The notes under the pieces are model-generated. The model saw only the letters and a list, made by a program, of their open reading frames with translations, ran no database searches and had not been told where the DNA came from. The translations under genes and the position numbers were made by a program. A stretch of 64,000 nt of DNA from Lachnospiraceae bacterium A2 (GTDB lineage Bacteria; Bacillota; Clostridia; Lachnospirales; Lachnospiraceae): contig KE159636.1 of assembly GCA_000403315.2 (NCBI GenBank), positions 773,358-837,357 of the forward strand, written 5' to 3'. Below, in pieces: positions 1 to 64,000 of this stretch (position 1 is its first letter; each line of letters begins with the position of its first letter).

Positions 1-84
1 AATACATAGAAAAGAAAAAGCCCACAATAGGAACACTCATATAGGGCATACCATTTAAAAATACATAGAAGGGAAGAAGGAAGA

Positions 85-984
85 TTGAAACAGAATTCTA
101 TAGGACAAAAACAGGCGGCTGAAAAACAAAATTCCATAAGCCAAAAACAAACCATTGAAAAACAGGCCCCCATAGACCAGAACCTGGCAACCCAGAAATT
201 AGCCCAATTAAAAACAAGCCTTGCAGGGTTAGGCTCCCTAGCCGTCGCTTTCTCCAGCGGTGTAGATTCCACGTTCCTGCTGAAAGTAGCCCATGAAGCA
301 TTAGGGGAGCATGTCCTTGCCATAACTGCAAAGTCCAGTTCTTTCCCCAAAAGGGAACTGGAAGAGTCCATTTCTTTTTGCAAAGGGGAAAATATACGCC
401 AAATCATTTTTGGATCAAGGGAATTAGAGGTGGAAGGCTTTCGCCAGAATCCTCCCAACCGTTGTTACCTCTGCAAAAAAGCTTTTCTGGAAAAAGTAAA
501 GGAGGCTGCCACAGGCCATGGGATTGCTCATGTGGCAGAAGGCTCCAATGTGGATGATGAAGGGGATTACCGGCCCGGCATGCAGGCTGTGGCAGAGCTT
601 GGCATCCTAAGCCCCCTGCGGGAAGCAGGGCTGTCTAAACGGGAAATACGCTTCCTCTCCAAAGAGATGGGCCTTCCTACATGGGAAAAGCCCTCCTTTG
701 CCTGCCTGTCCTCCCGGTTTCCCTATGGGGAAGCCATCACCGAAGAAAAGCTTGCCATGGTGGAGCAGGCAGAGCAGCTTTTGATGGAGCTTAAGTTTGT
801 CCAGTTCCGGGTCCGCATCCATGGGACAATGGCAAGGATTGAGGTCTTGCCGGAAGACTTCCCCAAACTGCTCTCTGAGGAAGTCAGGGATAAAATCACA
901 GGCCAGTTCCGGAGCTTTGGCTTTACTTACGTGGCTATGGATTTGGAAGGGTACCGCATGGGCAGCATGAATGAAATTTTGTGA
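85..984 (+). CDS. larE: LarE-like ATP-dependent sacrificial sulfur transferase
   Basis: LarE adenylates the pyridinium dicarboxylate precursor of the nickel-pincer cofactor and donates sulfur from its own cysteine or cluster. Seen: a PP-loop SSGVDST at residues 57-63, NRCYLCKK near 124-131, a glycine/aspartate-rich GSNVDDEGDYRPG stretch, and the family's FACLSSRFPYG segment near 205 containing the sulfur-donating cysteine region. The TTG start follows a GGAAGAAGG ribosome site. About 33 residues precede the usual family start and consist of two imperfect 12-residue Gln/Lys-rich units (NSIGQKQAAEKQ, NSISQKQTIEKQ), which is odd. No larB or larC is nearby. The last 28 bases recur exactly at 7361-7388, marking the edge of an inserted block. 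Confidence 0.85.
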   Translation: MKQNSIGQKQAAEKQNSISQKQTIEKQAPIDQNLATQKLAQLKTSLAGLGSLAVAFSSGVDSTFLLKVAHEALGEHVLAITAKSSSFPKRELEESISFCKGENIRQIIFGSRELEVEGFRQNPPNRCYLCKKAFLEKVKEAATGHGIAHVAEGSNVDDEGDYRPGMQAVAELGILSPLREAGLSKREIRFLSKEMGLPTWEKPSFACLSSRFPYGEAITEEKLAMVEQAEQLLMELKFVQFRVRIHGTMARIEVLPEDFPKLLSEEVRDKITGQFRSFGFTYVAMDLEGYRMGSMNEIL

Positions 985-988
985 AAAA
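961..988 (+). repeat. 28-bp direct repeat, left copy (larE 3' end)
   Basis: This segment covers the last codons of larE, its stop and four more bases. It is repeated exactly and in the same orientation at 7361-7388, 6400 bp away. Identity stops abruptly on both sides. The arrangement is that of a duplicated attachment or target site around the beta-glucoside block, with larE left intact. Confidence 0.85.
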
Positions 989-1026
989 TTAACAAATTTT
1001 ACTATTTATTTTGTTTAGTATTTTTG

Positions 1027-1055
1027 TAGACAAAATTAATAAAATTTGGTATGAT
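1027..1055 (+). promoter_or_regulatory. Promoter of the licT-bgl operon
   Basis: A -35 TAGACA (1027-1032) and a -10 TATGAT (1050-1055) are separated by 17 bp. They lie about 30 bases before the antiterminator site, as expected for a transcript that starts with the RAT/terminator leader. Confidence 0.65.
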
Positions 1056-1085
1056 AAACAAAGTTGGAAGATGAATGAGTGTAAA

Positions 1086-1123
1086 GGCTTGTTACTGAAA
1101 TATTATTATCGTCAGGCAAGACC
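1086..1123 (+). promoter_or_regulatory. Ribonucleic antiterminator (RAT) site for LicT
   Basis: GGCTTGTTACTG at 1086-1097 and TCAGGCAAGACC at 1112-1123 form the two sides of the conserved BglG/LicT-family RAT hairpin. The last bases of the site are also the first bases of the terminator stem, so the two structures exclude each other. Confidence 0.85.
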
Positions 1124-1167
1124 TATAATCCGGGAAGGCAACCCGGATTATAGGTTTTTTTATTTTT
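1121..1167 (+). terminator. Conditional terminator in the licT leader
   Basis: A 14-bp stem (1121-1134 with 1142-1155) and six-base loop are followed by a T-rich run to 1167. The stem overlaps the RAT by three bases. LicT bound to the RAT would prevent termination when a beta-glucoside is present. Confidence 0.9.
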
Positions 1168-1182
1168 CAGGAGGCTGTAGGG

Positions 1183-2076
1183 ATGAGAGTAAATAAAATA
1201 CTGAATAACAATCTCGTGTTATCAAAAAACGAAGATAATGAGGAGATCATTGTAAAAGGACTTGGAATCGGCTACCATGCGAAACGCGGAGATAAGATTG
1301 ATGAGTCGCTGATTGAAAAAATTTTCTATCCAAAAAACCATCAGAACAGTATCCAGATGCAGCAGTATCTTCTTTCTATTCCTGAAGAATATTTTGACTT
1401 TGTCCAGAAGTTTGTGGATCACGTTAAGGAAGAAGCGCCAAATCTTCGCCTGAATAACAGCATTTATCTTTCTCTGAGCGACCATATTCTGGGAACTGTA
1501 GAACGCTTTAGGAACGGGATCAGCCTGAAAAATGTTCTTTTGCTGGATATTCAGCAGCTTTACAAAAAGGAATATGAGTATGGGATGAAAATGGTGGATG
1601 AGATTAACCGTACATTTCAGACCAAGCTTCCCGTCGATGAAGCCGGATTTATCGCCCTGCATTTTGTAAATGCAGAAGAAGGGCAGCATAACACTGACAA
1701 TTATAAGATTGCCATGATTGTAAATCAGGTTCAAGAGATTGTAAAGAATTACTTTTCGGATATTACCTTCAATGAATCAAGCCTTTACTATCAAAGATTC
1801 CTGACACATTTGAAATATTTTGCCCAGAGATACCTGCATAAAGAACTCCAGTACGATGAGGACGAAAATCTTTTCCAGCTCATTCAGGAGCAATGCCGCG
1901 AGGCGTATGGGTGTGTGAAGCTCATCTATCTTATGATGGAAGAAAAATATCAATATGCACTGAGCAAAGAGGAGATGGTGTATCTCTCCATTCATATCCA
2001 GACAAATGTAGATAAATCACGCGCCGCCTTAAAAAAGGTATCTGAGGCGAAGGAAGGTACAAATGGACCGGAGTAA
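1183..2076 (+). CDS. licT: LicT/BglG-family transcriptional antiterminator
   Basis: RNA-binding antiterminator controlled by PTS phosphorylation. Residues 1-55 form the co-antiterminator RNA-binding domain (MRVNKILNNN, then a KGLGIGYHAKRGD stretch). Two PRD domains follow, about 65-170 and 175-285, with typical histidines in EAGFIALHFVNA and MVYLSIHIQT. The 297-residue length is normal. The start follows GGAGGCTGTAGGG. It is the first gene after its own RAT/terminator, so it is autoregulated, and it precedes the PTS permease whose EIIB domain would phosphorylate it. A second RAT lies just after it. Confidence 0.92.
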   Translation: MRVNKILNNNLVLSKNEDNEEIIVKGLGIGYHAKRGDKIDESLIEKIFYPKNHQNSIQMQQYLLSIPEEYFDFVQKFVDHVKEEAPNLRLNNSIYLSLSDHILGTVERFRNGISLKNVLLLDIQQLYKKEYEYGMKMVDEINRTFQTKLPVDEAGFIALHFVNAEEGQHNTDNYKIAMIVNQVQEIVKNYFSDITFNESSLYYQRFLTHLKYFAQRYLHKELQYDEDENLFQLIQEQCREAYGCVKLIYLMMEEKYQYALSKEEMVYLSIHIQTNVDKSRAALKKVSEAKEGTNGPE

Positions 2077-2104
2077 GGTCCGCAGATAGCAATCAGTTTG
2101 TTTT

Positions 2105-2146
2105 GGCTTGTGACTGATGTGTACGGCCGGCATATTAGGCAAGACC
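2105..2146 (+). promoter_or_regulatory. Second RAT-like site before the bgl PTS gene
   Basis: GGCTTGTGACTG at 2105-2116 and TTAGGCAAGACC at 2135-2146 match the same RAT consensus as the leader site. No G+C-rich stem with a T-run overlaps or follows it before the next start codon at 2185, so its role is unclear. Confidence 0.6.
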
Positions 2147-2184
2147 TCACAATAAATAAAAAATTATTTAAAAGGAGCACAGCC

Positions 2185-4077
2185 ATGAAAAAAGATTATG
2201 GGCAATCAGCCGAAAAGCTGGTTCAGGCACTGGGAGGAAAAGACAACATCACTCGCGTTTTCCATTGTATGACTAGACTTCGTTTCTACGTGAAAGACCG
2301 AAACAGGATCAAGGAGGGAGATATTAAAAAACTTCCTGAGATTTCCGGGGTAAACTGGCATCAGGACCAGTTCCAGGTAATCGCAGGAAATGAAGTCAAT
2401 GAAATGTATGCAGAGCTTGTAAAAATGGGCGTGCCGAATGATGACACAGACACTTCACAGAAACCGGCGGAAAAGAAGGGCATTGGTTCTGCAATTATTG
2501 ATTCCATCACCGGGTGTATGACGCCTATGATCCCTGCACTTACTGCGGCTGGTATGATTAAGGTCGTACTCACCCTTCTCACAACGTTTCACCTCGTGAG
2601 TGATTCATCCAGCACTTATCAGGTCATCTCCTTTATCGGAGATGCGGCGTTCTATTTTATGCCGGTTCTGATTGCTGCAAACGCCGCAAAAGTATTCAAT
2701 GTAAATCAGTCGCTGGCGCTGATCATTGCAGGCGTATTCCTTCACCCAAGCTTTACGGCTATGATAGAGTCCGGTGATCCGATTAGCTTTTTTTCTATTC
2801 CGGTTACGCCGAAAACTTACAGTTACTCTGTCATCCCGATCATCCTGATGGTATGGATCATGTCTTACATCGTGAAATTGGTCGACAGGATCACGCCGCG
2901 CATTGTGAAACTGATCCTGCATCCAACGCTGGTCATCCTGATTAGCGCGCCGATTGCCATTATTGCGGTCGGGCCGCTGGGAGGCATTATCGGTGATGGG
3001 CTTGCAGTTGCAATTGAGTTTCTTTCCGCAAGGCTCGGCTTCATCATCGTCGGTGTTCTTGCAGCGACATTCCCTTTCATTGTTATGACTGGTATGCACC
3101 ATGCGCTTACACCGATTGGCCTGAACGCTGTTGCAACAGGGGGGGATACGCTTATCTTTGTTTCACAGGTCTGCGCTAATGTGGCACAGGCAGGTGCGTC
3201 GCTTGCAGTAGCAGTACGTTCAAAGGACAAGAATATGAAACAGCTTGCCAGTGCATCCGGGATCTCTGCCCTTATGGGAATTACGGAGCCTGCACTTTAT
3301 GGTGTAACACTGAAGCTGAAACGCCCTGTAGTCGCTGCAGCAATTGCAGCCGGCATCGGCGGTATTATCGGCGGCCTCCTTCAGGTAACGCTTTTCATTG
3401 CGCAGAACTGTATCCTTGCGATCCCAGCATTTATCGGAAACGATGGGATGAAGAATTTCTTCTATGGACTTATTATGATTATTGTTTCATTTGCAGGTGC
3501 ATTTATTCTGACCCTGATTCTTGGCTTTAAAGATGAACAGGAAAGCTTGGAAAACAGCAGTACAGGTGAAAAAAGAGAGGAAAAAGCTGAAGGAAAGACA
3601 GACGCAAAGCCTCTGGTAGAAAAGCTCCAGATTTTTGCTCCCGCTACAGGTAGTGTAAAAGATATTACCGAAGTTCCTGACAAAACATTTGCCGATAAAG
3701 TACTTGGAGACGGCGCGGCAGTCATCCCGGAGGAAGGAAAGATCTATGCACCGGCTGACGGTACAGTTGTAAATATCATGGATACGAAACATGGGATCAT
3801 GTTCCGGACATCCCAGGGGATAGAACTTCTGATCCACATTGGGCTCGAAACAGTAAATTTGAAAGGGAAATATTTCACCTCCCATACAGAAAACGGGGCA
3901 CAGGTAAAAGCAGGGGATCTGCTCGTAGAATTTAATCTTGACGCAATCAAGGCGGAAGGATATGATCCCGTGACTCCCATCGTTGTCACCAACGGAGATG
4001 ATTATATCCGCTCTGTAAATATGGTAAAATCAGGCGAGAAAGTCACACACGGCGACTGTCTGCTTATGATCGTATAA
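2185..4077 (+). CDS. bglP: PTS beta-glucoside transporter subunit EIIBCA
   Basis: Imports and phosphorylates aryl-beta-glucosides or cellobiose-like sugars, and phosphorylates LicT in the absence of substrate. Domain order is B-C-A: EIIB at residues 1-90 with the phosphorylated cysteine at about 28 (RVFHCMTRLRF); EIIC about 100-460 with many membrane segments and the GITEPALYGV loop; EIIA about 480-630 with active-site His near 551 (LLIHIGLETV). ATG 2185 is chosen because AAAGGAG lies eight bases upstream; an in-frame ATG at 2098 lies inside the RAT region. Length 630 is typical. It is followed 43 bases later by the GH1 hydrolase. Confidence 0.93.
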   Translation: MKKDYGQSAEKLVQALGGKDNITRVFHCMTRLRFYVKDRNRIKEGDIKKLPEISGVNWHQDQFQVIAGNEVNEMYAELVKMGVPNDDTDTSQKPAEKKGIGSAIIDSITGCMTPMIPALTAAGMIKVVLTLLTTFHLVSDSSSTYQVISFIGDAAFYFMPVLIAANAAKVFNVNQSLALIIAGVFLHPSFTAMIESGDPISFFSIPVTPKTYSYSVIPIILMVWIMSYIVKLVDRITPRIVKLILHPTLVILISAPIAIIAVGPLGGIIGDGLAVAIEFLSARLGFIIVGVLAATFPFIVMTGMHHALTPIGLNAVATGGDTLIFVSQVCANVAQAGASLAVAVRSKDKNMKQLASASGISALMGITEPALYGVTLKLKRPVVAAAIAAGIGGIIGGLLQVTLFIAQNCILAIPAFIGNDGMKNFFYGLIMIIVSFAGAFILTLILGFKDEQESLENSSTGEKREEKAEGKTDAKPLVEKLQIFAPATGSVKDITEVPDKTFADKVLGDGAAVIPEEGKIYAPADGTVVNIMDTKHGIMFRTSQGIELLIHIGLETVNLKGKYFTSHTENGAQVKAGDLLVEFNLDAIKAEGYDPVTPIVVTNGDDYIRSVNMVKSGEKVTHGDCLLMIV

Positions 4078-4096
4078 AGTTGGCTGCATAAATTAG

Positions 4097-5551
<1,455 letters not shown>

Positions 5552-5569
5552 AATTAGGACAGGGCTTGG

Positions 5570-5606
5570 GACCGCCGGACTTATTAGCAGCTCGGCGGTC
5601 TTTTCT
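5570..5606 (+). terminator. Intrinsic terminator after the GH1 gene
   Basis: GACCGCCG (5570-5577) pairs with CGGCGGTC (5593-5600), followed by TTTTCT. It separates the licT-bglP-bglA operon from the GH13 gene and may only attenuate readthrough. Confidence 0.8.
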
Positions 5607-5657
5607 ATCGTTTGTACTGCATAACTAATATGGATACAGACAGAAGGAGGAAAAACA

Positions 5658-7331
5658 ATGGAGAAAAAATGGTGGAAAGAAAGCGTGGTATACCAGATCT
5701 ATCCAAGGAGTTTTAAAGACAGCAATGGGGATGGAATCGGCGACCTGAACGGGATTACGGAAAAGCTGGATTATCTGAAGGAGCTGGGAATTGATGTAAT
5801 CTGGCTTTCACCGGTCTACCAATCACCCAATGACGACAACGGCTATGATATCAGTGACTACTGTGCGATTATGAAAGAGTTTGGTACGATGGAGGATTAT
5901 GGCAGAATGCTCGATGAGGCGCATAAGAGAGGCATCCGTATCGTCATGGATCTTGTGGTAAACCATACTTCGGACGAACATAAATGGTTTATTGAGAGCC
6001 GTAAATCAAAAGACAACCCGTACAGGGATTACTACATCTGGCGTCCGGCGAAGGACGGGAAAGAGCCGAATAACTGGGGATCCTGCTTCTCCGGTTCCGC
6101 ATGGGAATACGACAGCAAGACGGATATGTATTATCTCCATCTGTTTTCCAAAAAGCAGCCGGATCTGAACTGGGATAATCCGAAAGTGAGAAAAGAGGTA
6201 TTTGGCATGATGAACTGGTGGCTGGATAAGGGTGTGGACGGGTTCCGCATGGATGTGATCAGCTTGATTTCCAAAGATCAGGCATTTCCAAACGGAGTGC
6301 CAGGCATCAACGGATACGCTAGCTTCAACGAGCCTGCCAACGGCCCCCACGTCCACGAATATCTAAAGGAAATGCGGAGAGAAGTGCTGGACGGGAGAGA
6401 TACCCTTACCGTAGGCGAGTGCTCCGGCGTCACGCTGGAAGAAGCAAAAAAATACGCCAGCAGCGATGGGAAAGAATTGAATATGGTATTCCAGTTCGAG
6501 CACATGGATGTGGACGCTGACGGCACAAACAAATGGTCGGATAAAAAGATGGACCTGCGCGACTTGAAATCAATCCTGGCAAAATGGCAGAAAGGCCTTG
6601 ATACGATTGCATGGAATAGTCTTTTCTGGGAAAATCACGATCAGCCCCGCTCTGTTTCAAGATTTGGTGATGACGGAGAGTATCGTGAACTGTCAGCGAA
6701 AATGCTTGCTACCTGCCTTCACATGATGCAGGGAACACCCTATATCTATCAGGGGGAGGAACTGGGCATGACAAATGTGCCGTTTAAGGACATTTCAGAT
6801 TTCCGGGATCTTGACAGTATCAATGCCTTTCACGAACTAGTCGGGCAGGGCGTATTTACAGAAGATGAGATGATGAAATACTTGCGGTACAAAAGCCGCG
6901 ATAACGCTCGCACACCGTTCCAGTGGGATGATACGGAACATGCGGGCTTTACGGCAGGCACGCCGTGGATTATGGTAAATCCAAATTACAGAGAGATTAA
7001 CGCCAGAGAACAGTTAGAAAGAGAAGGCTCAGTCTTCCGCTATTACCAGCAACTGATCCGCCTCCGGAAAGAGCATGAGGTCATTGTATACGGAAGTTAT
7101 GATCTGCTTCTTCCAGATGACATGGAACTCTATGTATACACGCGTACACTCGAAACCGAAAAACTGCTCGTCATCTGCAATTTCTATGGAAATACACGGA
7201 CATTCGCACTGCCTGATGGATGGACGAAAGAAAACTTTGAATTGCTGATCGGAAATTATGGTGATATTTCCTGTGCGGAAGGCATGGTAACAGTGCGCTC
7301 CTATGAGGCGCTGGTTCTGAAAATGAAATAA
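5658..7331 (+). CDS. malL: Oligo-1,6-glucosidase / alpha-glucosidase, GH13
   Basis: Cytoplasmic exo-alpha-glucosidase of the isomaltase type. Catalytic residues fall where the Bacillus oligo-1,6-glucosidase has them: nucleophile Asp199 (FRMDVIS; the Val after Asp favours alpha-1,6 specificity), acid Glu254 (VGECSGVT) and Asp328 (ENHDQPR). The N-terminus WWKESVVYQIYPRSF is classic, and length 557 is normal. The usual GEMPGVT is GECSGVT here. AGAAGGAGG precedes the ATG. It is an unusual companion for a beta-glucoside operon and lies behind a terminator. A trehalose-6-phosphate hydrolase role cannot be excluded from sequence. Confidence 0.88.
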   Translation: MEKKWWKESVVYQIYPRSFKDSNGDGIGDLNGITEKLDYLKELGIDVIWLSPVYQSPNDDNGYDISDYCAIMKEFGTMEDYGRMLDEAHKRGIRIVMDLVVNHTSDEHKWFIESRKSKDNPYRDYYIWRPAKDGKEPNNWGSCFSGSAWEYDSKTDMYYLHLFSKKQPDLNWDNPKVRKEVFGMMNWWLDKGVDGFRMDVISLISKDQAFPNGVPGINGYASFNEPANGPHVHEYLKEMRREVLDGRDTLTVGECSGVTLEEAKKYASSDGKELNMVFQFEHMDVDADGTNKWSDKKMDLRDLKSILAKWQKGLDTIAWNSLFWENHDQPRSVSRFGDDGEYRELSAKMLATCLHMMQGTPYIYQGEELGMTNVPFKDISDFRDLDSINAFHELVGQGVFTEDEMMKYLRYKSRDNARTPFQWDDTEHAGFTAGTPWIMVNPNYREINAREQLEREGSVFRYYQQLIRLRKEHEVIVYGSYDLLLPDDMELYVYTRTLETEKLLVICNFYGNTRTFALPDGWTKENFELLIGNYGDISCAEGMVTVRSYEALVLKMK

Positions 7332-7360
7332 CAAACGTGCGGCAGGATGCAAACCAAACT

Positions 7361-7388
7361 GGCAGCATGAATGAAATTTTGTGAAAAA
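7361..7388 (+). repeat. 28-bp direct repeat, right copy
   Basis: Exact copy of 961-988, the larE 3' terminus, located in non-coding DNA between the GH13 gene and ptsG. It probably marks the right boundary of the inserted block. Confidence 0.85.
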
Positions 7389-7391
7389 AAC

Positions 7392-7432
7392 TTGACAAAT
7401 ATCTTTGCCAATGGTAATTTAGTACATATGAT
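7392..7432 (+). promoter_or_regulatory. ptsG promoter region
   Basis: TTGACA at 7392-7397 has a weak -10 TAATTT 17 bp downstream. A better pair is TTGCCA (7405-7410) with TATGAT (7427-7432) at 16-bp spacing. Either would start a transcript just before the RAT/terminator leader. Confidence 0.55.
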
Positions 7433-7435
7433 ATA

Positions 7436-7475
7436 GTATGTTACTTACCTCTATAAAGATAAGGCATTAACTATG
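7436..7475 (+). promoter_or_regulatory. GlcT-type RAT site upstream of ptsG
   Basis: TGTTACTTACC followed by GATAAGGCATTAAC resembles the antiterminator target of the GlcT subgroup. It overlaps the 5' half of the terminator stem at 7461-7471, as in other PRD-controlled leaders. Confidence 0.6.
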
Positions 7476-7516
7476 CATAAATATTTTGGATGTTTATGTG
7501 TGTTAGTGCCTTTTTT
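7461..7516 (+). terminator. Conditional terminator in the ptsG leader
   Basis: AAGGCATTAAC (7461-7471) pairs with GTTAGTGCCTT (7502-7512) with one G-U pair, followed by a T-run through 7516. It should be antiterminated by the PRD protein encoded at 9797. Confidence 0.75.
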
Positions 7517-7525
7517 GTCTTATAG

Positions 7526-7563
7526 GATCAGGGTATCAAAAGTACCTTTTTGACACTCTAATC
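7526..7563 (+). repeat. Short derivative of the 121-bp palindromic repeat (copy A)
   Basis: Only the two ends of the family remain: a left end close to GATCAGGGTATCAAAAG and its inverted partner ending GACACTCTAATC. Full-length members are at 18732-18852 and 28476-28596, and another short one at 48466-48501. Confidence 0.65.
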
Positions 7564-7635
7564 TTTAGGAAAGGCTAGTAAGCGCCCGGACACACAGACT
7601 CCAAATATTTAAATAAAGAAAAAGGAGCAGAGTGT

Positions 7636-9768
7636 ATGAAAGACAAAATTTTTGGCGTTTTGCAGCGTGTGGGGCGTTCCTTCATGCTGCCCATTGCAAT
7701 TCTCCCGGTAGCAGGGCTTTTGCTGGGGATCGGCGGTTCTTTTTCCAATGAAACCATGTTGGAAACCTATGGCCTGTTGGGGGTTATGGGGCCTGGCACT
7801 ATTTTCAATGCTATTTTCCAGATCATGAGTGAAGCAGGCGATATTGTATTTGCCAACCTGCCCATTATTTTTGCCATGGGCGTTGCCATCGGCATGGCGA
7901 AAAAGGAAAAGGACGTGGCTGCGCTGTCCGCGGTGGTAGCGTTTTTCATTATGCATGCATCCATCGGCGCCCTGATTAATATCAACGGCGGGGCAGAGAG
8001 CATGCTGGAAGGCGCAACTGCCTCTGTCTGCGGCATTACATCCCTGCAGATGGGCGTGTTCGGCGGGATTATTGTGGGCCTGGGAGTTGCGGCCCTCCAT
8101 AACAAATTTTACAAAATTGAGCTTCCGCAGGTATTGTCCTTCTTTGGCGGCACAAGGTTTGTGCCTATTGTCAGCGCATTGGTGTACACGGCAGTAGGGA
8201 TACTGATGTTCTTTGTATGGCCTGTGATACAGAAGGGCATTTACGGCGTAGGGGACGTGGTGCTGAATTCCGGCTATGCAGGGACCTGGGTCTATGGCCT
8301 GATGGAACGTCTGTTAATCCCATTTGGGCTGCACCATGTATTTTACCTTCCCTTCTGGCAGACAGCTGTGGGCGGCACGCTGGAAGTGGCAGGGCAGACC
8401 ATTGAAGGGGCGCAGAATATTTTCTTTGCACAGCTTTCCGACCCGACAGTAGAGCATTTTGCAGTGTCTGCAACCCGGTTTATGACAGGGAAGTTCCCGC
8501 TGATGATCTTTGGGCTCCCGGGGGCGGCGCTGGCTATGTATAAGACGGCAAAGCCTGAGAAAAGGCAGGCAGCCGCAGGGCTTTTGCTTTCCGCAGCCCT
8601 TACTTCCATGCTGACAGGGATTACAGAGCCTTTGGAATTTACGTTCCTGTTTGTGGCTCCCCTCCTTTACGGCATCCACTGCGTGCTGGCAGGGTGCGCA
8701 TATATGCTGATGCATATTTTTGAGGTAGGCGTGGGGATGACATTCTCCGGCGGCATTATTGACTTGTTCCTGTTTGGGATTCTCCAGGGGAATGGGAAAA
8801 CCAACTGGATTTGGGTCGTGGTCGTAGGCGTCTTTTACTTTGTAGTGTATTATTTCCTGTTCAGCTTCTTAATCCAGAAAATGGATTTGAAGACGCCAGG
8901 GCGTGACGACAGCGAGGAAGTGAAGCTGTACCGCAGGAGCGACGTAGAAGCAAGGAAAAATGAAGGGGGCGGCTCCGGCAATGTAGAGGATGCCCTGTCG
9001 GAAACGATCTGCCATGGCCTTGGGGGCAAGAAAAATATTTCCGATGTGGACTGCTGCGCGACAAGGCTGCGCTGCACGGTATTTAAGGCAGATTTAGTCA
9101 GCGATTCCATGCTGAAATCCACAGGGGCGTCAGGCGTTGTACATAAAGGGAATGGCGTCCAGATTATCTATGGGCCGAGGGTTACGGTGATTAAGTCCAA
9201 TCTGGAGGACTATCTGGAAACGGCTCCCAATGAGGAATACCATTCCGCAGGCGGCCAGGAACCAGCGGCAGTGGAGAAAAAGGAAACGGCTGGGACGAAG
9301 GTGGCAAAAACCGTCATTATTTCCAGCCCGGTGACGGGTGTTGCGGCAGATTTGTCCGAAGCGCCGGACGAAGCATTTGCAGGCCGGATGATGGGCGACG
9401 GCGCAATCGTGACGCCGGAAGACGGCATTGTAAAAGCGCCGGAGGACGGCGAGGTCTGCTTTGTCTTTGAAACAAAACATGCCGTTGGGTTCCAGACAGA
9501 ATCCGGGCTTAGCCTGTTAATCCATATGGGGATTGACACCGTTGCCTTAAACGGGCAGGGGTTTGAAGTGTTTGTGGAAAATGGGCAGAAGGTGAAAAAG
9601 GGAGAGCCTATGCTGAAGCTGGATTTGGAATTCTTAAAAGCCAACGCGCCTTCCCTTGCATCCCCGGTGCTGTGCACGGAATTGGAGGATAACCAGAAAA
9701 TCCGGCTGCTGAAAGAAGGCAGCATCAAAGCCGGGGAAGGGCTGTTTGCCGTGGACTTCTACGAATAA
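7636..9768 (+). CDS. ptsG: PTS glucose-family transporter subunit EIICBA
   Basis: Membrane transporter of the glucose/maltose/N-acetylglucosamine PTS family. Order is C-B-A: EIIC about 1-430 (FMLPIAILPVAGLLLGIGG start, GITEPLEFTFLFVAP loop); EIIB about 455-535 with phosphocysteine in DVDCCATRLRC; EIIA about 555-710 with active-site His in LLIHMGIDTV. AAAGGAGCAGAGTGT precedes the ATG. Length 710 suits a fused EIICBA. The leader has a RAT/terminator, and the matching antiterminator gene follows 28 bases downstream. Glucose is the likeliest substrate; the exact sugar is inferred. Confidence 0.88.
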   Translation: MKDKIFGVLQRVGRSFMLPIAILPVAGLLLGIGGSFSNETMLETYGLLGVMGPGTIFNAIFQIMSEAGDIVFANLPIIFAMGVAIGMAKKEKDVAALSAVVAFFIMHASIGALININGGAESMLEGATASVCGITSLQMGVFGGIIVGLGVAALHNKFYKIELPQVLSFFGGTRFVPIVSALVYTAVGILMFFVWPVIQKGIYGVGDVVLNSGYAGTWVYGLMERLLIPFGLHHVFYLPFWQTAVGGTLEVAGQTIEGAQNIFFAQLSDPTVEHFAVSATRFMTGKFPLMIFGLPGAALAMYKTAKPEKRQAAAGLLLSAALTSMLTGITEPLEFTFLFVAPLLYGIHCVLAGCAYMLMHIFEVGVGMTFSGGIIDLFLFGILQGNGKTNWIWVVVVGVFYFVVYYFLFSFLIQKMDLKTPGRDDSEEVKLYRRSDVEARKNEGGGSGNVEDALSETICHGLGGKKNISDVDCCATRLRCTVFKADLVSDSMLKSTGASGVVHKGNGVQIIYGPRVTVIKSNLEDYLETAPNEEYHSAGGQEPAAVEKKETAGTKVAKTVIISSPVTGVAADLSEAPDEAFAGRMMGDGAIVTPEDGIVKAPEDGEVCFVFETKHAVGFQTESGLSLLIHMGIDTVALNGQGFEVFVENGQKVKKGEPMLKLDLEFLKANAPSLASPVLCTELEDNQKIRLLKEGSIKAGEGLFAVDFYE

Positions 9769-9796
9769 TTAGTAAAGAATGTAGGCGGGGAAAAGT

Positions 9797-10633
9797 ATGT
9801 ACAGAGTGAAAAAAGTATTGAACCATAATACAATCATTGGAATCCGGTCGGAAGATAACCAGGAGTATCTGCTGATAGGGAAAGGGCTTGGGTTTGGGAA
9901 GAAAATTGCGGAGCGGGTTGAGGCCGGCTCGAAAACCGATGTGTATTCCCTCCAGAAAACCACAGAACGTGGAAATGCAGGGGAACTGGCAAAATCCATT
10001 TCCCCTGCCTGCCTGGAAATCGCAGGCCAGATACTGAACGCTGCAGAACTGAAGTTTGGAAATATTGACAGGGACATACTTTTCCCCATGGCCGACCATA
10101 TCGAATACGCCATTAAGCGGGTAAAGGGCAATGAGCAAATCAGCAACCCGCTGACAGAGGATATCCGCGCCCTGTTCCATTTGGAATATGAGGTGGCGGA
10201 GCAGGTAGTGCCAATTTTAAAGGAGCAGATGGGCATTGAGATTGATGCGGACGAGGTAGGCTATATTGCGCTCCATATCCACTCTGCCATTGAGGATGAA
10301 AAGGTTTCCCAGGCCATGCAGGTAGCCCGTGCCGTCCGGGAATGCATTTCCCTGATTGAGCAGGAGATGGGCCGGCCAATTGACGTGGCGTCCCTCGCTT
10401 ACAACCGCCTGATGAACCATATCCGCTATATGGCCGCACGCGCCATGAAGGGGGAAACGCTGAAAATCAATATGAATGATTATATGGGGGTAAAATTCCC
10501 CAATGCGTTCCGTATTGCGGAGAAAGTCTGCAGCCAGGTTTCGCGGAACTTAAAATGTGAATTGGAAGAAGTGGAAATCGGCTACCTTGCCATGCATATT
10601 GAGCGGGTAGCTGATGAAGAACTGGACGGTTAG
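9797..10633 (+). CDS. glcT: PRD-domain antiterminator, GlcT/LicT type
   Basis: RNA-binding antiterminator regulated by PTS phosphorylation. An N-terminal CAT domain (YRVKKVLNHNTIIGI, KGLGFGKK) precedes two PRDs with conserved histidines in EVGYIALHIHSA and EIGYLAMHIERV. It is 278 residues and lies directly behind ptsG; in most Firmicutes the antiterminator gene precedes its PTS gene. A role in relieving the ptsG leader terminator is inferred from position and the RAT type. It shares the family but not close sequence with the LicT at 1183. Confidence 0.88.
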   Translation: MYRVKKVLNHNTIIGIRSEDNQEYLLIGKGLGFGKKIAERVEAGSKTDVYSLQKTTERGNAGELAKSISPACLEIAGQILNAAELKFGNIDRDILFPMADHIEYAIKRVKGNEQISNPLTEDIRALFHLEYEVAEQVVPILKEQMGIEIDADEVGYIALHIHSAIEDEKVSQAMQVARAVRECISLIEQEMGRPIDVASLAYNRLMNHIRYMAARAMKGETLKINMNDYMGVKFPNAFRIAEKVCSQVSRNLKCELEEVEIGYLAMHIERVADEELDG

Positions 10634-10724
10634 CAGATAAATGGTGCGGAGGGCTGGACGTTGCAGGCGTTTCATGGTACAATTGCAGTACTATAATGAC
10701 GTTTTCAAAAGGAAGGTGAGTGAG

Positions 10725-11282
10725 ATGGGAAGTATTTGGCATGATATCAGGGAGGACAGGGTTTTCCCAACGGATTTTATAGCTGTGATTGAGATTTCCA
10801 AAGGGAGCAAGAAAAAATATGAGCTGGATAAGGAAACAGGCCTGATTATTCTGGACCGGGTATTGTATACCTCGACCCATTATCCAATGAATTATGGGTT
10901 TATCCCCCGGACGCTGGGGGACGACGGGGATCCGCTGGATGTGCTGGTACTCTGTTCCGAGCCGCTGGAGCCGCTGACGCTGGCACGCTGCTACCCCATT
11001 GGCGTAATGCGCATGACGGACGACGGGGCAGGGGACGAAAAAATTATTGCCATCCCCTGGGCAGACCCAACTTATGAGATGTACACGGAAATCAGCGAGC
11101 TGCCGAAGCATATTTTTGATGAAATCCACCATTTCTTTACGGTTTACAAAGATTTGGAAGGGAAGAAAATATCGGTGGAAGGCTTTGAGGATGCAACCAG
11201 CGCAATCGGGGTAATTGAAGAATGCATTGACCGTTACAAAAAGAAATTTTGCCCGGAACATGAGGGGCAGGAAAATAATTAA
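10725..11282 (+). CDS. ppa: Inorganic pyrophosphatase, family I
   Basis: Hydrolyses pyrophosphate to phosphate in the cytoplasm, pulling biosynthetic reactions forward. Family I features: KKYELDKETG, the TSTHYPMNYGFIPRTLGDDGDPLDVLVL core with metal-binding acidic residues, and DEKIIAIPWADP. ATG 10725 is preferred because GGAAGG lies upstream and gives a usual 185 residues; the longer frame to 10641 has no clear ribosome site and runs over the intergenic region. Confidence 0.92.
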   Translation: MGSIWHDIREDRVFPTDFIAVIEISKGSKKKYELDKETGLIILDRVLYTSTHYPMNYGFIPRTLGDDGDPLDVLVLCSEPLEPLTLARCYPIGVMRMTDDGAGDEKIIAIPWADPTYEMYTEISELPKHIFDEIHHFFTVYKDLEGKKISVEGFEDATSAIGVIEECIDRYKKKFCPEHEGQENN

Positions 11283-11311
11283 TTGACAAATCTATAAAAA
11301 TCATATATTAT
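11283..11311 (+). promoter_or_regulatory. Promoter of the thiamine operon
   Basis: Perfect -35 TTGACA (11283-11288), 17-bp spacer and -10 TATTAT (11306-11311), placed just upstream of the TPP aptamer. Confidence 0.8.
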
Positions 11312-11325
11312 GTACACAACAACAG

Positions 11326-11412
11326 AACGCAGAGGGACTGCATTGCAGTTGAGAAGGTTAAAACCTGACTCTTTGAACCTGTCAGTTAATACTGTCGTAG
11401 GGAGCGGAAGAT
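11326..11412 (+). ncRNA. TPP riboswitch (THI box)
   Basis: Contains the aptamer landmarks TTGAGAAGGTTAAAACCTGA, CTTTGAACCTG and the closing GTCGTAGGGAGCGG. It is followed by a strong hairpin terminator and then thiC. Thiamine pyrophosphate binding should stop transcription of the whole thi operon. Confidence 0.9.
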
Positions 11413-11425
11413 ATGTGTATTTTTA

Positions 11426-11452
11426 GGGACGCTCATTGGGCGTCCCTTTTTT
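11426..11452 (+). terminator. Terminator of the TPP riboswitch
   Basis: GGGACGC (11426-11432) pairs with GCGTCCC (11440-11446), followed by six T residues. It acts as the expression platform of the riboswitch. Confidence 0.88.
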
Positions 11453-11579
11453 GCTTTAATAGAAATTGTGTCCTATAAAGCAAAATGCTCCGCAAGATGC
11501 GCAGGGCCTGCCCCAGCGGAGCGGGGGCATCCGCAGGAAGGCGTCCCAAAGCAAGCTGTTGGGCGAAAAGGAGGAAGCC

Positions 11580-12884
11580 ATGAGAAACTATGCAACACAA
11601 ATGGAAGCAGCCCGCAAGGGCATAGTAACACCGGAGCTCAGGAAAGTAGCAGAAAAGGAACGCATGGAAGCGGAGGAATTGATGCCTTTGGTAGCGGAAG
11701 GGAAGGTTGCCATCTGTGCCAACAAAAACCATGCATGCATCGACCCGGAAGGGGTAGGTTCCATGCTGCGCACCAAAATTAATGTGAACCTTGGGGTATC
11801 CCGGGACTGCAAGGATTACAATGTGGAAATGGAAAAGGTAATGGAAGCGGTGAAACTTGGGGCACATGCCATTATGGATTTGTCCTCCCATGGGGATACC
11901 GGCCCATTCCGCAGGAAGCTCACCACGGAATGCCCTGCCATGATAGGGACAGTGCCAGTCTACGATTCCGTCATCCACTACCAGCGGGATTTGGCAACAC
12001 TGACGGCAAAAGACTTTATTGGCGTGGTAAGGCTCCATGCCGAAGACGGGGTGGATTTTGTGACCCTCCACTGTGGGATTACAAGGAAAACCGTTGAGCA
12101 GATAAAAAAGCAGAAACGGAAAATGAATATTGTGTCCCGGGGCGGCTCTTTGGTATTTGCATGGATGTGCATGACAGGGGAGGAAAATCCATTTTACGAG
12201 TATTACGATGAAATTCTGGACATCTGCCGGGAATATGACGTAACCATTTCCCTGGGGGACGCCTGCCGGCCCGGCTGCCTTGCAGACGGCTCTGATGTGT
12301 GCCAGATAGAAGAACTGGTGCGGCTGGGGGAACTGACAAAGCGCGCATGGGAAAAAGATGTGCAGGTGATGGTGGAAGGGCCGGGGCACATGCCCATGGA
12401 CCAGATTGCCGCCAATATGAAAATCCAGCAGGCTCTTTGCATGGGGGCGCCGTTCTATGTGCTGGGTCCTATTGTAACGGATATTGCACCAGGGTATGAC
12501 CATATTACCTCAGCCATTGGAGGGGCTGTTGCAGCCCAGAACGGGGCGGCGTTCCTCTGTTATGTGACCCCTGCGGAACATTTGGCATTGCCTAATGTGG
12601 AGGATGTGAAACAAGGGATTATTGCATCGAAAATCGCAGCCCATGCGGCGGATATTGCAAAGGGCGTCCGGGGCGCCAGGGAACTCGACGACAGGATGGC
12701 GGATGCCCGCAGGGCTTTGGACTGGGAAGGGCAGTGGGCTTTGGCCATTGACCCGGAAACGGCAAAGGGCATACGGGAGAGCCGGAAACCGGAGCATGAC
12801 GACACCTGCTCCATGTGCGGGAAATTCTGCGCGGTACGGAGCATGAATAAGGCGCTGTCCGGGGAATACATAGATATTCTGTAA
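11580..12884 (+). CDS. thiC: Phosphomethylpyrimidine synthase ThiC
   Basis: Radical-SAM enzyme that converts aminoimidazole ribotide to the HMP-phosphate moiety of thiamine. Seen: [53 protein letters not shown] and the C-terminal cluster motif [11 protein letters not shown] 11580 has AAGGAGG six bases upstream and gives 434 residues, normal for the clostridial form; the frame extends further back only through the riboswitch platform. First gene of a TPP-controlled operon with thiW, thiM, thiE and thiD. Confidence 0.95.
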
Positions 12885-12897
12885 GGAGGGAAATTCC

Positions 12898-13410
12898 ATG
12901 AAAATAAATTTAAAGAAATTGACGGCTGCGGGGATGATGGCAGCCATCGGGGTCTGCCTGTCTGCATTTTCCATCCCGGTAGGGGCGTCCAAATGTTTCC
13001 CAATCCAGCATTTATTGAATGTGCTGGCAGGCGTGTTTTTAGGTCCCGGCTATGCGGCAGGGTTTGCGTTTTCCGCTTCCCTGATCCGGAACCTGATGGG
13101 GACGGGAACTTTGCTGGCATTTCCTGGCAGCATGGCAGGGGCGTTCCTGTGCGCGGTTTTGTACCAGAAAACAGGGAAAATGTGGACAGCTTTTGCAGGG
13201 GAATTGGCAGGCACCGGAATCCTTGGGGGCATCCTTTGCTATCCTGTGGCAAAGCTGCTTTTGGGAAATCAGGAAGCGGCTATTTTTACTTATGTGCTCC
13301 CATTTTCCATCAGCACGGCAGGGGGCTGCATTATGGCGGCAATGCTTTTAGGCGTCCTCTATAAATCAGGGACTGTGCAATATTTGCAGGGAATGCTGCA
13401 GGAAACTTGA
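12898..13410 (+). CDS. thiW: ThiW, thiazole-uptake membrane protein
   Basis: Small hydrophobic protein (170 residues, about five membrane segments) of the ECF-transporter S-component type, proposed to import the hydroxyethylthiazole precursor. Features: KKLTAAGMMAAIGVCLS start, FPIQHLLNVLAGVFLGPGYA, and RNLMGTGTLLAFPGSMAGA. It begins 13 bases after thiC with GGAGGG, and precedes thiM, the kinase for the same thiazole. The shared energising module is not in this window. Confidence 0.88.
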   Translation: MKINLKKLTAAGMMAAIGVCLSAFSIPVGASKCFPIQHLLNVLAGVFLGPGYAAGFAFSASLIRNLMGTGTLLAFPGSMAGAFLCAVLYQKTGKMWTAFAGELAGTGILGGILCYPVAKLLLGNQEAAIFTYVLPFSISTAGGCIMAAMLLGVLYKSGTVQYLQGMLQET

Positions 13411-13554
13411 ACTGCCATATATAGAAAAAGTTTGCTGGCGCATTGGGCGTCCTGGGGCGTTGCCATCCGGCATGTGGTAAAGCACATAGCCATGCTGGGC
13501 AGTTCCATAGGTTCTGGTTTCCAACAGGGATTTAGGAAAGGAAGGGACAGGTAA

Positions 13555-14493
13555 ATGAGCAGAGGAAGGCGGGCAAAAGAGCCTGTGCCCATCGGGCGCG
13601 CCCCTGTTTTGGGGATAGGGGGCACGGGCGTCCTGCCAGAGCAGGTGGCAGAGGTATTCCAGCTTATCCGGCAGGAAAAGTTTTTAATCCATATGATGCC
13701 AAATACGGTTTCTGCGGCATTTTGCGCCGACGGCCTTGCAGCCTTGGGGGCGCGCCCCCTGATGGCTGTTGCACCGGAAGAACTTGGGGAAATTGTAGCG
13801 CAGGCGGATGGCTGCGTGGTAAATTTAGGGCAGCTAAGCCAGGGGAAGTTAGCGGCGGCAAAGGTGGCATTGCAATGCGCAGCCCAGGAAAATAAACCCT
13901 TGGTGTTAGACCCGGTAGGCTGCGGCGCGTCTTCTTTCCGGCTGGGGGCGGTGCAGGAGCTGCTGGGCCTTCCATGGAAAGGCATGGTAAAGGGAAACCA
14001 TTCTGAGATTTTCAGCATCCAGCAAGGGAAGCTGACAAGGGAAGGCATTGACTCTTTGCAAAACCGCAGTTTGGCCGGACGGCTGAAACCGGGCTGCACC
14101 TATCTGGTGACTGGGGGATCCGACTGCATCCTCTGGGAAGGGGGCAGGGCAAAACTCCCCCACCGGGGCGCCCTGCGCCAAAATGTAGTAGGGACCGGCT
14201 GCCTGACCGGGGCGGTGGCCGGGGCATGCAGCAGCGCGGCGCGGACAATGGCGAAAGAAAAAATGACAGGAAATACCAAGGCTGCAGGAAGGCAAAATTG
14301 CGATATACTGGCTGCAGCTTCCGCGTCCCTTGGCATGGCTTTTGCATTAGGGCGGGCAGGGAAGGAAGAAGGGTATGGGGCAGCAAAATCAGCTATTTTG
14401 GACGGCTTATGCCTGCTGTCCGAAGCATGTTTTCTGGAGTGGCTGTTGGATGATGGTTCGGCTTTTGCAGGCGGAAAGGAATGGGTGGGATGA
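13555..14493 (+). CDS. thiM: Hydroxyethylthiazole kinase
   Basis: Phosphorylates hydroxyethylthiazole for thiamine salvage. Family features: LVLDPVGCGASSFR, KGNHSEI, VTGGSDC, and the catalytic VVGTGCLTGAVAGA anion-hole motif. At 312 residues it is about 40 longer than usual, with roughly 35 extra N-terminal residues. The substrate segment usually written PLVHNITN reads FLIHMMPNTVS here. It starts after GGAAGGGACAGG, 144 bases beyond thiW, and its stop codon abuts the thiE start. Confidence 0.85.
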   Translation: MSRGRRAKEPVPIGRAPVLGIGGTGVLPEQVAEVFQLIRQEKFLIHMMPNTVSAAFCADGLAALGARPLMAVAPEELGEIVAQADGCVVNLGQLSQGKLAAAKVALQCAAQENKPLVLDPVGCGASSFRLGAVQELLGLPWKGMVKGNHSEIFSIQQGKLTREGIDSLQNRSLAGRLKPGCTYLVTGGSDCILWEGGRAKLPHRGALRQNVVGTGCLTGAVAGACSSAARTMAKEKMTGNTKAAGRQNCDILAAASASLGMAFALGRAGKEEGYGAAKSAILDGLCLLSEACFLEWLLDDGSAFAGGKEWVG

Positions 14494-15102
14494 ATGAAAA
14501 GGTGGCTGTATCTGATTGCAGATTTTTCCTATGGGGAAGAAAAAATAGAAACGGCCCTGGACGCCGGGGTGGAGTATATCCAGCTCCGGGAAAAAAATAT
14601 TTCTTCAGCAGAATACCTTCTGCGGGCAAAAAAACTGCGGGTTTTGGCGTCGCATTACCATACGAAATTAATAATCAACGACCGGGCGGATATTGCAGCC
14701 TTAAGCGGCGCAGACGGGGTTCATTTGGGGCAGGAGGATATCCCGGTAAAGGACGCCCGCATGCTCCTTGGGGCAGGGAAGCTCATCGGCGCGACGGCAA
14801 AAACGCCGGAACAGGCAAAAAAGGCGGCAGAAGCAGGGGCGGATTATCTGGGCAGCGGGGCATGGTTCCCGACACAGACCAAGGCTGACGCTATCCCCAT
14901 TTCCGAAGGGGTTTACCAGAAAATCCTTTCCGCAGCCCCCATCCCAAACGTGGCGGTAGGGGGGCTTACCGGGGAAAACTGCAGGAAGCCCCTTTCTCTG
15001 GGTGCCCATGGGGTGGCAATTTCTGCTGGAATCCTGAAAGTGCAGGATCCGGCAGCAGAAATTTTAAAAATACGGAAAATATTGGAGCAGTTCCATGGTT
15101 AA
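14494..15102 (+). CDS. thiE: Thiamine-phosphate synthase
   Basis: Joins HMP-pyrophosphate and thiazole phosphate to thiamine phosphate. TIM-barrel motifs present: YIQLREKN, LIINDRADIA, GVHLGQEDIP, IGATAKT, and IPNVAVGGLT. Residues around DYLGSGAWFPTQTKAD differ somewhat from the common GPVFPTxTK form. Length 202 is normal. ATG directly follows the thiM stop (TGA-ATG), indicating translational coupling. Confidence 0.92.
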   Translation: MKRWLYLIADFSYGEEKIETALDAGVEYIQLREKNISSAEYLLRAKKLRVLASHYHTKLIINDRADIAALSGADGVHLGQEDIPVKDARMLLGAGKLIGATAKTPEQAKKAAEAGADYLGSGAWFPTQTKADAIPISEGVYQKILSAAPIPNVAVGGLTGENCRKPLSLGAHGVAISAGILKVQDPAAEILKIRKILEQFHG

Positions 15103-15200
15103 CCCAGTACAGAGAGCCTTTGGAAAAAGAGGGAATACAAAAATGGTTTCTTGGCTTAGGGCAGGGAATCTAGGCTATGCAGGATACAGGAGGGATATGC

Positions 15201-15998
15201 ATGAAGGTTGTGCTTACAATTGCAGGAAGCGACTGCAGCGGCGGCGCTGGGATACAGGCGGACTTAAAAACCATTGCGGCCCATGGGCTGTATGGGGAGA
15301 GCGCCATTACTGCGCTGACGGCGCAGAATACTATGGGGGTATCGGAGGTTGTGCCGGTATCCCCTGATTTTTTGGAACAGCAGTTAGAATGTATTTTTAC
15401 AGATATTGTGCCTGACGCTGTAAAAATTGGCATGGTAACCGGAACCCGGCAAATGGAGGTAATCAAAAAGTGCCTGCTGCGGTACCGCCCAGGCCATGTG
15501 GTGATGGATACAGTCATGGTTTCCACCAGCGGTAAGCCATTAATGGAGCCGGAAGCCCTATCCTACTATCAGGAGGAACTTCTTCCATTGGCAGATTTTT
15601 TTACCCCAAATCTCCCGGAAGCAGGGATTTTGCTAAAAAGAACCATAAAAACAAAGGAAGAAAGGGTTGCGGCAGCAAGGGATTTTGCGTTACAATACAA
15701 GGGTATTGTTTATTTAAAAGGCGGACATGATGAATTTTCAGCAGATGATTTGCTGTTTTTAAAAGGGGAACCCATTTGGATTTTGGGGGAACGCATAGAA
15801 AACGGGAATACCCATGGGACGGGGTGTACCCTGTCCTCAGCCATTGCCTGCGGGCTTGCGGCGGGGCTTGGGCCTTTGGAAAGCGCAAGAAGCGCAAAGG
15901 CCTATCTGGCTGGCGCCCTTTTGGACGGGATGAATCTGGGAAAAGGAAATGGGCCGCTGAACCATATGTACCGTATGGACGGTACAAATTTAGCGTAA
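15201..15998 (+). CDS. thiD: Hydroxymethylpyrimidine/phosphomethylpyrimidine kinase
   Basis: Phosphorylates HMP and HMP-phosphate. Motifs: LTIAGSDCSGGAGIQADLK, MDTVMVSTSGKPLM, FTPNLPEA, YLKGGH and NTHGTGCTLSSAIACGLA. ATG 15201 is preferred because CAGGAGGG precedes it; an in-frame ATG eight codons earlier lacks a ribosome site. It gives 265 residues, normal for ThiD. Last gene of the thi operon. Confidence 0.93.
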   Translation: MKVVLTIAGSDCSGGAGIQADLKTIAAHGLYGESAITALTAQNTMGVSEVVPVSPDFLEQQLECIFTDIVPDAVKIGMVTGTRQMEVIKKCLLRYRPGHVVMDTVMVSTSGKPLMEPEALSYYQEELLPLADFFTPNLPEAGILLKRTIKTKEERVAAARDFALQYKGIVYLKGGHDEFSADDLLFLKGEPIWILGERIENGNTHGTGCTLSSAIACGLAAGLGPLESARSAKAYLAGALLDGMNLGKGNGPLNHMYRMDGTNLA

Positions 15999-16012
15999 AG
16001 GGGATTCTGCGG

Positions 16013-16909
16013 ATGAAGAAAAAATTACTGTTGCTTGGATTAGGGATATGCCTGCTGTTTACGGCCTGTTCTGGCAAAAATGCAGCAGAGAAAGGGCAGC
16101 AGCCCAATACAAAGCAGGAACAGGGAACCGAAGCAGGAGAAGGTTCTGACGAAACGGACAAAGAAGACGGAGGTGAAGGCGGCGGGCAGGAAGAAACCCC
16201 GCAGGAGCCAAGCATTAAGCTGACAAAGCCCCCAGAGGTAACGTTTGACGATTATTCCCAGGAATTTAAAGATGAGGAAACCGGCACAGTGCTCCTTTCT
16301 GTCATAGAGAACTGCCCCATCGTTTCTATCCCGGAAAATGAAGCGGCTGCTGAAAAAATAAATATGGCTTTTGAACAGAAGCACATAGAAAACCAGGCGT
16401 ACATAGAAGAAGATGCGCAGGAGGCACGCAGCGCTTACGAAGGGCTTTCCGAGGAGGAAAAAAAGGACTGGGGGTGCTACGGGTATGGCTCCACCTATAA
16501 AATGGTATATGCTTCCAACAAAGTGCTAAGCATTGAAGGGCAGAACTACGAGTGGCAGGGGGCATCCCACCCAAATACATGGACAAACGCCTACTGCTTC
16601 GACGCAGCGACAGGGAAGCTCCTGACTTTGTCAGATATTTTCATTGACAAGGAAAAAGGCATGGAACTGGCAGAGGAGCATATTATGAAAGTCATTACCC
16701 AGGACCCTTATAAGGATGCGCTGCTGGATGATTATGAAAGCTACGTACCGGATATCCTGACGGAAGAAGTGTTTTATCTGGGGGAAAAAGGGCTGATGAT
16801 TATTTGCAACCCCTATATGGTAACGGTTTATGCGGCTGGCGTAATAGAGGTGGAAGTGCCCTATGAGGAATTGGATGGGGTTCTGAATGAAGCTTATATG
16901 AAAGAGTAA
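16013..16909 (+). CDS. Lipoprotein with DUF4163/DUF3298 (RsiV-like) domains
   Basis: N-terminal signal peptide with lipobox LLFTACSG gives a lipid-anchored extracellular protein. A low-complexity acidic linker (about residues 22-70, rich in E, G, Q) precedes a PdaC/RsiV-type region (VLLSVIENCPIVSIP, GQNYEWQGASHPNTWTNAYCFD, KLLTLSDIF). The domain pair is found in RsiV anti-sigma factors and PdaC deacetylases; no catalytic domain or anti-sigma domain is present here, so the function is unknown. Start at ATG 16013 is chosen because it begins the signal peptide; it is 15 bases after thiD. Confidence 0.75.
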   Translation: MKKKLLLLGLGICLLFTACSGKNAAEKGQQPNTKQEQGTEAGEGSDETDKEDGGEGGGQEETPQEPSIKLTKPPEVTFDDYSQEFKDEETGTVLLSVIENCPIVSIPENEAAAEKINMAFEQKHIENQAYIEEDAQEARSAYEGLSEEEKKDWGCYGYGSTYKMVYASNKVLSIEGQNYEWQGASHPNTWTNAYCFDAATGKLLTLSDIFIDKEKGMELAEEHIMKVITQDPYKDALLDDYESYVPDILTEEVFYLGEKGLMIICNPYMVTVYAAGVIEVEVPYEELDGVLNEAYMKE

Positions 16910-16967
16910 GGCGGCTCCTGCCAGGAAAAAGCTGTGCGGGGCTTATGCAGGGAAATGGGAAAACTTT

Positions 16968-18011
16968 ATGGGAAAATCAGTTTTAACCACATTATGTTAC
17001 ATAGAAAAAGATGGCAGCTACCTGATGCTCCACCGGGTGAAAAAGCAGGTGGATGTAAATAAGGATAAATGGATTGGCATTGGGGGCCATTTTGAAGAAG
17101 GGGAAAGCCCAGAGGAGTGCCTTCTCCGGGAAGTGAAGGAAGAAACCGGGCTTACCTTGACGGGCTTTTCCTTCCGGGGCATTGTGACTTTTTCTGCCGT
17201 AGGGTGGCAGACAGAATATATGTGCCTGTATACGGCAGACCGTTTTGAGGGGACATTGGCAGACTGTGACGAAGGGACGCTGGAGTGGGTCAGGAAAGAA
17301 AACCTGATGTCTTTGAATTTGTGGGAAGGGGACAAAATATTTTTTAAGCTGCTGCTGGAAGACGCCCCGTTTTTCTCTTTAAAGTTAAGTTATGACGGGG
17401 ACCGGCTGACAGAAGCGGTACTGGATGGGAAGCCCATGGAGCTGCTGGAACTGCGCCGGGAGGATGGCAGCGGGACCGGCGTGGTGCGGGAACGCACGCT
17501 GGTCCATGAAAACGGGGACCTTCACGGGACCGCCCATGTCTGGATTGTGCGCCCCACAGGGACAGGCAGCTTCGAACTTTTGCTGCAAAAACGCAGCGCC
17601 CACAAGGATTCTTATCCGGGCTGCTACGATATTTCCGCTGCGGGCCATGTCCCGGCAGGGTGCGGCTATCTGGATTCTGCCCTGCGGGAATTGGAAGAAG
17701 AACTGGGGATCAAAGCCCAGCCCGGGGACTTGCAGCAGGCATTTCTGCACCTTGGCTATGCAGAAGCAGAATTTTATGGGAAGCCATTTAAAAATGCAGA
17801 AGCCAGCATGGTGTACCTCTACAGCAAGCCGGTAAAGGCAGAGGATTTGAAGCTGCAGGAAACAGAAGTGGCAGGGGTGCGCTGGATGGAGTACGGGGCG
17901 CTGCTGGAGGAAGTCCGCCGTGAGGCAAAGCAGGGGAAGGCAGGGAAGTACTGCATTTTCCTGGAGGAATTGGAGCAGGTGGGGAAATATGTGCGCCCAC
18001 ACAAGGGGTAA
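16968..18011 (+). CDS. Tandem Nudix hydrolase (MutT-like plus IDI-like)
   Basis: Two Nudix domains in one 347-residue chain. N-terminal domain (about 1-140) has Nudix box GHFEEGESPEECLLREVKEE and resembles 8-oxo-dGTP diphosphatases. C-terminal domain (about 170-345) has GHVPAGCGYLDSALRELEEE and the HGTAHVWIV/LLLQKRSAHKDSYPG features of isopentenyl-diphosphate isomerase-like Nudix proteins. Both catalytic boxes look complete. Substrates cannot be read from sequence. Fusion of these two subfamilies is unusual. Confidence 0.8.
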   Translation: MGKSVLTTLCYIEKDGSYLMLHRVKKQVDVNKDKWIGIGGHFEEGESPEECLLREVKEETGLTLTGFSFRGIVTFSAVGWQTEYMCLYTADRFEGTLADCDEGTLEWVRKENLMSLNLWEGDKIFFKLLLEDAPFFSLKLSYDGDRLTEAVLDGKPMELLELRREDGSGTGVVRERTLVHENGDLHGTAHVWIVRPTGTGSFELLLQKRSAHKDSYPGCYDISAAGHVPAGCGYLDSALRELEEELGIKAQPGDLQQAFLHLGYAEAEFYGKPFKNAEASMVYLYSKPVKAEDLKLQETEVAGVRWMEYGALLEEVRREAKQGKAGKYCIFLEELEQVGKYVRPHKG

Positions 18012-18092
18012 AAAAGAATCCTGCTTTGCAGGATTCTCCGCCTGCGGCGGGTCGCTTTGCGACAGATTTCATACCCGCCGCAGTGCGATAAA
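18012..18092. repeat. Multi-hairpin intergenic repeat, copy 1
   Basis: An 81-bp unit found again at 28386-28465. It contains nested hairpins: GAATCCTGC/GCAGGATTC, CTGCGGCGGGT/ACCCGCCGCAG and GTCGC/GCGAC. Position directly after the Nudix stop suggests a transcript-end or REP-like element, but there is no T-run. Confidence 0.75.
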
Positions 18093-18121
18093 CCGTCCAA
18101 GCCCCTCAAGTAATGAGGGAT

Positions 18122-18694
18122 TCAGGGGGCTGACGCGGACTTATCCACTTTGGTTTCTGGCTGGGCCGCCATGATTTCCTGTTTCCAGTAATCCACCAGC
18201 CGTTCCAGTTTCCAGGCCGCATTGGCGGGGCTGGTAGAAGGGAGTTTGTGGATGGCGCAGGGCGCCTTCGTGCACGTCCCGTCCGGGAAGCTTTCTTCCA
18301 GCAGGGGCTGGGTATATTTTTGGAAAAGCTCGCATGCTTTTGCCCCATTCCCCAAAATGGCGGAAATGGGAGCCTGCCTGAGCAGCCAGGGGATATCGGC
18401 AGGCACTACGTTTCGGATGCTGCTGTCGGAAGAACCAATGATGTCACAGCTTTGGATGACGTCCCAGAGGGCAATCCCGCGGCTTAGGAGAAGCTGCTTT
18501 TTTTCCGGGATGCTGGCAGGGACAGGCGCATTGGCGATTGCTGCCAGCACCTTCCAGAAGCGGTTCTGGGGATGCCCATAATAAAAACCGTACGCCCGTG
18601 ACTTAACGGAAGGGAAAGTGCCTAGGATTAAGATTCTGGAACTGCTGTTATAGACGGGCTCAAATTGGTGGGTAAGGCTTTCGTATTCTGCCAT
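18122..18694 (-). CDS. DNA-deoxyinosine (hypoxanthine) glycosylase, UDG family 6
   Basis: Base-excision repair enzyme of the uracil-DNA glycosylase superfamily. Features: LILGTFPSVKSRAYGFYYGH with an Asn-Arg-Phe-Trp following (QNRFW), GIALWDVIQSC, and the C-terminal LPSTSPANA motif. The subfamily acts on hypoxanthine in DNA. Start taken at the ATG at 18694, with AAAGGA eight bases upstream; an ATG three codons earlier overlaps that site. About 190 residues, normal length. It is encoded opposite to its neighbours. Confidence 0.85.
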   Translation of the reverse strand: MAEYESLTHQFEPVYNSSSRILILGTFPSVKSRAYGFYYGHPQNRFWKVLAAIANAPVPASIPEKKQLLLSRGIALWDVIQSCDIIGSSDSSIRNVVPADIPWLLRQAPISAILGNGAKACELFQKYTQPLLEESFPDGTCTKAPCAIHKLPSTSPANAAWKLERLVDYWKQEIMAAQPETKVDKSASAP

Positions 18695-18731
18695 AGGGAA
18701 CATCCTTTCTGATTTACATTTTGCTATTCTT

Positions 18732-18852
18732 GATTAGCGTGTCAAAAGGGTGCGCTGCACCCGCTCTATCCCATATATTGATGTGCAAATACATTTGCAA
18801 TAGCAATATATGGGATGAGCGTAGCACCAAAGGTGCTTTTGGCACCCTAATC
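18732..18852 (+). repeat. 121-bp palindromic repeat (copy B, full length)
   Basis: Inverted ends (GATTAGCGTGTCAAAAG and, inverted, GATTAGGGTGCCAAAAG) surround an inner palindrome TCCCATATATTG/CAATATATGGGA and central GCAAATACATTTGC. Same length and roughly 85 percent identity by hand alignment to the inverted copy C at 28476-28596. It lies between the glycosylase start and an IS. Confidence 0.8.
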
Positions 18853-18863
18853 TTTTCTTAATT

Positions 18864-20449
18864 ACTCAAACTTCCCACACCGATTGGTGTGCTGAACCTT
18901 GAAAAATCAATACTTTAGTCTATAAAAAAGGCACAAACCTGCACTTGATGGTATAATTGAATTGCGAATAACAATCACACAGCAAGGAGATTTATGCCAT
19001 GTCAAGTATACCATATAATGCTGAAAACGGGAATGAGATTTCTAACTCTGTCACAAATTTTATGACCCAATTCCAAATTGGGAAACTTCTTTTCAAATGT
19101 AATGCCGGAAAAGCAAAAGGGATTCCGGTAATCGAAGTGTTTCGATACCTGTTCTGTCTCATTTTCTCGGATAGAAGCATGTATATGCAGCGGAAAACAG
19201 GCATATTTGATGGTTCATTCTGCAAGAACACCGTTTATCGCTTCCTCAATAATGCGAAGATTAACTGGTTTCGGTTCACAACCCTGCTTTCAAGCCGGAT
19301 CATTAACGATTTCATGAAGCCGCTTACGGATGAGAGCCGCAAAGATGTCTTCATTATTGATGACAGCCTGTTTGACCGTTCCCGTTCAAATAAAACGGAA
19401 CTTCTGGCGAAAGTCTTCGACCACTGCTCTATGAAGTACAAGAAAGGTTACCGTATGCTGACACTTGGATGGTCCGATGGCAACTCCTTTGTTCCGATCA
19501 ACCATCGTCTTCTGTCGGCAGCCGACGATAAAAATCTGCTCTGCAAAGCCGCAAACTTCGATGGACGTTCTCTTGCCGGGAAAAGGCGGAAAGAATCCAG
19601 ACGAAAGGCAACAGAAGTCTTGATTGACCTGATCAAAGCAGCACAATCATCTGGCGTTTCTGCAAAATATGTGCTGTTCGACAGTTGGTTTTCATCACCG
19701 AAGACCATTAGCGCATTAAAGACAGACTGCAAATTAGACACAATCGCAATGGTTAAGAAAAGCAGTAAAATCAAATATGGCTATCAGGATGGCAGATACA
19801 ACATCAAAGAAATCTATAAACAGTGTAAAAAACGCAGGGGCCGCTCCAAGTACCTGCTTTCTGTTGACGTAACCGTTGGTGATGAGGCAATTCCGGCAAA
19901 AATCGTCTGTGTCCGGAACAAAGGCAAGAGAAAAGACTGGCTTGCCATCATCAGCACGGACACAGCTATCTCAGCGGAAGAAATCATCCGTATCTATGGG
20001 AAACGCTGGGATATAGAGGTGTTTTTCAAAACCTGCAAATCCTATCTGCATCTGGTAAAGGAGTGCCGGAGCCTGTCCTATGATGCTTTGACTGCTCATG
20101 TATCCATTGTCTTTGCACGATATATGATGCTTGCAGTTACACAGCGGTGCAATACCGATGACAAAACGATATGTGAACTGTTTTTCCGTCTCATGGATGA
20201 ACTGGATGACATCACTTTCAATCAATCCATGAGGATTATCATGGACGCACTAATGGATGCCGTTATGGAATATTTCCACATCACAGAACAGCAGCTTGAG
20301 GAATTCACTGCCAGCTTTGTTCAGAGACTGCCGAAGTACATGCAAAAAGCATTGGAGTGCAGTTCAGCGGCTGCCTGAGCGCTATTTTGTGAGCTAAAGT
20401 ATTGATTTTTCAGGGAGCAAATCCCATTTTTAATGTGGGAAGTTTGAGT
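18864..20449 (+). mobile_element. IS4-family insertion sequence, copy 1
   Basis: A 1586-bp element with 16-bp perfect terminal inverted repeats ACTCAAACTTCCCACA and a single transposase gene. TAATT flanks both ends (18859-18863 and 20450-20454), the likely target duplication. The second copy at 31032-32617 is the same length, and its transposase is identical. Confidence 0.92.
18999..20378 (+). CDS. IS4-family transposase
   Basis: DDE transposase of 459 residues. Catalytic aspartates in FIIDDSLFDRS and LFDSWFSS, and the IS4 signature Y-2-R-3-E-6-K is exact in YGKRWDIEVFFKTCK. AAGGAG precedes the ATG. Identical protein at 31167. The reading frame is intact, so the element may be active. Confidence 0.95.
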   Translation: MSSIPYNAENGNEISNSVTNFMTQFQIGKLLFKCNAGKAKGIPVIEVFRYLFCLIFSDRSMYMQRKTGIFDGSFCKNTVYRFLNNAKINWFRFTTLLSSRIINDFMKPLTDESRKDVFIIDDSLFDRSRSNKTELLAKVFDHCSMKYKKGYRMLTLGWSDGNSFVPINHRLLSAADDKNLLCKAANFDGRSLAGKRRKESRRKATEVLIDLIKAAQSSGVSAKYVLFDSWFSSPKTISALKTDCKLDTIAMVKKSSKIKYGYQDGRYNIKEIYKQCKKRRGRSKYLLSVDVTVGDEAIPAKIVCVRNKGKRKDWLAIISTDTAISAEEIIRIYGKRWDIEVFFKTCKSYLHLVKECRSLSYDALTAHVSIVFARYMMLAVTQRCNTDDKTICELFFRLMDELDDITFNQSMRIIMDALMDAVMEYFHITEQQLEEFTASFVQRLPKYMQKALECSSAAA

Positions 20450-20558
20450 TAATTATAAAATATTTTCTATATGTTTTCCAGAAAAATCTTGACGGTTGGA
20501 AGAAATTGTATTTTAATTTGGACAGGACTTATTTCCCATGAAATTGGAGGGCACACCT

Positions 20559-21050
20559 ATGACAACAGAACAATTGATTGCAGAAGGGGCTATTTATTTC
20601 AGCCAGTTAAAAACCGGCCTGTCCCAATACCGGCACAAAACCGTTGTAATGGACGGGGAACAGGCATACCGGTTTTTCCTTGAAAAACAGCAGCAGGAAT
20701 ATCCAAAGAAGGCTTATGCGGATTTCTATTATTTTTCCCTGCCGCCAGAAGCAAGGCAGAAGGCAGGTTCCGTGCTGGGAAAAGAGGAACTCTTATATTT
20801 AGAGGGGCTTGGGGAAGGGATAGGCGGGCAAAAAGGGCAGCAGCTTTTCCAGAAAGGCTCCCTTATGGCGCCGGAAGCAGGGAAAGGGGAAATCATTTTC
20901 CCACTGGAGGAAAAACTGCTAAGGGCTGTCACAAAGCTAAACCAGGCGGAGATGCTTTTTTCTACCATCTATTTCACTGGGGAAAAAGGCAGGCGGAGCA
21001 CATGGTGGGGCAACTATGGAAGGGAGTACCTTGTTTTTTGGGAGGGATGA
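20559..21050 (+). CDS. Conserved hypothetical protein upstream of the AraC regulator
   Basis: Not recognised. 163 residues, soluble, with no signal peptide or membrane segment; rich in aromatic residues, ending LFSTIYFTGEKGRRSTWWGNYGREYL. ATG 20559 has GGAGGG eight bases upstream; an ATG seven codons earlier does not. A possible promoter is TTGACG (20489-20494) with TTTAAT (20512-20517). It stops three bases before the AraC gene, so they are probably co-transcribed. Confidence 0.65.
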   Translation: MTTEQLIAEGAIYFSQLKTGLSQYRHKTVVMDGEQAYRFFLEKQQQEYPKKAYADFYYFSLPPEARQKAGSVLGKEELLYLEGLGEGIGGQKGQQLFQKGSLMAPEAGKGEIIFPLEEKLLRAVTKLNQAEMLFSTIYFTGEKGRRSTWWGNYGREYLVFWEG

Positions 21051-21053
21051 GGG

Positions 21054-21941
21054 ATGGAAGATGCATATGTATTACAGCTCACCGGGTCGAAATTCCAAGA
21101 TTTGTACCTGTGTTTCTGTGGAATGTCTGAATGTGAGCCAAACCACAGCTTTGGCCCTGCCGTCCGCCCAAATTATATTATCCATTATATCCTGTCAGGG
21201 AAGGGCATTTACCAGGTAGGGGAGGAACGGTATGAGCTGCAGCAGGGGCAGGGGTTTTTAATTGAGCCGGAAGCCGTTACCTTTTACAAAGCGGATGGGC
21301 AGGAGCCCTGGACTTACCTTTGGATTGGGTTCGGCGGGGAGCAGGCGGAGGTATACCTGCAGGACCTTGGGCTTAACAGCAGCCAGCTTATCTTCCAGAG
21401 CGGCCAAGGGAAGGACTTGCAGCGGATTGTGGCAACCATGCTGGGGTTCCATGCTTCATCCCAGACAGGCCAGTATTACCTCCAAAGCCTTCTGTATGAA
21501 TTTTTTGCAGTGCTGACAAAAGACGCCCAGCTTGCGGCTGTGGCAAAGGAAACAAAGGAAAGCATTTATGTGCAGAAGGCCATTAATTATATCCGCAACA
21601 ATTATTCTGCCGGAATTAGCGTCAAGGACATTGCGGAGCATGTCTGCGTCAGCCGCAGCTACCTCTACAAGGTATTTGAGGAAACCCTGGAAATGTCCCC
21701 AAAGGATTTCCTGACGCAGTTCCAAATCTCCAGGTCTAAAGAACTTCTGACAGTAACAGATTTATCTATTGAAGGGGTTGCCCTGTCCTGTGGGTATGGG
21801 GACGCCCTTGTGTATTCCAAAACCTTTAAAAAAATTATTGGCATGCCGCCCAGCGTTTACCGCAGGGTGCACCGGGAGGAGGTCAAGGAGCAATTACAGG
21901 CAGGGGGAAAGAAATTGGAAAAGCTGCTGGAAACATTTTGA
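21054..21941 (+). CDS. AraC-family transcriptional regulator with cupin sensor
   Basis: N-terminal cupin-like sugar-sensing domain (about 1-150: GPAVRPNYIIHYILSGKGIYQVGEERY, a sequence common in raffinose/alpha-galactoside regulators) and C-terminal double HTH (about 185-285: ISVKDIAEHVCVSRSYLYKVFEE, CGYGDALVYSKTFKKIIGMPP). It lies directly before the alpha-galactosidase gene and likely activates it in response to melibiose- or raffinose-type sugars (inference). Confidence 0.88.
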   Translation: MEDAYVLQLTGSKFQDLYLCFCGMSECEPNHSFGPAVRPNYIIHYILSGKGIYQVGEERYELQQGQGFLIEPEAVTFYKADGQEPWTYLWIGFGGEQAEVYLQDLGLNSSQLIFQSGQGKDLQRIVATMLGFHASSQTGQYYLQSLLYEFFAVLTKDAQLAAVAKETKESIYVQKAINYIRNNYSAGISVKDIAEHVCVSRSYLYKVFEETLEMSPKDFLTQFQISRSKELLTVTDLSIEGVALSCGYGDALVYSKTFKKIIGMPPSVYRRVHREEVKEQLQAGGKKLEKLLETF

Positions 21942-22025
21942 CTGATTTCTAAAACAAAACTTTCTAACGTGGATGGGAAAGCTATACTATAATAAAACCA
22001 TCTTAAGAGTTAGGGAGGTTAGGAA

Positions 22026-24251
22026 ATGGGTATTATTTTTCATGAAAAAACAAAGGTATTCCACTTACAGAACAGCTCCATCAGCTATCTGATGATGGTT
22101 CTGCCAAATGGGCAGATGGGGCACTTATATTTTGGGAAAAGGATCCATGACAGGGAAGGGTTTGGGGACTTGCTGGAAACAGCCCCCCGCCCTATGTCTT
22201 CCTGCACGTTTGAGGGGAACAAAGAATTTTCCCTGGAACATATTAAGCAGGAGCTGCCCAGCTATGGCACGGGGGACTACCGGAGCCCGGCGGTGGAGGT
22301 AAAGCAGGAAAACGGAAGCAGGATTTCAAGCTTCCAGTACCATTCCCACCATATAGATCCTGGGAAACCAAGGCTTCTGGGGCTGCCTGCTACTTATGTG
22401 GAGGACAAGGCAGAAGCGGAAACCCTTGTGCTGGATCTGTATGATGATGTGGCTGGGATATGGGCGGAGGTGTTTTACACTATATTTGCAGAAGGGGGCG
22501 TCATTGCAAGGAGCGTCCGCTATATCAATAAAGGGAACCAGCCTGTCCAGTTGGGCCGTGCCATGAGCCTGTGCCTGGATTTGCCGGACTGTAACTATGA
22601 CTGGGTGCAGTTTTCCGGCGTGTGGGCAAGGGAACGCCATCTGAAATCCCGCAGGCTTACTATGGGCATACAGTCGGTAGGCAGCATGAGGGGGAATTCC
22701 TCCCATGAGCATAACCCCTTTGTAATCCTGAAACGCCCGGACACCGGGGAGGGGCAGGGGGAGGCCATTGGGTTCAGCTTTGTGTACAGTGGGAATTTCC
22801 TGATACAAGCGGAAGTGGACGGGCATGACAATACAAGGGTGCTGGTGGGCATCCACCCGGATACCTTTGAATGGCAGTTAGGGCCAAAGGAAACATTCCA
22901 GACGCCGGAGGCAGTGATGGCCTATACGGATTTTGGGCTGAACCATTTAAGCCAGACATTCCACAGGCTATTCCAGAAACGGCTGGCACGTGGGTACTGG
23001 CGGGACCGGGTGCGCCCCATCCTGATCAATAACTGGGAAGCCACGTATTTTGATTTCACCGAGGATAAATTGGTGCAGATTGCCCAAAAGGCAAAAGAGT
23101 GCGGCGTGGAGCTGTTTGTGCTGGACGACGGATGGTTTGGCGCAAGGAGCAATGACTGTGCGGGGCTTGGGGACTGGACGGCCAACAGGGAGCGTCTGGC
23201 AAACGGCATTACCGGGCTGGCAGAACGGATAGAGCAGATTGGCATGAAATTCGGCCTGTGGTTTGAGCCGGAAATGGTGAATAAGGATTCTGACCTGTAC
23301 CGCAGCCATCCAGACTGGATTATCCAAACCCCTGACAGGCCAAACAGCCATGGCAGGAACCAATTTGTGCTGGATTTCTCCAGGACAGAGGTTGTGGACT
23401 GTATTTTTGGGATGATGGCAAAGATTTTGCGGGCGGCAAAAGTTTCCTATATAAAATGGGACATGAACCGCAGCATTACGGAGTGTTTCAGCCAAGCCTA
23501 CGGCCCAAAGCAGCAAGGGGAAATTTTCCACCGTTATATCCTTGGGGTGTATGATTTGTATGAACGTCTGGTTTCGGAATTCCCAGAGGTGCTGTTTGAG
23601 TCCTGTGCCAGCGGCGGCGGAAGGTTTGACCCGGGCATTTTATATTACGCCCCCCAGGGCTGGGCAAGCGACAATTCTGATGCAGTGGAGCGGATGAAAA
23701 TTCAGTACGGCACTTCCATGTGCTATCCGGTAAGCAGCATCGGCAGCCATGTGTCTGTGGTGCCAAACCACCAGATGTACCGCAGCACCCCGCTGCATAC
23801 AAGGGCAAATGTGGCATATTTTGGGACATTTGGCTATGAGCTGGACTTAAACAAACTGACAGAAACGGAGATTGCAGAAGTCAAAGGGCAGATAGCATTT
23901 ATGAAGGAGTACCGGGGCCTTTTGCAGTTTGGCACGTTTTACCGCCTGAAAAGCCCATTTGAAGGGAATGAAATGGCATGGATGGTTGTCAGCAGGGATA
24001 AAAAGACGGCAGTGGTGGGCTGGTACCGGATTTTAAATGAGGTAAACGGCTGTTTTACCCGGGTGAAGCTGCAGGGGCTTTGTGAGGATTTCTGCTATGA
24101 AAACAGCAGGGACGGTTCGGTGCATTATGGGGATGAACTGATGAACCTTGGGCTGGTTACTTCCGATGCGACGGCAGGGCAGCAGCCAGATAGCCAGGCG
24201 CCTTGCACGGATTATGAGTCGCGGGTTTATGTGTTGAAAGCAATAGGGTAG
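22026..24251 (+). CDS. Alpha-galactosidase, GH36
   Basis: Releases galactose from raffinose-family sugars or melibiose. 741 residues, typical for bacterial GH36. Motifs: LFVLDDGWFGARSND, GLWFEPEMVNKDSDLY, nucleophile Asp in YIKWDMNR, the SCASGGGRFDPG loop, and acid/base Asp in WASDNSDA. No signal peptide, so cytoplasmic. TAGGGAGG precedes the ATG. TATAAT at 21988-21993 lacks a good -35, as expected for a promoter needing the upstream AraC activator. Confidence 0.93.
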   Translation: MGIIFHEKTKVFHLQNSSISYLMMVLPNGQMGHLYFGKRIHDREGFGDLLETAPRPMSSCTFEGNKEFSLEHIKQELPSYGTGDYRSPAVEVKQENGSRISSFQYHSHHIDPGKPRLLGLPATYVEDKAEAETLVLDLYDDVAGIWAEVFYTIFAEGGVIARSVRYINKGNQPVQLGRAMSLCLDLPDCNYDWVQFSGVWARERHLKSRRLTMGIQSVGSMRGNSSHEHNPFVILKRPDTGEGQGEAIGFSFVYSGNFLIQAEVDGHDNTRVLVGIHPDTFEWQLGPKETFQTPEAVMAYTDFGLNHLSQTFHRLFQKRLARGYWRDRVRPILINNWEATYFDFTEDKLVQIAQKAKECGVELFVLDDGWFGARSNDCAGLGDWTANRERLANGITGLAERIEQIGMKFGLWFEPEMVNKDSDLYRSHPDWIIQTPDRPNSHGRNQFVLDFSRTEVVDCIFGMMAKILRAAKVSYIKWDMNRSITECFSQAYGPKQQGEIFHRYILGVYDLYERLVSEFPEVLFESCASGGGRFDPGILYYAPQGWASDNSDAVERMKIQYGTSMCYPVSSIGSHVSVVPNHQMYRSTPLHTRANVAYFGTFGYELDLNKLTETEIAEVKGQIAFMKEYRGLLQFGTFYRLKSPFEGNEMAWMVVSRDKKTAVVGWYRILNEVNGCFTRVKLQGLCEDFCYENSRDGSVHYGDELMNLGLVTSDATAGQQPDSQAPCTDYESRVYVLKAIG

Positions 24252-24259
24252 GTGGAAGC

Positions 24260-24892
24260 ATGAGTGTGAAAATGAAAAAATTTTGTTATATGGTATTTGG
24301 GATTTTATTAATTGGAATCTGCGTGGCGGCTTTCCGGATGTCTGGGTTTGGGGTAGACCCATTTACCTGCATGAACCTTGGCATCAGCATGTTCATCCAT
24401 ATGGGGTTTGGGACATGGCAGCTTATTGTAAATGCGGTCTTGCTGGTACTTGTCTTTTTCACCGTCCGCCATTGCATTGGCCTTGGGACGGTGGTGAACA
24501 TGGTCTGCGTGGGCTATATTTCAGATTTCCTTTGCTGGGTAATGGAGGATATCATAAATCTGCAGATGAATTGGCCCCTGAAATTTTTTATGCTGTTTTT
24601 GGGGATGCTGTTTGCATCTTCCGGGGTGGCGTTTTATATGGTGGCTGAGATGGGGGTTGCGCCTTATGACAGCATGGCGTTTATTATTGAGAAATTCTCA
24701 AAGGGGAAAATTCCCTTCCAGTATGGGAGGGTCTGTTCGGATGTGGTGGTAATGGCAATTGGCGTTGCCTTCTGCGCGGCGTCTGGGAACTCCATTTTTC
24801 AGGTGGTAGGGCTTGGGACGCTGATTAATTCTATGTTTAACGGGCCATTTATCCAGTTTTTCCGCAGCAGGATTGAAAAGACACTTCCTTGA
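24260..24892 (+). CDS. YczE/YitT-like integral membrane protein
   Basis: 210 residues, about five hydrophobic segments, with GVDPFTCMNLGIS near the first loop and GVAPYDSMAFIIEKFSKGKIPFQYGRVCSD in the second half, repeating a G-V-x-P-(F/Y) pattern typical of YczE-family proteins. Function in the family is unknown. It starts eight bases after the alpha-galactosidase stop, so it belongs to that transcript. Confidence 0.75.
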   Translation: MSVKMKKFCYMVFGILLIGICVAAFRMSGFGVDPFTCMNLGISMFIHMGFGTWQLIVNAVLLVLVFFTVRHCIGLGTVVNMVCVGYISDFLCWVMEDIINLQMNWPLKFFMLFLGMLFASSGVAFYMVAEMGVAPYDSMAFIIEKFSKGKIPFQYGRVCSDVVVMAIGVAFCAASGNSIFQVVGLGTLINSMFNGPFIQFFRSRIEKTLP

Positions 24893-24926
24893 ATTGCAAA
24901 ATGGGGAAACTCAAACCAAATAATGT

Positions 24927-24955
24927 TTGTATTATCCAGAAAAATTCGTTATACT
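24927..24955 (+). promoter_or_regulatory. Promoter of the exonuclease-topB cluster
   Basis: TTGTAT (24927-24932) and TATACT (24950-24955) at 17-bp spacing, about 40 bases before the exonuclease start. Confidence 0.55.
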
Positions 24956-24996
24956 GGAAAAAGCATGAAAATTGTATCTGCAAGGGAGAAAACAAT

Positions 24997-25671
24997 ATGA
25001 TAGGGAACAGAGGAAAACGCCTGTCCCAGTACCTTGGCGACTATGTGGTATTCGATTTGGAAACCACAGGCGTCCGCCAGGGGGTGGACAGGATTGTAGA
25101 AATATCTGCTATCCGTGTACGCAGCCACCAGCCGGCAGGGGAGTACACCACGCTGGCAGACCCGGAAATGCATATCCCCAAAGCTGCAACTGCAGTCAAT
25201 GGGATTACTGATGAAATGGTAGAGGGAGCCCCCAAGATGGCGGACGCTGTCCAGGGCTTTTTGGATTTTATTGGAAATGACATTCTGGTAGGCCATAACA
25301 TACATACGTTTGACTTGAATTTCATTTGTCAGGCAGCCATGGAAACACTTGGCGCAGAGCTGAAAAATGATTATGTCGACACGCTGTATCTGTCGCGGAG
25401 GCTCCTTCCCCAGCTTTCCCACCACAGGCTGTCCGATGTGTCGGAATACTTTGGCATCAGTACAGCCGGGGCACACCGCGCACTGGCGGACTGTACCATG
25501 AACCAGAAATGCTATGAAGAACTGGGAAAACTATTGGAAGAAACCAGAAAGACGCAGCCTGACGTCCTCTGCCCCCTGTGCGGCGCGGAAATGGTAAAAC
25601 GGAAGGGGAAATATGGGGAATTTTACGGCTGCAGCAATTTTCCCGGCTGCCGGGGAACCCGGAAACTTTAA
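24997..25671 (+). CDS. DnaQ-like 3'-5' exonuclease with topoisomerase-type zinc ribbon
   Basis: DEDDh exonuclease domain about 10-180: FDLETTG (motif I), VGHNIHTFDLNF (II), GAHRALADC (III). The C-terminus (about 190-224) is a four-cysteine zinc ribbon of the topoisomerase type, CPLCGAEM...GCSNFPGC. ATG 24997 follows AAGGGAG; the longer frame overlaps the preceding gene and contains the promoter. Two genes later comes topB, with similar zinc fingers, suggesting a shared role in DNA processing (inference). Confidence 0.85.
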   Translation: MIGNRGKRLSQYLGDYVVFDLETTGVRQGVDRIVEISAIRVRSHQPAGEYTTLADPEMHIPKAATAVNGITDEMVEGAPKMADAVQGFLDFIGNDILVGHNIHTFDLNFICQAAMETLGAELKNDYVDTLYLSRRLLPQLSHHRLSDVSEYFGISTAGAHRALADCTMNQKCYEELGKLLEETRKTQPDVLCPLCGAEMVKRKGKYGEFYGCSNFPGCRGTRKL

Positions 25672-25685
25672 ATGGAGGGAAGGAA

Positions 25686-25913
25686 ATGTTTGGAAAAAAG
25701 AAGAAAACCCATACAAAGCAGCAGCCCTATAACCCCCAAAAACAGACGCCGGCCATCCGTGCCAGCATCTGCACAGGGGAGCAGGTAGCAGGGTTTCAGG
25801 ATAACGAAACCGGGAAATTTGAGGAGGCCGTGTTTATCCGCGGCGAAAAAGATTTGGAAGAATTCTGTATCCAATATGCGGTAAGGCGGGAAGATATCAA
25901 AAAAATCTGGTAG
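25686..25913 (+). CDS. Small conserved hypothetical protein
   Basis: 75 residues starting MFGKKKKTHTKQQ, a lysine-rich N-terminus, then an acidic C-terminal half. ATG 25686 follows GGAGGGAAGG and lies 15 bases after the exonuclease stop; topB begins 32 bases after this gene. No motif recognised. Its place between two DNA-processing genes is the only clue. Confidence 0.65.
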   Translation: MFGKKKKTHTKQQPYNPQKQTPAIRASICTGEQVAGFQDNETGKFEEAVFIRGEKDLEEFCIQYAVRREDIKKIW

Positions 25914-25944
25914 TCCCGAATCATCAGGAAGGAATGGAAAGACA

Positions 25945-28167
25945 ATGAAATCATTAGTAATTGCAGAAAAGCCCAGCGTAGGCCGGGACATTGCCCGTGT
26001 ATTGGGCTGCAGCAAAGGCGGCAGCGGCTTTCTGGAAGGCAAAGACTATGTAGTGACCTGGGCGCTGGGGCATCTGGTAGAACTCTCCGACCCGGAAAGC
26101 TACGGGGAACAGTGGAAAACATGGAAGATGGAAACCCTGCCCATGCTGCCGGAACATTTGGAGATCCAAGTCATCAAGAAAACAGGCAAACAGTACCAGA
26201 CGGTAAAAGCCCAGATGTACCGGAAGGATATCGGGGAGCTTATCATTGCCACAGACGCAGGCAGGGAAGGGGAATTGGTAGCCCGCTGGATTATCAAGAA
26301 AGCAGGGGTGAAAAAGCCCATGAAGCGGCTGTGGATTTCCTCGGTGACAGACCAGGCAATCCGGCAGGGATTTTCCCATTTAAAAGACGCAAGGGAGTAC
26401 CAGAAGCTGTATGAAGCAGCCGTGGCAAGGGCGGAAGCCGACTGGCTGGTAGGGCTTAACGCTACCCGCGCACTGACAGTCAAGCATAATGCCCAGCTTT
26501 CCTGTGGCCGGGTCCAGACCCCTACCCTTGCCATGATTGCAAAGCGGGAGAGCCAAATTAAGGAGTTCAGGCCCAAGGCTTACTATGGCTTAAAGGCGAA
26601 AGGCAGCGGCGTGCTTTGGAGCTGGAAATCCAAGGACAACAGCGCCAGCACATATTCCGGGGAAACCATAAAAAAGGTACAGGAAAAAGTAACGAACAGC
26701 ACAGGGACAGTAGAGGAAATCAAGACGAAAGACCAGAAATCTTATGCTCCCCAGCTTTATGACCTGACTTCCCTCCAACAGGACGCTAACCGGATGTTTG
26801 GCTTTTCTGCCAAGCAGACCCTGGACTATATGCAGCATCTCTATGAAAGGTATAAGGTGGTGACATACCCAAGGACGGATTCCAGATATTTGACGCAGGA
26901 TATTGTGGGCACTTTGCCGGAGCGGGTAAAGGCCTGCCGGGTGGGGAGCTACGGGAATTTGTGCAGCAGGCTGTTAAAATCCCCAATTAAAGGCGGCAAA
27001 TCCTTTGTAGATGACAAAAAGGTATCCGACCACCACGCCATCATCCCCACGGAACAGGGCATCAGCCTCAGCGAGCTGGAGTATGGGGAGCGCAAAATTT
27101 ATGAACTGGTAATTTCCCGGTTCCTCGCAGCCTTGCTGCCGCCCTGTGAATACCAGCAGACGGAAGTTACGGTGCTCTGCCAGGGGGAACGCTTTTCTGT
27201 AAAAGGGAAAGTAATTAAGAAATCCGGCTGGCAGGAAATCAAAGGCATCCAGGCAGAAGCCGGAATCCTGCCGGAAGAAGATGAGGAACTGCCCGGGAAT
27301 ACTGTCCCCGGCGGAAAAGACGAGGTGGAAGGGAACCTCCCGGAATTTACCAAGGGCCAGAAAATAATGTTTACGGAAACAAAAATCACAGAGGGAAAGA
27401 CCAAGCCGCCCCTGCCTTTTACCGAAGCTACCCTTTTGGCTGCCATGGAAAATCCTGCCAAATATATGGAACATGCTGATAAAGGCCTGCAAAAAACCCT
27501 TGGGGAAACCGGCGGCTTAGGGACGGTTGCCACCCGTGCAGATATTATTGAAAAGCTTTTTAACAGCTTTATGATAGAAAAGAAGGATAAATATATCCAC
27601 CTGACCTCCAAGGGAAGGCAGGTGCTGGAGCTTGCGCCCCAAGGCCTGACCTCCCCGGAACTGACTGCCCGGTGGGAACAGCAGTTGGCAGATATTGCCA
27701 AAGGGAAGGCCAGAAAAAAAGATTTTGAAGCGGAAATCCGTTCCTATACGGCAGACATTGTAAAAGACATTGCCGCTTCTTCCAAAACCTACCGCCATGA
27801 TAACCTGACTGGGAAAAAATGCCCGGACTGCGGGAAGCTGCTTTTGGAAGTCAACCATAAAAATGGGCGGATGCTGGTATGCCAGGACCGGGAATGCGGC
27901 TACCGGAAAACCTTGTCCAGAACCACCAATGCCCGCTGCCCCCAGTGCCATAAAAAAATGGAATTAGTGGGGGAAGGGGACGGCCAGCGCTTTACCTGTG
28001 TGTGCGGCTACCGGGAAAAACTCTCTGCTTTTGAAAAACGTAAGAAAGAAAGCGGCGGGGGCGTTTCCAAAAAAGATGTTTCCAAATATATGAACAAAAT
28101 GAAGCAGGAGGCAAAGGAGCCTATCAACAATGCATTTGCCGATGCATTTGCAAAGCTTAAGCTGTAA
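25945..28167 (+). CDS. topB: DNA topoisomerase III
   Basis: Type IA topoisomerase that decatenates DNA. Toprim domain at 1-150 (LVIAEKPSVGRDIA, IIATDAGREGELVA), catalytic tyrosine in VVTYPRTDSRYLT, GLGTVATRADIIEKL late motif, and a C-terminal tail with zinc-ribbon cysteines (KCPDCGKL, CPQCHKKM). 740 residues. Starts after AGGAAGG. Ordinary chromosomal form; the accessory elements in the window carry no topoisomerase of their own. Confidence 0.94.
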   Translation: MKSLVIAEKPSVGRDIARVLGCSKGGSGFLEGKDYVVTWALGHLVELSDPESYGEQWKTWKMETLPMLPEHLEIQVIKKTGKQYQTVKAQMYRKDIGELIIATDAGREGELVARWIIKKAGVKKPMKRLWISSVTDQAIRQGFSHLKDAREYQKLYEAAVARAEADWLVGLNATRALTVKHNAQLSCGRVQTPTLAMIAKRESQIKEFRPKAYYGLKAKGSGVLWSWKSKDNSASTYSGETIKKVQEKVTNSTGTVEEIKTKDQKSYAPQLYDLTSLQQDANRMFGFSAKQTLDYMQHLYERYKVVTYPRTDSRYLTQDIVGTLPERVKACRVGSYGNLCSRLLKSPIKGGKSFVDDKKVSDHHAIIPTEQGISLSELEYGERKIYELVISRFLAALLPPCEYQQTEVTVLCQGERFSVKGKVIKKSGWQEIKGIQAEAGILPEEDEELPGNTVPGGKDEVEGNLPEFTKGQKIMFTETKITEGKTKPPLPFTEATLLAAMENPAKYMEHADKGLQKTLGETGGLGTVATRADIIEKLFNSFMIEKKDKYIHLTSKGRQVLELAPQGLTSPELTARWEQQLADIAKGKARKKDFEAEIRSYTADIVKDIAASSKTYRHDNLTGKKCPDCGKLLLEVNHKNGRMLVCQDRECGYRKTLSRTTNARCPQCHKKMELVGEGDGQRFTCVCGYREKLSAFEKRKKESGGGVSKKDVSKYMNKMKQEAKEPINNAFADAFAKLKL

Positions 28168-28475
28168 GATATGGAACAAAGTGGGCAAGCCCACTTCAAC
28201 TCCCCTACCCCTCAATCATGAGGGGCTTGGACACTTTGCGCGCCGAGCACAATTGCGAAGCAATATTTTACCTCTTGTGCGAGTACCCTCGCTTCGCTGG
28301 GGCAGACCCTGCGCATATTATTTTTTGTCTTATAGGAAAGACACTTTCACGCTTTAGCGTGGCAAGGTATTTCCTATAAGAGAACAAAGAATCCTGCTTT
28401 GCAGGATTCTCCGCCTGCGGCGGGTCGCTTTGCGACAGATTTCAGATCCGCCGCAGTGCGATAAAAGCTTATGGT
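28168..28475. repeat. Hairpin-rich intergenic block after topB
   Basis: No gene. Contains: a CCCCTCA/TGAGGGG hairpin at 28208-28225 whose context recurs inverted near 18094-18119; an interrupted palindrome at 28329-28380 (CTTATAGGAAA/TTTCCTATAAG with CACGC/GCGTG inside), preceded by 17 bases (28321-28337) identical to 7511-7527; and copy 2 of the multi-hairpin repeat at 28386-28465. Which of these ends topB transcription is not clear. Confidence 0.7.
28386..28465. repeat. Multi-hairpin intergenic repeat, copy 2
   Basis: Near-identical to 18012-18092 in the same orientation, with differences only around 28443-28447 and at the ends. Same three nested hairpins. Confidence 0.8.
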
Positions 28476-28596
28476 GATTAGGGTATTAAAAGCACCTTTG
28501 GTGCAGCGCCCATACCATATAGTTCTATTGCAAATGGATTTGCATATCACTATATGGTATAGAGCGGGTGCAGCGCACCCTATTGGCATCCGAATC
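28476..28596 (-). repeat. 121-bp palindromic repeat (copy C, full length)
   Basis: Inverted relative to copy B (18732-18852), equal length. Shared parts include TGCAGCGCACC, the inner AT-rich palindrome and GCAAATGGATTTGC. It ends five bases before the chemoreceptor stop codon and could fold as that gene's 3' hairpin. Confidence 0.8.
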
Positions 28597-28600
28597 TGGA

Positions 28601-30631
28601 TTAGCAAAGTTCAAATTTCTGCACCATCTGGTTTAAAACCTCTGCCTGTGAAGCCAGTTCCTGGGACGTAGCGGAAGTTTCCTGGGAGGCTGCGGAATTG
28701 TCTTGGATTCCGTGTGCCATCTCCTCAATCCCTGCCCGGAGCTGGTTCATATTTTCCGCCTGGACGGCTGCATTTTCAGCCGTTTCCTGTATCAGCCCAT
28801 TGACATGGCTGATGGCGTTTACAGATTCCTTCAGGGATTCCATGGCGCTGGCGGCAATGTCGTTCCCTTTCTGGATTTCACCCATGGAAATGCTGATAAG
28901 CTCTTTTGTGGTATTTGCCGCTTCGGAGCTTTCTAACGCCAGCTTCCCGATTTCGTCCGCAACTACTGCAAAGCCTTTCCCGGCGTCCCCTGCGCGGGCA
29001 GCTTCAATGGAGGCATTTAAGGAAAGCAGGTTGGTCTGGGATGCAATTTCCTCAATAGTCTGGATAATTCCCACTACCTGCTGGGACGTTTCGTGGATGT
29101 TGTCCATGGCTTTCATCATCTGCTTCATTTTTTCCTGGTTCTGCTCAATGACTGCAGCAGCCTGTTTCGTTGCTTTGGCAGAAGCTTCTGCTTCTTTCCG
29201 GCTGTTTTCCACCTGTTCTGCAACGGTGATGGTGGTTGCCGTAAGCTCCTCAATGGATGCAGCTTGTTCTTCTGCCCCTTCTGCCAGGACCTGGGACGCG
29301 CTTGCAAGCTCCGAGGCCCCTACGGATACATGCTGGGAACTTTCGTTGATTCCTAACATCAGCTTGTTCATGGAGCCGGAAATGTTGAGCAGCGCAGTTT
29401 TTATTTTCTGGAATTCGCCGACATAATCATGCTTTAAATCAATGCTTAGCTTTCCTTCTGCAATTTGCGCCAGCACTTCCGCTGTTTCATCTATGTATAC
29501 GATATACTCTTTCAGGCGGCTGACGGTTTTCTGGATAGAGCCCCCCAGTTCCCCGATTTCATCTTCGCTGGTAATCTGGAGCGTGACGTCCAGGTCCCCG
29601 GCAGCAAGCTGCTGTGCCGTATAATTCAGTTCCAAAATGGGCTTTGTCAACTTGGCGGAACTTTTCCGTATGCTGACTGCAATCAGCACGGTTCCGGCTG
29701 CAAAAATAAGGATCAGCGCAAGGGCCATTCCTGCCAGCGTGGCATAATATTCCGAGAATGGCAGGCAGCTAAGCACAAGGTATCCGGTATTCCCGGCCTG
29801 CTGCAAGGAACCGTATTTTGTAGTACCTTCTGTCTTGTATTTCAGGAATTTATCGCTTTTTGACTCTACCGCCTGGATGACATTTTGGGAAATATCTACG
29901 TCCGTGATATTTTTTTGGATCATGTCGCTTTGGGGGTGGTAGAGGAAAATGCCATTTTCAGACATCAGCAGCATATACCCGCTGCGGCCAATCTTGTATT
30001 CCTCCATAATGGCTGTCATATGGTCGAGGGCAATGTCCATCCCCACTGCCCCAAGGACTTCCCCGGTAGCATCGTCAAAAACAGGGGCTGCTGCGCTTAA
30101 AATCATTTTCCCTGTGGAAGAATCCACATATGGCTCTGTCAGGATAGGCGCCTTGGTTTCAATACAGCCATACCATCCCCGCCCCGTAATGTCCCAGCCT
30201 TCTTCACTGACAAAGCCGTCGGACTGTACCAGGGAGCTGGTGTCTAAGTCAGAAGCCCAGACTGCCATGACATTTTCCGTATCAGTTTCAGAAATACCAA
30301 TAAGGTTCTCTATAATGGTATCCATTGTTTCCGCCTGGTAAAAATTTTTGCCGGCGGTTGTTTCCAGCATGGCGGATTTGATTTCCGGGTTGGCTGCCAG
30401 CTGTTCCGCGTTTTTGGTGTACTGCTCTAAAAACCCGGTAAGCTGGTTGGACGCTGCATTGGATTCCTGTATCAGCTCCGTCTGCTTTGAGGAAATGCTC
30501 AGCCATCCTACCATGCAGACTGCTACCGCCGCTATCAGCAAGAATACGAAAATGACGCTACCGCCGATTTGCTGCAGGATTTCGTCTGCGATTTTCTTTT
30601 TGGAATTTGTTGCGTTCTTTTGTTTTTTCAT
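28601..30631 (-). CDS. Methyl-accepting chemotaxis protein with dCache-type sensor
   Basis: Chemoreceptor, 676 residues. N-terminal membrane segment (about 21-45), extracellular sensor of dCache type (about 50-290; [21 protein letters not shown] and [12 protein letters not shown]), second membrane segment (about 300-325), HAMP, and a cytoplasmic signalling domain with the hairpin tip [21 protein letters not shown]. Start at 30631 has GGGAGG upstream; a longer frame lacks one. The dCache motif with GMDI resembles amino-acid-type sensors; ligand unknown. Divergent from spoIIID. Confidence 0.9.
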
Positions 30632-30665
30632 TCTAAACCTCCCTGTGAACCCTTTTCCTTTTTTC

Positions 30666-30694
30666 ATTATAGCCTTATTTCCCCTTGAGCACAA
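30666..30694 (-). promoter_or_regulatory. Promoter of the chemoreceptor gene
   Basis: On the minus strand TTGTGC (30694-30689) and TATAAT (30671-30666) with 17-bp spacing, 35 bases before the start codon. Confidence 0.65.
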
Positions 30695-30759
30695 TATAAA
30701 CTTGGCTGATTTTGCCGAAATAGTGCCAGATGTGTTAGTTCACTCCCAATGTCAGTGTC

Positions 30760-30786
30760 ATAACCGGGGCTGCTCCTTCATACATT
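30760..30786 (+). promoter_or_regulatory. Sigma-E-type promoter of spoIIID
   Basis: ATA (30760-30762, in GTCATAACC) is followed after 16 bp by CATACATT (30779-30786), matching the mother-cell sigma-E consensus ATA-N16/18-CATACAnT. Transcription would start near 30792; a GAGGGAA ribosome site at 30804-30810 precedes the TTG start of spoIIID. Confidence 0.7.
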
Positions 30787-30815
30787 ATAAAAAAACAGTG
30801 TATGAGGGAATTTCG

Positions 30816-30947
30816 TTGAAAGGGTACATAGAAGAACGGGCTATTAATATCGCTAATTATATAATTGAGGAAAATGCTACGGTAAGGCAGACAGCAAAAA
30901 AATTTGGGATTAGCAAGAGTACGGTACATACAGTAGTAACAAAATAG
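30816..30947 (+). pseudogene. spoIIID: spoIIID, 5' part (interrupted by the integrated element)
   Basis: SpoIIID is the sigma-E-dependent mother-cell transcription regulator of sporulation. Codons 1-38 match its N-terminal half, ending in the recognition helix (KKFGISKSTVH), then run into element sequence TVVTK and a stop, giving a 43-residue product without the C-terminal DNA-binding arm. TTG start with GAGGGAA upstream. The remainder of the gene is at 45015-45161. Not decayed: the coding half is clean up to the attachment core at 30925-30930. Probably an excisable interruption rather than a dead gene (inference). Confidence 0.88.
30925..30930 (+). other. attL core of the element in spoIIID
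   Basis: TACATA, shared with 45010-45015. Left of it is spoIIID codon 37; right of it the element begins. Recombining the two cores restores the reading frame Val-His-Lys-Asp. Confidence 0.8.
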
Positions 30948-31031
30948 AACGATTAATAAAAAGAGAAGTATGGACGATTTTATAGCAATTTTATAATAGG
31001 CAAGGATTGAAATAGTTCTGTGTAATTAATT

Positions 31032-32617
31032 ACTCAAACTTCCCACACCGATTGGTGTGCTGAACCTTGAAAAATCAATACTTTAGTCTATAAAAAAGGC
31101 ACAAACCTGCACTTGATGGTATAATTGAATTGCGAATAACAATCACACAGCAAGGAGATTTATGCCATGTCAAGTATACCATATAATGCTGAAAACGGGA
31201 ATGAGATTTCTAACTCTGTCACAAATTTTATGACCCAATTCCAAATTGGGAAACTTCTTTTCAAATGTAATGCCGGAAAAGCAAAAGGGATTCCGGTAAT
31301 CGAAGTGTTTCGATACCTGTTCTGTCTCATTTTCTCGGATAGAAGCATGTATATGCAGCGGAAAACAGGCATATTTGATGGTTCATTCTGCAAGAACACC
31401 GTTTATCGCTTCCTCAATAATGCGAAGATTAACTGGTTTCGGTTCACAACCCTGCTTTCAAGCCGGATCATTAACGATTTCATGAAGCCGCTTACGGATG
31501 AGAGCCGCAAAGATGTCTTCATTATTGATGACAGCCTGTTTGACCGTTCCCGTTCAAATAAAACGGAACTTCTGGCGAAAGTCTTCGACCACTGCTCTAT
31601 GAAGTACAAGAAAGGTTACCGTATGCTGACACTTGGATGGTCCGATGGCAACTCCTTTGTTCCGATCAACCATCGTCTTCTGTCGGCAGCCGACGATAAA
31701 AATCTGCTCTGCAAAGCCGCAAACTTCGATGGACGTTCTCTTGCCGGGAAAAGGCGGAAAGAATCCAGACGAAAGGCAACAGAAGTCTTGATTGACCTGA
31801 TCAAAGCAGCACAATCATCTGGCGTTTCTGCAAAATATGTGCTGTTCGACAGTTGGTTTTCATCACCGAAGACCATTAGCGCATTAAAGACAGACTGCAA
31901 ATTAGACACAATCGCAATGGTTAAGAAAAGCAGTAAAATCAAATATGGCTATCAGGATGGCAGATACAACATCAAAGAAATCTATAAACAGTGTAAAAAA
32001 CGCAGGGGCCGCTCCAAGTACCTGCTTTCTGTTGACGTAACCGTTGGTGATGAGGCAATTCCGGCAAAAATCGTCTGTGTCCGGAACAAAGGCAAGAGAA
32101 AAGACTGGCTTGCCATCATCAGCACGGACACAGCTATCTCAGCGGAAGAAATCATCCGTATCTATGGGAAACGCTGGGATATAGAGGTGTTTTTCAAAAC
32201 CTGCAAATCCTATCTGCATCTGGTAAAGGAGTGCCGGAGCCTGTCCTATGATGCTTTGACTGCTCATGTATCCATTGTCTTTGCACGATATATGATGCTT
32301 GCAGTTACACAGCGGTGCAATACCGATGACAAAACGATATGTGAACTGTTTTTCCGTCTCATGGATGAACTGGATGACATCACTTTCAATCAATCCATGA
32401 GGATTATCATGGACGCACTAATGGATGCCGTTATGGAATATTTCCACATCACAGAACAGCAGCTTGAGGAATTCACTGCCAGCTTTGTTCAGAGACTGCC
32501 GAAGTACATGCAAAAAGCATTGGAGTGCAGTTCAGCGGCTGCCTGAGCGCTATTTTGTGAGCTAAAGTATTGATTTTTCAGGGAGCAAATCCCATTTTTA
32601 ATGTGGGAAGTTTGAGT
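31032..32617 (+). mobile_element. IS4-family insertion sequence, copy 2
   Basis: Same 1586-bp length, terminal repeats and encoded protein as copy 1 at 18864-20449, also flanked by TAATT (31027-31031, 32618-32622). It sits 102 bp inside the left end of the spoIIID element, so it landed in the element, not in spoIIID itself. Confidence 0.92.
31167..32546 (+). CDS. IS4-family transposase (identical to the copy at 18999)
   Basis: 459-residue DDE transposase, same protein sequence as copy 1, including the catalytic FIIDDSLFDRS, LFDSWFSS and YGKRWDIEVFFKTCK motifs. Identity points to recent transposition or gene conversion. Confidence 0.95.
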   Translation: MSSIPYNAENGNEISNSVTNFMTQFQIGKLLFKCNAGKAKGIPVIEVFRYLFCLIFSDRSMYMQRKTGIFDGSFCKNTVYRFLNNAKINWFRFTTLLSSRIINDFMKPLTDESRKDVFIIDDSLFDRSRSNKTELLAKVFDHCSMKYKKGYRMLTLGWSDGNSFVPINHRLLSAADDKNLLCKAANFDGRSLAGKRRKESRRKATEVLIDLIKAAQSSGVSAKYVLFDSWFSSPKTISALKTDCKLDTIAMVKKSSKIKYGYQDGRYNIKEIYKQCKKRRGRSKYLLSVDVTVGDEAIPAKIVCVRNKGKRKDWLAIISTDTAISAEEIIRIYGKRWDIEVFFKTCKSYLHLVKECRSLSYDALTAHVSIVFARYMMLAVTQRCNTDDKTICELFFRLMDELDDITFNQSMRIIMDALMDAVMEYFHITEQQLEEFTASFVQRLPKYMQKALECSSAAA

Positions 32618-32624
32618 TAATTAT

Positions 32625-32657
32625 AAAAAGCAGATGTGAAGCGAGCATCTGCTTTTT
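32625..32657. terminator. Bidirectional terminator beside the IS
   Basis: A perfect 12-bp stem AAAAAGCAGATG/CATCTGCTTTTT with a nine-base loop, flanked by A- and T-runs. It lies just downstream of the Xre gene read on the minus strand and directly next to the IS right end. Confidence 0.85.
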
Positions 32658-32667
32658 ATATAGTATT

Positions 32668-32910
32668 TTATTCATCTTCAAAGATAGTTTCATTCATTTC
32701 AGGAAAATCTAATAACTCAGATACGGTCATGCCTAAGCCGATTGCCAGTTTATGGAGTGTTTTCAGTTTGGGATTCTTTGTTTTGCCGGACATAATATTT
32801 TCAACCGTAGATTGAGTAATCCCGGACAAAGTAGCCAACTTGTTTATAGTAATATTTGGTTCCTTACATAATCTGGTAAGTCTCAAGATAATCACATCTG
32901 AATAAGTCAT
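32668..32910 (-). CDS. Xre-family HTH regulator (paralogue 1)
   Basis: 80 residues, nearly all helix-turn-helix (NKLATLSGITQSTVENIM as the DNA-binding part). Start at 32910 is chosen for GGGAGAG upstream and because it aligns with the start of the neighbour at 33236. About 79 percent identical to that neighbour by hand alignment; the pair is a tandem duplication. Likely repressor of element genes through the TTAACGGTATAC-type operators. Confidence 0.88.
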   Translation of the reverse strand: MTYSDVIILRLTRLCKEPNITINKLATLSGITQSTVENIMSGKTKNPKLKTLHKLAIGLGMTVSELLDFPEMNETIFEDE

Positions 32911-32967
32911 AAAGACCTCTCCCTGCTTCAAGAATTAAATAGAGTATACGGGGAATTTTTGCTCAAA

Positions 32968-32987
32968 GTTAATGGTATACCGTTAAC
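32968..32987. promoter_or_regulatory. Palindromic operator between the two Xre genes
   Basis: GTTAATGGTATACCGTTAAC, a 20-bp near-perfect palindrome upstream of the first Xre gene. Related sites lie at 33255-33266, 33295-33311 and 33336-33352. Confidence 0.6.
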
Positions 32988-32993
32988 GACTCG

Positions 32994-33236
32994 TTATTCA
33001 TCATCAAACGCTATTTCATTCATCTCAGGAAAATCCAATAGCTGAGATACAGTCATATCTAAACCGATTGCCAGTTTATGGAGTGTTTTTAGTTTGGGAT
33101 TTCTTGTTTTTCCTTTCATCAAATTATCTACCGTAGATTGTGTAATTCCAGATAATGTGGCTAATTTGTTCACAGTGATATCCCGTTCGGCGCATAATGC
33201 CGTTAGTCTTTTGATAACAGCGTCAGAATATGTCAT
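32994..33236 (-). CDS. Xre-family HTH regulator (paralogue 2)
   Basis: 80 residues with the same HTH framework as paralogue 1 (NKLATLSGITQSTVDNLM) and identical core KLKTLHKLAIGL. AGGAGG lies before the ATG. Transcribed away from the gene at 33365 with operator-like repeats in the shared intergenic region, so it probably controls both directions. Confidence 0.88.
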   Translation of the reverse strand: MTYSDAVIKRLTALCAERDITVNKLATLSGITQSTVDNLMKGKTRNPKLKTLHKLAIGLDMTVSQLLDFPEMNEIAFDDE

Positions 33237-33254
33237 GAAAATCCTCCTAACTTT

Positions 33255-33352
33255 GTACGGTTAATGAAAGTATAGGATGTTTAAGGACACTATATTAACG
33301 GTGTGCGGTTGACTGCGTGGATAAAATGTGATAGATTAACGGTATACGGTTA
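33255..33352. promoter_or_regulatory. Operator cluster in the divergent intergenic region
   Basis: Three related sites: GTACGGTTAATG (33255-33266), TTAACGGTGTGCGGTTG (33295-33311) and TTAACGGTATACGGTTA (33336-33352). The last lies 13 bp before the next gene. They share the TTAACGGTATAC half of the palindrome at 32968-32987. Confidence 0.55.
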
Positions 33353-33364
33353 TTCAATAAAGAA

Positions 33365-34198
33365 ATGGGGAGTGGGAATAGAGTGTGGGAAAGAATAAAG
33401 AAAAACTGGGATGCCTTTTGGATTGGAGATGAACACGATGATTCTAAGAAGCATCTAAGCCAGTCAGATAAGCGTTCCCTTTTATATGGCTATTTTATAA
33501 TAGGAACTCTTACGGTTGCCTTCGTGATATTCCTTATCAAAATGAATGGCATCCGGATAAACCGCCGGAATGATGAAGCTATGGAAGAACTTCTAAACAT
33601 GGTTATATCTTACGTGGAATCTGCCACAGAGGATGAATATGATGAGATTGCCCAGACCATAAGGCACGATTTAGTATTTCACAAATATGAAAAGGATATA
33701 GAGAAATACATCCGATATATTCCGAACACATCTGAGAAATGTCGTGCCTGCAGGGGAATTTATCCGGCGCAAGCGGTTCTTGTCAGATTAAATACCGGAG
33801 AATCCTATTCACTGGACTTATTTGAACAGGGAATAGAGCCAGAGGAATATCAGGGGAACACGCTGTTGACATATGGCTATGATGAAATAAGCCAGACAAG
33901 CATCCACATTTCCAAAAGTCCGGGAGAAAACAAAGGTCTGGCAGAAATAGAACGAGGAAACGGGATTGTCAGCATCCATAGGATGAAAAGATTGTTTTGT
34001 GATGATTGTATCAGAGCTATGTTGGATACGGTTGAGCATCAGCTTATCGGAGAACTTGTCATATGCGATACAAAGAAGAATACATTTTATCCCCTGGAAG
34101 ATGAAAGCAAGGCGCAGATTGGAGATTATGCATTAGAAACAGAATATAAAGACGGAGATTACGAGATAGCAGTTAAGTCAGTCAATGAAACCGAGTGA
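33365..34198 (+). CDS. Membrane-anchored hypothetical protein with two CxxC pairs
   Basis: Not recognised. 277 residues. A cytoplasmic N-terminal stretch, one membrane segment (about 39-58, LLYGYFIIGTLTVAFVIFLI), then a soluble domain with CRAC (near 123) and CDDC (near 218), which could bind a metal or form disulfides. GGGGAGTGGG lies before a possible GTG start at 33383; the ATG at 33365 is used here. A TTAACGGTATACGGTTA operator sits just upstream, so it is probably repressed by the adjacent Xre proteins. Confidence 0.65.
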   Translation: MGSGNRVWERIKKNWDAFWIGDEHDDSKKHLSQSDKRSLLYGYFIIGTLTVAFVIFLIKMNGIRINRRNDEAMEELLNMVISYVESATEDEYDEIAQTIRHDLVFHKYEKDIEKYIRYIPNTSEKCRACRGIYPAQAVLVRLNTGESYSLDLFEQGIEPEEYQGNTLLTYGYDEISQTSIHISKSPGENKGLAEIERGNGIVSIHRMKRLFCDDCIRAMLDTVEHQLIGELVICDTKKNTFYPLEDESKAQIGDYALETEYKDGDYEIAVKSVNETE

Positions 34199-34234
34199 TC
34201 CAGGAATTGATAACAGGAAGGAGAACAAAGCAAT

Positions 34235-34639
34235 ATGGAGCCGAATTATATACAATTACCGCCAATGCCGTCCGATATGCCGCCGGAGCTCATAGAGGTT
34301 GTCTGGGGATTTGCCCGGATGGAAGAGCCGGAACGGAAAAAGTTTTTAGCTTTTATGCAGGAAGAAATGAAGGCTGGTACAGATAAAAGTGAAAAAGAAA
34401 AACTGCTAAGAATGATGGAGCGATCCGGCGGGGAAGCAAGCCCTTATGTCGAAGAGTTTCATTCCCTTATGCGGGAGTTAGTCGGAACGTTGGTGACACA
34501 GGCATGTGAAATGGCGGCGCTTGTTCTCCAATATTACTGCATTGATGAAAAATCCATAAAAGAAATATCGGAAATATTCCATGTGCCTGAGAACACGATA
34601 GAACTCATGGCACAATACTACGAAAGAAAAAAGAAATAA
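34235..34639 (+). CDS. Hypothetical helical protein of the element
   Basis: Not recognised. 134 residues; charged, mostly helical, no membrane segment. The C-terminal part IKEISEIFHVPENTIELMAQYY looks like a helix-turn-helix. Follows the membrane protein by 36 bases with AAGGAGAAC before the ATG, and is closed by a terminator. Confidence 0.6.
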   Translation: MEPNYIQLPPMPSDMPPELIEVVWGFARMEEPERKKFLAFMQEEMKAGTDKSEKEKLLRMMERSGGEASPYVEEFHSLMRELVGTLVTQACEMAALVLQYYCIDEKSIKEISEIFHVPENTIELMAQYYERKKK

Positions 34640-34661
34640 TGTCATCTTTTCCACATGAAAG

Positions 34662-34697
34662 CGGCGAATCCTTGATACAGAAAGGGTTCGCCGTTTT
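34662..34697 (+). terminator. Intrinsic terminator
   Basis: CGGCGAA (34662-34668) pairs with TTCGCCG (34687-34693), extended by a CCTT/AAGG inner stem, followed by five T residues. Confidence 0.85.
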
Positions 34698-35016
34698 TGC
34701 CATTTTCGTAGAATTATGAGTAACTGCAATGCGGTACTTGTAAGAGCAAGTATCGTCCAAGGTTCCAGATTCCGCTTCCGCGCCATCCTCCACTCCGGAC
34801 AGCTACTTGTTGGGGAGTGCCTTCCCCAAACCCTGCTTGTGAAAAAATCTACAGATTTTTGAATCCTTCACTGCATAAAATCCCCATCCGGTTACGAGAG
34901 CAAAATAAAAAGTGATTATAAATTTTTTATAAACTGTTTGTATTTTGGTACCGCCAGCCTGCTATTAGTGAAAGGAGAAATTTTAGGAAAGAAAATTTTT
35001 GAAAGGAGTGACAACG
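34698..35016 (+). other. Non-coding region with candidate oriT upstream of mobC
   Basis: No gene seen. Contains an inverted repeat TTGGGGA/TCCCCAA (34810-34816 and 34823-34829) followed by ACCCTGCTTG, then an AT-rich stretch before mobC. A hairpin of this kind next to mobC/relaxase genes is the usual place for the transfer origin; nic site not identifiable. Confidence 0.5.
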
Positions 35017-35421
35017 ATGGCTATGAAAAAAATGTACAACACACCCCACCGGGGATGCATTGTCAAGACAAGGCTGACCAAAGAAGAACGGCAGGACTTT
35101 GAGGAAAAATGCAGGACGCTTTCCATAAGCCAGTCCGAGTATCTTAGGCAGGCAATCTTTTCCGGCAAGGTATCCACGACCATCAGGGTAACGGCAAACA
35201 ATGAGGAAATGCTGACCGCAGTTTCAAATCTGGTGGCGCAGTACGGGAAGATTGGCAGCAACTTAAACCAGATTGCCAGACATCTAAATGAATACGGCTT
35301 CCCTTACCGGGAACTTGCCGCAGAACTGGAAGGATGCGCCGCTGACCTTGCCGCCTTGAAATTTGAAGTGCTGAAAGTCATCGGGGAAGCCTATGGCAAC
35401 GATAAAACATATCAGCTCTAA
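35017..35421 (+). CDS. mobC: MobC-like relaxosome accessory protein
   Basis: 134 residues; N-terminal ribbon-helix-helix-like part (RLTKEERQDFEEKCRTLSIS, SEYLRQAIF) and the MobC-type motif IGSNLNQIARHLNEYG. Binds oriT and assists the relaxase. ATG 35017 follows AAAGGAG. Its 3' end overlaps the relaxase gene by 29 bases, which indicates translational coupling. Confidence 0.85.
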   Translation: MAMKKMYNTPHRGCIVKTRLTKEERQDFEEKCRTLSISQSEYLRQAIFSGKVSTTIRVTANNEEMLTAVSNLVAQYGKIGSNLNQIARHLNEYGFPYRELAAELEGCAADLAALKFEVLKVIGEAYGNDKTYQL

Positions 35422-37009
35422 GAATGCCGATTACGGAGCAGCCGAACAATACCTGACCTTTGAGCATGACGAATTTAACATGAAGCCAGTAAAGGATGAA
35501 GCCGGACGGATGGTTCCCCGTAAAGGTTACAAGATTGAGACTGTGAATTGCGGGGAGGAAGATTTTGCAATCTCCTGCCTGCAGGCGAATATGCAGTATA
35601 AAAAGAACAGCCAGCGGCAGGACATAAAGAGCCACCACTACATTATCAGTTTTGAGCCCAGGGATGCCGACGACAACGGTCTGACCGTAGAGAAAGCACA
35701 GAAATTGGGGATGGAGTATTGTAAGAAACATTTTCCCGGACATCAGGCCCTTGTCTGCACCCACCCGGACGGACATAACCATTCCGGCAACATCCATGTA
35801 CACATCGTCATCAATTCCCTGCGCATCCATGCAGTGGAGCGGAAAGCCTACATGGACAGGCCATGCGACACACAGGAAGGCGCAAAGCATCGCTGTACCG
35901 CTTCTGCTATGCGGTATTTCCGGAGTGAAGTCATGGAGATGTGCCAGCGTGAGGGATTACATCAGATTGACCTGCTGAACGGCGGCAGGGAGAAGGTTAC
36001 CGAGCGTGAGTATTGGGCAAAGAAACGTGGACAGGCAGAGAAAGACATCCTGAATAAAAAAATGATTGCAGACGGGGTTACGCCAAGACAGCCTAAGTTC
36101 GAGACGGAGAAAGAATTGCTGCGTCAGTCAATACGTTCAGCGCTTTCGGCGGCAGCATCCTTTGAGGATTTTTCCGCAAGGCTCATGCAGGATTATGGGA
36201 TTGAAGTCAGGGAAAGCCGGGGGAGATTAAGCTACCTTACCCCGGACCGGACTAAGCCGGTCACTGCCCGGAAGCTGGGAACGGATTACGATAAGGCAGC
36301 GGTACTTTCTGTCCTTGCCGAAAATGCTTCCAGAGCCGCCCAAAAGGAGCAGGCCGGACAAAACCACAGGGAGAGCGTAATAGAACGCTTAAAACACCGG
36401 AAAACGTCTGGAACCGCACCGAATCAGGACAGTATACAGCGCATGGTTGATATCCCGGCAAAAATGGGCGAAGGCAAGGGCAAAGGATATGAATGGTGGG
36501 CGAAAGGCTTCAATCTCCAGCAGATGTCGCAGACGATGATTTATCTTGAAGAATGCGGCTTCTCCTGCCCGGAAGATGTAGACCATGCCATACAGGAATC
36601 GTCTGACAGGCAGAGGGCGCTTTCAAAGGAAATAAAATCTATGGAAAAGAAGATTGCCGACAATAAAGAGCTGATACGTCAGGCATCCGTCTACCGCAAG
36701 ACCAAGCCGTCATATGACGGGCTGAAAAAGGTGAGAAAGCGGGAACGCTACGAGGAAGAGAACCGGGCAGACCTTGCTTTATTTGCGGCGGCAGGACGGT
36801 ATTTTCAGGAGCGGGGAATGACGAAGTTCCCTGACCTGGCAAAAATCAAGGCAGAGAACCAATCCCTGGTTTCCCGAAAAAATGCCATTTATAGCGAATA
36901 CCTGGAGCGGAAAACAAAAACAGCGGAACTTCGCCGGGTGAAAACCAACCTGGACGCAATGCTGAGACAGGAATATAAGCCGCAGAGACGGCAAGAACAA
37001 GAGCGATAG
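35393..37009 (+). CDS. MOBP-type relaxase
   Basis: Nicks oriT and carries the strand during mobilization. 538 residues; N-terminal relaxase domain with HHYIISF and the metal-binding three-histidine motif HPDGHNHSGNIHVHIVINS (about residues 123-141). The C-terminal half is coiled and basic. The catalytic tyrosine is probably in the first 20-45 residues (ADYGAAEQYLTF). Downstream of mobC; no coupling protein (VirD4) is in the element. Confidence 0.9.
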   Translation: MATIKHISSKNADYGAAEQYLTFEHDEFNMKPVKDEAGRMVPRKGYKIETVNCGEEDFAISCLQANMQYKKNSQRQDIKSHHYIISFEPRDADDNGLTVEKAQKLGMEYCKKHFPGHQALVCTHPDGHNHSGNIHVHIVINSLRIHAVERKAYMDRPCDTQEGAKHRCTASAMRYFRSEVMEMCQREGLHQIDLLNGGREKVTEREYWAKKRGQAEKDILNKKMIADGVTPRQPKFETEKELLRQSIRSALSAAASFEDFSARLMQDYGIEVRESRGRLSYLTPDRTKPVTARKLGTDYDKAAVLSVLAENASRAAQKEQAGQNHRESVIERLKHRKTSGTAPNQDSIQRMVDIPAKMGEGKGKGYEWWAKGFNLQQMSQTMIYLEECGFSCPEDVDHAIQESSDRQRALSKEIKSMEKKIADNKELIRQASVYRKTKPSYDGLKKVRKRERYEEENRADLALFAAAGRYFQERGMTKFPDLAKIKAENQSLVSRKNAIYSEYLERKTKTAELRRVKTNLDAMLRQEYKPQRRQEQER

Positions 37010-37031
37010 AGAATGAAAAAAAGGAGGAACT

Positions 37032-37553
37032 ATGCAATTTACCAAGAGTGAACTTGAGATGATTTACAAGTATGCATGCACGACAAAAGAAGATACGGTT
37101 AAGGCTATGAAAGAAGCATTATCCGCTATCGGGGATGAACTGACCTACATAATCATAAGGAACGCCGCAGAAAAGCTGGGGAAGCTGCCGGAGCCGGAAT
37201 GCAGCCGTTTTATAGCAGACAATAAAGCGCATCACATAGAAAAGAGTGAACGTTCCGTCCTGCGGCGGCTTGCCGAAGCCAAGGAGCGGGTAAAACAGCC
37301 CGTCCTGCAGGGGCATGATTTGTCGGGGATCGAACGCTTCCAGAAAGATACCCGGCACATGGTCGTCTTTGATGTGCTGAACAATGACAGCCCTGTCGGG
37401 TTTAAAGGGGAAAGATACCGTCTCTTCCTCTCTGACGCAGGATATAACATTGCAAGAACCAGTGAAAAGCGAGGGGAGATGAAAATCAGGAACCATGCCG
37501 CAGTAGCCGCCGGAAAGCTGTACCCCGATAAAAAGGCTGAACATGACAGATAA
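37032..37553 (+). CDS. Hypothetical protein of the mobilization/replication module
   Basis: Not recognised. 173 residues; first half helical (SELEMIYKYACTTKEDTVKAM), second half with a compact FKGERYRLFLSDAGYNIA segment. AAAGGAGG precedes the ATG. It overlaps the next gene by 11 bases and is therefore part of the replication operon. Confidence 0.6.
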   Translation: MQFTKSELEMIYKYACTTKEDTVKAMKEALSAIGDELTYIIIRNAAEKLGKLPEPECSRFIADNKAHHIEKSERSVLRRLAEAKERVKQPVLQGHDLSGIERFQKDTRHMVVFDVLNNDSPVGFKGERYRLFLSDAGYNIARTSEKRGEMKIRNHAAVAAGKLYPDKKAEHDR

Positions 37554-37998
37554 TTGTTCCGGGAGGAAGTTCAGAAAGCAGGGAGAACCACAGGAAAATA
37601 AAAATAGAGTGGAAACAGAGGGGCAGGAAACCGGATATGTCTGGGCAGATACACATTTACCGCCTTATCTCCCCTATCCCCGGTTCCTGCTGAAAATGGA
37701 TATCACACAGACAGCAAAGCTTTTGTATGCACTGCTCTTAGACCGCACTACTCTATCGCAGAAGAACGGATGGCAGGATGAATCCGGAAGGACATATATT
37801 ATATTCCCGGTAACGGCGATAGCGGATGCATTGGATAAAAGCCCGTCAACCATAAAAGAAGCGTTGAACGAATTAGACCGGGCAGGGCTTCTGGAACGGA
37901 GGCGGCAGGGATTCTCCACAGCAAACCGCCTGTATGTGAAGCTGCCGCCAGTAGTCCAGATTTCCGGACTACTGACAGCCAGAAAACCGGACTTATGA
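37543..37998 (+). CDS. repA: RepA N-terminal-domain replication initiator
   Basis: 151 residues with the RepA_N winged-helix region (PRFLLKMDITQTAKLLYALLLDR, IIFPVTAIADALDKSPSTIKEALNELDRAGLLERRRQG) that initiates replication in many Firmicutes plasmids. The usual C-terminal part is missing; the next gene supplies a separate C-terminal-type domain, so the initiator may be split in two. Overlaps neighbours on both sides by 11 and 4 bases. Confidence 0.8.
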   Translation: MTDNCSGRKFRKQGEPQENKNRVETEGQETGYVWADTHLPPYLPYPRFLLKMDITQTAKLLYALLLDRTTLSQKNGWQDESGRTYIIFPVTAIADALDKSPSTIKEALNELDRAGLLERRRQGFSTANRLYVKLPPVVQISGLLTARKPDL

Positions 37999-38318
37999 CG
38001 GCCGGAAAACTGGCCTCTAACAACTATAATATAAACAAAACAATAGAGAACCAAACAAAGGAAGTGAATGGGGGATGCACCGTCTGCGGCAAATACAATA
38101 ATATTTTTCTCTCCGAAGAAGAATTATCGGAACTGGAGAGGGAATACCCCGGCAGGCTGCAAAGGTTTATAGAGGAAATGAGCCGTTACCTTGCCGCAAC
38201 CGGGAAGAGTTACCACAACTATGCCGCCGCCATACGGATATGGGCGGACAATGACAGGAAGGGAAACGCCGCACAGGGCATCCCGGATTACGATTATAAG
38301 GAGGGCGAGAGCCTATGA
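37995..38318 (+). CDS. Replication-module protein resembling an initiator C-terminal domain
   Basis: 107 residues. A four-base ATGA overlap with repA and another with the dnaC-like gene. The segment LSEEELSELEREYPGRLQRFIEEMSRYLAATGKSYHNYAAAIRIW resembles the helical C-terminal domain of RepA/DnaD-type initiators. CTVC at about residue 28 suggests a small zinc site (one pair only). Probably works with the RepA_N protein. Confidence 0.65.
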   Translation: MTAGKLASNNYNINKTIENQTKEVNGGCTVCGKYNNIFLSEEELSELEREYPGRLQRFIEEMSRYLAATGKSYHNYAAAIRIWADNDRKGNAAQGIPDYDYKEGESL

Positions 38319-39151
38319 TTTTAGACGATGCCAAGGGAACGATGGTTCTAATGGATACAGAGCCGGAAAACGACGATTACACAGGGGAGGACGGGCTTTT
38401 ATACTGCGGAGCCTGCCATACACCGAAAGAAGCCTATTTCCCGGAAGGAAAGATGCTTTTCGGGCGTGACCGCCACCCTTCCGAATGTGAATGCCAGAGA
38501 AAGGAACGGGAAAAGCGGGAATCAGAAGAACGGCAGAGGGAGCATGAAGCTACGGTGGAACGGCTGAAGGACAGCGGATTCACAGACGGCAGCATGAAGA
38601 GATGGACATTTGACAATGACAACGGAAGAAATCCACAGATGAGATTTGCACACATCTATGTGGAGCATTGGGAGGAAATGCGGGCAGAGAGCCGGGGGTA
38701 TCTCCTTTGGGGGAATGTGGGCACAGGAAAGACTTACCTTGCCGGATGTATCGCAAATGTGTTGATGGAGCGGGAAATTCCGGTACGGATGACGAACTTT
38801 GCCGCCATTTTAAACGACCTGACAGGCACATTAAATGGGAGGAATGCTTACATAGAGCGGTTATGCAGCTTCCCACTCCTGATACTGGATGATTTTGGGA
38901 TGGAGAGGGGAACGGAATACGGCTTAGAACAGGTCTATAACGTGATAGACAGCCGTTACCGGAGCCGCAGGCCATTGATTGTCACTACGAACCTGACATT
39001 ATCAGAACTGCAGAATCCGGCAGACAGAGCGCATCAGAGAATTTATGACAGAGTGCTTGCCATGTGTACGCCAGTCTGCTGTTCCGGGATAAATTTCCGT
39101 AAGGAGCAGGCACAAAAGAACATGGAATATCTGAAAGAAATGTTGAAATAG
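38315..39151 (+). CDS. DnaC/IstB-like helicase loader ATPase
   Basis: 278 residues. N-terminal four-cysteine zinc finger (CGACHTPKE...CECQ), then AAA+ core: Walker A GNVGTGKTYLAG, Walker B LLILDDFGMERGTE, sensor region RPLIVTTNLTLSEL. Loads replicative helicase at the element's own origin; its presence implies the element replicates after excision or in transfer. ATGA overlap with the preceding gene. Confidence 0.88.
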   Translation: MILDDAKGTMVLMDTEPENDDYTGEDGLLYCGACHTPKEAYFPEGKMLFGRDRHPSECECQRKEREKRESEERQREHEATVERLKDSGFTDGSMKRWTFDNDNGRNPQMRFAHIYVEHWEEMRAESRGYLLWGNVGTGKTYLAGCIANVLMEREIPVRMTNFAAILNDLTGTLNGRNAYIERLCSFPLLILDDFGMERGTEYGLEQVYNVIDSRYRSRRPLIVTTNLTLSELQNPADRAHQRIYDRVLAMCTPVCCSGINFRKEQAQKNMEYLKEMLK

Positions 39152-39288
39152 TAGAAAGGTAGATAGGTAATATCAATTTACGCCAAATTATATGTTGAAA
39201 AATGAATGAAAAGTATTGGACTATTTTAGGTAAAATTTTCATAGTTATGGAGAAAGAGACAAGCTAGTAAGCAGGAGGTGGTTTCGCT

Positions 39289-39468
39289 ATCGCTAAAAAA
39301 ACAAAGCTTCATTTTCGTTTTCATAATCCAAATTCGGCGGTGGAAACCGCTAATTACATAGCAAAAATATTTATTGAGGTCAATCAGGTTAAAATTGATC
39401 AGGTGTTACAAGAAACCGCAGAAAGAATGGAAATACAGAGCGAAGAGAATCGGAGTCTTTCATGTTGA
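39289..39468 (+). CDS. Small conserved ORF with non-standard ATC start
   Basis: Encodes 59 residues starting IAKKTKLHFRFHNPNSAV, rich in Lys and His, a small protein type I associate with Clostridia elements carrying serine recombinases. AGGAGGT at 39273-39279 sits nine bases before an ATC codon where homologues (from memory) have ATG; no ATG, GTG or TTG in frame has comparable placement. Either the start codon is mutated or ATC is used inefficiently. Confidence 0.5.
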   Translation: MAKKTKLHFRFHNPNSAVETANYIAKIFIEVNQVKIDQVLQETAERMEIQSEENRSLSC

Positions 39469-39524
39469 AAGGCTCCATTAATTTTGTATGGAGTGTTGTA
39501 TAATGATTTGATCTGGTATAAAAT

Positions 39525-39578
39525 AGTCATAGATTAGTTCTAGAAAGTCATAGATTAGTCATAGAATTTAGTCATAGA
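39525..39578 (+). repeat. Four AGTCATAGA direct repeats upstream of the AlbA_2 gene
   Basis: Exact AGTCATAGA at 39525, 39546, 39557 and 39570, ending 22 bases before the ATG at 39601. Likely a regulator-binding array, perhaps for the AlbA_2 protein itself. Confidence 0.6.
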
Positions 39579-39600
39579 ATAGTAAAAGGCGGTGAATACT

Positions 39601-41268
39601 ATGATTTATGCAGACAATCAGCTAAAAGAGAAAATCTTAAACTTAGTGGTTACTTTTGAAAACGAAGTAATTGAATTTAAAGAAGCACGGAGCAATTATT
39701 CTTTCAATGATATTGGAAAATATTTTTCTGCTTTGAGTAATGAAGCTAATTTGCGAGGATTGCAAGAAGCATGGTTGGTCTTTGGAATATCTGATGAGAA
39801 AGAGATTGTTGGAACGGAATTTCGGAAACAAGGAGGATTGCATAACTTAAAGAAGGAAATAGTGAATGGAACAAATGAACGACTGACATTCATGGAAATC
39901 TATGAACTAACTATGAATAAATGTCGTATTATTGTATTTCAGATCCCTCCAGCAATACGGGGAATACCAACGACATGGCAAGGAGCGGCGTATGCAAGAG
40001 AACATGAATCTGTATCGCCTTTGCCTATGAATAAGGTTGATTTAATCAGAAGTCAGATAGGAGCGGATTGGTCAAAGGAGATTGTAAAAGAAGCATCTAT
40101 AGAAGATTTGGATGAAGAAGCGATTAAACGAGCACGTGAACTTTTTTCAAAACGTCAAAAGGATCGTAAGAAAGCGCAGGAGATTTTAAAAAAGTTATCA
40201 GACATTGAAGTGTTAAATAAAGCGGGAATAACAATTAAAGGAGAAATTACCAGGACAGCATTGCTTCTTTTGGGGAAAAGTGAATCCAGTTATTTTTTTG
40301 ACGGTTTTATTCCAAGATTAACATGGACTCTGTACAATGCAGACAATACAGTGAAAACATATGAGCATTTTGACATGCCTCTACTTTTGGCAGTAGATGA
40401 AGTATATTCTCGAATTAGAAATGTAAAGTATCGCTACATTGCCGGGCAGCAAACCTTATTTCCGGATGAAGTTGAACAGTATGAACCAGAATTAATAAAG
40501 GAGATTATAAACAATTGCATCGCTCATCAAGATTACCGTTTACGTGGAAAAATCAATATTGAAGAGTTTGAGGATAAACTTGTTTTTATAAATGAAGGAG
40601 GATTTATCCCGGAAACTATTGAACAAGCGTTGGAGCCAGGATATAAACCGCCTTATTATCGAAATGTTTTTTTGTGCAATGCAATGGTAAACTTGTATAT
40701 GATTGATACTAATTCTATGGGAATACCCATGATGTATCAAATTCAAAGAGATAAGTGTTTTCCGTTACCGACGTATGATTTAGAAACACTCAACAGGGTT
40801 AAGGTGACTGTATTTGGAAAAATCATAGATAAAAATTACACACAGCTTTTATATTCAAATGGCGATTTAGACATACAAACCGTATTTTTGTTAGATAAGG
40901 TCCAAAAGAAAGAGACAATATCTAAAGAAAATTTTAGGATTTTAAAAAGGCAAGGATTGATAGAGGGAAGATATCCAAATTTATTTGTGTCTTTTAAAGT
41001 AGCAGATATTGTTGGACAAAAAGCGGACTATATACGGAACAAAGGATTAGATGATGATATTTGCAAACAGTTAATAGTAAAAGCCTTAGAATCTATGGGT
41101 GAAGCAAGTAAGCATGAATTGATGGATGTGTTAGACAAGGCATTACCGGAGATTTTAAGTGAAAATCAAAAATCAAAAAAAGTATCAAATTTACTGCAGA
41201 TTCTAAAGAGAGATGGAAGTATAGAAGTTAAAGGGAAAAATCGGCATGCAAAATGGTCAATAAAGTAG
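39601..41268 (+). CDS. AlbA_2/Schlafen-type DNA-binding protein with ATPase-like C-terminus
   Basis: About 555 residues. N-terminal AlbA_2 domain (about 10-135: VIEFKEARSNYSFNDIGKYFSALSNEAN, AWLVFGISDE), then a RecG-like/HATPase_c_4 region (about 290-450: LIKEIINNCIAHQDYRLRGKI, VFINEGGFIP) and C-terminal winged helix. Such proteins are transcription regulators or parts of defence loci. ATG 39601 is favoured by AAGGCGGTG; a GTG three codons earlier is possible. Base composition is notably AT-rich compared with the mobilization genes, so it is likely separately acquired cargo. Confidence 0.75.
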   Translation: MIYADNQLKEKILNLVVTFENEVIEFKEARSNYSFNDIGKYFSALSNEANLRGLQEAWLVFGISDEKEIVGTEFRKQGGLHNLKKEIVNGTNERLTFMEIYELTMNKCRIIVFQIPPAIRGIPTTWQGAAYAREHESVSPLPMNKVDLIRSQIGADWSKEIVKEASIEDLDEEAIKRARELFSKRQKDRKKAQEILKKLSDIEVLNKAGITIKGEITRTALLLLGKSESSYFFDGFIPRLTWTLYNADNTVKTYEHFDMPLLLAVDEVYSRIRNVKYRYIAGQQTLFPDEVEQYEPELIKEIINNCIAHQDYRLRGKINIEEFEDKLVFINEGGFIPETIEQALEPGYKPPYYRNVFLCNAMVNLYMIDTNSMGIPMMYQIQRDKCFPLPTYDLETLNRVKVTVFGKIIDKNYTQLLYSNGDLDIQTVFLLDKVQKKETISKENFRILKRQGLIEGRYPNLFVSFKVADIVGQKADYIRNKGLDDDICKQLIVKALESMGEASKHELMDVLDKALPEILSENQKSKKVSNLLQILKRDGSIEVKGKNRHAKWSIK

Positions 41269-41537
41269 TGTATGTTTACAGGGGGATAGAGTATGAAAGA
41301 AGCGAATATCTTCCTTTGGTTGTGGCGGTTATATTTTACTTGTGGAAACTCCGTTAAGGCTGAATTTAACGGGTTTTCAGCTCAGTCTTGACCGGGTTTC
41401 CAAGTAAAATTGGGTTAACCATGCAAAAGAAATAGGAGGTAAAGGCTTATACTCCGAATCCATTGAATTTACTGGAGTTGAGCCGATTTTGAATATATAA
41501 AATTGACGCTACCGTTTACAGAACAAAGGAGAAAAAT
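41269..41537 (+). other. Non-coding stretch with gene fossils and a hairpin
   Basis: Holds a 32-codon ORF (41293-41391, MKEANIFLWLW) after GGGGGAT, a hairpin pairing ACTTG...GAAAC near 41338 with GTTTCCAAGT near 41402, and a C-terminal-looking fragment (HAKEIGGKGLYSESIEFTG) in frame up to a stop near 41502. These look like remnants between two cargo genes. Confidence 0.4.
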
Positions 41538-43370
41538 ATGAATAAATATGATATATTGGTAAATATAGTGGATCAAATAATGGGGGAGGCACCATCGGGG
41601 TACAAAAGATATTATCCTGAACCTCAAAATATTGAAAAAGTAGATCAGGCTAGATCACGAGTTTTTATACATTTATTTTTAAAGGTTAAATATGGTATTA
41701 ATGATTTCCTTGAAAGAGAAGGCTATATTACAGATGAAGTGAATGATGGCGGGATTGATGCCTACTATATTGACAGAGATAGTAAGACAATAGTGTTTAT
41801 ACAATCAAAATATAGACGCAATCAAAACAATTTCGAAAATAAAAATATTGAGTTGGATGAAATATTGAAGATGGATACAGATCGGATTGTTGATGGTGAA
41901 ACAGAAAATGAAGATGGTATATCTTACAATAGTAAAATACAGAATATGATTCAAAAAATAAGCTCTATTGATGATATAGGCAGATATAGATATCAAGTAG
42001 TTATCTTAGCTAATTTGAAGAAAGAGAAATATAAAGATTCACAAATAAAAAAACTTACAGGAGGATTTTCAGCGAAAATATTTGATTATGAAAAATGTTA
42101 CAATGAGCTAGTTTTTCCAGTAGTTACAGGTTGTTATTATAATGCTGATGAAATAAAAATAAGGCTATCTTTGGTAAATAAAGAGAATAATGATGGAAGG
42201 ATTAGCTACACAGTTGAAACGAAATATGGAGCATGTAAGATAATGGTGGCTTTTGTTCCTGTACTTGAAATTGCTAAAGTAGTAGCAAAATATAAAAACT
42301 CAATTTTAAAATATAATCCAAGATGCTTTTTGAGCTTAAAGAATAATACAATCAATCCCAAAATTAGAAGTACTATAAGAAATAAGAAAACGAATGAAAT
42401 CGCTTTGTACAATAATGGAATAACAATTTTGTCTGATGATACAGACTTTAATTCAAAGGTGGCATTAAAAGATACAGCGCAATTGATAATAAAGAATCCG
42501 CAAATCGTAAATGGCGGTCAGACTGCGTACACAGTTGCATCAATATATGAAGAAGATTTAGACTATATGGAACATTTTGAAGGGAAAGAAATTCTCGTAA
42601 AAATCATTACTTTTTTAGGTAAATATAAAGAACGCGATAAATTATCATTGATCGAAGAATTATCAAAAGCAACAAATGAACAAACGCCTGTAAAAGAAGT
42701 TGATCGGAGAGCAAATGATAGAATACAGATAGAATATCAAAAAAATATTTATAAAGATTTTGGATATTTTTATAATAGAAAAATGGGCGAATATTATGAC
42801 GGGCTAAATCACAATTTTATTACACGTGATAAAATTGTTGACCGGACTATATTTATGAGAGTTGGATCTAGTATACGGGGCGAAGTAGCTAAAGCGCGAA
42901 GAAATAGTGATGAAGTTTTGTTCAGACCAGAGCATTTTGAACAAATTTTTGTGGATACAGATATATACAAAAAATATATGTATGGATATTTTTGTCATAT
43001 GTACTTGACTGAATTAGAGAAAAATTTTTCAAAGACAAGAAATAATAAATATGGTATTAATACATATGGTAATGCGTTGCGATATGGGAAATACGCAGTT
43101 ACACATGTTGTTTCACAATATTGGTTGGAATCATTAGCTCTGTTTGAATATCATGAAAACGTTAGAATGTATACGGATATAATCTTGAGCCAATGGATTA
43201 ATTTTGAGAAAAATGTTACAAAAAAAGTACATAATAGGGATTATTTTTATCAAGTAACAGGAGAAAACGGACAAAATGAATACTATTATAATTATGATGG
43301 GTATTATAAAGGAAGAACTATTAATAACGACTTAAAGGAATTTTCATTTGATATAAATAAAATAGTTTAA
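41538..43370 (+). CDS. AIPR-family protein with PD-(D/E)xK nuclease domain
   Basis: 610 residues, very AT-rich. An N-terminal Mrr-like nuclease motif is visible: Asp74 in GGIDAYYID and Gln89-Ser-Lys91 in FIQSKYRR. The C-terminal part has the AIPR family motif PQIVNGGQTAYTVASIYEE and ATNEQTPVKEVDRRANDRIQ. AIPR proteins are linked to abortive infection and phage resistance; a nuclease-based suicide function is inferred. AAAGGAG precedes the ATG. Lies between the AlbA_2 gene and the recombinase. Confidence 0.82.
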   Translation: MNKYDILVNIVDQIMGEAPSGYKRYYPEPQNIEKVDQARSRVFIHLFLKVKYGINDFLEREGYITDEVNDGGIDAYYIDRDSKTIVFIQSKYRRNQNNFENKNIELDEILKMDTDRIVDGETENEDGISYNSKIQNMIQKISSIDDIGRYRYQVVILANLKKEKYKDSQIKKLTGGFSAKIFDYEKCYNELVFPVVTGCYYNADEIKIRLSLVNKENNDGRISYTVETKYGACKIMVAFVPVLEIAKVVAKYKNSILKYNPRCFLSLKNNTINPKIRSTIRNKKTNEIALYNNGITILSDDTDFNSKVALKDTAQLIIKNPQIVNGGQTAYTVASIYEEDLDYMEHFEGKEILVKIITFLGKYKERDKLSLIEELSKATNEQTPVKEVDRRANDRIQIEYQKNIYKDFGYFYNRKMGEYYDGLNHNFITRDKIVDRTIFMRVGSSIRGEVAKARRNSDEVLFRPEHFEQIFVDTDIYKKYMYGYFCHMYLTELEKNFSKTRNNKYGINTYGNALRYGKYAVTHVVSQYWLESLALFEYHENVRMYTDIILSQWINFEKNVTKKVHNRDYFYQVTGENGQNEYYYNYDGYYKGRTINNDLKEFSFDINKIV

Positions 43371-43417
43371 TCTTTTAAGATAAATAAAATCTTTCATACA
43401 GGAAGGATATAAAGAGC

Positions 43418-45016
43418 ATGAACATAGCTGCATACTGCCGTGTATCTACGGACAAAGAAGATCAACTAAACAGCTTGGAAGCCCAAAAGGCCTTTTTTGC
43501 CGAATACACTACCCGCACAGGCGACACCCTCATTAGATTATATGCAGACGAAGGCATTTCTGGAACTAAAATCAAAAATCGCAAGGAATTTCTTCGCATG
43601 ATGTCCGATGCTGAACATGGTCTATTCGACATGGTAGTGGTAAAAGACATCTCCCGTTTTGCCCGCAATACCGTAGATCTTCTTCAAAATGTCCGCAAAT
43701 TAAAGTCATTAGGCATAGAAACCCAATTCCTCACCGCCAACATGACAAGCATGGGTAACAGCGAATTTGTCTTGACTATTTTTGGCGCATTGGCACAGGA
43801 GGAAAGCGCCAATACATCCAAGCGTGTGAAGTTTGGCAAAAAAATGAACGCAGAAAAAGGGCGTGTTCCCAACATTGTTTACGGCTATAATAAAACCATA
43901 GGCGATTATTTCAATCTGGAAATCAATCAAGAAGAGGCAGCTGTCATTCAACAGATTTATCAGTGGTACACAAAAGAAGGCTATGGAGCCGCCAAGATTT
44001 CCAACAAGTTAAATGAACGTGGACTAAAAACAAAGCGCAACTGCCAGTGGAGCCAAAACGCTATCTGCCGTATCCTTACAAACGAACTATACACAGGAAA
44101 AATCATCAACGGCAAACAGGAAGTAGCAGACTTTCTTACAGGCAGGCGTACCGATAAAGATGAGACAGACTGGATGGTTGTAGAACGTCCGGACTTGCGC
44201 ATCATTGAACCGGAAACATATGAAAAAGCACAGCAGATACTACAGTCCAGAAATAAAGCATTTAACATCAAGCATGAACGCCAGAGCAACAAATATATCT
44301 TCTCAACCCTCATCAAATGCAAGGAATGCGGTTGGTCGTTCAGGCGTACCGTCCGTACTTATAAGAATACTTATGTGCGCTGGGTATGTTCCGGGCATAA
44401 CGGGAGAGGCGCCGATAGCTGCCCCAATGCCATCACTGTTGACGAGGAAGAGCTGATTCAGGCATTGCAGGAATATTTTGCGGAAATGCTGAAACAGAAA
44501 AAGAATGTAATCCAGAATGTTGTCCGAGAGTTCCAACGTATCTATAAGGCAAAGGATGAAAATATAGAGTACGAAAAAGAATTAAACCAACAGCTTGCCA
44601 AATTACAGAAAACCCGCCAGAAATTTATGGATATGTATACAGACGACCTGATCTCCCGCGAAGAGTTGAATACAAAGATCGGCGGTATGCGAAAGGAAAT
44701 CGAGCGACTTGAAAACGAACTGAAAATGGTGTCCTACCATCTGACAAAAGGAGAACAGCTAGAGCATATCCTTGGCAACACTTTCAAAGCGGTAGAAGAT
44801 ATCACGGATGTACACCAGATGACCAACGAACAACTCAAACAGATTATCCAGAAAATCGAAGTAGACAAAGAAGGCAATGTGGATATTTTCTTACGCTTAT
44901 TTGGAGATCTGGGACTGGATGAAGCCGTATTGATTGAGAACACATCAAATACGGCGGGGAATGTTCTTGATACAGTAGAAAGCGATATCATTCCAAATAA
45001 TAACAACCATACATAA
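43418..45016 (+). CDS. Large serine recombinase of the spoIIID element
   Basis: 532 residues. Resolvase domain 1-150 with nucleophile Ser10 (YCRVSTDKEDQ) and DISRFARN; recombinase domain about 165-270; zinc-ribbon cysteines in CKECGWSF...CSGHNGRGADSCPN; and a coiled-coil after 360. Integrates and excises the element at TACATA in spoIIID. GGAAGG precedes the ATG. Its final codons CAT-ACA-TAA overlap the right core, so the stop is completed by host spoIIID bases; in the circular form the frame continues 18 more codons. Confidence 0.93.
   Translation: MNIAAYCRVSTDKEDQLNSLEAQKAFFAEYTTRTGDTLIRLYADEGISGTKIKNRKEFLRMMSDAEHGLFDMVVVKDISRFARNTVDLLQNVRKLKSLGIETQFLTANMTSMGNSEFVLTIFGALAQEESANTSKRVKFGKKMNAEKGRVPNIVYGYNKTIGDYFNLEINQEEAAVIQQIYQWYTKEGYGAAKISNKLNERGLKTKRNCQWSQNAICRILTNELYTGKIINGKQEVADFLTGRRTDKDETDWMVVERPDLRIIEPETYEKAQQILQSRNKAFNIKHERQSNKYIFSTLIKCKECGWSFRRTVRTYKNTYVRWVCSGHNGRGADSCPNAITVDEEELIQALQEYFAEMLKQKKNVIQNVVREFQRIYKAKDENIEYEKELNQQLAKLQKTRQKFMDMYTDDLISREELNTKIGGMRKEIERLENELKMVSYHLTKGEQLEHILGNTFKAVEDITDVHQMTNEQLKQIIQKIEVDKEGNVDIFLRLFGDLGLDEAVLIENTSNTAGNVLDTVESDIIPNNNNHT
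45010..45015 (+). other. attR core of the element in spoIIID
   Basis: TACATA identical to the left core at 30925-30930. The following bases AAGACGTAACAGAACGC continue the spoIIID frame (Lys-Asp-Val-Thr-Glu-Arg). Confidence 0.8.
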
Positions 45017-45161
45017 AGACGTAACAGAACGCCTTACCCAAATTAACCCAGCCCTTGCGACGCAGGCAAGGAAAGTGCTGGACGTAAACAAATCGGAGCG
45101 GCATATCCGGGGCGGCTTGGCAACGCGGGAAAAATATTTGCATCAGAAGGGCGTTGTCTGA
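45015..45161 (+). pseudogene. spoIIID: spoIIID, 3' part
   Basis: Codons 39-86 plus stop of spoIIID without a start: KDVTERLTQINPALATQ, then DVNKSERHIRGGLATREKY, which is the conserved C-terminal DNA-contacting part of SpoIIID. Frame is clean. Joined to 30816-30929 it gives an 86-residue protein of normal SpoIIID length. Not expressed as is, since it lacks a start codon and ribosome site. Confidence 0.88.
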
Positions 45162-45383
45162 ACCGGTATTTTATCCAGAAATAAAAGGCTGCTTAACGCT
45201 GCCGCTGGCAAAAATTTTAACTGGCAGCCATATTGCCGCAAAACGCCTGCCTTGCGCTGGCAGGGGATAAGCTGGAAAAGGATAGGGATACTGAATGGGC
45301 TGCTAACCTGTCCTTTTCTTTTGCTTTTGGAAAACTGTTTTTGTTAAGCCCTGGTTTTATGCCATATTCTGTAGTTTGCTGTG
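45162..45383. other. Intergenic region after spoIIID
   Basis: No gene. Two hairpin-like stretches (GGCTGC at 45187 with GCAGCC at 45224; CTGCC/GGCAG near 45249-45264) but no T-run, so no convincing terminator. Confidence 0.4.
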
Positions 45384-45549
45384 CTAGAGCGTGTTTGAAA
45401 ATTCATTCCCACAATTTTCCGCCCCATTTTCCACCAGATTTTATGCTGAATTTCGTCAATGTAGCCCACTACACCTCCCAAATCCAGCATAAAACCTGAT
45501 GCAAACTGGGACAAAATCTTGCAGAAAGCAATTTTCAAACACGCTCTAG
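45384..45549. repeat. MITE-like element with 20-bp perfect terminal inverted repeats
   Basis: CTAGAGCGTGTTTGAAAATT at 45384-45403 and its exact reverse complement at 45530-45549 bound 166 bp. The interior also folds back on itself (AGATTTTATGCTG against CAGCATAAAACCT). No coding capacity. Probably a non-autonomous transposable element, possibly with a CTAG or TA target. Confidence 0.75.
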
Positions 45550-45666
45550 GTTCCAGCTGATCGGCAGCATTTTTCTGGGCAATACCAGATTGGATATTAA
45601 AATAAATCAAGAAAACTGATTAAAATTATCACTATACAATTCCAGTAATCTGTGTTAAGATAAAAC

Positions 45667-46130
45667 CCGTGAAAAGCATAGAAAAGGAAGAGTAGCTGTA
45701 AAGGAACTTACAGAGAGCCATTGGCGGTGGAAAATGGCAGTGGCAATACAGTGAACTGGCCTTGGAGCTTCCGGCTGAACCGTGCGCCCTCCATCCATAA
45801 GGCGGCAGGGCAGGAACCCTAAAATACACTGATGCAGCCTGTGGTTACAGGCATGTAGGCCTTGGCGGCAGCATCATGGCAGATATGCAGCGATAAGCTG
45901 CCTGCTGTTATGGGCATGCAGTAGGAATGGGTGTTATTTTTCACATTGCTATGTGGAAATTGGGTTCGGAAAGCAGGCAGTAAGCCCGGACGGGTTCTCC
46001 CGTTACAGAGATAGGCATGGAAGTGCCGATAAGTGCATGTGGAAACATGAAGCAGAGTGGTACCGCGCAGGATGTAATATCTTTCGTCTCTATTGTCCCT
46101 TGGGGGATGGTAGATATGGGAGATTTTTTA
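45667..46130 (+). ncRNA. T-box leader of leuA, leucine specifier
   Basis: Stem I features (GAAGAGTAG, CAGAGAG, GGTGGAAAATGGCAG), a probable CTG leucine specifier at 45756-45758 in GTGAACTGGCCTTGGAGC, and the T-box core AGAGTGGTACCGCGC at 46054-46068. A terminator-type hairpin with a T-run (about 46086-46132) follows. Uncharged leucyl-tRNA should promote readthrough into the LeuA gene. Confidence 0.88.
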
Positions 46131-46159
46131 CTTTATAAGAAAACATTGGAGGATGGAAT

Positions 46160-48163
46160 ATGAAAAATTTTGAGAAATACGAAAGGCAGTATTTTATGCC
46201 CCCGGAAGTTACCTATGACTGGGTAAAAAAAGAGTACATTACCGCACCGCCCATTTGGTGCAGCGTAGATTTGCGGGATGGGAACCAGGCTTTGGTGGAG
46301 CCTATGAGCCTGGAGGAAAAGCTGGAATTTTTCCAGCTTCTGGTAGATGTGGGGTTTAAGGAAATTGAGGTTGGGTTCCCGGCGGCGTCTGAAACGGAGT
46401 ATAATTTCATGCGCGCACTGATTGAACGGGATATGATACCAGACGACGTAACCGTGCAGGTATTGACCCAGGCAAGGGAGCACATCATCCGCAAAACCTT
46501 TGAAGCCGTAAAAGGGGCGCCCCATGCGGTGGTGCACCTTTATAATTCTACATCTTTGGCACAGCGGGAGCAGGTGTTTAAAAAAAGCAAGGGGGAAATC
46601 CTTGAAATTGCCGTGGAGGGCGCAAAATTGCTGAAAAAGCTGGCAGAGGAAACAGAAGGCAGCTTTACGTTTGAATACAGCCCCGAAAGCTTTTCCGGCA
46701 CGGAGATAGACTATGCGCTGGAAGTATGTAATGCTGTCCTTGACGTGTGGCAGCCTGCGCCGGGGCAGAAAGCCATTATCAACCTCCCGACCACGGTGGA
46801 AAATGCCATGCCCCATATTTTTGCAGGGCAGGTGGAATATATGAGCAAGCATATGAAATACCGGGAAAATGTAGTGCTTTCCCTCCATCCCCACAATGAC
46901 CGGGGCGTAGGCATCTGCGATGCGGAATTCGGCATTTTGGCCGGGGCAGACCGGATTGAAGGCACATTGTTTGGAAATGGGGAACGTACCGGGAATGTAG
47001 ATATCGTGACCCTTGCCATGAATATGTTTTCCCATGGGGTTGACCCAAAACTGGATTTTACCAATATGTCAAGGATTGCGGAAACTTATGAACGCTGCAC
47101 CCGTATGCAGGTTTCCCCAAGGCAGCCCTATGCAGGGGAGTTGGTGTTTACCGCATTTTCCGGTTCCCACCAGGATGCGATCGCCAAAGGGATGGCCTGC
47201 CGGGAGCAGAAGCCAGATGGGGCATGGACGGTGCCTTACCTGCCCATTGACCCCAGGGATGTGGGGCGCACTTATGATTCCGATGTCATCCGTATCAACA
47301 GCCAGTCCGGGAAAGGCGGGGTGGGCTATATTTTAAAACAGAATTACGGCATCACAATCCCGGATCAAATGAAGGAAGAAGTAGGCTATATGGTAAAAGG
47401 CGTGTCCGACCACCAGCATATGGAGCTTTCCCCCGCCCGGGTATATGAAATTTTTGAGGAACATTATGTGGGGAATATGCCCCATTTCCAGATCCCAGAA
47501 TGCCATTTCCGGCAGAAAAATGGGATGCTGGCAGAAGTTACCGTCCATCATGGCGGCAAAAAACGCAACGTGACAGGAAATGGGAATGGACGCCTTGACG
47601 CGGTGAGCAACGCATTAAAGCAATATTTTAATATCAGCTATGAACTGTCCGTTTACGAAGAACACTCATTGTCCCGGGGTTCCTCGGCAAAAGCAGTGTC
47701 CTATGTGGGGATTTCCTGCAACCAAACCTTGTACTGGGGCGTAGGAATTGATGAAGATATTATCAAATCCTCCATTGAGGCTCTTTGCGTAGCAGTCAAT
47801 AAGCTGGAGCAAATCCAGCAGGCTGGCCAAGGCCGTGACGAACGGCTGAATGAAATTATGAATTATATCCAAGAGCACTACTTGACAGTGACCTTGGATG
47901 AACTGGCAGGGCACATGCATCTGTCCAAGCCCTACCTTTCCAAATATATCCGGGAGAAATCTGGAAAAACTTTTGGCGACATCGTGAAAAATGTCCGCCT
48001 GAAAAAAGCCCGTACGCTGCTGAAAACGAAAAATATGACGGTGGAAAATATTGCCGACAGCGTAGGCTACCAGAATGTGGAGCATTTCAACCGCCTGTTT
48101 AAAAAAAGGTATGGGATAACCCCAGTGCAGTACCGCAATAAAGAACAGGGCATGGAACCATAA
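46160..48163 (+). CDS. leuA: 2-isopropylmalate synthase fused to an AraC-type HTH domain
   Basis: First step of leucine synthesis: acetyl-CoA plus 2-oxoisovalerate. Residues 1-555 are a complete LeuA of the long type: [15 protein letters not shown] active site, HPHNDRG metal site, NGERTGNVD, and the regulatory LeuA-dimer domain about 430-550. Residues 560-660 are an AraC-family double HTH ([48 protein letters not shown]). One reading frame without interruption, no stop or start between. Normal LeuA has no DNA-binding tail. Controlled by the upstream T-box. Confidence 0.92.
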
Positions 48164-48465
48164 AAATAAAAAGTAAAAAACTGGCAGGGGATTGGGATAG
48201 GCCGGGGTACACTAAGTTCCTTTGGCAGTAATCCCAGCCTGCCAGAGTGTTTCATTACCCGTGTTTTTGGGCAATGCCAAGTCTGTTTTGCAACAATTCT
48301 AATGTGGTAAAATATGCTAGCTACCTTGCTTTTTGGGCAATGCCAAGTCTTTTTAGCAGAAATTCCAGTGACAAAGTGTGCTGGCACTTATGCTTTTAGG
48401 AGGGATGCTTGGATAATCTAAGCAGATTTTGTGCATGGTTTAATTTTGTCCATGTTTTGTTTTTG
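48164..48465 (+). other. Intergenic region after leuA with a 21-bp direct repeat
   Basis: No gene. TTTTTGGGCAATGCCAAGTCT occurs at 48264-48284 and again at 48330-48350, and neighbouring bases are also similar. Role unknown. Confidence 0.5.
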
Positions 48466-48501
48466 GGTTAGGGTATCAAAAGCACCTTTGGCAACCTAAT
48501 C
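48466..48501 (+). repeat. Short derivative of the 121-bp palindromic repeat (copy D)
   Basis: GGTTAGGGTATCAAAAGCAC joined to CTTTGGCAACCTAATC: both ends of the family without the centre, like copy A at 7526-7563. Confidence 0.65.
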
Positions 48502-48517
48502 TTTTTATTAAAAAGAG

Positions 48518-48543
48518 GGGGAATATTGGAATTCCCCTTTTTT
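48518..48543 (+). terminator. Intrinsic terminator before guaA
   Basis: GGGGAAT (48518-48524) pairs with ATTCCCC (48531-48537), followed by six T residues. Ends transcription from the leuA side just before the guaA promoter. Confidence 0.85.
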
Positions 48544-48546
48544 CTC

Positions 48547-48575
48547 TTGTAAATTACAGGTTCCTCCGATATAAT
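48547..48575 (+). promoter_or_regulatory. guaA promoter
   Basis: TTGTAA (48547-48552), 17-bp spacer, perfect TATAAT (48570-48575). Predicts a leader of about 160 nucleotides before the start codon. Confidence 0.8.
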
Positions 48576-48581
48576 GGGGAA

Positions 48582-48740
48582 AAGAAGATACTATTGAGGT
48601 TCCACGCTGGCTGGTTAAGGCTGCCTGAAACGGCAGAGCAGGGATTTGGAAAATATTTCCCTAAAATATAGTCTAGGCTCTGGATATGCGTGGGAATGGT
48701 TTCCATTTACGAAAGAAAGTAGATACAGGAGGGAAAAGTT
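48582..48740 (+). ncRNA. Structured 5' leader of guaA, class unknown
   Basis: Long-range pairing TTCCACGC (48600-48607) with GCGTGGGAA (48688-48696) encloses two hairpins: CTGCC/GGCAG (48621-48636) and AGGGA/TCCCT (48640-48662). The distal GGAATGG/CCATT hairpin and ribosome site follow. It does not match the purine riboswitch or other class I can recall. Confidence 0.4.
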
Positions 48741-50282
48741 TTGGATAGAGAAACCGTAATTGTCCTTGATTTCGGCGGGCAGTATAATCAATTGATTGCC
48801 CGGCGCGTGAGGGAGTGCAATGTGTACTGTGAGGTAAGGCCATATACGATGGATTTGGCTGAGATAACTGCCATGGCTCCCAAAGGGATTATTTTTACTG
48901 GGGGGCCAAACAGCGCTTATGGGGAATCATCCCCCCGCTGCCCAAAGGAAATTTTTGAACTGGGGATTCCGATTCTGGGAATTTGTTATGGTTCCCAAGT
49001 AATGGCCCATCTGCTGGGCGGGACGGTGGAAACTGCCCCTATCAGCGAATACGGCCACACAGAGGTGGAAGTGGATACCACAGATGCTATGTTTGAGGGC
49101 GTGTCCCCCAAAAGCATTTGCTGGATGAGCCATACCGATTATATTGCCAAAGTGCCGGAAGGCTTCCATATTACGGCTCATACTTCCGCTTGCCCAGCCG
49201 CTGCAATGTCATCTCCAGAAAAAAAGCTGTATGCCACCCAATTCCACCCAGAGGTAATGCATACCAAAGAAGGCATGAAAATGCTTGCAAATTTCGTCCA
49301 TAACATATGCGGCTGCGCTGGGGACTGGAAAATGGATTCCTTTGTGGAAACTGCTATCCAAAGCCTGCGGAAAAAAATTGGGAATGGCAAGGTGCTCTGC
49401 GCATTGTCCGGCGGCGTGGATTCTTCTGTGGCGGCAGTCCTGCTATCCAAGGCGGTTGGCAAACAGCTGACCTGCGTTTTTGTAGACCATGGCCTGCTCC
49501 GTAAAAATGAAGGGGATGAGGTGGAAGCAGTGTTTGGGCCGAATGGCGCATATGAACTGAATTTTATCCGGGTCAATGCGCAGCAGAGATATTATGGAAA
49601 ATTAAAAGGCATTACTGAGCCGGAGGAAAAACGTAAAATTATTGGCGCAGAATTTATCCGCGTGTTTGAAGAAGAAGCTAAAAAAATCGGCGCTGTGGAC
49701 TTCCTAGTGCAGGGAACTATTTATCCTGATGTTATCGAATCCGGACTTGGGAAGTCGGCAGTGATTAAATCCCACCATAACGTAGGCGGGCTCCCGGACG
49801 TGGTAGATTTTAAGGAAATCATAGAGCCCCTGCGGATGCTTTTCAAGGACGAAGTGCGTAAAGCCGGCTTGGAGCTTGGCATCCCAGGGCATCTTGTATT
49901 CCGCCAGCCTTTCCCAGGGCCAGGGCTTGGTATCCGCATCATTGGGGAGGTCACGGAAGAAAAAGTAAAGATTGTCCAGGAAGCCGATTACATTTACCGG
50001 GAAGAAATTGCAAAGGCCGGGCTGGATAAAGGGCTGGGGCAGTATTTTGCAGCGCTGACAAATATGCGTTCTGTGGGCGTGATGGGGGACTTCCGCACGT
50101 ACGATTATGCGGTTGCCCTGCGGGCAGTGAATACTAGCGACTTTATGACTGCTGAGGCAGCACAGATTCCTTGGGAGGTACTAAATAAGGTTACGAACCG
50201 GATTGTGAATGAGGTGAAGGGGGTGAACCGGGTGGTTTATGACTGTACTGGGAAGCCGCCAGGGACGATAGAGTTCGAATAG
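48741..50282 (+). CDS. guaA: GMP synthase (glutamine-hydrolysing)
   Basis: Converts XMP to GMP. N-terminal glutaminase domain (1-190) with the Cys nucleophile in GICYGSQ and QFHPEV; ATP-pyrophosphatase PP-loop [10 protein letters not shown]-terminal dimerisation domain. 513 residues, normal. TTG start with AGGAGGG upstream. The 3' end of guaA is a known integration site for genomic islands, and an integrase lies directly downstream. Confidence 0.96.
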
Positions 50283-50424
50283 TAGCTACAAGTCTGGGAA
50301 GCCTTATAAACAGGGCGTTCCCGGGCTTTCCTTTTTGCTCTGCTACTATTTTGCTACTAAACGCAACTACTCTGTTCCGCATCATTTTATTGTAGCTTGC
50401 ATTTTCCAAACAATATTTGGAAAA
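50262..50424. other. guaA 3' end and left end of the second element (attL region)
   Basis: Junction between guaA and the integrase gene. The precise core cannot be fixed because the right end is outside the window. Direct repeats GCTACTA at 50342-50348 and 50353-50359 (11-bp period) look like integrase arm-binding sites. A GGAAGCC/GGCTTTCC hairpin with a T-run near 50297-50336 may terminate guaA. Confidence 0.55.
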
Positions 50425-51693
50425 TTAAATAACTTTTCTTTGGGGCATAGGGATAACTTTTCCCAGTGCTGTTTCCTTTGGCAGTGGCGCCGGTCCGTAT
50501 GGAAGTCCTGTATTGGCGCATACTGTATCTGAAGCAGCTAAACTGTCAAATGTGCCATCATCATAGGAAATTCCCATAGTTTCAAGTAAAGGGTTACTCG
50601 TTGGCGGCTCCGGTGTCGGTGTAACACCAACGGTTGCCGCAAGCTGTTCCAGATTGCTGACAAGTTCCTGCTGTTTGTGCGGAAACAGATGCGAGTAGGT
50701 ATTCAGTGTTGTGGATACCTTTTCATGTCCTAGTCTGTCAGCGAGGATAAGTGCGTCACAGCCCTGATTAATAAGTAAACTGGCGTGCGAGTGGCGGATG
50801 TCATGAATTCGTATCCGCTTAACGCCTGTTTTCTTACAGCCCCGCTCCATCTCATGGGAGAGAAAGTGCTTGGTAGCTGGGAACAGTCTTTCGTTAGTGT
50901 CAAGCATATATCTGGTATTGATAAAGTCCTGCAGCTCCTGACACAGAAAATCGGGAATTGGAATTTTCCGCCTGCTTTTCTTTGTCTTAGGCGGAGTGGT
51001 GATATCCTTTCCGTTCAGACGCTGATACGTTTTGTTGATATCAATCTGTTTTGTCATGAGATTGATATCGGCAGCGGTAAGCGCCAGCAATTCTCCTTCT
51101 CGCATTCCTGTCCAGTAGAGTACCTGAAAGCAGATATAGGAAAGTGGCTTGTCCTTGATGCCCTCACGAAATGCGGTATACTCATCATAGGTCCAATAAT
51201 CCATTTCCTCAGCTTTTGCCTGTCCCATGCTTCCAGCCTGACCACAGGGATTCGTATTTAAATCATAGAAGCGTTTTGCGTAGTTGATGATACAGGTAAG
51301 CTGATTGTTGATGGTCTTTAGATAAGTTTTGGAATAACCATTTGGGGAATTCATCAGCTGATTCTGCCACCTGCGTACATCCGAAGCCTTAATCTCATTG
51401 ATTGGCTTGCTGCCAAAGAATGGGAGAATATGTGTTTCGTAAATATGCTTCTTGGTCAGAATGGTTGACTGCTTGAGCCTTGCAGCCATATCTTCTATAT
51501 AAAGTTCGTAGAGATTCTGAAAAGTCATATCTGGGTTAGCGGACTGTCTTTCAAGAAAATCCCTTTCGTATGCCAGGGCTTCCTTTTTGGTGGCGAAACC
51601 CCGTTTCCACTTCTGCCGGTTGTTGCCCTGCCAGTCCGTATAGTAGAACTTGCAGAACCATTTACCAGTCTTATTATCTTTGTAAGCTGGCAT
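50425..51693 (-). CDS. int: Tyrosine integrase (Tn916 Int-like)
   Basis: 422 residues. Three-part integrase: N-terminal arm-binding domain (GKWFCKFYYTDWQGNNRQKWK), SAM-like core-binding domain (about 60-165), and catalytic domain with Arg in TGMREGELLALT, HxxR in HDIRHSHASLL, His in RLGHEKVSTT and Tyr in LNTYSHLF. Start at 51693 is chosen for AAAGGAGA upstream; a frame 30 codons longer lacks one. About 40 residues follow the catalytic tyrosine. Confidence 0.93.
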   Translation of the reverse strand: MPAYKDNKTGKWFCKFYYTDWQGNNRQKWKRGFATKKEALAYERDFLERQSANPDMTFQNLYELYIEDMAARLKQSTILTKKHIYETHILPFFGSKPINEIKASDVRRWQNQLMNSPNGYSKTYLKTINNQLTCIINYAKRFYDLNTNPCGQAGSMGQAKAEEMDYWTYDEYTAFREGIKDKPLSYICFQVLYWTGMREGELLALTAADINLMTKQIDINKTYQRLNGKDITTPPKTKKSRRKIPIPDFLCQELQDFINTRYMLDTNERLFPATKHFLSHEMERGCKKTGVKRIRIHDIRHSHASLLINQGCDALILADRLGHEKVSTTLNTYSHLFPHKQQELVSNLEQLAATVGVTPTPEPPTSNPLLETMGISYDDGTFDSLAASDTVCANTGLPYGPAPLPKETALGKVIPMPQRKVI

Positions 51694-51839
51694 AAATATC
51701 ATCTCCTTTGCTAAAGTGTAGTAATCCTCAGAGTGAAATGCAAAATCACTTATTTGTTGTATTGCTCTGAAGCTGAACCACAAGACTGTGGTGTGTACTG
51801 CACCTGTTCAGAAAATTGAGATTTCAGGTGCATTTATCC

Positions 51840-51952
51840 AAAGGCTATGATATAATCTACTTGTCTAGGGTGATTACAAAGCCTTTTGGGTAAAATCACT
51901 TATAAAATTTCGGCATCATTCCTTTTACAGAAGGTGGGTGCCGATTTTTTTC
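51840..51952 (+). ncRNA. Possible short transcript opposite int and the Xre gene
   Basis: TATAAT at 51851-51856 without a good -35, then about 60 bases, then a terminator (CGGCA at 51911 with TGCCG at 51939, CCTT/AAGG inside, seven T residues). Both neighbouring genes are on the other strand, so the terminator has no obvious protein gene to serve. No homology known. Confidence 0.35.
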
Positions 51953-51962
51953 TTATATTTTG

Positions 51963-52646
51963 TTATTTGTTATTGTCCGGTTCTTCACGGGTGGAAACAA
52001 TCTGAATAGTAGAATAATCTACTTTCTTTTGTTTTCCCTTTGCTTTTCTGCTTTTAGCTCTCTGTGAGATGAAATCAGAAAAGTAACTGTCGGAATAATA
52101 TTCTAAAGTTTCCCTTTTCCATGTTTCAAACTGTTCCTGATTGATGGAGCCGCTTTGCAGGGCGGCAAGTTTATTCATCCAGTTTTCCATAAAGAGACAG
52201 AAGTCCGCATTATAGGTTCCGTTTCCTTTGCCATTAACCATAAGGGCGGAAGTCCAGTCAGGACTTTCCGGCGGTTTGGCACAGGTAAGCTGGAATGCAA
52301 TATCTTTAATCTCTGTTATGGTAAATAAAGCGTTGATAACATCTGACAGGGTATGGAAACGACAGGCTGGAAATTCATTCTCTGAGGATACAATCCCTAT
52401 CTCGTCTGTCTTGGCTTCCAAAAGCTCTTGCCATGGAATTTCCAGTTCATCTGCCACAAGTTTGATTAAATCTATTTTCATGGTAATTTCACCGGATTCA
52501 TATTTCTGAATAGTACGCTCTGATTTTCCTAACCTTTCGGCAAATTCTTTTTGCGTAATCTTTAACTGCCTGCGGCGTTTCTTGATTGCATTACCGATCT
52601 CATCGGCAGTATACATGGCAAAACGCTGGTCATCTGATAAAGCCAT
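51963..52646 (-). CDS. Xre-family repressor of the guaA element
   Basis: 227 residues. N-terminal HTH (about 14-70: IKKRRRQLKITQKEFAERLGKSERTIQKYESG) and a C-terminal region of unknown type with basic tail (RAKSRKAKGKQKK). AAGGAAGG precedes the ATG. Divergent from the excisionase-like gene; the intervening region has paired GTGCGTATTTTT and AAATACGCAC sites that are likely operators. Confidence 0.85.
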   Translation of the reverse strand: MALSDDQRFAMYTADEIGNAIKKRRRQLKITQKEFAERLGKSERTIQKYESGEITMKIDLIKLVADELEIPWQELLEAKTDEIGIVSSENEFPACRFHTLSDVINALFTITEIKDIAFQLTCAKPPESPDWTSALMVNGKGNGTYNADFCLFMENWMNKLAALQSGSINQEQFETWKRETLEYYSDSYFSDFISQRAKSRKAKGKQKKVDYSTIQIVSTREEPDNNK

Positions 52647-52921
52647 GATTTCACCTTCCTTATATCAATATTCATAATAGTTTATTTGATTCGGATTTTG
52701 CGTAAAAAATCAAAATACGCACTAAAAATCAAATGATTTATAATAATATAAATACTATAACACATATTAAAACGAATTACAAGTGCGTATTTTTGAAAAA
52801 TTACATTGACATTTTATGAAAGATATATTATGATTTAATACGAACTAGAAATGCGGATATAAAATAATAAAAGGTTTAAATCCGTATTAATAATAGTAAT
52901 TTCGAAGGGGGGAGGGGATTT
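52647..52921 (+). promoter_or_regulatory. Divergent control region with promoter and inverted operators
   Basis: Plus-strand promoter TTGACA (52806-52811) and TATGAT (52829-52834), 17 bp apart. Inverted sites AAATACGCAC (near 52713) and GTGCGTATTT (near 52781), and a related GATTCGGATTTTGCGT near 52689. Very AT-rich. Fits a repressor-controlled switch between the Xre gene and the excision/partition operon. Confidence 0.6.
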
Positions 52922-53200
52922 GTGATAAGCACTAAGGAAGCATTTATTGATGCAAAAGAAATTAGCCGGATTCTGGGTGTTGGTATGACAAAGGCATATG
53001 CAGTCATTAAGGCATACAATGCTGAGCTGGATGCGCAGGGGTATTATACCATGCGTGGGAAATGCCCGCGTAAATACTTCGAGCAGAAGATTTACGGATA
53101 TGCGGATTATTACAATCCGGATGATGACCTGACAAGAAAAGCCGGTATGGCGGCGGAGAAATGCCACTGTCAGGCAAAGGAAAAAGTCCAATCCGGTTAG
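52922..53200 (+). CDS. xis: Excisionase-like small HTH protein
   Basis: 92 residues, GTG start after GGGGGGAGGGG. The N-terminal part DAKEISRILGVGMTKAYAVIKAYNAELDAQG is a winged-helix/MerR-like fold seen in Tn916-type excisionases; the rest is charged with two cysteines and histidine (KCHC). Position and promoter fit an Xis regulated by the divergent repressor, though it might only be a regulator. Confidence 0.65.
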   Translation: MISTKEAFIDAKEISRILGVGMTKAYAVIKAYNAELDAQGYYTMRGKCPRKYFEQKIYGYADYYNPDDDLTRKAGMAAEKCHCQAKEKVQSG

Positions 53201-53359
53201 GAAAGGACCTTGGTTGCAAAGCCAAAGCTTCGCTATGTATCTCGCAAATACATTATAGCAAAAGGTTTTGGCTCCTGCAATCAAAAAGTAAGGCAACGAG
53301 GTAAAATTCTCTGTCTGCCTGAATGCTTGCATTTTATTAGCAAAATAAGGAGGATTTGT

Positions 53360-54280
53360 ATGTACTTGGAAGAACAGAAACTTTTGTTATGCGGTATTGA
53401 TCATGGATTTTTCACCATGAAAACCGCTCATTTTGTATTTGAAAACGGTGTAAAAGAACTAGGCGGTGAGGCTTCGCTTTTGACCAACACTATGTTTTTT
53501 AATGAGAGGTATTTCAAAGTTGGTGAGGGCAGGCTTCCCCTAAAGGATACCAAGGTTGAAGATGGAGATTATTTCTTATTAACACTGGCAGCCATTGCCA
53601 GAGAGATGGATTATCATGGATTAAGTGATACGGAAGTCTGCATTGCAGCCGGATTGCCATTTACAAGGTTCGGGCAGGAAAAGGCAGAATTTAAGGAGTA
53701 CCTGAATCCGGGCGATAGGGAATTTCAGTACAACGGTAAGGAGTATCATATCAATTGCAGTGATGTTTTTCTGTATCCACAATGTTATGCTGCCATTGCG
53801 GACAGACTCGGAAAGCTTCCTGCAGAGCTTCTAATTGTGGATATTGGCAGCAAGACGGTTGACATTATTCATACCAGAAAGCATATCCCTGTGGAAAGTG
53901 ACTGTATTACCATTCCGTCGGCGCTGATTCAGTGTATGGCAAATATCAATAACGTGGTTTATCGAAAAACCAACCGCACCCTTACCGAGGAACAGATACA
54001 GCAAGTGATGATGTATGGGAATGCTCCATATTCGGATAAGATGGTGCAGATTGTCAGAGAGGAACTGGCGGTATTTGCAAAGAGAATTGAAGCAGCCTTG
54101 AAAGAGCATGGTTTTGATCCGGAGATGACACCTGTTGTATATGTCGGTGGAGGGGCAGGTGTGATGAAGCGTTTCAGTTCTGTTACAGGTAGACATATCA
54201 TGCACATTGAAGATGTCAAGGCAAATGCCCTGGGATATGAATATCTGGCATACCAGCAATTAAAGCGAAAGTGGTTGTAG
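53360..54280 (+). CDS. ParM/StbA-like actin-family segregation protein
   Basis: 306 residues. Actin-fold features: GIDHGFFTMKTAH (phosphate 1), LIVDIGSKTVDIIHTR (phosphate 2), VYVGGGAGVM (adenosine). Polymerises to push apart plasmid copies. ATG 53360 has AAGGAGG upstream; a longer frame starting at 53210 contains the previous gene's spacer. Actin-like partition proteins are expected on low-copy plasmids and are notable on an integrated element. Confidence 0.85.
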   Translation: MYLEEQKLLLCGIDHGFFTMKTAHFVFENGVKELGGEASLLTNTMFFNERYFKVGEGRLPLKDTKVEDGDYFLLTLAAIAREMDYHGLSDTEVCIAAGLPFTRFGQEKAEFKEYLNPGDREFQYNGKEYHINCSDVFLYPQCYAAIADRLGKLPAELLIVDIGSKTVDIIHTRKHIPVESDCITIPSALIQCMANINNVVYRKTNRTLTEEQIQQVMMYGNAPYSDKMVQIVREELAVFAKRIEAALKEHGFDPEMTPVVYVGGGAGVMKRFSSVTGRHIMHIEDVKANALGYEYLAYQQLKRKWL

Positions 54281-54299
54281 GCGTTAGAGAGGAGGCAGT

Positions 54300-54758
54300 A
54301 TGGCATATGATGACAGTGTGACAGTCAGCTTCCGTCTGAGCTTTAATAAGGAAGAGGACAAAGAAATTTTAAGATTTTTTTCCAGTGAGACTATGAAAAT
54401 TTGCTATGGAGATAAGAGCAAGTTTATAAAAAGTGCGTTGATAAGGGCTGTTCAAGATATAAAACGGAACGAAAATGACAACCGTCTTATTTGTGAAATG
54501 AATACCCAGAGGACTGTGATACAGGAAACGATGACTGGTGAAGCAGACAGGGTTATCAATGCAATAAAGCTGATTGTCAGAGATGAAATGGAAAGGATTA
54601 TAGAGCTACAGATGCCTAAAGGAAAGCAGGCAGCTTTTAAAATGACGGAGCCTGCTGCGGAAGTAGGCACAGAAGATGCCCCGTGTTTTGGAGAAGTTCC
54701 GGAAAGCTCCTGTGAGGATGTGTCAGAGGATGTGATGGCTTTTTTGGCGGATTTGTAG
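54300..54758 (+). CDS. ParR/StbB-like partner of the actin-like protein
   Basis: 152 residues. N-terminal ribbon-helix-helix-like segment (DDSVTVSFRLSFNKEEDKEILRFF) with a basic FIKSALIRAVQDIKRN, then an acidic C-terminal tail (about 115-152). Gene order, spacing of 19 bases and size match the DNA-binding adaptor of type II partition. Assignment rests on context rather than a strong motif. Repeats after the gene could be its centromere. Confidence 0.6.
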   Translation: MAYDDSVTVSFRLSFNKEEDKEILRFFSSETMKICYGDKSKFIKSALIRAVQDIKRNENDNRLICEMNTQRTVIQETMTGEADRVINAIKLIVRDEMERIIELQMPKGKQAAFKMTEPAAEVGTEDAPCFGEVPESSCEDVSEDVMAFLADL

Positions 54759-54788
54759 TAAGACAGGTCAGGAGAAGCTAATACGCTT

Positions 54789-54891
54789 GGTATTACAAAG
54801 GACAGAAAAGTAATACCGGATGTTATACAGATTATTATACGGTAATACCAGCAGTAATGCGGACAGGCGTTGGCAGTACACAAGGTATTAC
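54789..54891 (+). repeat. GGTATTAC repeats, candidate centromere or operator
   Basis: GGTATTAC at 54789-54796 and 54884-54891 and its inverse GTAATACC at 54810-54817 and 54842-54849, plus a variant GTAATGC at 54854. Located just behind the ParM/ParR-like genes. Confidence 0.55.
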
Positions 54892-54897
54892 AGATAC

Positions 54898-54996
54898 CCG
54901 CCCCGAAAGGGGCATATATAGAGAGGGTTTTAGGGGGATTAAATCCCCCTAACCGGATTGTGAAACGCATGGCGTTTTACGTATCTGGCAAATTCT
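54898..54996 (+). other. Candidate oriT of the guaA element
   Basis: Hairpins GCCCC/GGGGC (54900-54913), TAGGGGGATT/AATCCCCCTA and an inverted GAAACGC/GCGTTTT pair around 54962-54978, 75 bases before mobC. This density of inverted repeats before mobC/relaxase is typical of a transfer origin. Confidence 0.5.
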
Positions 54997-55070
54997 CTCC
55001 GCACAGGTTTTGAATTTGAGGCAAATAAAGATTTACTAATGGCAGATAAAGAAATTAGATAAAGGAAGGG

Positions 55071-55418
55071 ATGCTTATAGGAAGAGGAAAACAGCTAATA
55101 GAACCAAGAAAGAATTTTACGATTCGGTTGTCGGAAGAGGAACGTAGGCAGGCTGAGCATGATGCCAGAGCCAGCAATATGAAAGCATCTGATTATGTAA
55201 GATATCTGATTGCTCATGCAGGCAAGGCGGATACTTCGTTTGCATATGACAGACGGGATCTGATTCGTCAGATTTCAGGTCTTTGCAATAATTATAACCA
55301 GATGACAAAAACAGCCAATGGGTGTGGTTATGTATTTGACAGTACCATGAAAGATGCAAATCATTTGATGGAACAGATAAAAGAGAAAATGAAGGAGTTA
55401 GCGGACAAATGGCGATAA
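55071..55418 (+). CDS. mobC: MobC-like relaxosome protein
   Basis: 115 residues. Ribbon-helix-helix-like N-terminus (FTIRLSEEERRQAEHDARASNMKASDYVRYLI) and the motif ISGLCNNYNQMTKTANGCGYV, corresponding to the N-Q-hydrophobic segment of MobC. AAGGAAGG precedes the ATG. Overlaps the relaxase start by 10 bases. Not close to the MobC of the spoIIID element. Confidence 0.8.
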   Translation: MLIGRGKQLIEPRKNFTIRLSEEERRQAEHDARASNMKASDYVRYLIAHAGKADTSFAYDRRDLIRQISGLCNNYNQMTKTANGCGYVFDSTMKDANHLMEQIKEKMKELADKWR

Positions 55419-57298
55419 CCAAGGTAATGCACATGAAGGCGAGTGGTAAGGCAAGGATGGATATTCATCTGAAGCATGCCGTCAACTATATTCTGCAACC
55501 GAAAAAGCTTGGGGATGCCAATCTGGCGGGTGGTATTAACTGCCTGCCGGATACTGCATATGAGCAGATGAAATCAACTAAGCAGATGTTTGGTAAAGCT
55601 GGTGGTAGGCAGGGATATCATTTTGTATTATCTCTAAAGCCGGGCGAAGGAACACCGGAGATTATGTATGATATAGCCATACGTTTTGCAGAAAAGGCAT
55701 TTGGCGGAGAGTATGAGACTGTGGTGGCTGTTCACACAGATAGAAATCATCTTCATGCCCATATTATAATAAACAGTGTAAATATGGTAACAGGATATAA
55801 GTTCCAGTATCACGAGGGTGACTGGAAATATAAATTCCAACCCATTACCAATAAACTCTGTGAAGAATACGGACTGCATATCACTCCGGCAGAATACAGC
55901 AAAGAGCCTAAAAATATGGCAAGACCGCAATGGGAGCGAGGACAGGTATTTTCCAAGTGGATTGAACAGGATGCAAGATTCTGTGCTCTTAATGCAGAAA
56001 ATATGGAACACTTTATTTTCCTGCTGGAGAAGCAGGGATTTGAGGTAAAACAGGGAGAGCATATTGCTGTAAAGGTTCCGGGAATGAAGCGGTTTAAAAG
56101 ACTGGATACCATTTCAGAAGATTTTAGCAGGGAAAACTTGGAGGCTATGTTTAAATACGGAAATGCGAGTCTGGCATCCCCTGTGAATCATGCAATGCCT
56201 TTAATACCAATAAGAAAAACATTTCTTACACCATACCAAAGAAAATGTTATGCACGGATGTATCGATTGCGGTTGGCAGAAAGAAAGCGTTTTACGTACA
56301 AATCAGCCTATCTGTATGAGCAGATACGGAAAATGCATGAGCTGCAGGAAGAGTATCTGGTGGTTGTAAACTATGATGTGAAATCGTTTGTGGATTTGGT
56401 TCATTTGAAAATCCGCTTACAACGGGTGGACGAGGAATTGTGTAAGATACAGAAAGCAATGTATCGGGACAGAGCTTCGCAGAAAAGAGCCTGTAAGACA
56501 GCAGAAGATTTGGCGTTTTTTGAAGCATCGGAGGACGGTTATCGGGAACGGCTGGAGCAGATAAAGCTTCAAAAGAAAAATAATCATAAGAAGCTGAAAA
56601 CGGTGGAACGGTGTCTTGAAAGAGATGGAAGTCTCAAGGAGGCGGAACTGGAGTATCGGATACCTGTTGGGAATATGGATGATTTAACAGAAGTTGCAAG
56701 GGATGAAGTGCTGGGGAATCCGCATCGGCAGACGGAGGATTTGATAGTTTCACAAGTGATTTCAGAAGATATTACTGATGAAATTGCGGCAGATGTTGGA
56801 GATAGAGATACGGCTGATATGAAGTTGCCCGCAAACAAAGCTGATTATATGAGAATGAGTGTGGCTGAAAAAGTGTGCTGTTATCCGTTTGATGCCAAGG
56901 GAACAGAATCGGCATTTGAGATGGTTCGGTCGTATTTTGAAAAAATAGATATGAACACAGATTTTCATTCTGTATATGAGGAGGCAAAGATTCTGGCAGA
57001 TTATTATGAGAAGCAGAAAGCAGAAGAATTTATTAAAGAGAGAGTGAAGCAGGTGATAGGGGCAATGGAACTGTTGGAAATTGATGCAGATAGATTTGCA
57101 GAGTATTCAACAGATGTATTGTCTGAGGTATTTAGCTTTGGGGATATGGAGTATTTTGCTGGAATTAAGTTGTTTAATAGAGTAATCGATAGATTGGAAA
57201 TTAATATGGAACAGCAGAAACGATATGAAGTGTTTGACAGGATTTATACGGAAAGTATGCAAGAGAAGAAGGACGAGCGAGATAGGTATAGTCGATAG
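55409..57298 (+). CDS. MOBP-type relaxase of the guaA element
   Basis: 629 residues. N-terminal relaxase domain: LKHAVNYILQPKK (catalytic Tyr likely here), GYHFVLSLKPGE, and the metal-binding HTDRNHLHAHIIINSVN (three histidines, about 111-127). The remainder is helical with coiled coils. Distinct from the relaxase at 35393, so the two elements have separate transfer systems. Closed by a terminator. Confidence 0.9.
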   Translation: MAITKVMHMKASGKARMDIHLKHAVNYILQPKKLGDANLAGGINCLPDTAYEQMKSTKQMFGKAGGRQGYHFVLSLKPGEGTPEIMYDIAIRFAEKAFGGEYETVVAVHTDRNHLHAHIIINSVNMVTGYKFQYHEGDWKYKFQPITNKLCEEYGLHITPAEYSKEPKNMARPQWERGQVFSKWIEQDARFCALNAENMEHFIFLLEKQGFEVKQGEHIAVKVPGMKRFKRLDTISEDFSRENLEAMFKYGNASLASPVNHAMPLIPIRKTFLTPYQRKCYARMYRLRLAERKRFTYKSAYLYEQIRKMHELQEEYLVVVNYDVKSFVDLVHLKIRLQRVDEELCKIQKAMYRDRASQKRACKTAEDLAFFEASEDGYRERLEQIKLQKKNNHKKLKTVERCLERDGSLKEAELEYRIPVGNMDDLTEVARDEVLGNPHRQTEDLIVSQVISEDITDEIAADVGDRDTADMKLPANKADYMRMSVAEKVCCYPFDAKGTESAFEMVRSYFEKIDMNTDFHSVYEEAKILADYYEKQKAEEFIKERVKQVIGAMELLEIDADRFAEYSTDVLSEVFSFGDMEYFAGIKLFNRVIDRLEINMEQQKRYEVFDRIYTESMQEKKDERDRYSR

Positions 57299-57307
57299 GA
57301 GTAATGA

Positions 57308-57347
57308 TTCGGATGCTATGGTTTTGCTGTAGCATCTGAATTGTTTT
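57308..57347 (+). terminator. Terminator after the relaxase
   Basis: An 11-bp stem TTCGGATGCTA/TAGCATCTGAA (57308-57318, 57330-57340; one G-U pair), followed by a T-rich stretch. Separates mobilization from the defence operon. Confidence 0.8.
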
Positions 57348-57450
57348 GTGGAAAGATGTTTGGAAATATGGATAAGAAATAACAGCCCTTTATATGAATG
57401 AAAGAAATCTTTAAAAAAATGAAGATTTTATAGATTATTTGTTCTTTAAG

Positions 57451-57459
57451 TGTTATAAT
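57451..57459 (+). promoter_or_regulatory. Extended -10 promoter of the defence operon
   Basis: TGTTATAAT is an extended -10 element without a clear -35; transcription would begin about 40 bases before the small Xre gene. Confidence 0.5.
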
Positions 57460-57508
57460 TGAAAATGGATTTTATAATGTTTCACAAATAAAAGTGAGGT
57501 ATGTATAA

Positions 57509-57706
57509 ATGGTTGTATCATATATAGGATTATGGAAAATATTGTTAGAAAAAGGACTACAAAAACAGGATTTAGTTGAACACGCAGGATTGAGTTCTGC
57601 AACAGTAGCCAAAATGGGAAGAGGAGAGCCGGTATCTAATAAAGTCTTAGAGAAGGTGTGTGCATATCTTGAATGCAGTGTGAATGATATTATCAGCTAT
57701 GAATAG
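57509..57706 (+). CDS. Small Xre-family regulator of the defence operon
   Basis: 65 residues, almost entirely an HTH (LLEKGLQKQDLVEHAGLSSATVAKMGRGEPVS, ECSVNDII) of the YozG type. GTGAGGT precedes the ATG. Lies 31 bases upstream of the PAPS-reductase-like gene in the same direction and likely tunes expression of the defence genes. Confidence 0.85.
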   Translation: MVVSYIGLWKILLEKGLQKQDLVEHAGLSSATVAKMGRGEPVSNKVLEKVCAYLECSVNDIISYE

Positions 57707-57737
57707 TGATACAGAAGAAAGTTGAGGACGGTGTATT

Positions 57738-59453
57738 ATGTGGTGTAGAAATTGTAACATTGAAACCAATGATACTATATGCCCTGTTTGCAGTGAAACT
57801 ACTGTGGAAGATATTCCGATAGAAATCTATTGGTGTGTACACTGTAAAACACCAATAATTCAGAATGTTACTCAAGCAGACAAAGGCATATGTCCATTAT
57901 GTGGAGAAAAAATAAAATATTTATCCGCGGATCTTAGACCAGTATTTCCAGAAGAGAGATTGTTATTGGAACTTTTGCTGGATAAGGAACCAAACGAATT
58001 TATTAAAAAATCGGTTTGGGCTGCAAATAGTAGATATTATATAGATGGAAAGAGCATTGCCATATCAAGCAAAACATTTCAGCTTGCTGATACAGATAGT
58101 TTGATTAATAAAATTGGTCAATACCAAAAAAATAATAGTTATAAATATTTTGAGATGTATATATCAAATTTTGTTGAAGCGAATAAGGGGCGGCTAAATT
58201 GTTTGAGGGATGAGGCTTTTGGATTTGTGCGTAAGATGGCAGCTAAATTTGATGAAGAAAAAATAGTGATATCATTTTCAGGAGGTAAAGATTCTACAGT
58301 TACTGCGGATGTAGTGATGAAAGCGATGAGTAACCCGAACTTAGTACATATATTTGGAAATACTACTTTAGAATTTCCCAGTACTATTAAATATGCAGAG
58401 AGATATAGACAAAATCACCCTCAAGCGATTTTTCTGACTGCAAAGAATGATGAACAGGTCTTTTACGATGTTTGTGAAGACATAGGCCCCCCTGCCCGAA
58501 TGATGAGATGGTGTTGCTCGATGTTCAAGACAGGACCGATTACAAGAGTGATTAACAGTTTATATAGAAATCAACAGATTTTAACTTTTTATGGAATAAG
58601 AAAGTCAGAATCAGTGAGTCGGAGTAAATATAATAGGGTAGAAGATGATGCTGAATCCGTCAAAATACAGCAGCAAACTGTAGCATCACCAATTTTCTTT
58701 TGGAAAGATGCAGATATTTGGTTATATATGTTTTCTGAAGATGTGGATTTTAATGAGGCGTACAAATTAGGGTATGATAGAGTGGGTTGCTGGTGTTGTC
58801 CTAATAACAATCAAAGAGCACAGTTTTTATCTAGGATCTATATGCCAGACGAATCAGGAAAGTGGAGAACGTTTCTTATAGATTTTGCAAAGAAAATTGG
58901 TAAGGAAGATGCTGAAGTATATGTAGATACAGGAAAATGGAAGGCAAGGCAAGGCGGAAACGGACTTCGTGCGGCGGGGGATGTGAAAATTAAATATACA
59001 AACTGCACTACAGAAGAACATGCAAAGATATATAGGCTTGTGAGACCATTTGATGGGGAATTGATAGGTATGTTTGTTCCGTTTGGACGAGTGGCGCCTG
59101 AATTAGGGAAAAAACTATTGCATGAAGTAATTGTGTTGGATTTAAAAACTAATGTTCCTATATTATCCATTCAGCCATTTCATCAAGATGATTATGAATA
59201 TGCAGTCAAGGTACGAACGATGAATGTGAAGGAACATGACGAATTACAGCGTATGGTAGGATACCAGATAAGAAAGTTTAATGCATGTAGAAAGTGTTTG
59301 AAATGCGAGTCGATATGCAGGTCTGGAGCAATATCTATTTCAGAAGATGGATATTATATAGATGCAGAAAAATGTGTTCATTGCAAGATGTGCATGACTG
59401 CAAAATATCTGGATGGTGGATGCATGATGGATAAGTATTTGCGGACGAAATAA
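57738..59453 (+). CDS. PAPS-reductase-family protein with ferredoxin domain (BrxP-like)
   Basis: 571 residues. N-terminal zinc-binding cysteines (CRNCNIE, CPVC, CVHC, CPLCGEK), a central PP-loop SFSGGKDSTVTADV (about 184) with GNTTLEFPST and RWCCSMFKTGP as in PAPS reductases/DndC, GCWCCPNN, and a C-terminal 4Fe-4S ferredoxin-type pair (CRKCLKCESIC, CVHCKMCM). Such proteins occur in BREX type 4 (BrxP) and in phosphorothioation-linked defence. Operon with DUF4007 and a large ATPase. Whether it thiolates DNA is not shown. Confidence 0.82.
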   Translation: MWCRNCNIETNDTICPVCSETTVEDIPIEIYWCVHCKTPIIQNVTQADKGICPLCGEKIKYLSADLRPVFPEERLLLELLLDKEPNEFIKKSVWAANSRYYIDGKSIAISSKTFQLADTDSLINKIGQYQKNNSYKYFEMYISNFVEANKGRLNCLRDEAFGFVRKMAAKFDEEKIVISFSGGKDSTVTADVVMKAMSNPNLVHIFGNTTLEFPSTIKYAERYRQNHPQAIFLTAKNDEQVFYDVCEDIGPPARMMRWCCSMFKTGPITRVINSLYRNQQILTFYGIRKSESVSRSKYNRVEDDAESVKIQQQTVASPIFFWKDADIWLYMFSEDVDFNEAYKLGYDRVGCWCCPNNNQRAQFLSRIYMPDESGKWRTFLIDFAKKIGKEDAEVYVDTGKWKARQGGNGLRAAGDVKIKYTNCTTEEHAKIYRLVRPFDGELIGMFVPFGRVAPELGKKLLHEVIVLDLKTNVPILSIQPFHQDDYEYAVKVRTMNVKEHDELQRMVGYQIRKFNACRKCLKCESICRSGAISISEDGYYIDAEKCVHCKMCMTAKYLDGGCMMDKYLRTK

Positions 59454-59470
59454 CAACAGGAGGTAACAAC

Positions 59471-60367
59471 ATGGCGATGAAGTTTCGTGCTCATGATACA
59501 TTTTTTATAAGGAAAGGCTGGCTTAGCAAAGGCATGGAACGGATTGTTGGTAAGCCTGATTTATTTGTAGATAAAGAGGAAAATCCTATGGATATCTTGG
59601 GCATAGGTGCAAATATGGTAAAGGCGCTTAGGTATTGGTTGCAAGCTGTGGGATTGACAAGTGAACCAGTAAGTGGTCGAAGAATACAATCATTAACAGA
59701 TTTTGGACAGTGTGTGTATACACACGATAGATATATTGAGGAATTGGGAACATTATATTTATTACAATATCAGCTTGCAAAACAGAAAGAAGAGGCTACC
59801 GCATGGTATTTCTTTTTTAATATTTTTAATTTGTCAGAATTTACAAAGGAAGAGTTTGTACAGGAAATGCAGAACTATATTCTGATGTCGGATGAGGATA
59901 CTTCAGTTGCACTTAGGTCCTTGAATGATGATTTTTCCTGCATTATAAATACTTATTTGCCTAGATATAAAACAAATCCAGATAAAGTTTCACCTGAAAA
60001 TAATATAGATTGTCCATTTGGAGAGCTTGGACTTGTTGATATAGCAAATAAGAAGAAGAAGACATTTAAAAAATCCATACCAGATGCCAAGACATTCAAT
60101 CCATGGGTAGTTCTTTCGGTAATACAAGATCAAGCGGATGGGCGAGAAGAAATTGGACTGAATGAATTATTAACGAACCCTTGTAATATTGGAAAGATAT
60201 TCAATCTTGATGCTATTACTATGTTGGATATTTTGCATGATATAGAGAATATAGGAATGCTTAAAATTATAAGAACGGCAGGACTTGATGTTATACATTT
60301 GAGCAGGAAAATGACGTTCATAGAGTGTGTTGATTATTATTACGAATCAATATCTGAAGGAGAGTAA
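59471..60367 (+). CDS. DUF4007 family protein
   Basis: 298 residues, starting MKFRAHDTFFIRKGWLSKGM, the family's hallmark, with NPMDILGIGANMVKALRYWLQA next. The function is unknown; family members sit beside PAPS-reductase-like and ATPase genes in phage-defence loci. AGGAGGTAACAAC precedes the ATG. It ends eight bases before the ATPase gene. Confidence 0.85.
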   Translation: MAMKFRAHDTFFIRKGWLSKGMERIVGKPDLFVDKEENPMDILGIGANMVKALRYWLQAVGLTSEPVSGRRIQSLTDFGQCVYTHDRYIEELGTLYLLQYQLAKQKEEATAWYFFFNIFNLSEFTKEEFVQEMQNYILMSDEDTSVALRSLNDDFSCIINTYLPRYKTNPDKVSPENNIDCPFGELGLVDIANKKKKTFKKSIPDAKTFNPWVVLSVIQDQADGREEIGLNELLTNPCNIGKIFNLDAITMLDILHDIENIGMLKIIRTAGLDVIHLSRKMTFIECVDYYYESISEGE

Positions 60368-60374
60368 CGTAGCC

Positions 60375-63300
60375 ATGAGTAAAATGATAACAGTTGCTTC
60401 AGGATTTCAATATTCTGTGAATATAGGATACGATCTGAATAGCGATGATAAATTGAAGAATTTCATACCGACTAAATCTGCATTGGAACTCATGGAAGAT
60501 GTTTTGTTAAGCACAAATCCTACGTCTAATGAACGTGCAAGGGTATTAGTGGGAGCGTATGGAAAAGGAAAATCCCATATAGTATTAACGATTTTAGCAA
60601 TGTTGATGAAGAGGGATTTAGAATTATTCAAAAAAGCAATGCCTAGGATTAAGGGAAATCCAAGGTTGTATCAGTGTATTCAAAATTATTATGAATCGGA
60701 TAATAAAATATTGCCAGTAATAATCACAGGTAGTAATACTAGCTTATCTCAGGCATTCCTACTGGCATTACATAGAACGTTATCAATGAATAGCCTGTTA
60801 AATGTTATGCCGGAAACAAATTATAAAGCAGCAGTTAATGTTATAGAAAGATGGAAAAAGGAGTTTCCGGATACCTATCAAAAATTGAAAACTATATTAG
60901 ATATTCCTGTAGATAAATTTGTGGAAGAGTTACAGAATTATAACATTGGAGCGTATGAGAAATTTGAGAAAGTATATCCAACACTTACCGCAGGCAGTCT
61001 GTTTAATCCGTTTATAGGCTTTGATGTAGTCGATTTGTATGAAGAGGCTATAAAAGGCTTAAAAACGAAGGGATATACGGGACTGTATGTAATCTATGAT
61101 GAATTTAGCAAATTTTTGGAAACAAATATTACGGAAGCTTCTGTTAGTGATACAAAAATGCTGCAAGATTTTGCAGAGAAGTGTAACCGGAGTGGAGAGT
61201 TTCAAATGCATTTGATGCTTATTTCACATAAAGAGATAGCAAATTACATTGATAAGCTGCCAAAGCAAAAGGTTGATGGATGGAGAGGCGTATCAGAACG
61301 ATTTAAACATATACATTTAAACAACAATTTTACGCAGACATACGAAATTGTGGAATCTGCAATACAAAAAAAGAAATCCCTTTGGAGTCCATTTTGTAAG
61401 GAATTTGAAAGTGGCTTTGCGGGAATTTTTCAGCTATACCAAACACACAAAATTTTTAATGATTTACAAGATGAATCAATTGAAAGAACCATATATGGAT
61501 GTTATCCGCTTCATCCAGTTTCGACATTTATTTTGCCAAGATTATCGGAAAGAGTAGCGCAGAATGAGAGAACATTATTTACCTTTATTTCTGCGCCAGG
61601 GATATCGACGCTTCCTTCTTTTTTGGAAACATATAATGATGATCGTTTTGCGCTTATTACACCGGATTGCATTTATGATTATTTTGAGCCATTGTTAAAA
61701 AAAGAAATATATAGTGGGAATATTCATGAAATTTATCGTTTAACGGAAGTGATTCTGGAGAAATTAGTGCCGGAATCTTTAGAGAGCAAAGTTGTAAAAA
61801 CGCTTTCTCTTATATATATATTAGAGCAGTTTGAAAAATTGCAGCCATCGAAAGATGAGTTAGTGGGCATATATTCAACTCAATATGCAGTGGATGAAAT
61901 TGATGGAGCAATAGACAACCTTATACAGAAGGAATATGTTATTTATTTAAAAAGAAGTAACAATTTCTTAAGGTTAAAGCAAACTTCAGGTGTGGATATT
62001 CGCAAGAAAATAAGTGATATAATTGAGATTCAAAAGAATAAAACAACTATTAAGGAAACACTTAATAACTCTAATTTTGATAATTATATGTACCCGGCAA
62101 GATATAATAATGAACGTGATATGATTCGTTTTTTTGCATTTGAGTTTATTGATGAGGAAGAAATAACGGAGAATATTGACTGGGGAATAAAAAGTGAAGG
62201 AATTGAAGCAGATGGGATAATATATGGAATTATTCCGCATAGTGAGACATCAATAAGGAAGATTAAAGAGGTTATCTTAAAAACTAGTATAAAATGCAAT
62301 CGATACATTTTTATTGTTCCAAAACATTACTCTGAGATTGAGAATATTGTTAGAGAGTTTAATGCTGTGTCTTTCCTTCGAGACGAAGCGAATGATGACA
62401 AAATTTTGTTTGATGAGTATGAGGTGATATACGAGGATCTTCGGGAAGTAATCAATTTATATATGAGAGCTTATACAAGACCAGAGGAATATAGGGCAGA
62501 TTATATATTTGAAGGAAAGGAAATGCCAATTCGAAGAAAAGCAGCATTAACGGAATTGATGTCAGGTATTTGTGATGAAGTTTTTGCTTTGACACCGGTT
62601 ATCAATAATGAGGTAATGAATAAGAATGAAATTACTTCTATTGCAAGTAACAGTAGGAGCAAAATTATAGCTGCATTGTTAAGAAACGAGTTAGAGCCAA
62701 ACTTAGGCTTCACAGGAACTGGACAAGAGGTGTCGGTAATGAGAAGTACTCTAATTAGAACCGGAGTCTGGGAAGAAAGTAATGGAGCACCCAAAATAAA
62801 TCTGCATCCGACATCTGTAAAAAATATGGATGTATTATTATCGACTATTGAAAATTTTATAATAGAAATAAGACAAAAAGGGAAAATGTCTTTTGCAGAA
62901 CTTTATAATAGATTGTTATCCCCAGAATACCATATAGGATTGAGAAAAGGCTTAATTCCAATCTATCTAACTGTTGTGTTGCATGAATATAAAAAAGAGG
63001 TTGTTATTTCGGATCAATTGGGGCAGATATCTTTATCAGCGGACACAATGCTTCAGTTAAATGCTAAACCGGAACAGTTTTACTTATCATATATTGATTG
63101 GAATCCAGAAAAAGAGGCATTTGTGCGAACTTTAGCAGAATATTTTGTGGAGTTCATTGTCGAAGCGGAGAGAGGTTTTAATTCATATGAGTATGTGGTA
63201 TCGGCAATGCGAAGATGGTATATGTCGTTGCCTAAGTATGCAAAAGAAAGTAAATTTGTGCCGGATAGAGGGAAAATCCGCAAAGATTATCAGGAAATGT

Positions 63301-63992
63301 TAAAGTTACTCAAACAAAATAATAGTGGTAATGAGTTGCTGTTTGAGAAAATGCCAAAGGTGTTTGGATTGGTGGAATTCCAAGAATCACTGGTAGACAA
63401 TATAAAGACATTCAAGGAATTCTATGATAACTTTTTGCGTAATGTAAAAAAATCTTTGTGCAATGAGGTAAAGAAGATATTTATCTCTGAAAAAGATACT
63501 GTAAGCATGGATAAGATGTCATTAGCCTCGATTATAAAAGACTGGTGTGAAACTATCGACCAGTCTGCTTTTGAACAATTGTTTGCAGATGGGACAGAAA
63601 GGTGCCTGGGGTTGTTTAAGAGTATTACAAACGATGATGATTTAACTATCTCAAGACTTGCTAAATTAGCTACTGATTTACGGCTTGAAGATTGGGATGA
63701 TAAAATTCGAGAGTTGTTTGTTTCAAACATAAAACAATATAAAGATACTGCAGAAAATCATCATGCTGTAAAAGAAAGTGCAGTAGCAGAAAATGATACA
63801 AGTATCTATCAAATATCATTTAAAGATGATAGTGGAGAGATGGTAACGAAGCGTTTTGAGCGTGTTGAAAATACAGGTAAGGGTAAATTGCTTTATAATC
63901 AAGTTACAGCAGCGCTTGACTCTATGGGACGCTCTATCTCTAATCAAGAAAAGAGACAAATTTTGATGGAAATTCTTAAGGATTTATGCTGA
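60375..63992 (+). CDS. Large P-loop ATPase, BrxC/PglY-like
   Basis: 1205 residues. Walker A VGAYGKGKSHIVL near 60, Walker B-like LYVIYDEFSKFLE near 240, then a long helical region without recognised domains. Size and motif fit BrxC/PglY ATPases of BREX systems. ATG 60375 with GGAGAG upstream is preferred over in-frame earlier starts that overlap the previous gene. TAAGGAGG directly follows the stop at the window's end, so another gene continues the operon. Confidence 0.8.
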   Translation: MSKMITVASGFQYSVNIGYDLNSDDKLKNFIPTKSALELMEDVLLSTNPTSNERARVLVGAYGKGKSHIVLTILAMLMKRDLELFKKAMPRIKGNPRLYQCIQNYYESDNKILPVIITGSNTSLSQAFLLALHRTLSMNSLLNVMPETNYKAAVNVIERWKKEFPDTYQKLKTILDIPVDKFVEELQNYNIGAYEKFEKVYPTLTAGSLFNPFIGFDVVDLYEEAIKGLKTKGYTGLYVIYDEFSKFLETNITEASVSDTKMLQDFAEKCNRSGEFQMHLMLISHKEIANYIDKLPKQKVDGWRGVSERFKHIHLNNNFTQTYEIVESAIQKKKSLWSPFCKEFESGFAGIFQLYQTHKIFNDLQDESIERTIYGCYPLHPVSTFILPRLSERVAQNERTLFTFISAPGISTLPSFLETYNDDRFALITPDCIYDYFEPLLKKEIYSGNIHEIYRLTEVILEKLVPESLESKVVKTLSLIYILEQFEKLQPSKDELVGIYSTQYAVDEIDGAIDNLIQKEYVIYLKRSNNFLRLKQTSGVDIRKKISDIIEIQKNKTTIKETLNNSNFDNYMYPARYNNERDMIRFFAFEFIDEEEITENIDWGIKSEGIEADGIIYGIIPHSETSIRKIKEVILKTSIKCNRYIFIVPKHYSEIENIVREFNAVSFLRDEANDDKILFDEYEVIYEDLREVINLYMRAYTRPEEYRADYIFEGKEMPIRRKAALTELMSGICDEVFALTPVINNEVMNKNEITSIASNSRSKIIAALLRNELEPNLGFTGTGQEVSVMRSTLIRTGVWEESNGAPKINLHPTSVKNMDVLLSTIENFIIEIRQKGKMSFAELYNRLLSPEYHIGLRKGLIPIYLTVVLHEYKKEVVISDQLGQISLSADTMLQLNAKPEQFYLSYIDWNPEKEAFVRTLAEYFVEFIVEAERGFNSYEYVVSAMRRWYMSLPKYAKESKFVPDRGKIRKDYQEMLKLLKQNNSGNELLFEKMPKVFGLVEFQESLVDNIKTFKEFYDNFLRNVKKSLCNEVKKIFISEKDTVSMDKMSLASIIKDWCETIDQSAFEQLFADGTERCLGLFKSITNDDDLTISRLAKLATDLRLEDWDDKIRELFVSNIKQYKDTAENHHAVKESAVAENDTSIYQISFKDDSGEMVTKRFERVENTGKGKLLYNQVTAALDSMGRSISNQEKRQILMEILKDLC

Positions 63993-64000
63993 TAAGGAGG
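63993..64000 (+). promoter_or_regulatory. Ribosome site of the next gene, off the window
   Basis: TAAGGAGG immediately after the ATPase stop codon implies a tightly coupled next gene. In BREX type 4 this would be pglZ. Confidence 0.6.

Follow-up and report, generated by a model that had tools for sequence, protein, structure and literature searches.

Interruption of spoIIID by a mobilizable-type element of a widespread family, with likely excision in the sporulating mother cell

Here, spoIIID of Lachnospiraceae bacterium A2 is found to be interrupted after codon 38 by an element of about 14 kb, with both halves of the gene on the same strand of the window (64,000 nucleotides of contig KE159636.1). 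The element represents a mobile and widespread family, apparently undescribed so far, whose attB in many Clostridia is spoIIID codon 38. The data favour a model in which the element, seated in the spoIIID attB, is likely excised in the sporulating mother cell by means of a directionality factor expressed from a sigma-E-type promoter.

Results

The original prediction held that spoIIID is split with an identical TACATA at both joins and that a large serine recombinase adjoins the right-hand core, and coordinates and sequence agree on both points (Table 1). In silico removal of 14,085 bp yields an uninterrupted SpoIIID of 86 residues that matches Pfam PF12116 (E 1.4e-42, residues 2-82), so excision would restore the gene exactly, as proposed. 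A second intact spoIIID would have spoken against the proposal; beyond the two halves, no SpoIIID match was found at E 1e-3 in the host's own genome (10 contigs, 93.45% complete), which retains spo0A, spoIVA and sigK. In G176, the one same-genus genome sampled, spoIIID is uninterrupted and 94% identical. The locus has three features of a skin-type arrangement: an in-frame split of a restorable sporulation gene, an adjacent large serine recombinase and no other intact copy found. Chance or an assembly artefact was rejected because the junction recurs at one codon in independent assemblies, including the single-contig genomes G232 and G345.

Table 1. Features of the split spoIIID locus and its element (positions in the window)
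Feature	Position	Strand	Basis
spoIIID promoter, sigma-E type: ATA (30760-30762), 16 nt, CATACATT (30779-30786)	30760..30786	+	sequence
spoIIID 5' half, codons 1-38, TTG start	30816..30929	+	sequence
Core TACATA at attL	30925..30930		sequence
attP right arm (left end of element), GTAGTAACA-AAATA-GAACG	30930..30953		sequence comparison
IS4-family transposase	31167..32546	+	NCBIfam NF049925, E 3.7e-181
Small Cro/C1-type HTH protein	32668..32931	-	domain scan
Small Cro/C1-type HTH protein	32994..33236	-	domain scan
Protein with weak, sub-threshold similarity to sigma-70 region 4 in one stretch	34235..34639	+	domain scan
MobC/NikA-like mobilization protein	34999..35421	+	domain scan
MobA/VirD2-type relaxase	35393..37009	+	PF03432, E 4.1e-14
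DUF5720 / TTRAP-like protein	37032..37553	+	domain scan
RepA_N-type replication protein	37543..37998	+	domain scan
IstB/DnaC-like ATPase	38315..39151	+	domain scan
Predicted mother-cell (sigma-E/K-type) promoter of RDF candidate: CTATT, N14, CATAGTTA	39221..39247	+	comparative
RDF candidate, 59 aa, ATC start (assigned by script)	39289..39468	+	homologues, coding signal, alignment
Terminator-like hairpin overlapping end of RDF candidate gene	39452..39476	+	sequence scan
Schlafen/AlbA_2 plus RecG-C-like protein, cargo	39592..41268	+	domain scan
AIPR / AbiU-like protein, possible anti-phage cargo	41538..43370	+	PF10592, E 2.1e-30; PADLOC AbiU, E 3.1e-25
Large serine recombinase, 532 aa	43418..45016	+	sequence, domain scan
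Core TACATA at attR	45010..45015		sequence
spoIIID 3' half, codons 39-86 plus stop	45015..45161	+	sequence

Judged by gene content, the window element is of mobilizable type. It has its own relaxase and MobC/NikA accessory protein, as in an IME, together with a recombination module whose att sites are predicted from sequence. No conjugation-apparatus domains were found in the 14 window ORFs scanned, nor did the scan of these ORFs against Pfam detect the phage structural genes that would mark a prophage.

The recombinase stop codon, TAA (45014-45016), consists of one core base and two bases of spoIIID Lys39. In the free circle the attP right arm would also encode a recombinase tail, and most recombinases of the family would, in the free form, read across attP and so acquire such an extension; the predicted structure of the tailed protein has a mean pLDDT of 63.5, with the tail below 50 (low confidence). 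The window recombinase gene lacks the operator found in most relatives and, judged by eye, the sigma-A-like promoter that most of them have. Related recombinases are also present in viral contigs, and a joined attP lies beside a related recombinase in three near-identical viral contigs and a fourth contig (L166). Phage record MT838016 was considered as an excised circle and ruled out, since it is an integrated copy with the SpoIIID 3' half. In genome G255 a recombinase contig accompanies an intact spoIIID and might be an excised circle, but its two ends share no overlap and the recombinase is truncated where the contig stops.

The 80 closest recombinase relatives were kept, 79 of them with a readable right flank, and the same spoIIID codon is occupied in 76 of these 79 loci. 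Extibacter muris and a Blautia are among the cultured commensal carriers. Two of 20 fetched stretches fall outside the family pattern: in L158 three distant recombinases lie beside a spoIIID 3' half with a different junction, and in L159 the 3' half is joined to a transposase-like reading. No spoIIID element was reported in the open-access literature searched, in line with the original prediction, which knew of no skin-like element in this gene.

The recombinase and its candidate excision factor (RDF) appear to move between hosts as a module with changing cargo, because the window element has a relaxase, viral contigs contain joined attP and the divergence of recombinase and spoIIID matches poorly. 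Amino-acid distances of the recombinase and the SpoIIID 3' half are uncorrelated (r -0.05, n=63), and L060 and L064 have near-identical recombinases in diverged hosts (0.97 vs 0.56). These data, together with the relaxase and the viral relatives, make it very improbable that the element is an ancient acquisition retained by its hosts as a domesticated skin that times SpoIIID, although very small elements do occur in the family, the recombinase and the spoIIID 3' half are weakly correlated in third-position identity (r 0.27, 3570 pairs with duplicates) and a few pairs look co-inherited, e.g. L084/L086 (third-position identity 0.92 for the recombinase, 0.93 for spoIIID). Vertical inheritance as the main mode is unsupported by the distance comparisons, despite the weak third-position correlation. 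The skin-like logic first proposed for this locus has gained a candidate excision factor with a mother-cell-type promoter, but the notion of a skin confined to a single host is given up, since the family occurs in many Clostridia with signs of horizontal movement.

Most elements have in common the recombinase and a small conserved protein that is likely the RDF. Homologues of this protein were found in 69 of the 80 recombinase loci (one a fragment; the L060 copy lies at 6148-6324) as well as in the window; it was not detected in 11 of the 80, nor in the 3.5-kb element L146. Across 397 family genomes it is present in 18 of the 32 with a split spoIIID versus 2 of the remaining 365 (Fisher p 1.3e-20). 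Of the 14 split genomes in which it was not detected, several are fragmentary or encode recombinases of only 43-57% identity. Distances between recombinases and between RDF candidates are correlated (Mantel r 0.57, n=67; reached by 0 of 2000 permutations), and the correlation is 0.71 among 29 loci with more than 1.5 kb between the two genes. Furthermore, most of the family has kept the protein despite turnover of the cargo. In 39100-43500, two terminator-like hairpins were found, against 1.5 expected from shuffles.

Searches of the protein against Pfam, NCBIfam and PHROGs gave no family at a meaningful score, and the PDB yielded no significant hit; since RDFs are described as lacking significant similarity to one another (PMC5025042), sequence does not settle its identity. 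It could instead have another function in the element, e.g. as a repressor or mobilization helper, with excision carried out by the recombinase alone or with an unrecognised gene; this would accommodate the lack of a sequence relative of known function, the elements in which the protein was not detected and a predicted fold of merely two helices (pLDDT 84, pTM 0.47). Such a role is unlikely, however, given that the protein co-varies with the recombinase also at loci where several kb separate the two genes, and is the sole gene besides the recombinase common to the elements L071, L065 and L093 (3.8-4.2 kb).

The RDF candidate is preceded by a putative promoter that would be read by sigma-E (or sigma-K). 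TA-N16-CATA occurs upstream of the candidate in 64 of 68 regions (shuffle mean 1.3), or 28 of 32 after 80% clustering (shuffle mean 0.6), and upstream of recombinase genes in just 2 of 77. The boxes are 93-100% conserved versus 40% for the spacer, and their spacing equals that of the spoIIID promoters, which show this layout in the 56 upstream regions, out of 58, where CATA gave an anchor. The window copy reads TATT-N14-CATA (39222-39243), a pattern that within the window alone is not above chance (2 found vs 3.5 expected), so the case for the promoter is purely comparative. The -10 box of the RDF candidate, CATAG(T/A).., falls short of the complete sigma-E motif, CATACAnT. Downstream of this box, ATGGACAAAG was considered as a start codon and ruled out by eye, having no preceding ribosome-binding site and a varying frame relative to the RDF gene. 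Read as a putative SpoIIID box, ATGGACAAAG is found in 37 of 65 regions versus 2.1 in shuffles, but the corresponding ATGGAGAAAG of the window deviates from it.

Split spoIIID occurs in 32 of 240 SpoIIID-positive family genomes, the host's own included. Three of the split genomes also carry a divergent full-length SpoIIID, directly upstream of the split gene in G024 and G345 and elsewhere in G183. No stop codon interrupts the spoIIID halves examined (85 3' halves, some from duplicate loci, and 17 5' halves), although their intactness could in part reflect recent insertion. In a matched comparison the ratio of first plus second to third codon positions is slightly higher in split genes (0.265, n=53) than in intact ones (0.211, n=30); an unmatched first comparison of the 3' half gave 0.37 vs 0.21 and is confounded by taxon range. 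If the element were a plain selfish insertion, spoIIID would be merely its inactivated target, carriers would be sporulation-deficient or rarely revert, and there would be no programme. The mobile character of the element and the recent look of some insertions fit this reading, as would the absence of the excised form from all 397 family genomes, a zero that neither supports nor refutes excision because the exact joined-attP pattern is strict and overlooks variant forms (e.g. in L166 and L197). The undisrupted spoIIID halves, the other sporulation genes kept by the host and the conservation across most of the family of the RDF candidate and its mother-cell-type promoter, while cargo turns over, nevertheless render a purely selfish insertion decidedly unlikely.

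Discussion

In the favoured model of developmental excision, a mobilizable-type element occupies attB within spoIIID codon 38, and its recombinase would always be available. The small directionality factor would be made in the mother cell only, from the predicted sigma-E-type promoter, and would switch the recombinase from integration to excision, following the logic of the Clostridioides difficile skin. Excision would restore spoIIID in the mother cell only, and the spore chromosome would therefore keep the element; the gene would function only while a spore is made. spoIIID is best regarded as a safe integration harbour, because the recombinase-RDF pair seems to pass from host to host with varying cargo, and excision would cost the element nothing because the gene is needed only in the cell that will die. 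In the mother-cell cascade SpoIIID comes after sigma-E and before sigma-K, and dependence on rearrangement would therefore place a checkpoint one step ahead of the sigK skin.

The C. difficile skin, which splits sigK, has the same division of labour, with CD1231 as the recombinase and CD1234 as the RDF (PMC5025042). Both systems are serine-recombinase insertions in a gene for mother-cell transcription, and both pair a vegetative-type recombinase promoter (here in most relatives) with a sigma-E-type promoter for the RDF or its candidate (PMC5025042). They differ in that the target here, spoIIID, lies one cascade step earlier and is occupied by a mobilizable-type, seemingly horizontally mobile element; the C. 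difficile RDF also requires SpoIIID (PMC5025042), whereas here SpoIIID would be unavailable before excision. Bacillus cereus ATCC 10987 carries gin in gerE, another non-phage element that splits a very small mother-cell regulator gene and uses a serine recombinase plus an accessory factor, here a candidate, but gin is 28.6 kb with three recombinases, whereas a single recombinase-RDF module recurs here in many genera (PMC5595907).

SP-beta in spsM (PMC4191935) and yin in yabG (PMC10747680) are also mobile or phage DNA in sporulation genes, excised during sporulation, and a mother-cell (SigK) promoter has been proposed for the RDF candidate of yin (PMC10747680). These are, however, prophages or prophage-like, and their targets are spore envelope or protease genes rather than a regulator (PMC4191935, PMC10747680). 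Relaxase, MobC and serine recombinase are shared with the IME_Rho_tet-type IMEs of gut Bacillota, which are about 11 kb (PMC12904643). Unlike the spoIIID element, IMEs of gut Bacillota often insert in MAFF2-related ORFs (116/256), and the word 'sporulation' is absent from the text on the IME_Rho_tet type (PMC12904643).

A broader proposal, given about even chances, is that a single module of recombinase and RDF, present on mobilizable elements as well as phages, has spread through the Clostridia via spoIIID and has tied its excision to the mother-cell programme; a sizeable minority of species would then make SpoIIID only after a rearrangement. The circuit would be self-closed: attB-like half-sites in the recombinase promoter would provide self-control, SpoIIID-box-like sites at many RDF promoters would allow shut-off by the restored regulator, and integration would remove the attP-spanning recombinase tail.

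The family offers recombinase-RDF candidate pairs with defined attB and attP. If the model of mother-cell excision is right, about one eighth of the sampled SpoIIID-positive family genomes would be misscored as having a broken spoIIID although capable of sporulation, and genome-based calls of spore formers would be affected. Furthermore, developmental excision would then be a transferable property of a mobile module.

The split gene and its element

The observation of a split spoIIID is confirmed: as the original prediction held, both halves adjoin the element at an identical TACATA core, and taking 14,085 bp out of the window sequence leaves spoIIID with 86 unchanged codons. A second intact copy, named there as evidence against the reading, did not appear, since a search of the own genome matched SpoIIID at the two window halves and nowhere else. 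Spo0A, SpoIVA and sigma-K (above the curated cut-off) are retained in this genome, and the empty site anticipated among relatives is represented by an intact spoIIID, 94% identical, in the sole same-genus genome sampled.

The element encodes an IS4 transposase, two small HTH genes, MobC/NikA, a relaxase, DUF5720, RepA_N, an IstB-like ATPase, a Schlafen/AlbA_2 protein, an AIPR protein (AbiU-like in PADLOC) and the large serine recombinase claimed for it, a protein of 532 aa; a Pfam scan of the 14 window ORFs found no phage structural genes. Its gene set is that of a mobilizable element, and some of the cargo may act against phages. In the window and in related loci L043, L092, L093 and L112, cargo genes often resemble defence or toxin-antitoxin genes, the types being AIPR/AbiU, Schlafen, AAA_21 with RloB, AAA-ATPase with PD-(D/E)XK, and nucleotidyltransferase.

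Table. Positions in the window of the spoIIID halves, cores and selected element features (RDF, recombination directionality factor)
Feature	Position	Relation	Basis
spoIIID codons 1-38	30816-30929	same strand as codons 39-86	sequence
Core TACATA, 5' half junction	30925-30930	adjoins spoIIID half	
RDF candidate, window copy	39289-39468		homology
ATC start of RDF candidate	39289-39291		
Defence- or toxin-antitoxin-like cargo	39592-43370		
Core TACATA, 3' half junction	45010-45015	adjoins spoIIID half	
spoIIID codons 39-86	45015-45161	same strand as codons 1-38	sequence

A recombinase family at one codon of spoIIID

From a genome-contig scan with the window recombinase the best 80 of 171 relatives were taken, a sample biased to close relatives. 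The SpoIIID 3' half directly follows the recombinase, starting at residue 39, in 75 of these loci by tblastn (the match starts at residue 40 in L047, L084 and L086, which have a different residue 39); it is visible by translation up to the contig end in L066, the contig of L100 stops at the core, and in L050, L054 and L061 the recombinase is located elsewhere. Readable right flanks among these best 80 are spoIIID in 76/79. In L054, from Christensenella sp., the recombinase lies at a near-core site, ACAGATGG. Carriers by record include Blautia, Schaedlerella, Extibacter, Pseudoflavonifractor, Flavonifractor and Agathobaculum among others, and the Bacteroidales (L067) and Muribaculum (L072) host labels are probably binning errors.

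SpoIIID was matched in 240 of 397 own-family genomes, the own genome included. The 33 other genomes whose best match fell short of E 1e-29 were re-examined and the remainder counted as intact; the matches in 31 of the 33 are partial and lie at the break, covering both halves in 23 (in one, the second over 20 residues only) and one half in eight, several of these at contig ends, while G044 and G297 have a divergent full-length copy only. Counting the own genome, spoIIID is split in 32 of the 240. Among 20 fetched family stretches, 15 have a recombinase 43-87% identical and less than 2 kb from the 3' half (in L160, the recombinase end only), three have the 5' half alone with an attP-type arm, and L158 and L159 do not fit the family. 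The 3' half in L158 (G171:C2) comes after three distant-class serine recombinases (22-27% identity), which may belong to an independent element in this gene. L143 and L144 (genomes G024 and G345) have a second SpoIIID, divergent but full-length, immediately before the split one, and it might take the place of the latter. In L197 (G396:C59, 187-17714) a 5' spoIIID half is followed by an element whose recombinase is broken, and beyond it come an attP-like junction and another RDF candidate, an arrangement that looks like two elements in tandem.

Attachment sites and a predicted recombinase tail

Element ends are similar across the family (consensus by eye: right end ...CCGTTCYAAATARTAACAACCATACAT, left end ...ACATAYGGTAGTAAYAAAATAGAACGG), and the attachment arms form a dyad, CCGTTCTA / TAGAACGG. 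The right arm in spoIIID (attB) is GTAACA-GAACG and that of attP, the joined element ends, is GTAACA-AAATA-GAACG, a five-base addition of the kind expected of serine integrases, whose attP arm is longer. The joined-arm pattern matched three IMG/VR contigs, nearly identical to one another and all with a 72% identical recombinase alongside, and a fourth viral contig, L166, has a similar arm join. Read from these joins, the contigs are unintegrated forms, and their existence supports the predicted attP; the exact joined-attP pattern was found in none of the 397 family genomes. IMG/VR contigs L163-L169 carry the same recombinase family, a joined attP and the RDF candidate.

In 62/75 loci the integrated recombinase stops at a TAA made from the core T and the AA of spoIIID Lys39; most of the remaining 13 have a core ACAC or an altered codon 39, and three of them (L070, L081 and L106) have earlier stops. 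Reading past attP in the free form, 36 of 40 left ends (some duplicates) stay open, 32 for at least 13 residues, and four stop immediately; integration would therefore strip a tail, often of 14-18 residues. The predicted tail has the consensus Y[GR][SC]NKIER, often with W-x-[IV] near its end, and beyond the arm its protein-level conservation is modest (0.59 vs 0.48 by codon position). Viral contigs carry the tail directly, the recombinase of L165 being open to 5956 and the tail of L166 reading YSSNNLERFIWLIS.

A candidate directionality factor

Three elements of 3.8-4.2 kb, L071, L065 and L093, have nothing in common but the recombinase and one small protein, whose core is KLNYRFHNPNTAEATADYILKIFIEANxxKVExAIQ. 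This RDF candidate is present in 69/80 recombinase loci (the best 80 of 171 relatives; one copy is a fragment), and several loci without it end close to the recombinase. No homologue was found in L146 (3.5 kb; recombinase 47% identical) or L145, nor within the 12 kb examined in G390, whose recombinase, 52% identical, lies outside spoIIID. Third codon positions vary more than first and second (0.56 vs 0.25, 68 sequences), which marks it as a protein gene. A protein search gave 468 relatives, the few named among the 120 listed being 'hypothetical', and Pfam, NCBIfam and PHROGs gave no family at a meaningful score. The candidate matched 18/32 split genomes and 2/365 other family genomes (G255 and G371; p 1.3e-20), and the recombinase at E 1e-150 matched 16/32 and 2/365. 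Distances of the candidate and of the recombinase correlate (r 0.57; 0.71 for loci in which the two genes lie more than 1.5 kb apart), and neither tracks SpoIIID in amino-acid distance (recombinase -0.05, RDF candidate 0.05). We infer that this small conserved protein is the recombination directionality factor.

Script-assigned starts are GTG (28), ATG (20), ATC (12), TTG (4) and ATA (2), with two unassigned. ATC (12/68) and ATA (2/68) starts, seen in the window copy (ATC) and in L034, L035, L040, L042, L111, L068 and others, occupy by eye the same spot as the ATG or GTG of relatives, a recurrent non-canonical start.

Promoters and possible self-control

A CATA box stands at the expected distance in 56/58 spoIIID upstream regions, and most also have an ATA separated from the CATA by 16 nt (A 0.91, T 1.00, A 0.95), a layout that by its boxes is of sigma-E type. 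TA-N16-CATA precedes the RDF candidate in 64/68 regions and in 28/32 after clustering (shuffle expectation 1.3 and 0.6, respectively), is present at 17/21 RDF-candidate places in family genomes, which partly overlap the named set, and occurs in 2/77 recombinase upstream regions. Across 53 unique sequences the promoter boxes are 93-100% conserved vs 40% for the spacer, the CATA box being the anchor. TATT-N14-CATA occurs in 21 of the 32 clustered regions and in 0-1 at other spacings tested, a looser TA..CATA reaching up to 9 at other spacings. The predicted promoter is termed mother-cell type because sigma-E and sigma-K boxes resemble each other. The window match by itself is not beyond chance, and the gene there ends in a terminator-like hairpin. 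Viral contig L167 has the same layout before its RDF candidate.

Just upstream of the recombinase, GTAACAGAACG occurs in 59/77 loci (at most two mismatches; shuffle 0.95), after what is by eye a sigma-A-like promoter in most; it is absent upstream of the window recombinase. Because GTAACAGAACG equals the attB right half-site, recombinase self-control is suggested, with this sequence as a candidate autoregulatory operator of the serine integrase.

Discussion

No report of an element in spoIIID was found in titles and abstract starts of papers in an open-access library, and the word spoIIID is absent from the main text of a serine recombinase survey (PMC10083194). The proposed analogy with skin, the sigK-interrupting element of C. 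difficile, holds in part: sporulation-programmed excision is likely, but the element belongs, as a mobile type, to a broad family and is not a domesticated single-host skin. According to PMC5025042, the skin recombinase is under sigma-A and its RDF needs sigma-E and SpoIIID, whereas the RDF candidate here could not depend on SpoIIID at first.

We consider it quite probable that RDF-triggered excision in the mother cell restores spoIIID, with confidence slightly reduced because the RDF candidate was undetected in some elements. The recombinase, present during growth, would leave the element integrated; in the mother cell sigma-E would switch on the RDF candidate, which together with the recombinase would rejoin the spoIIID halves, and SpoIIID would be made only after a DNA rearrangement.
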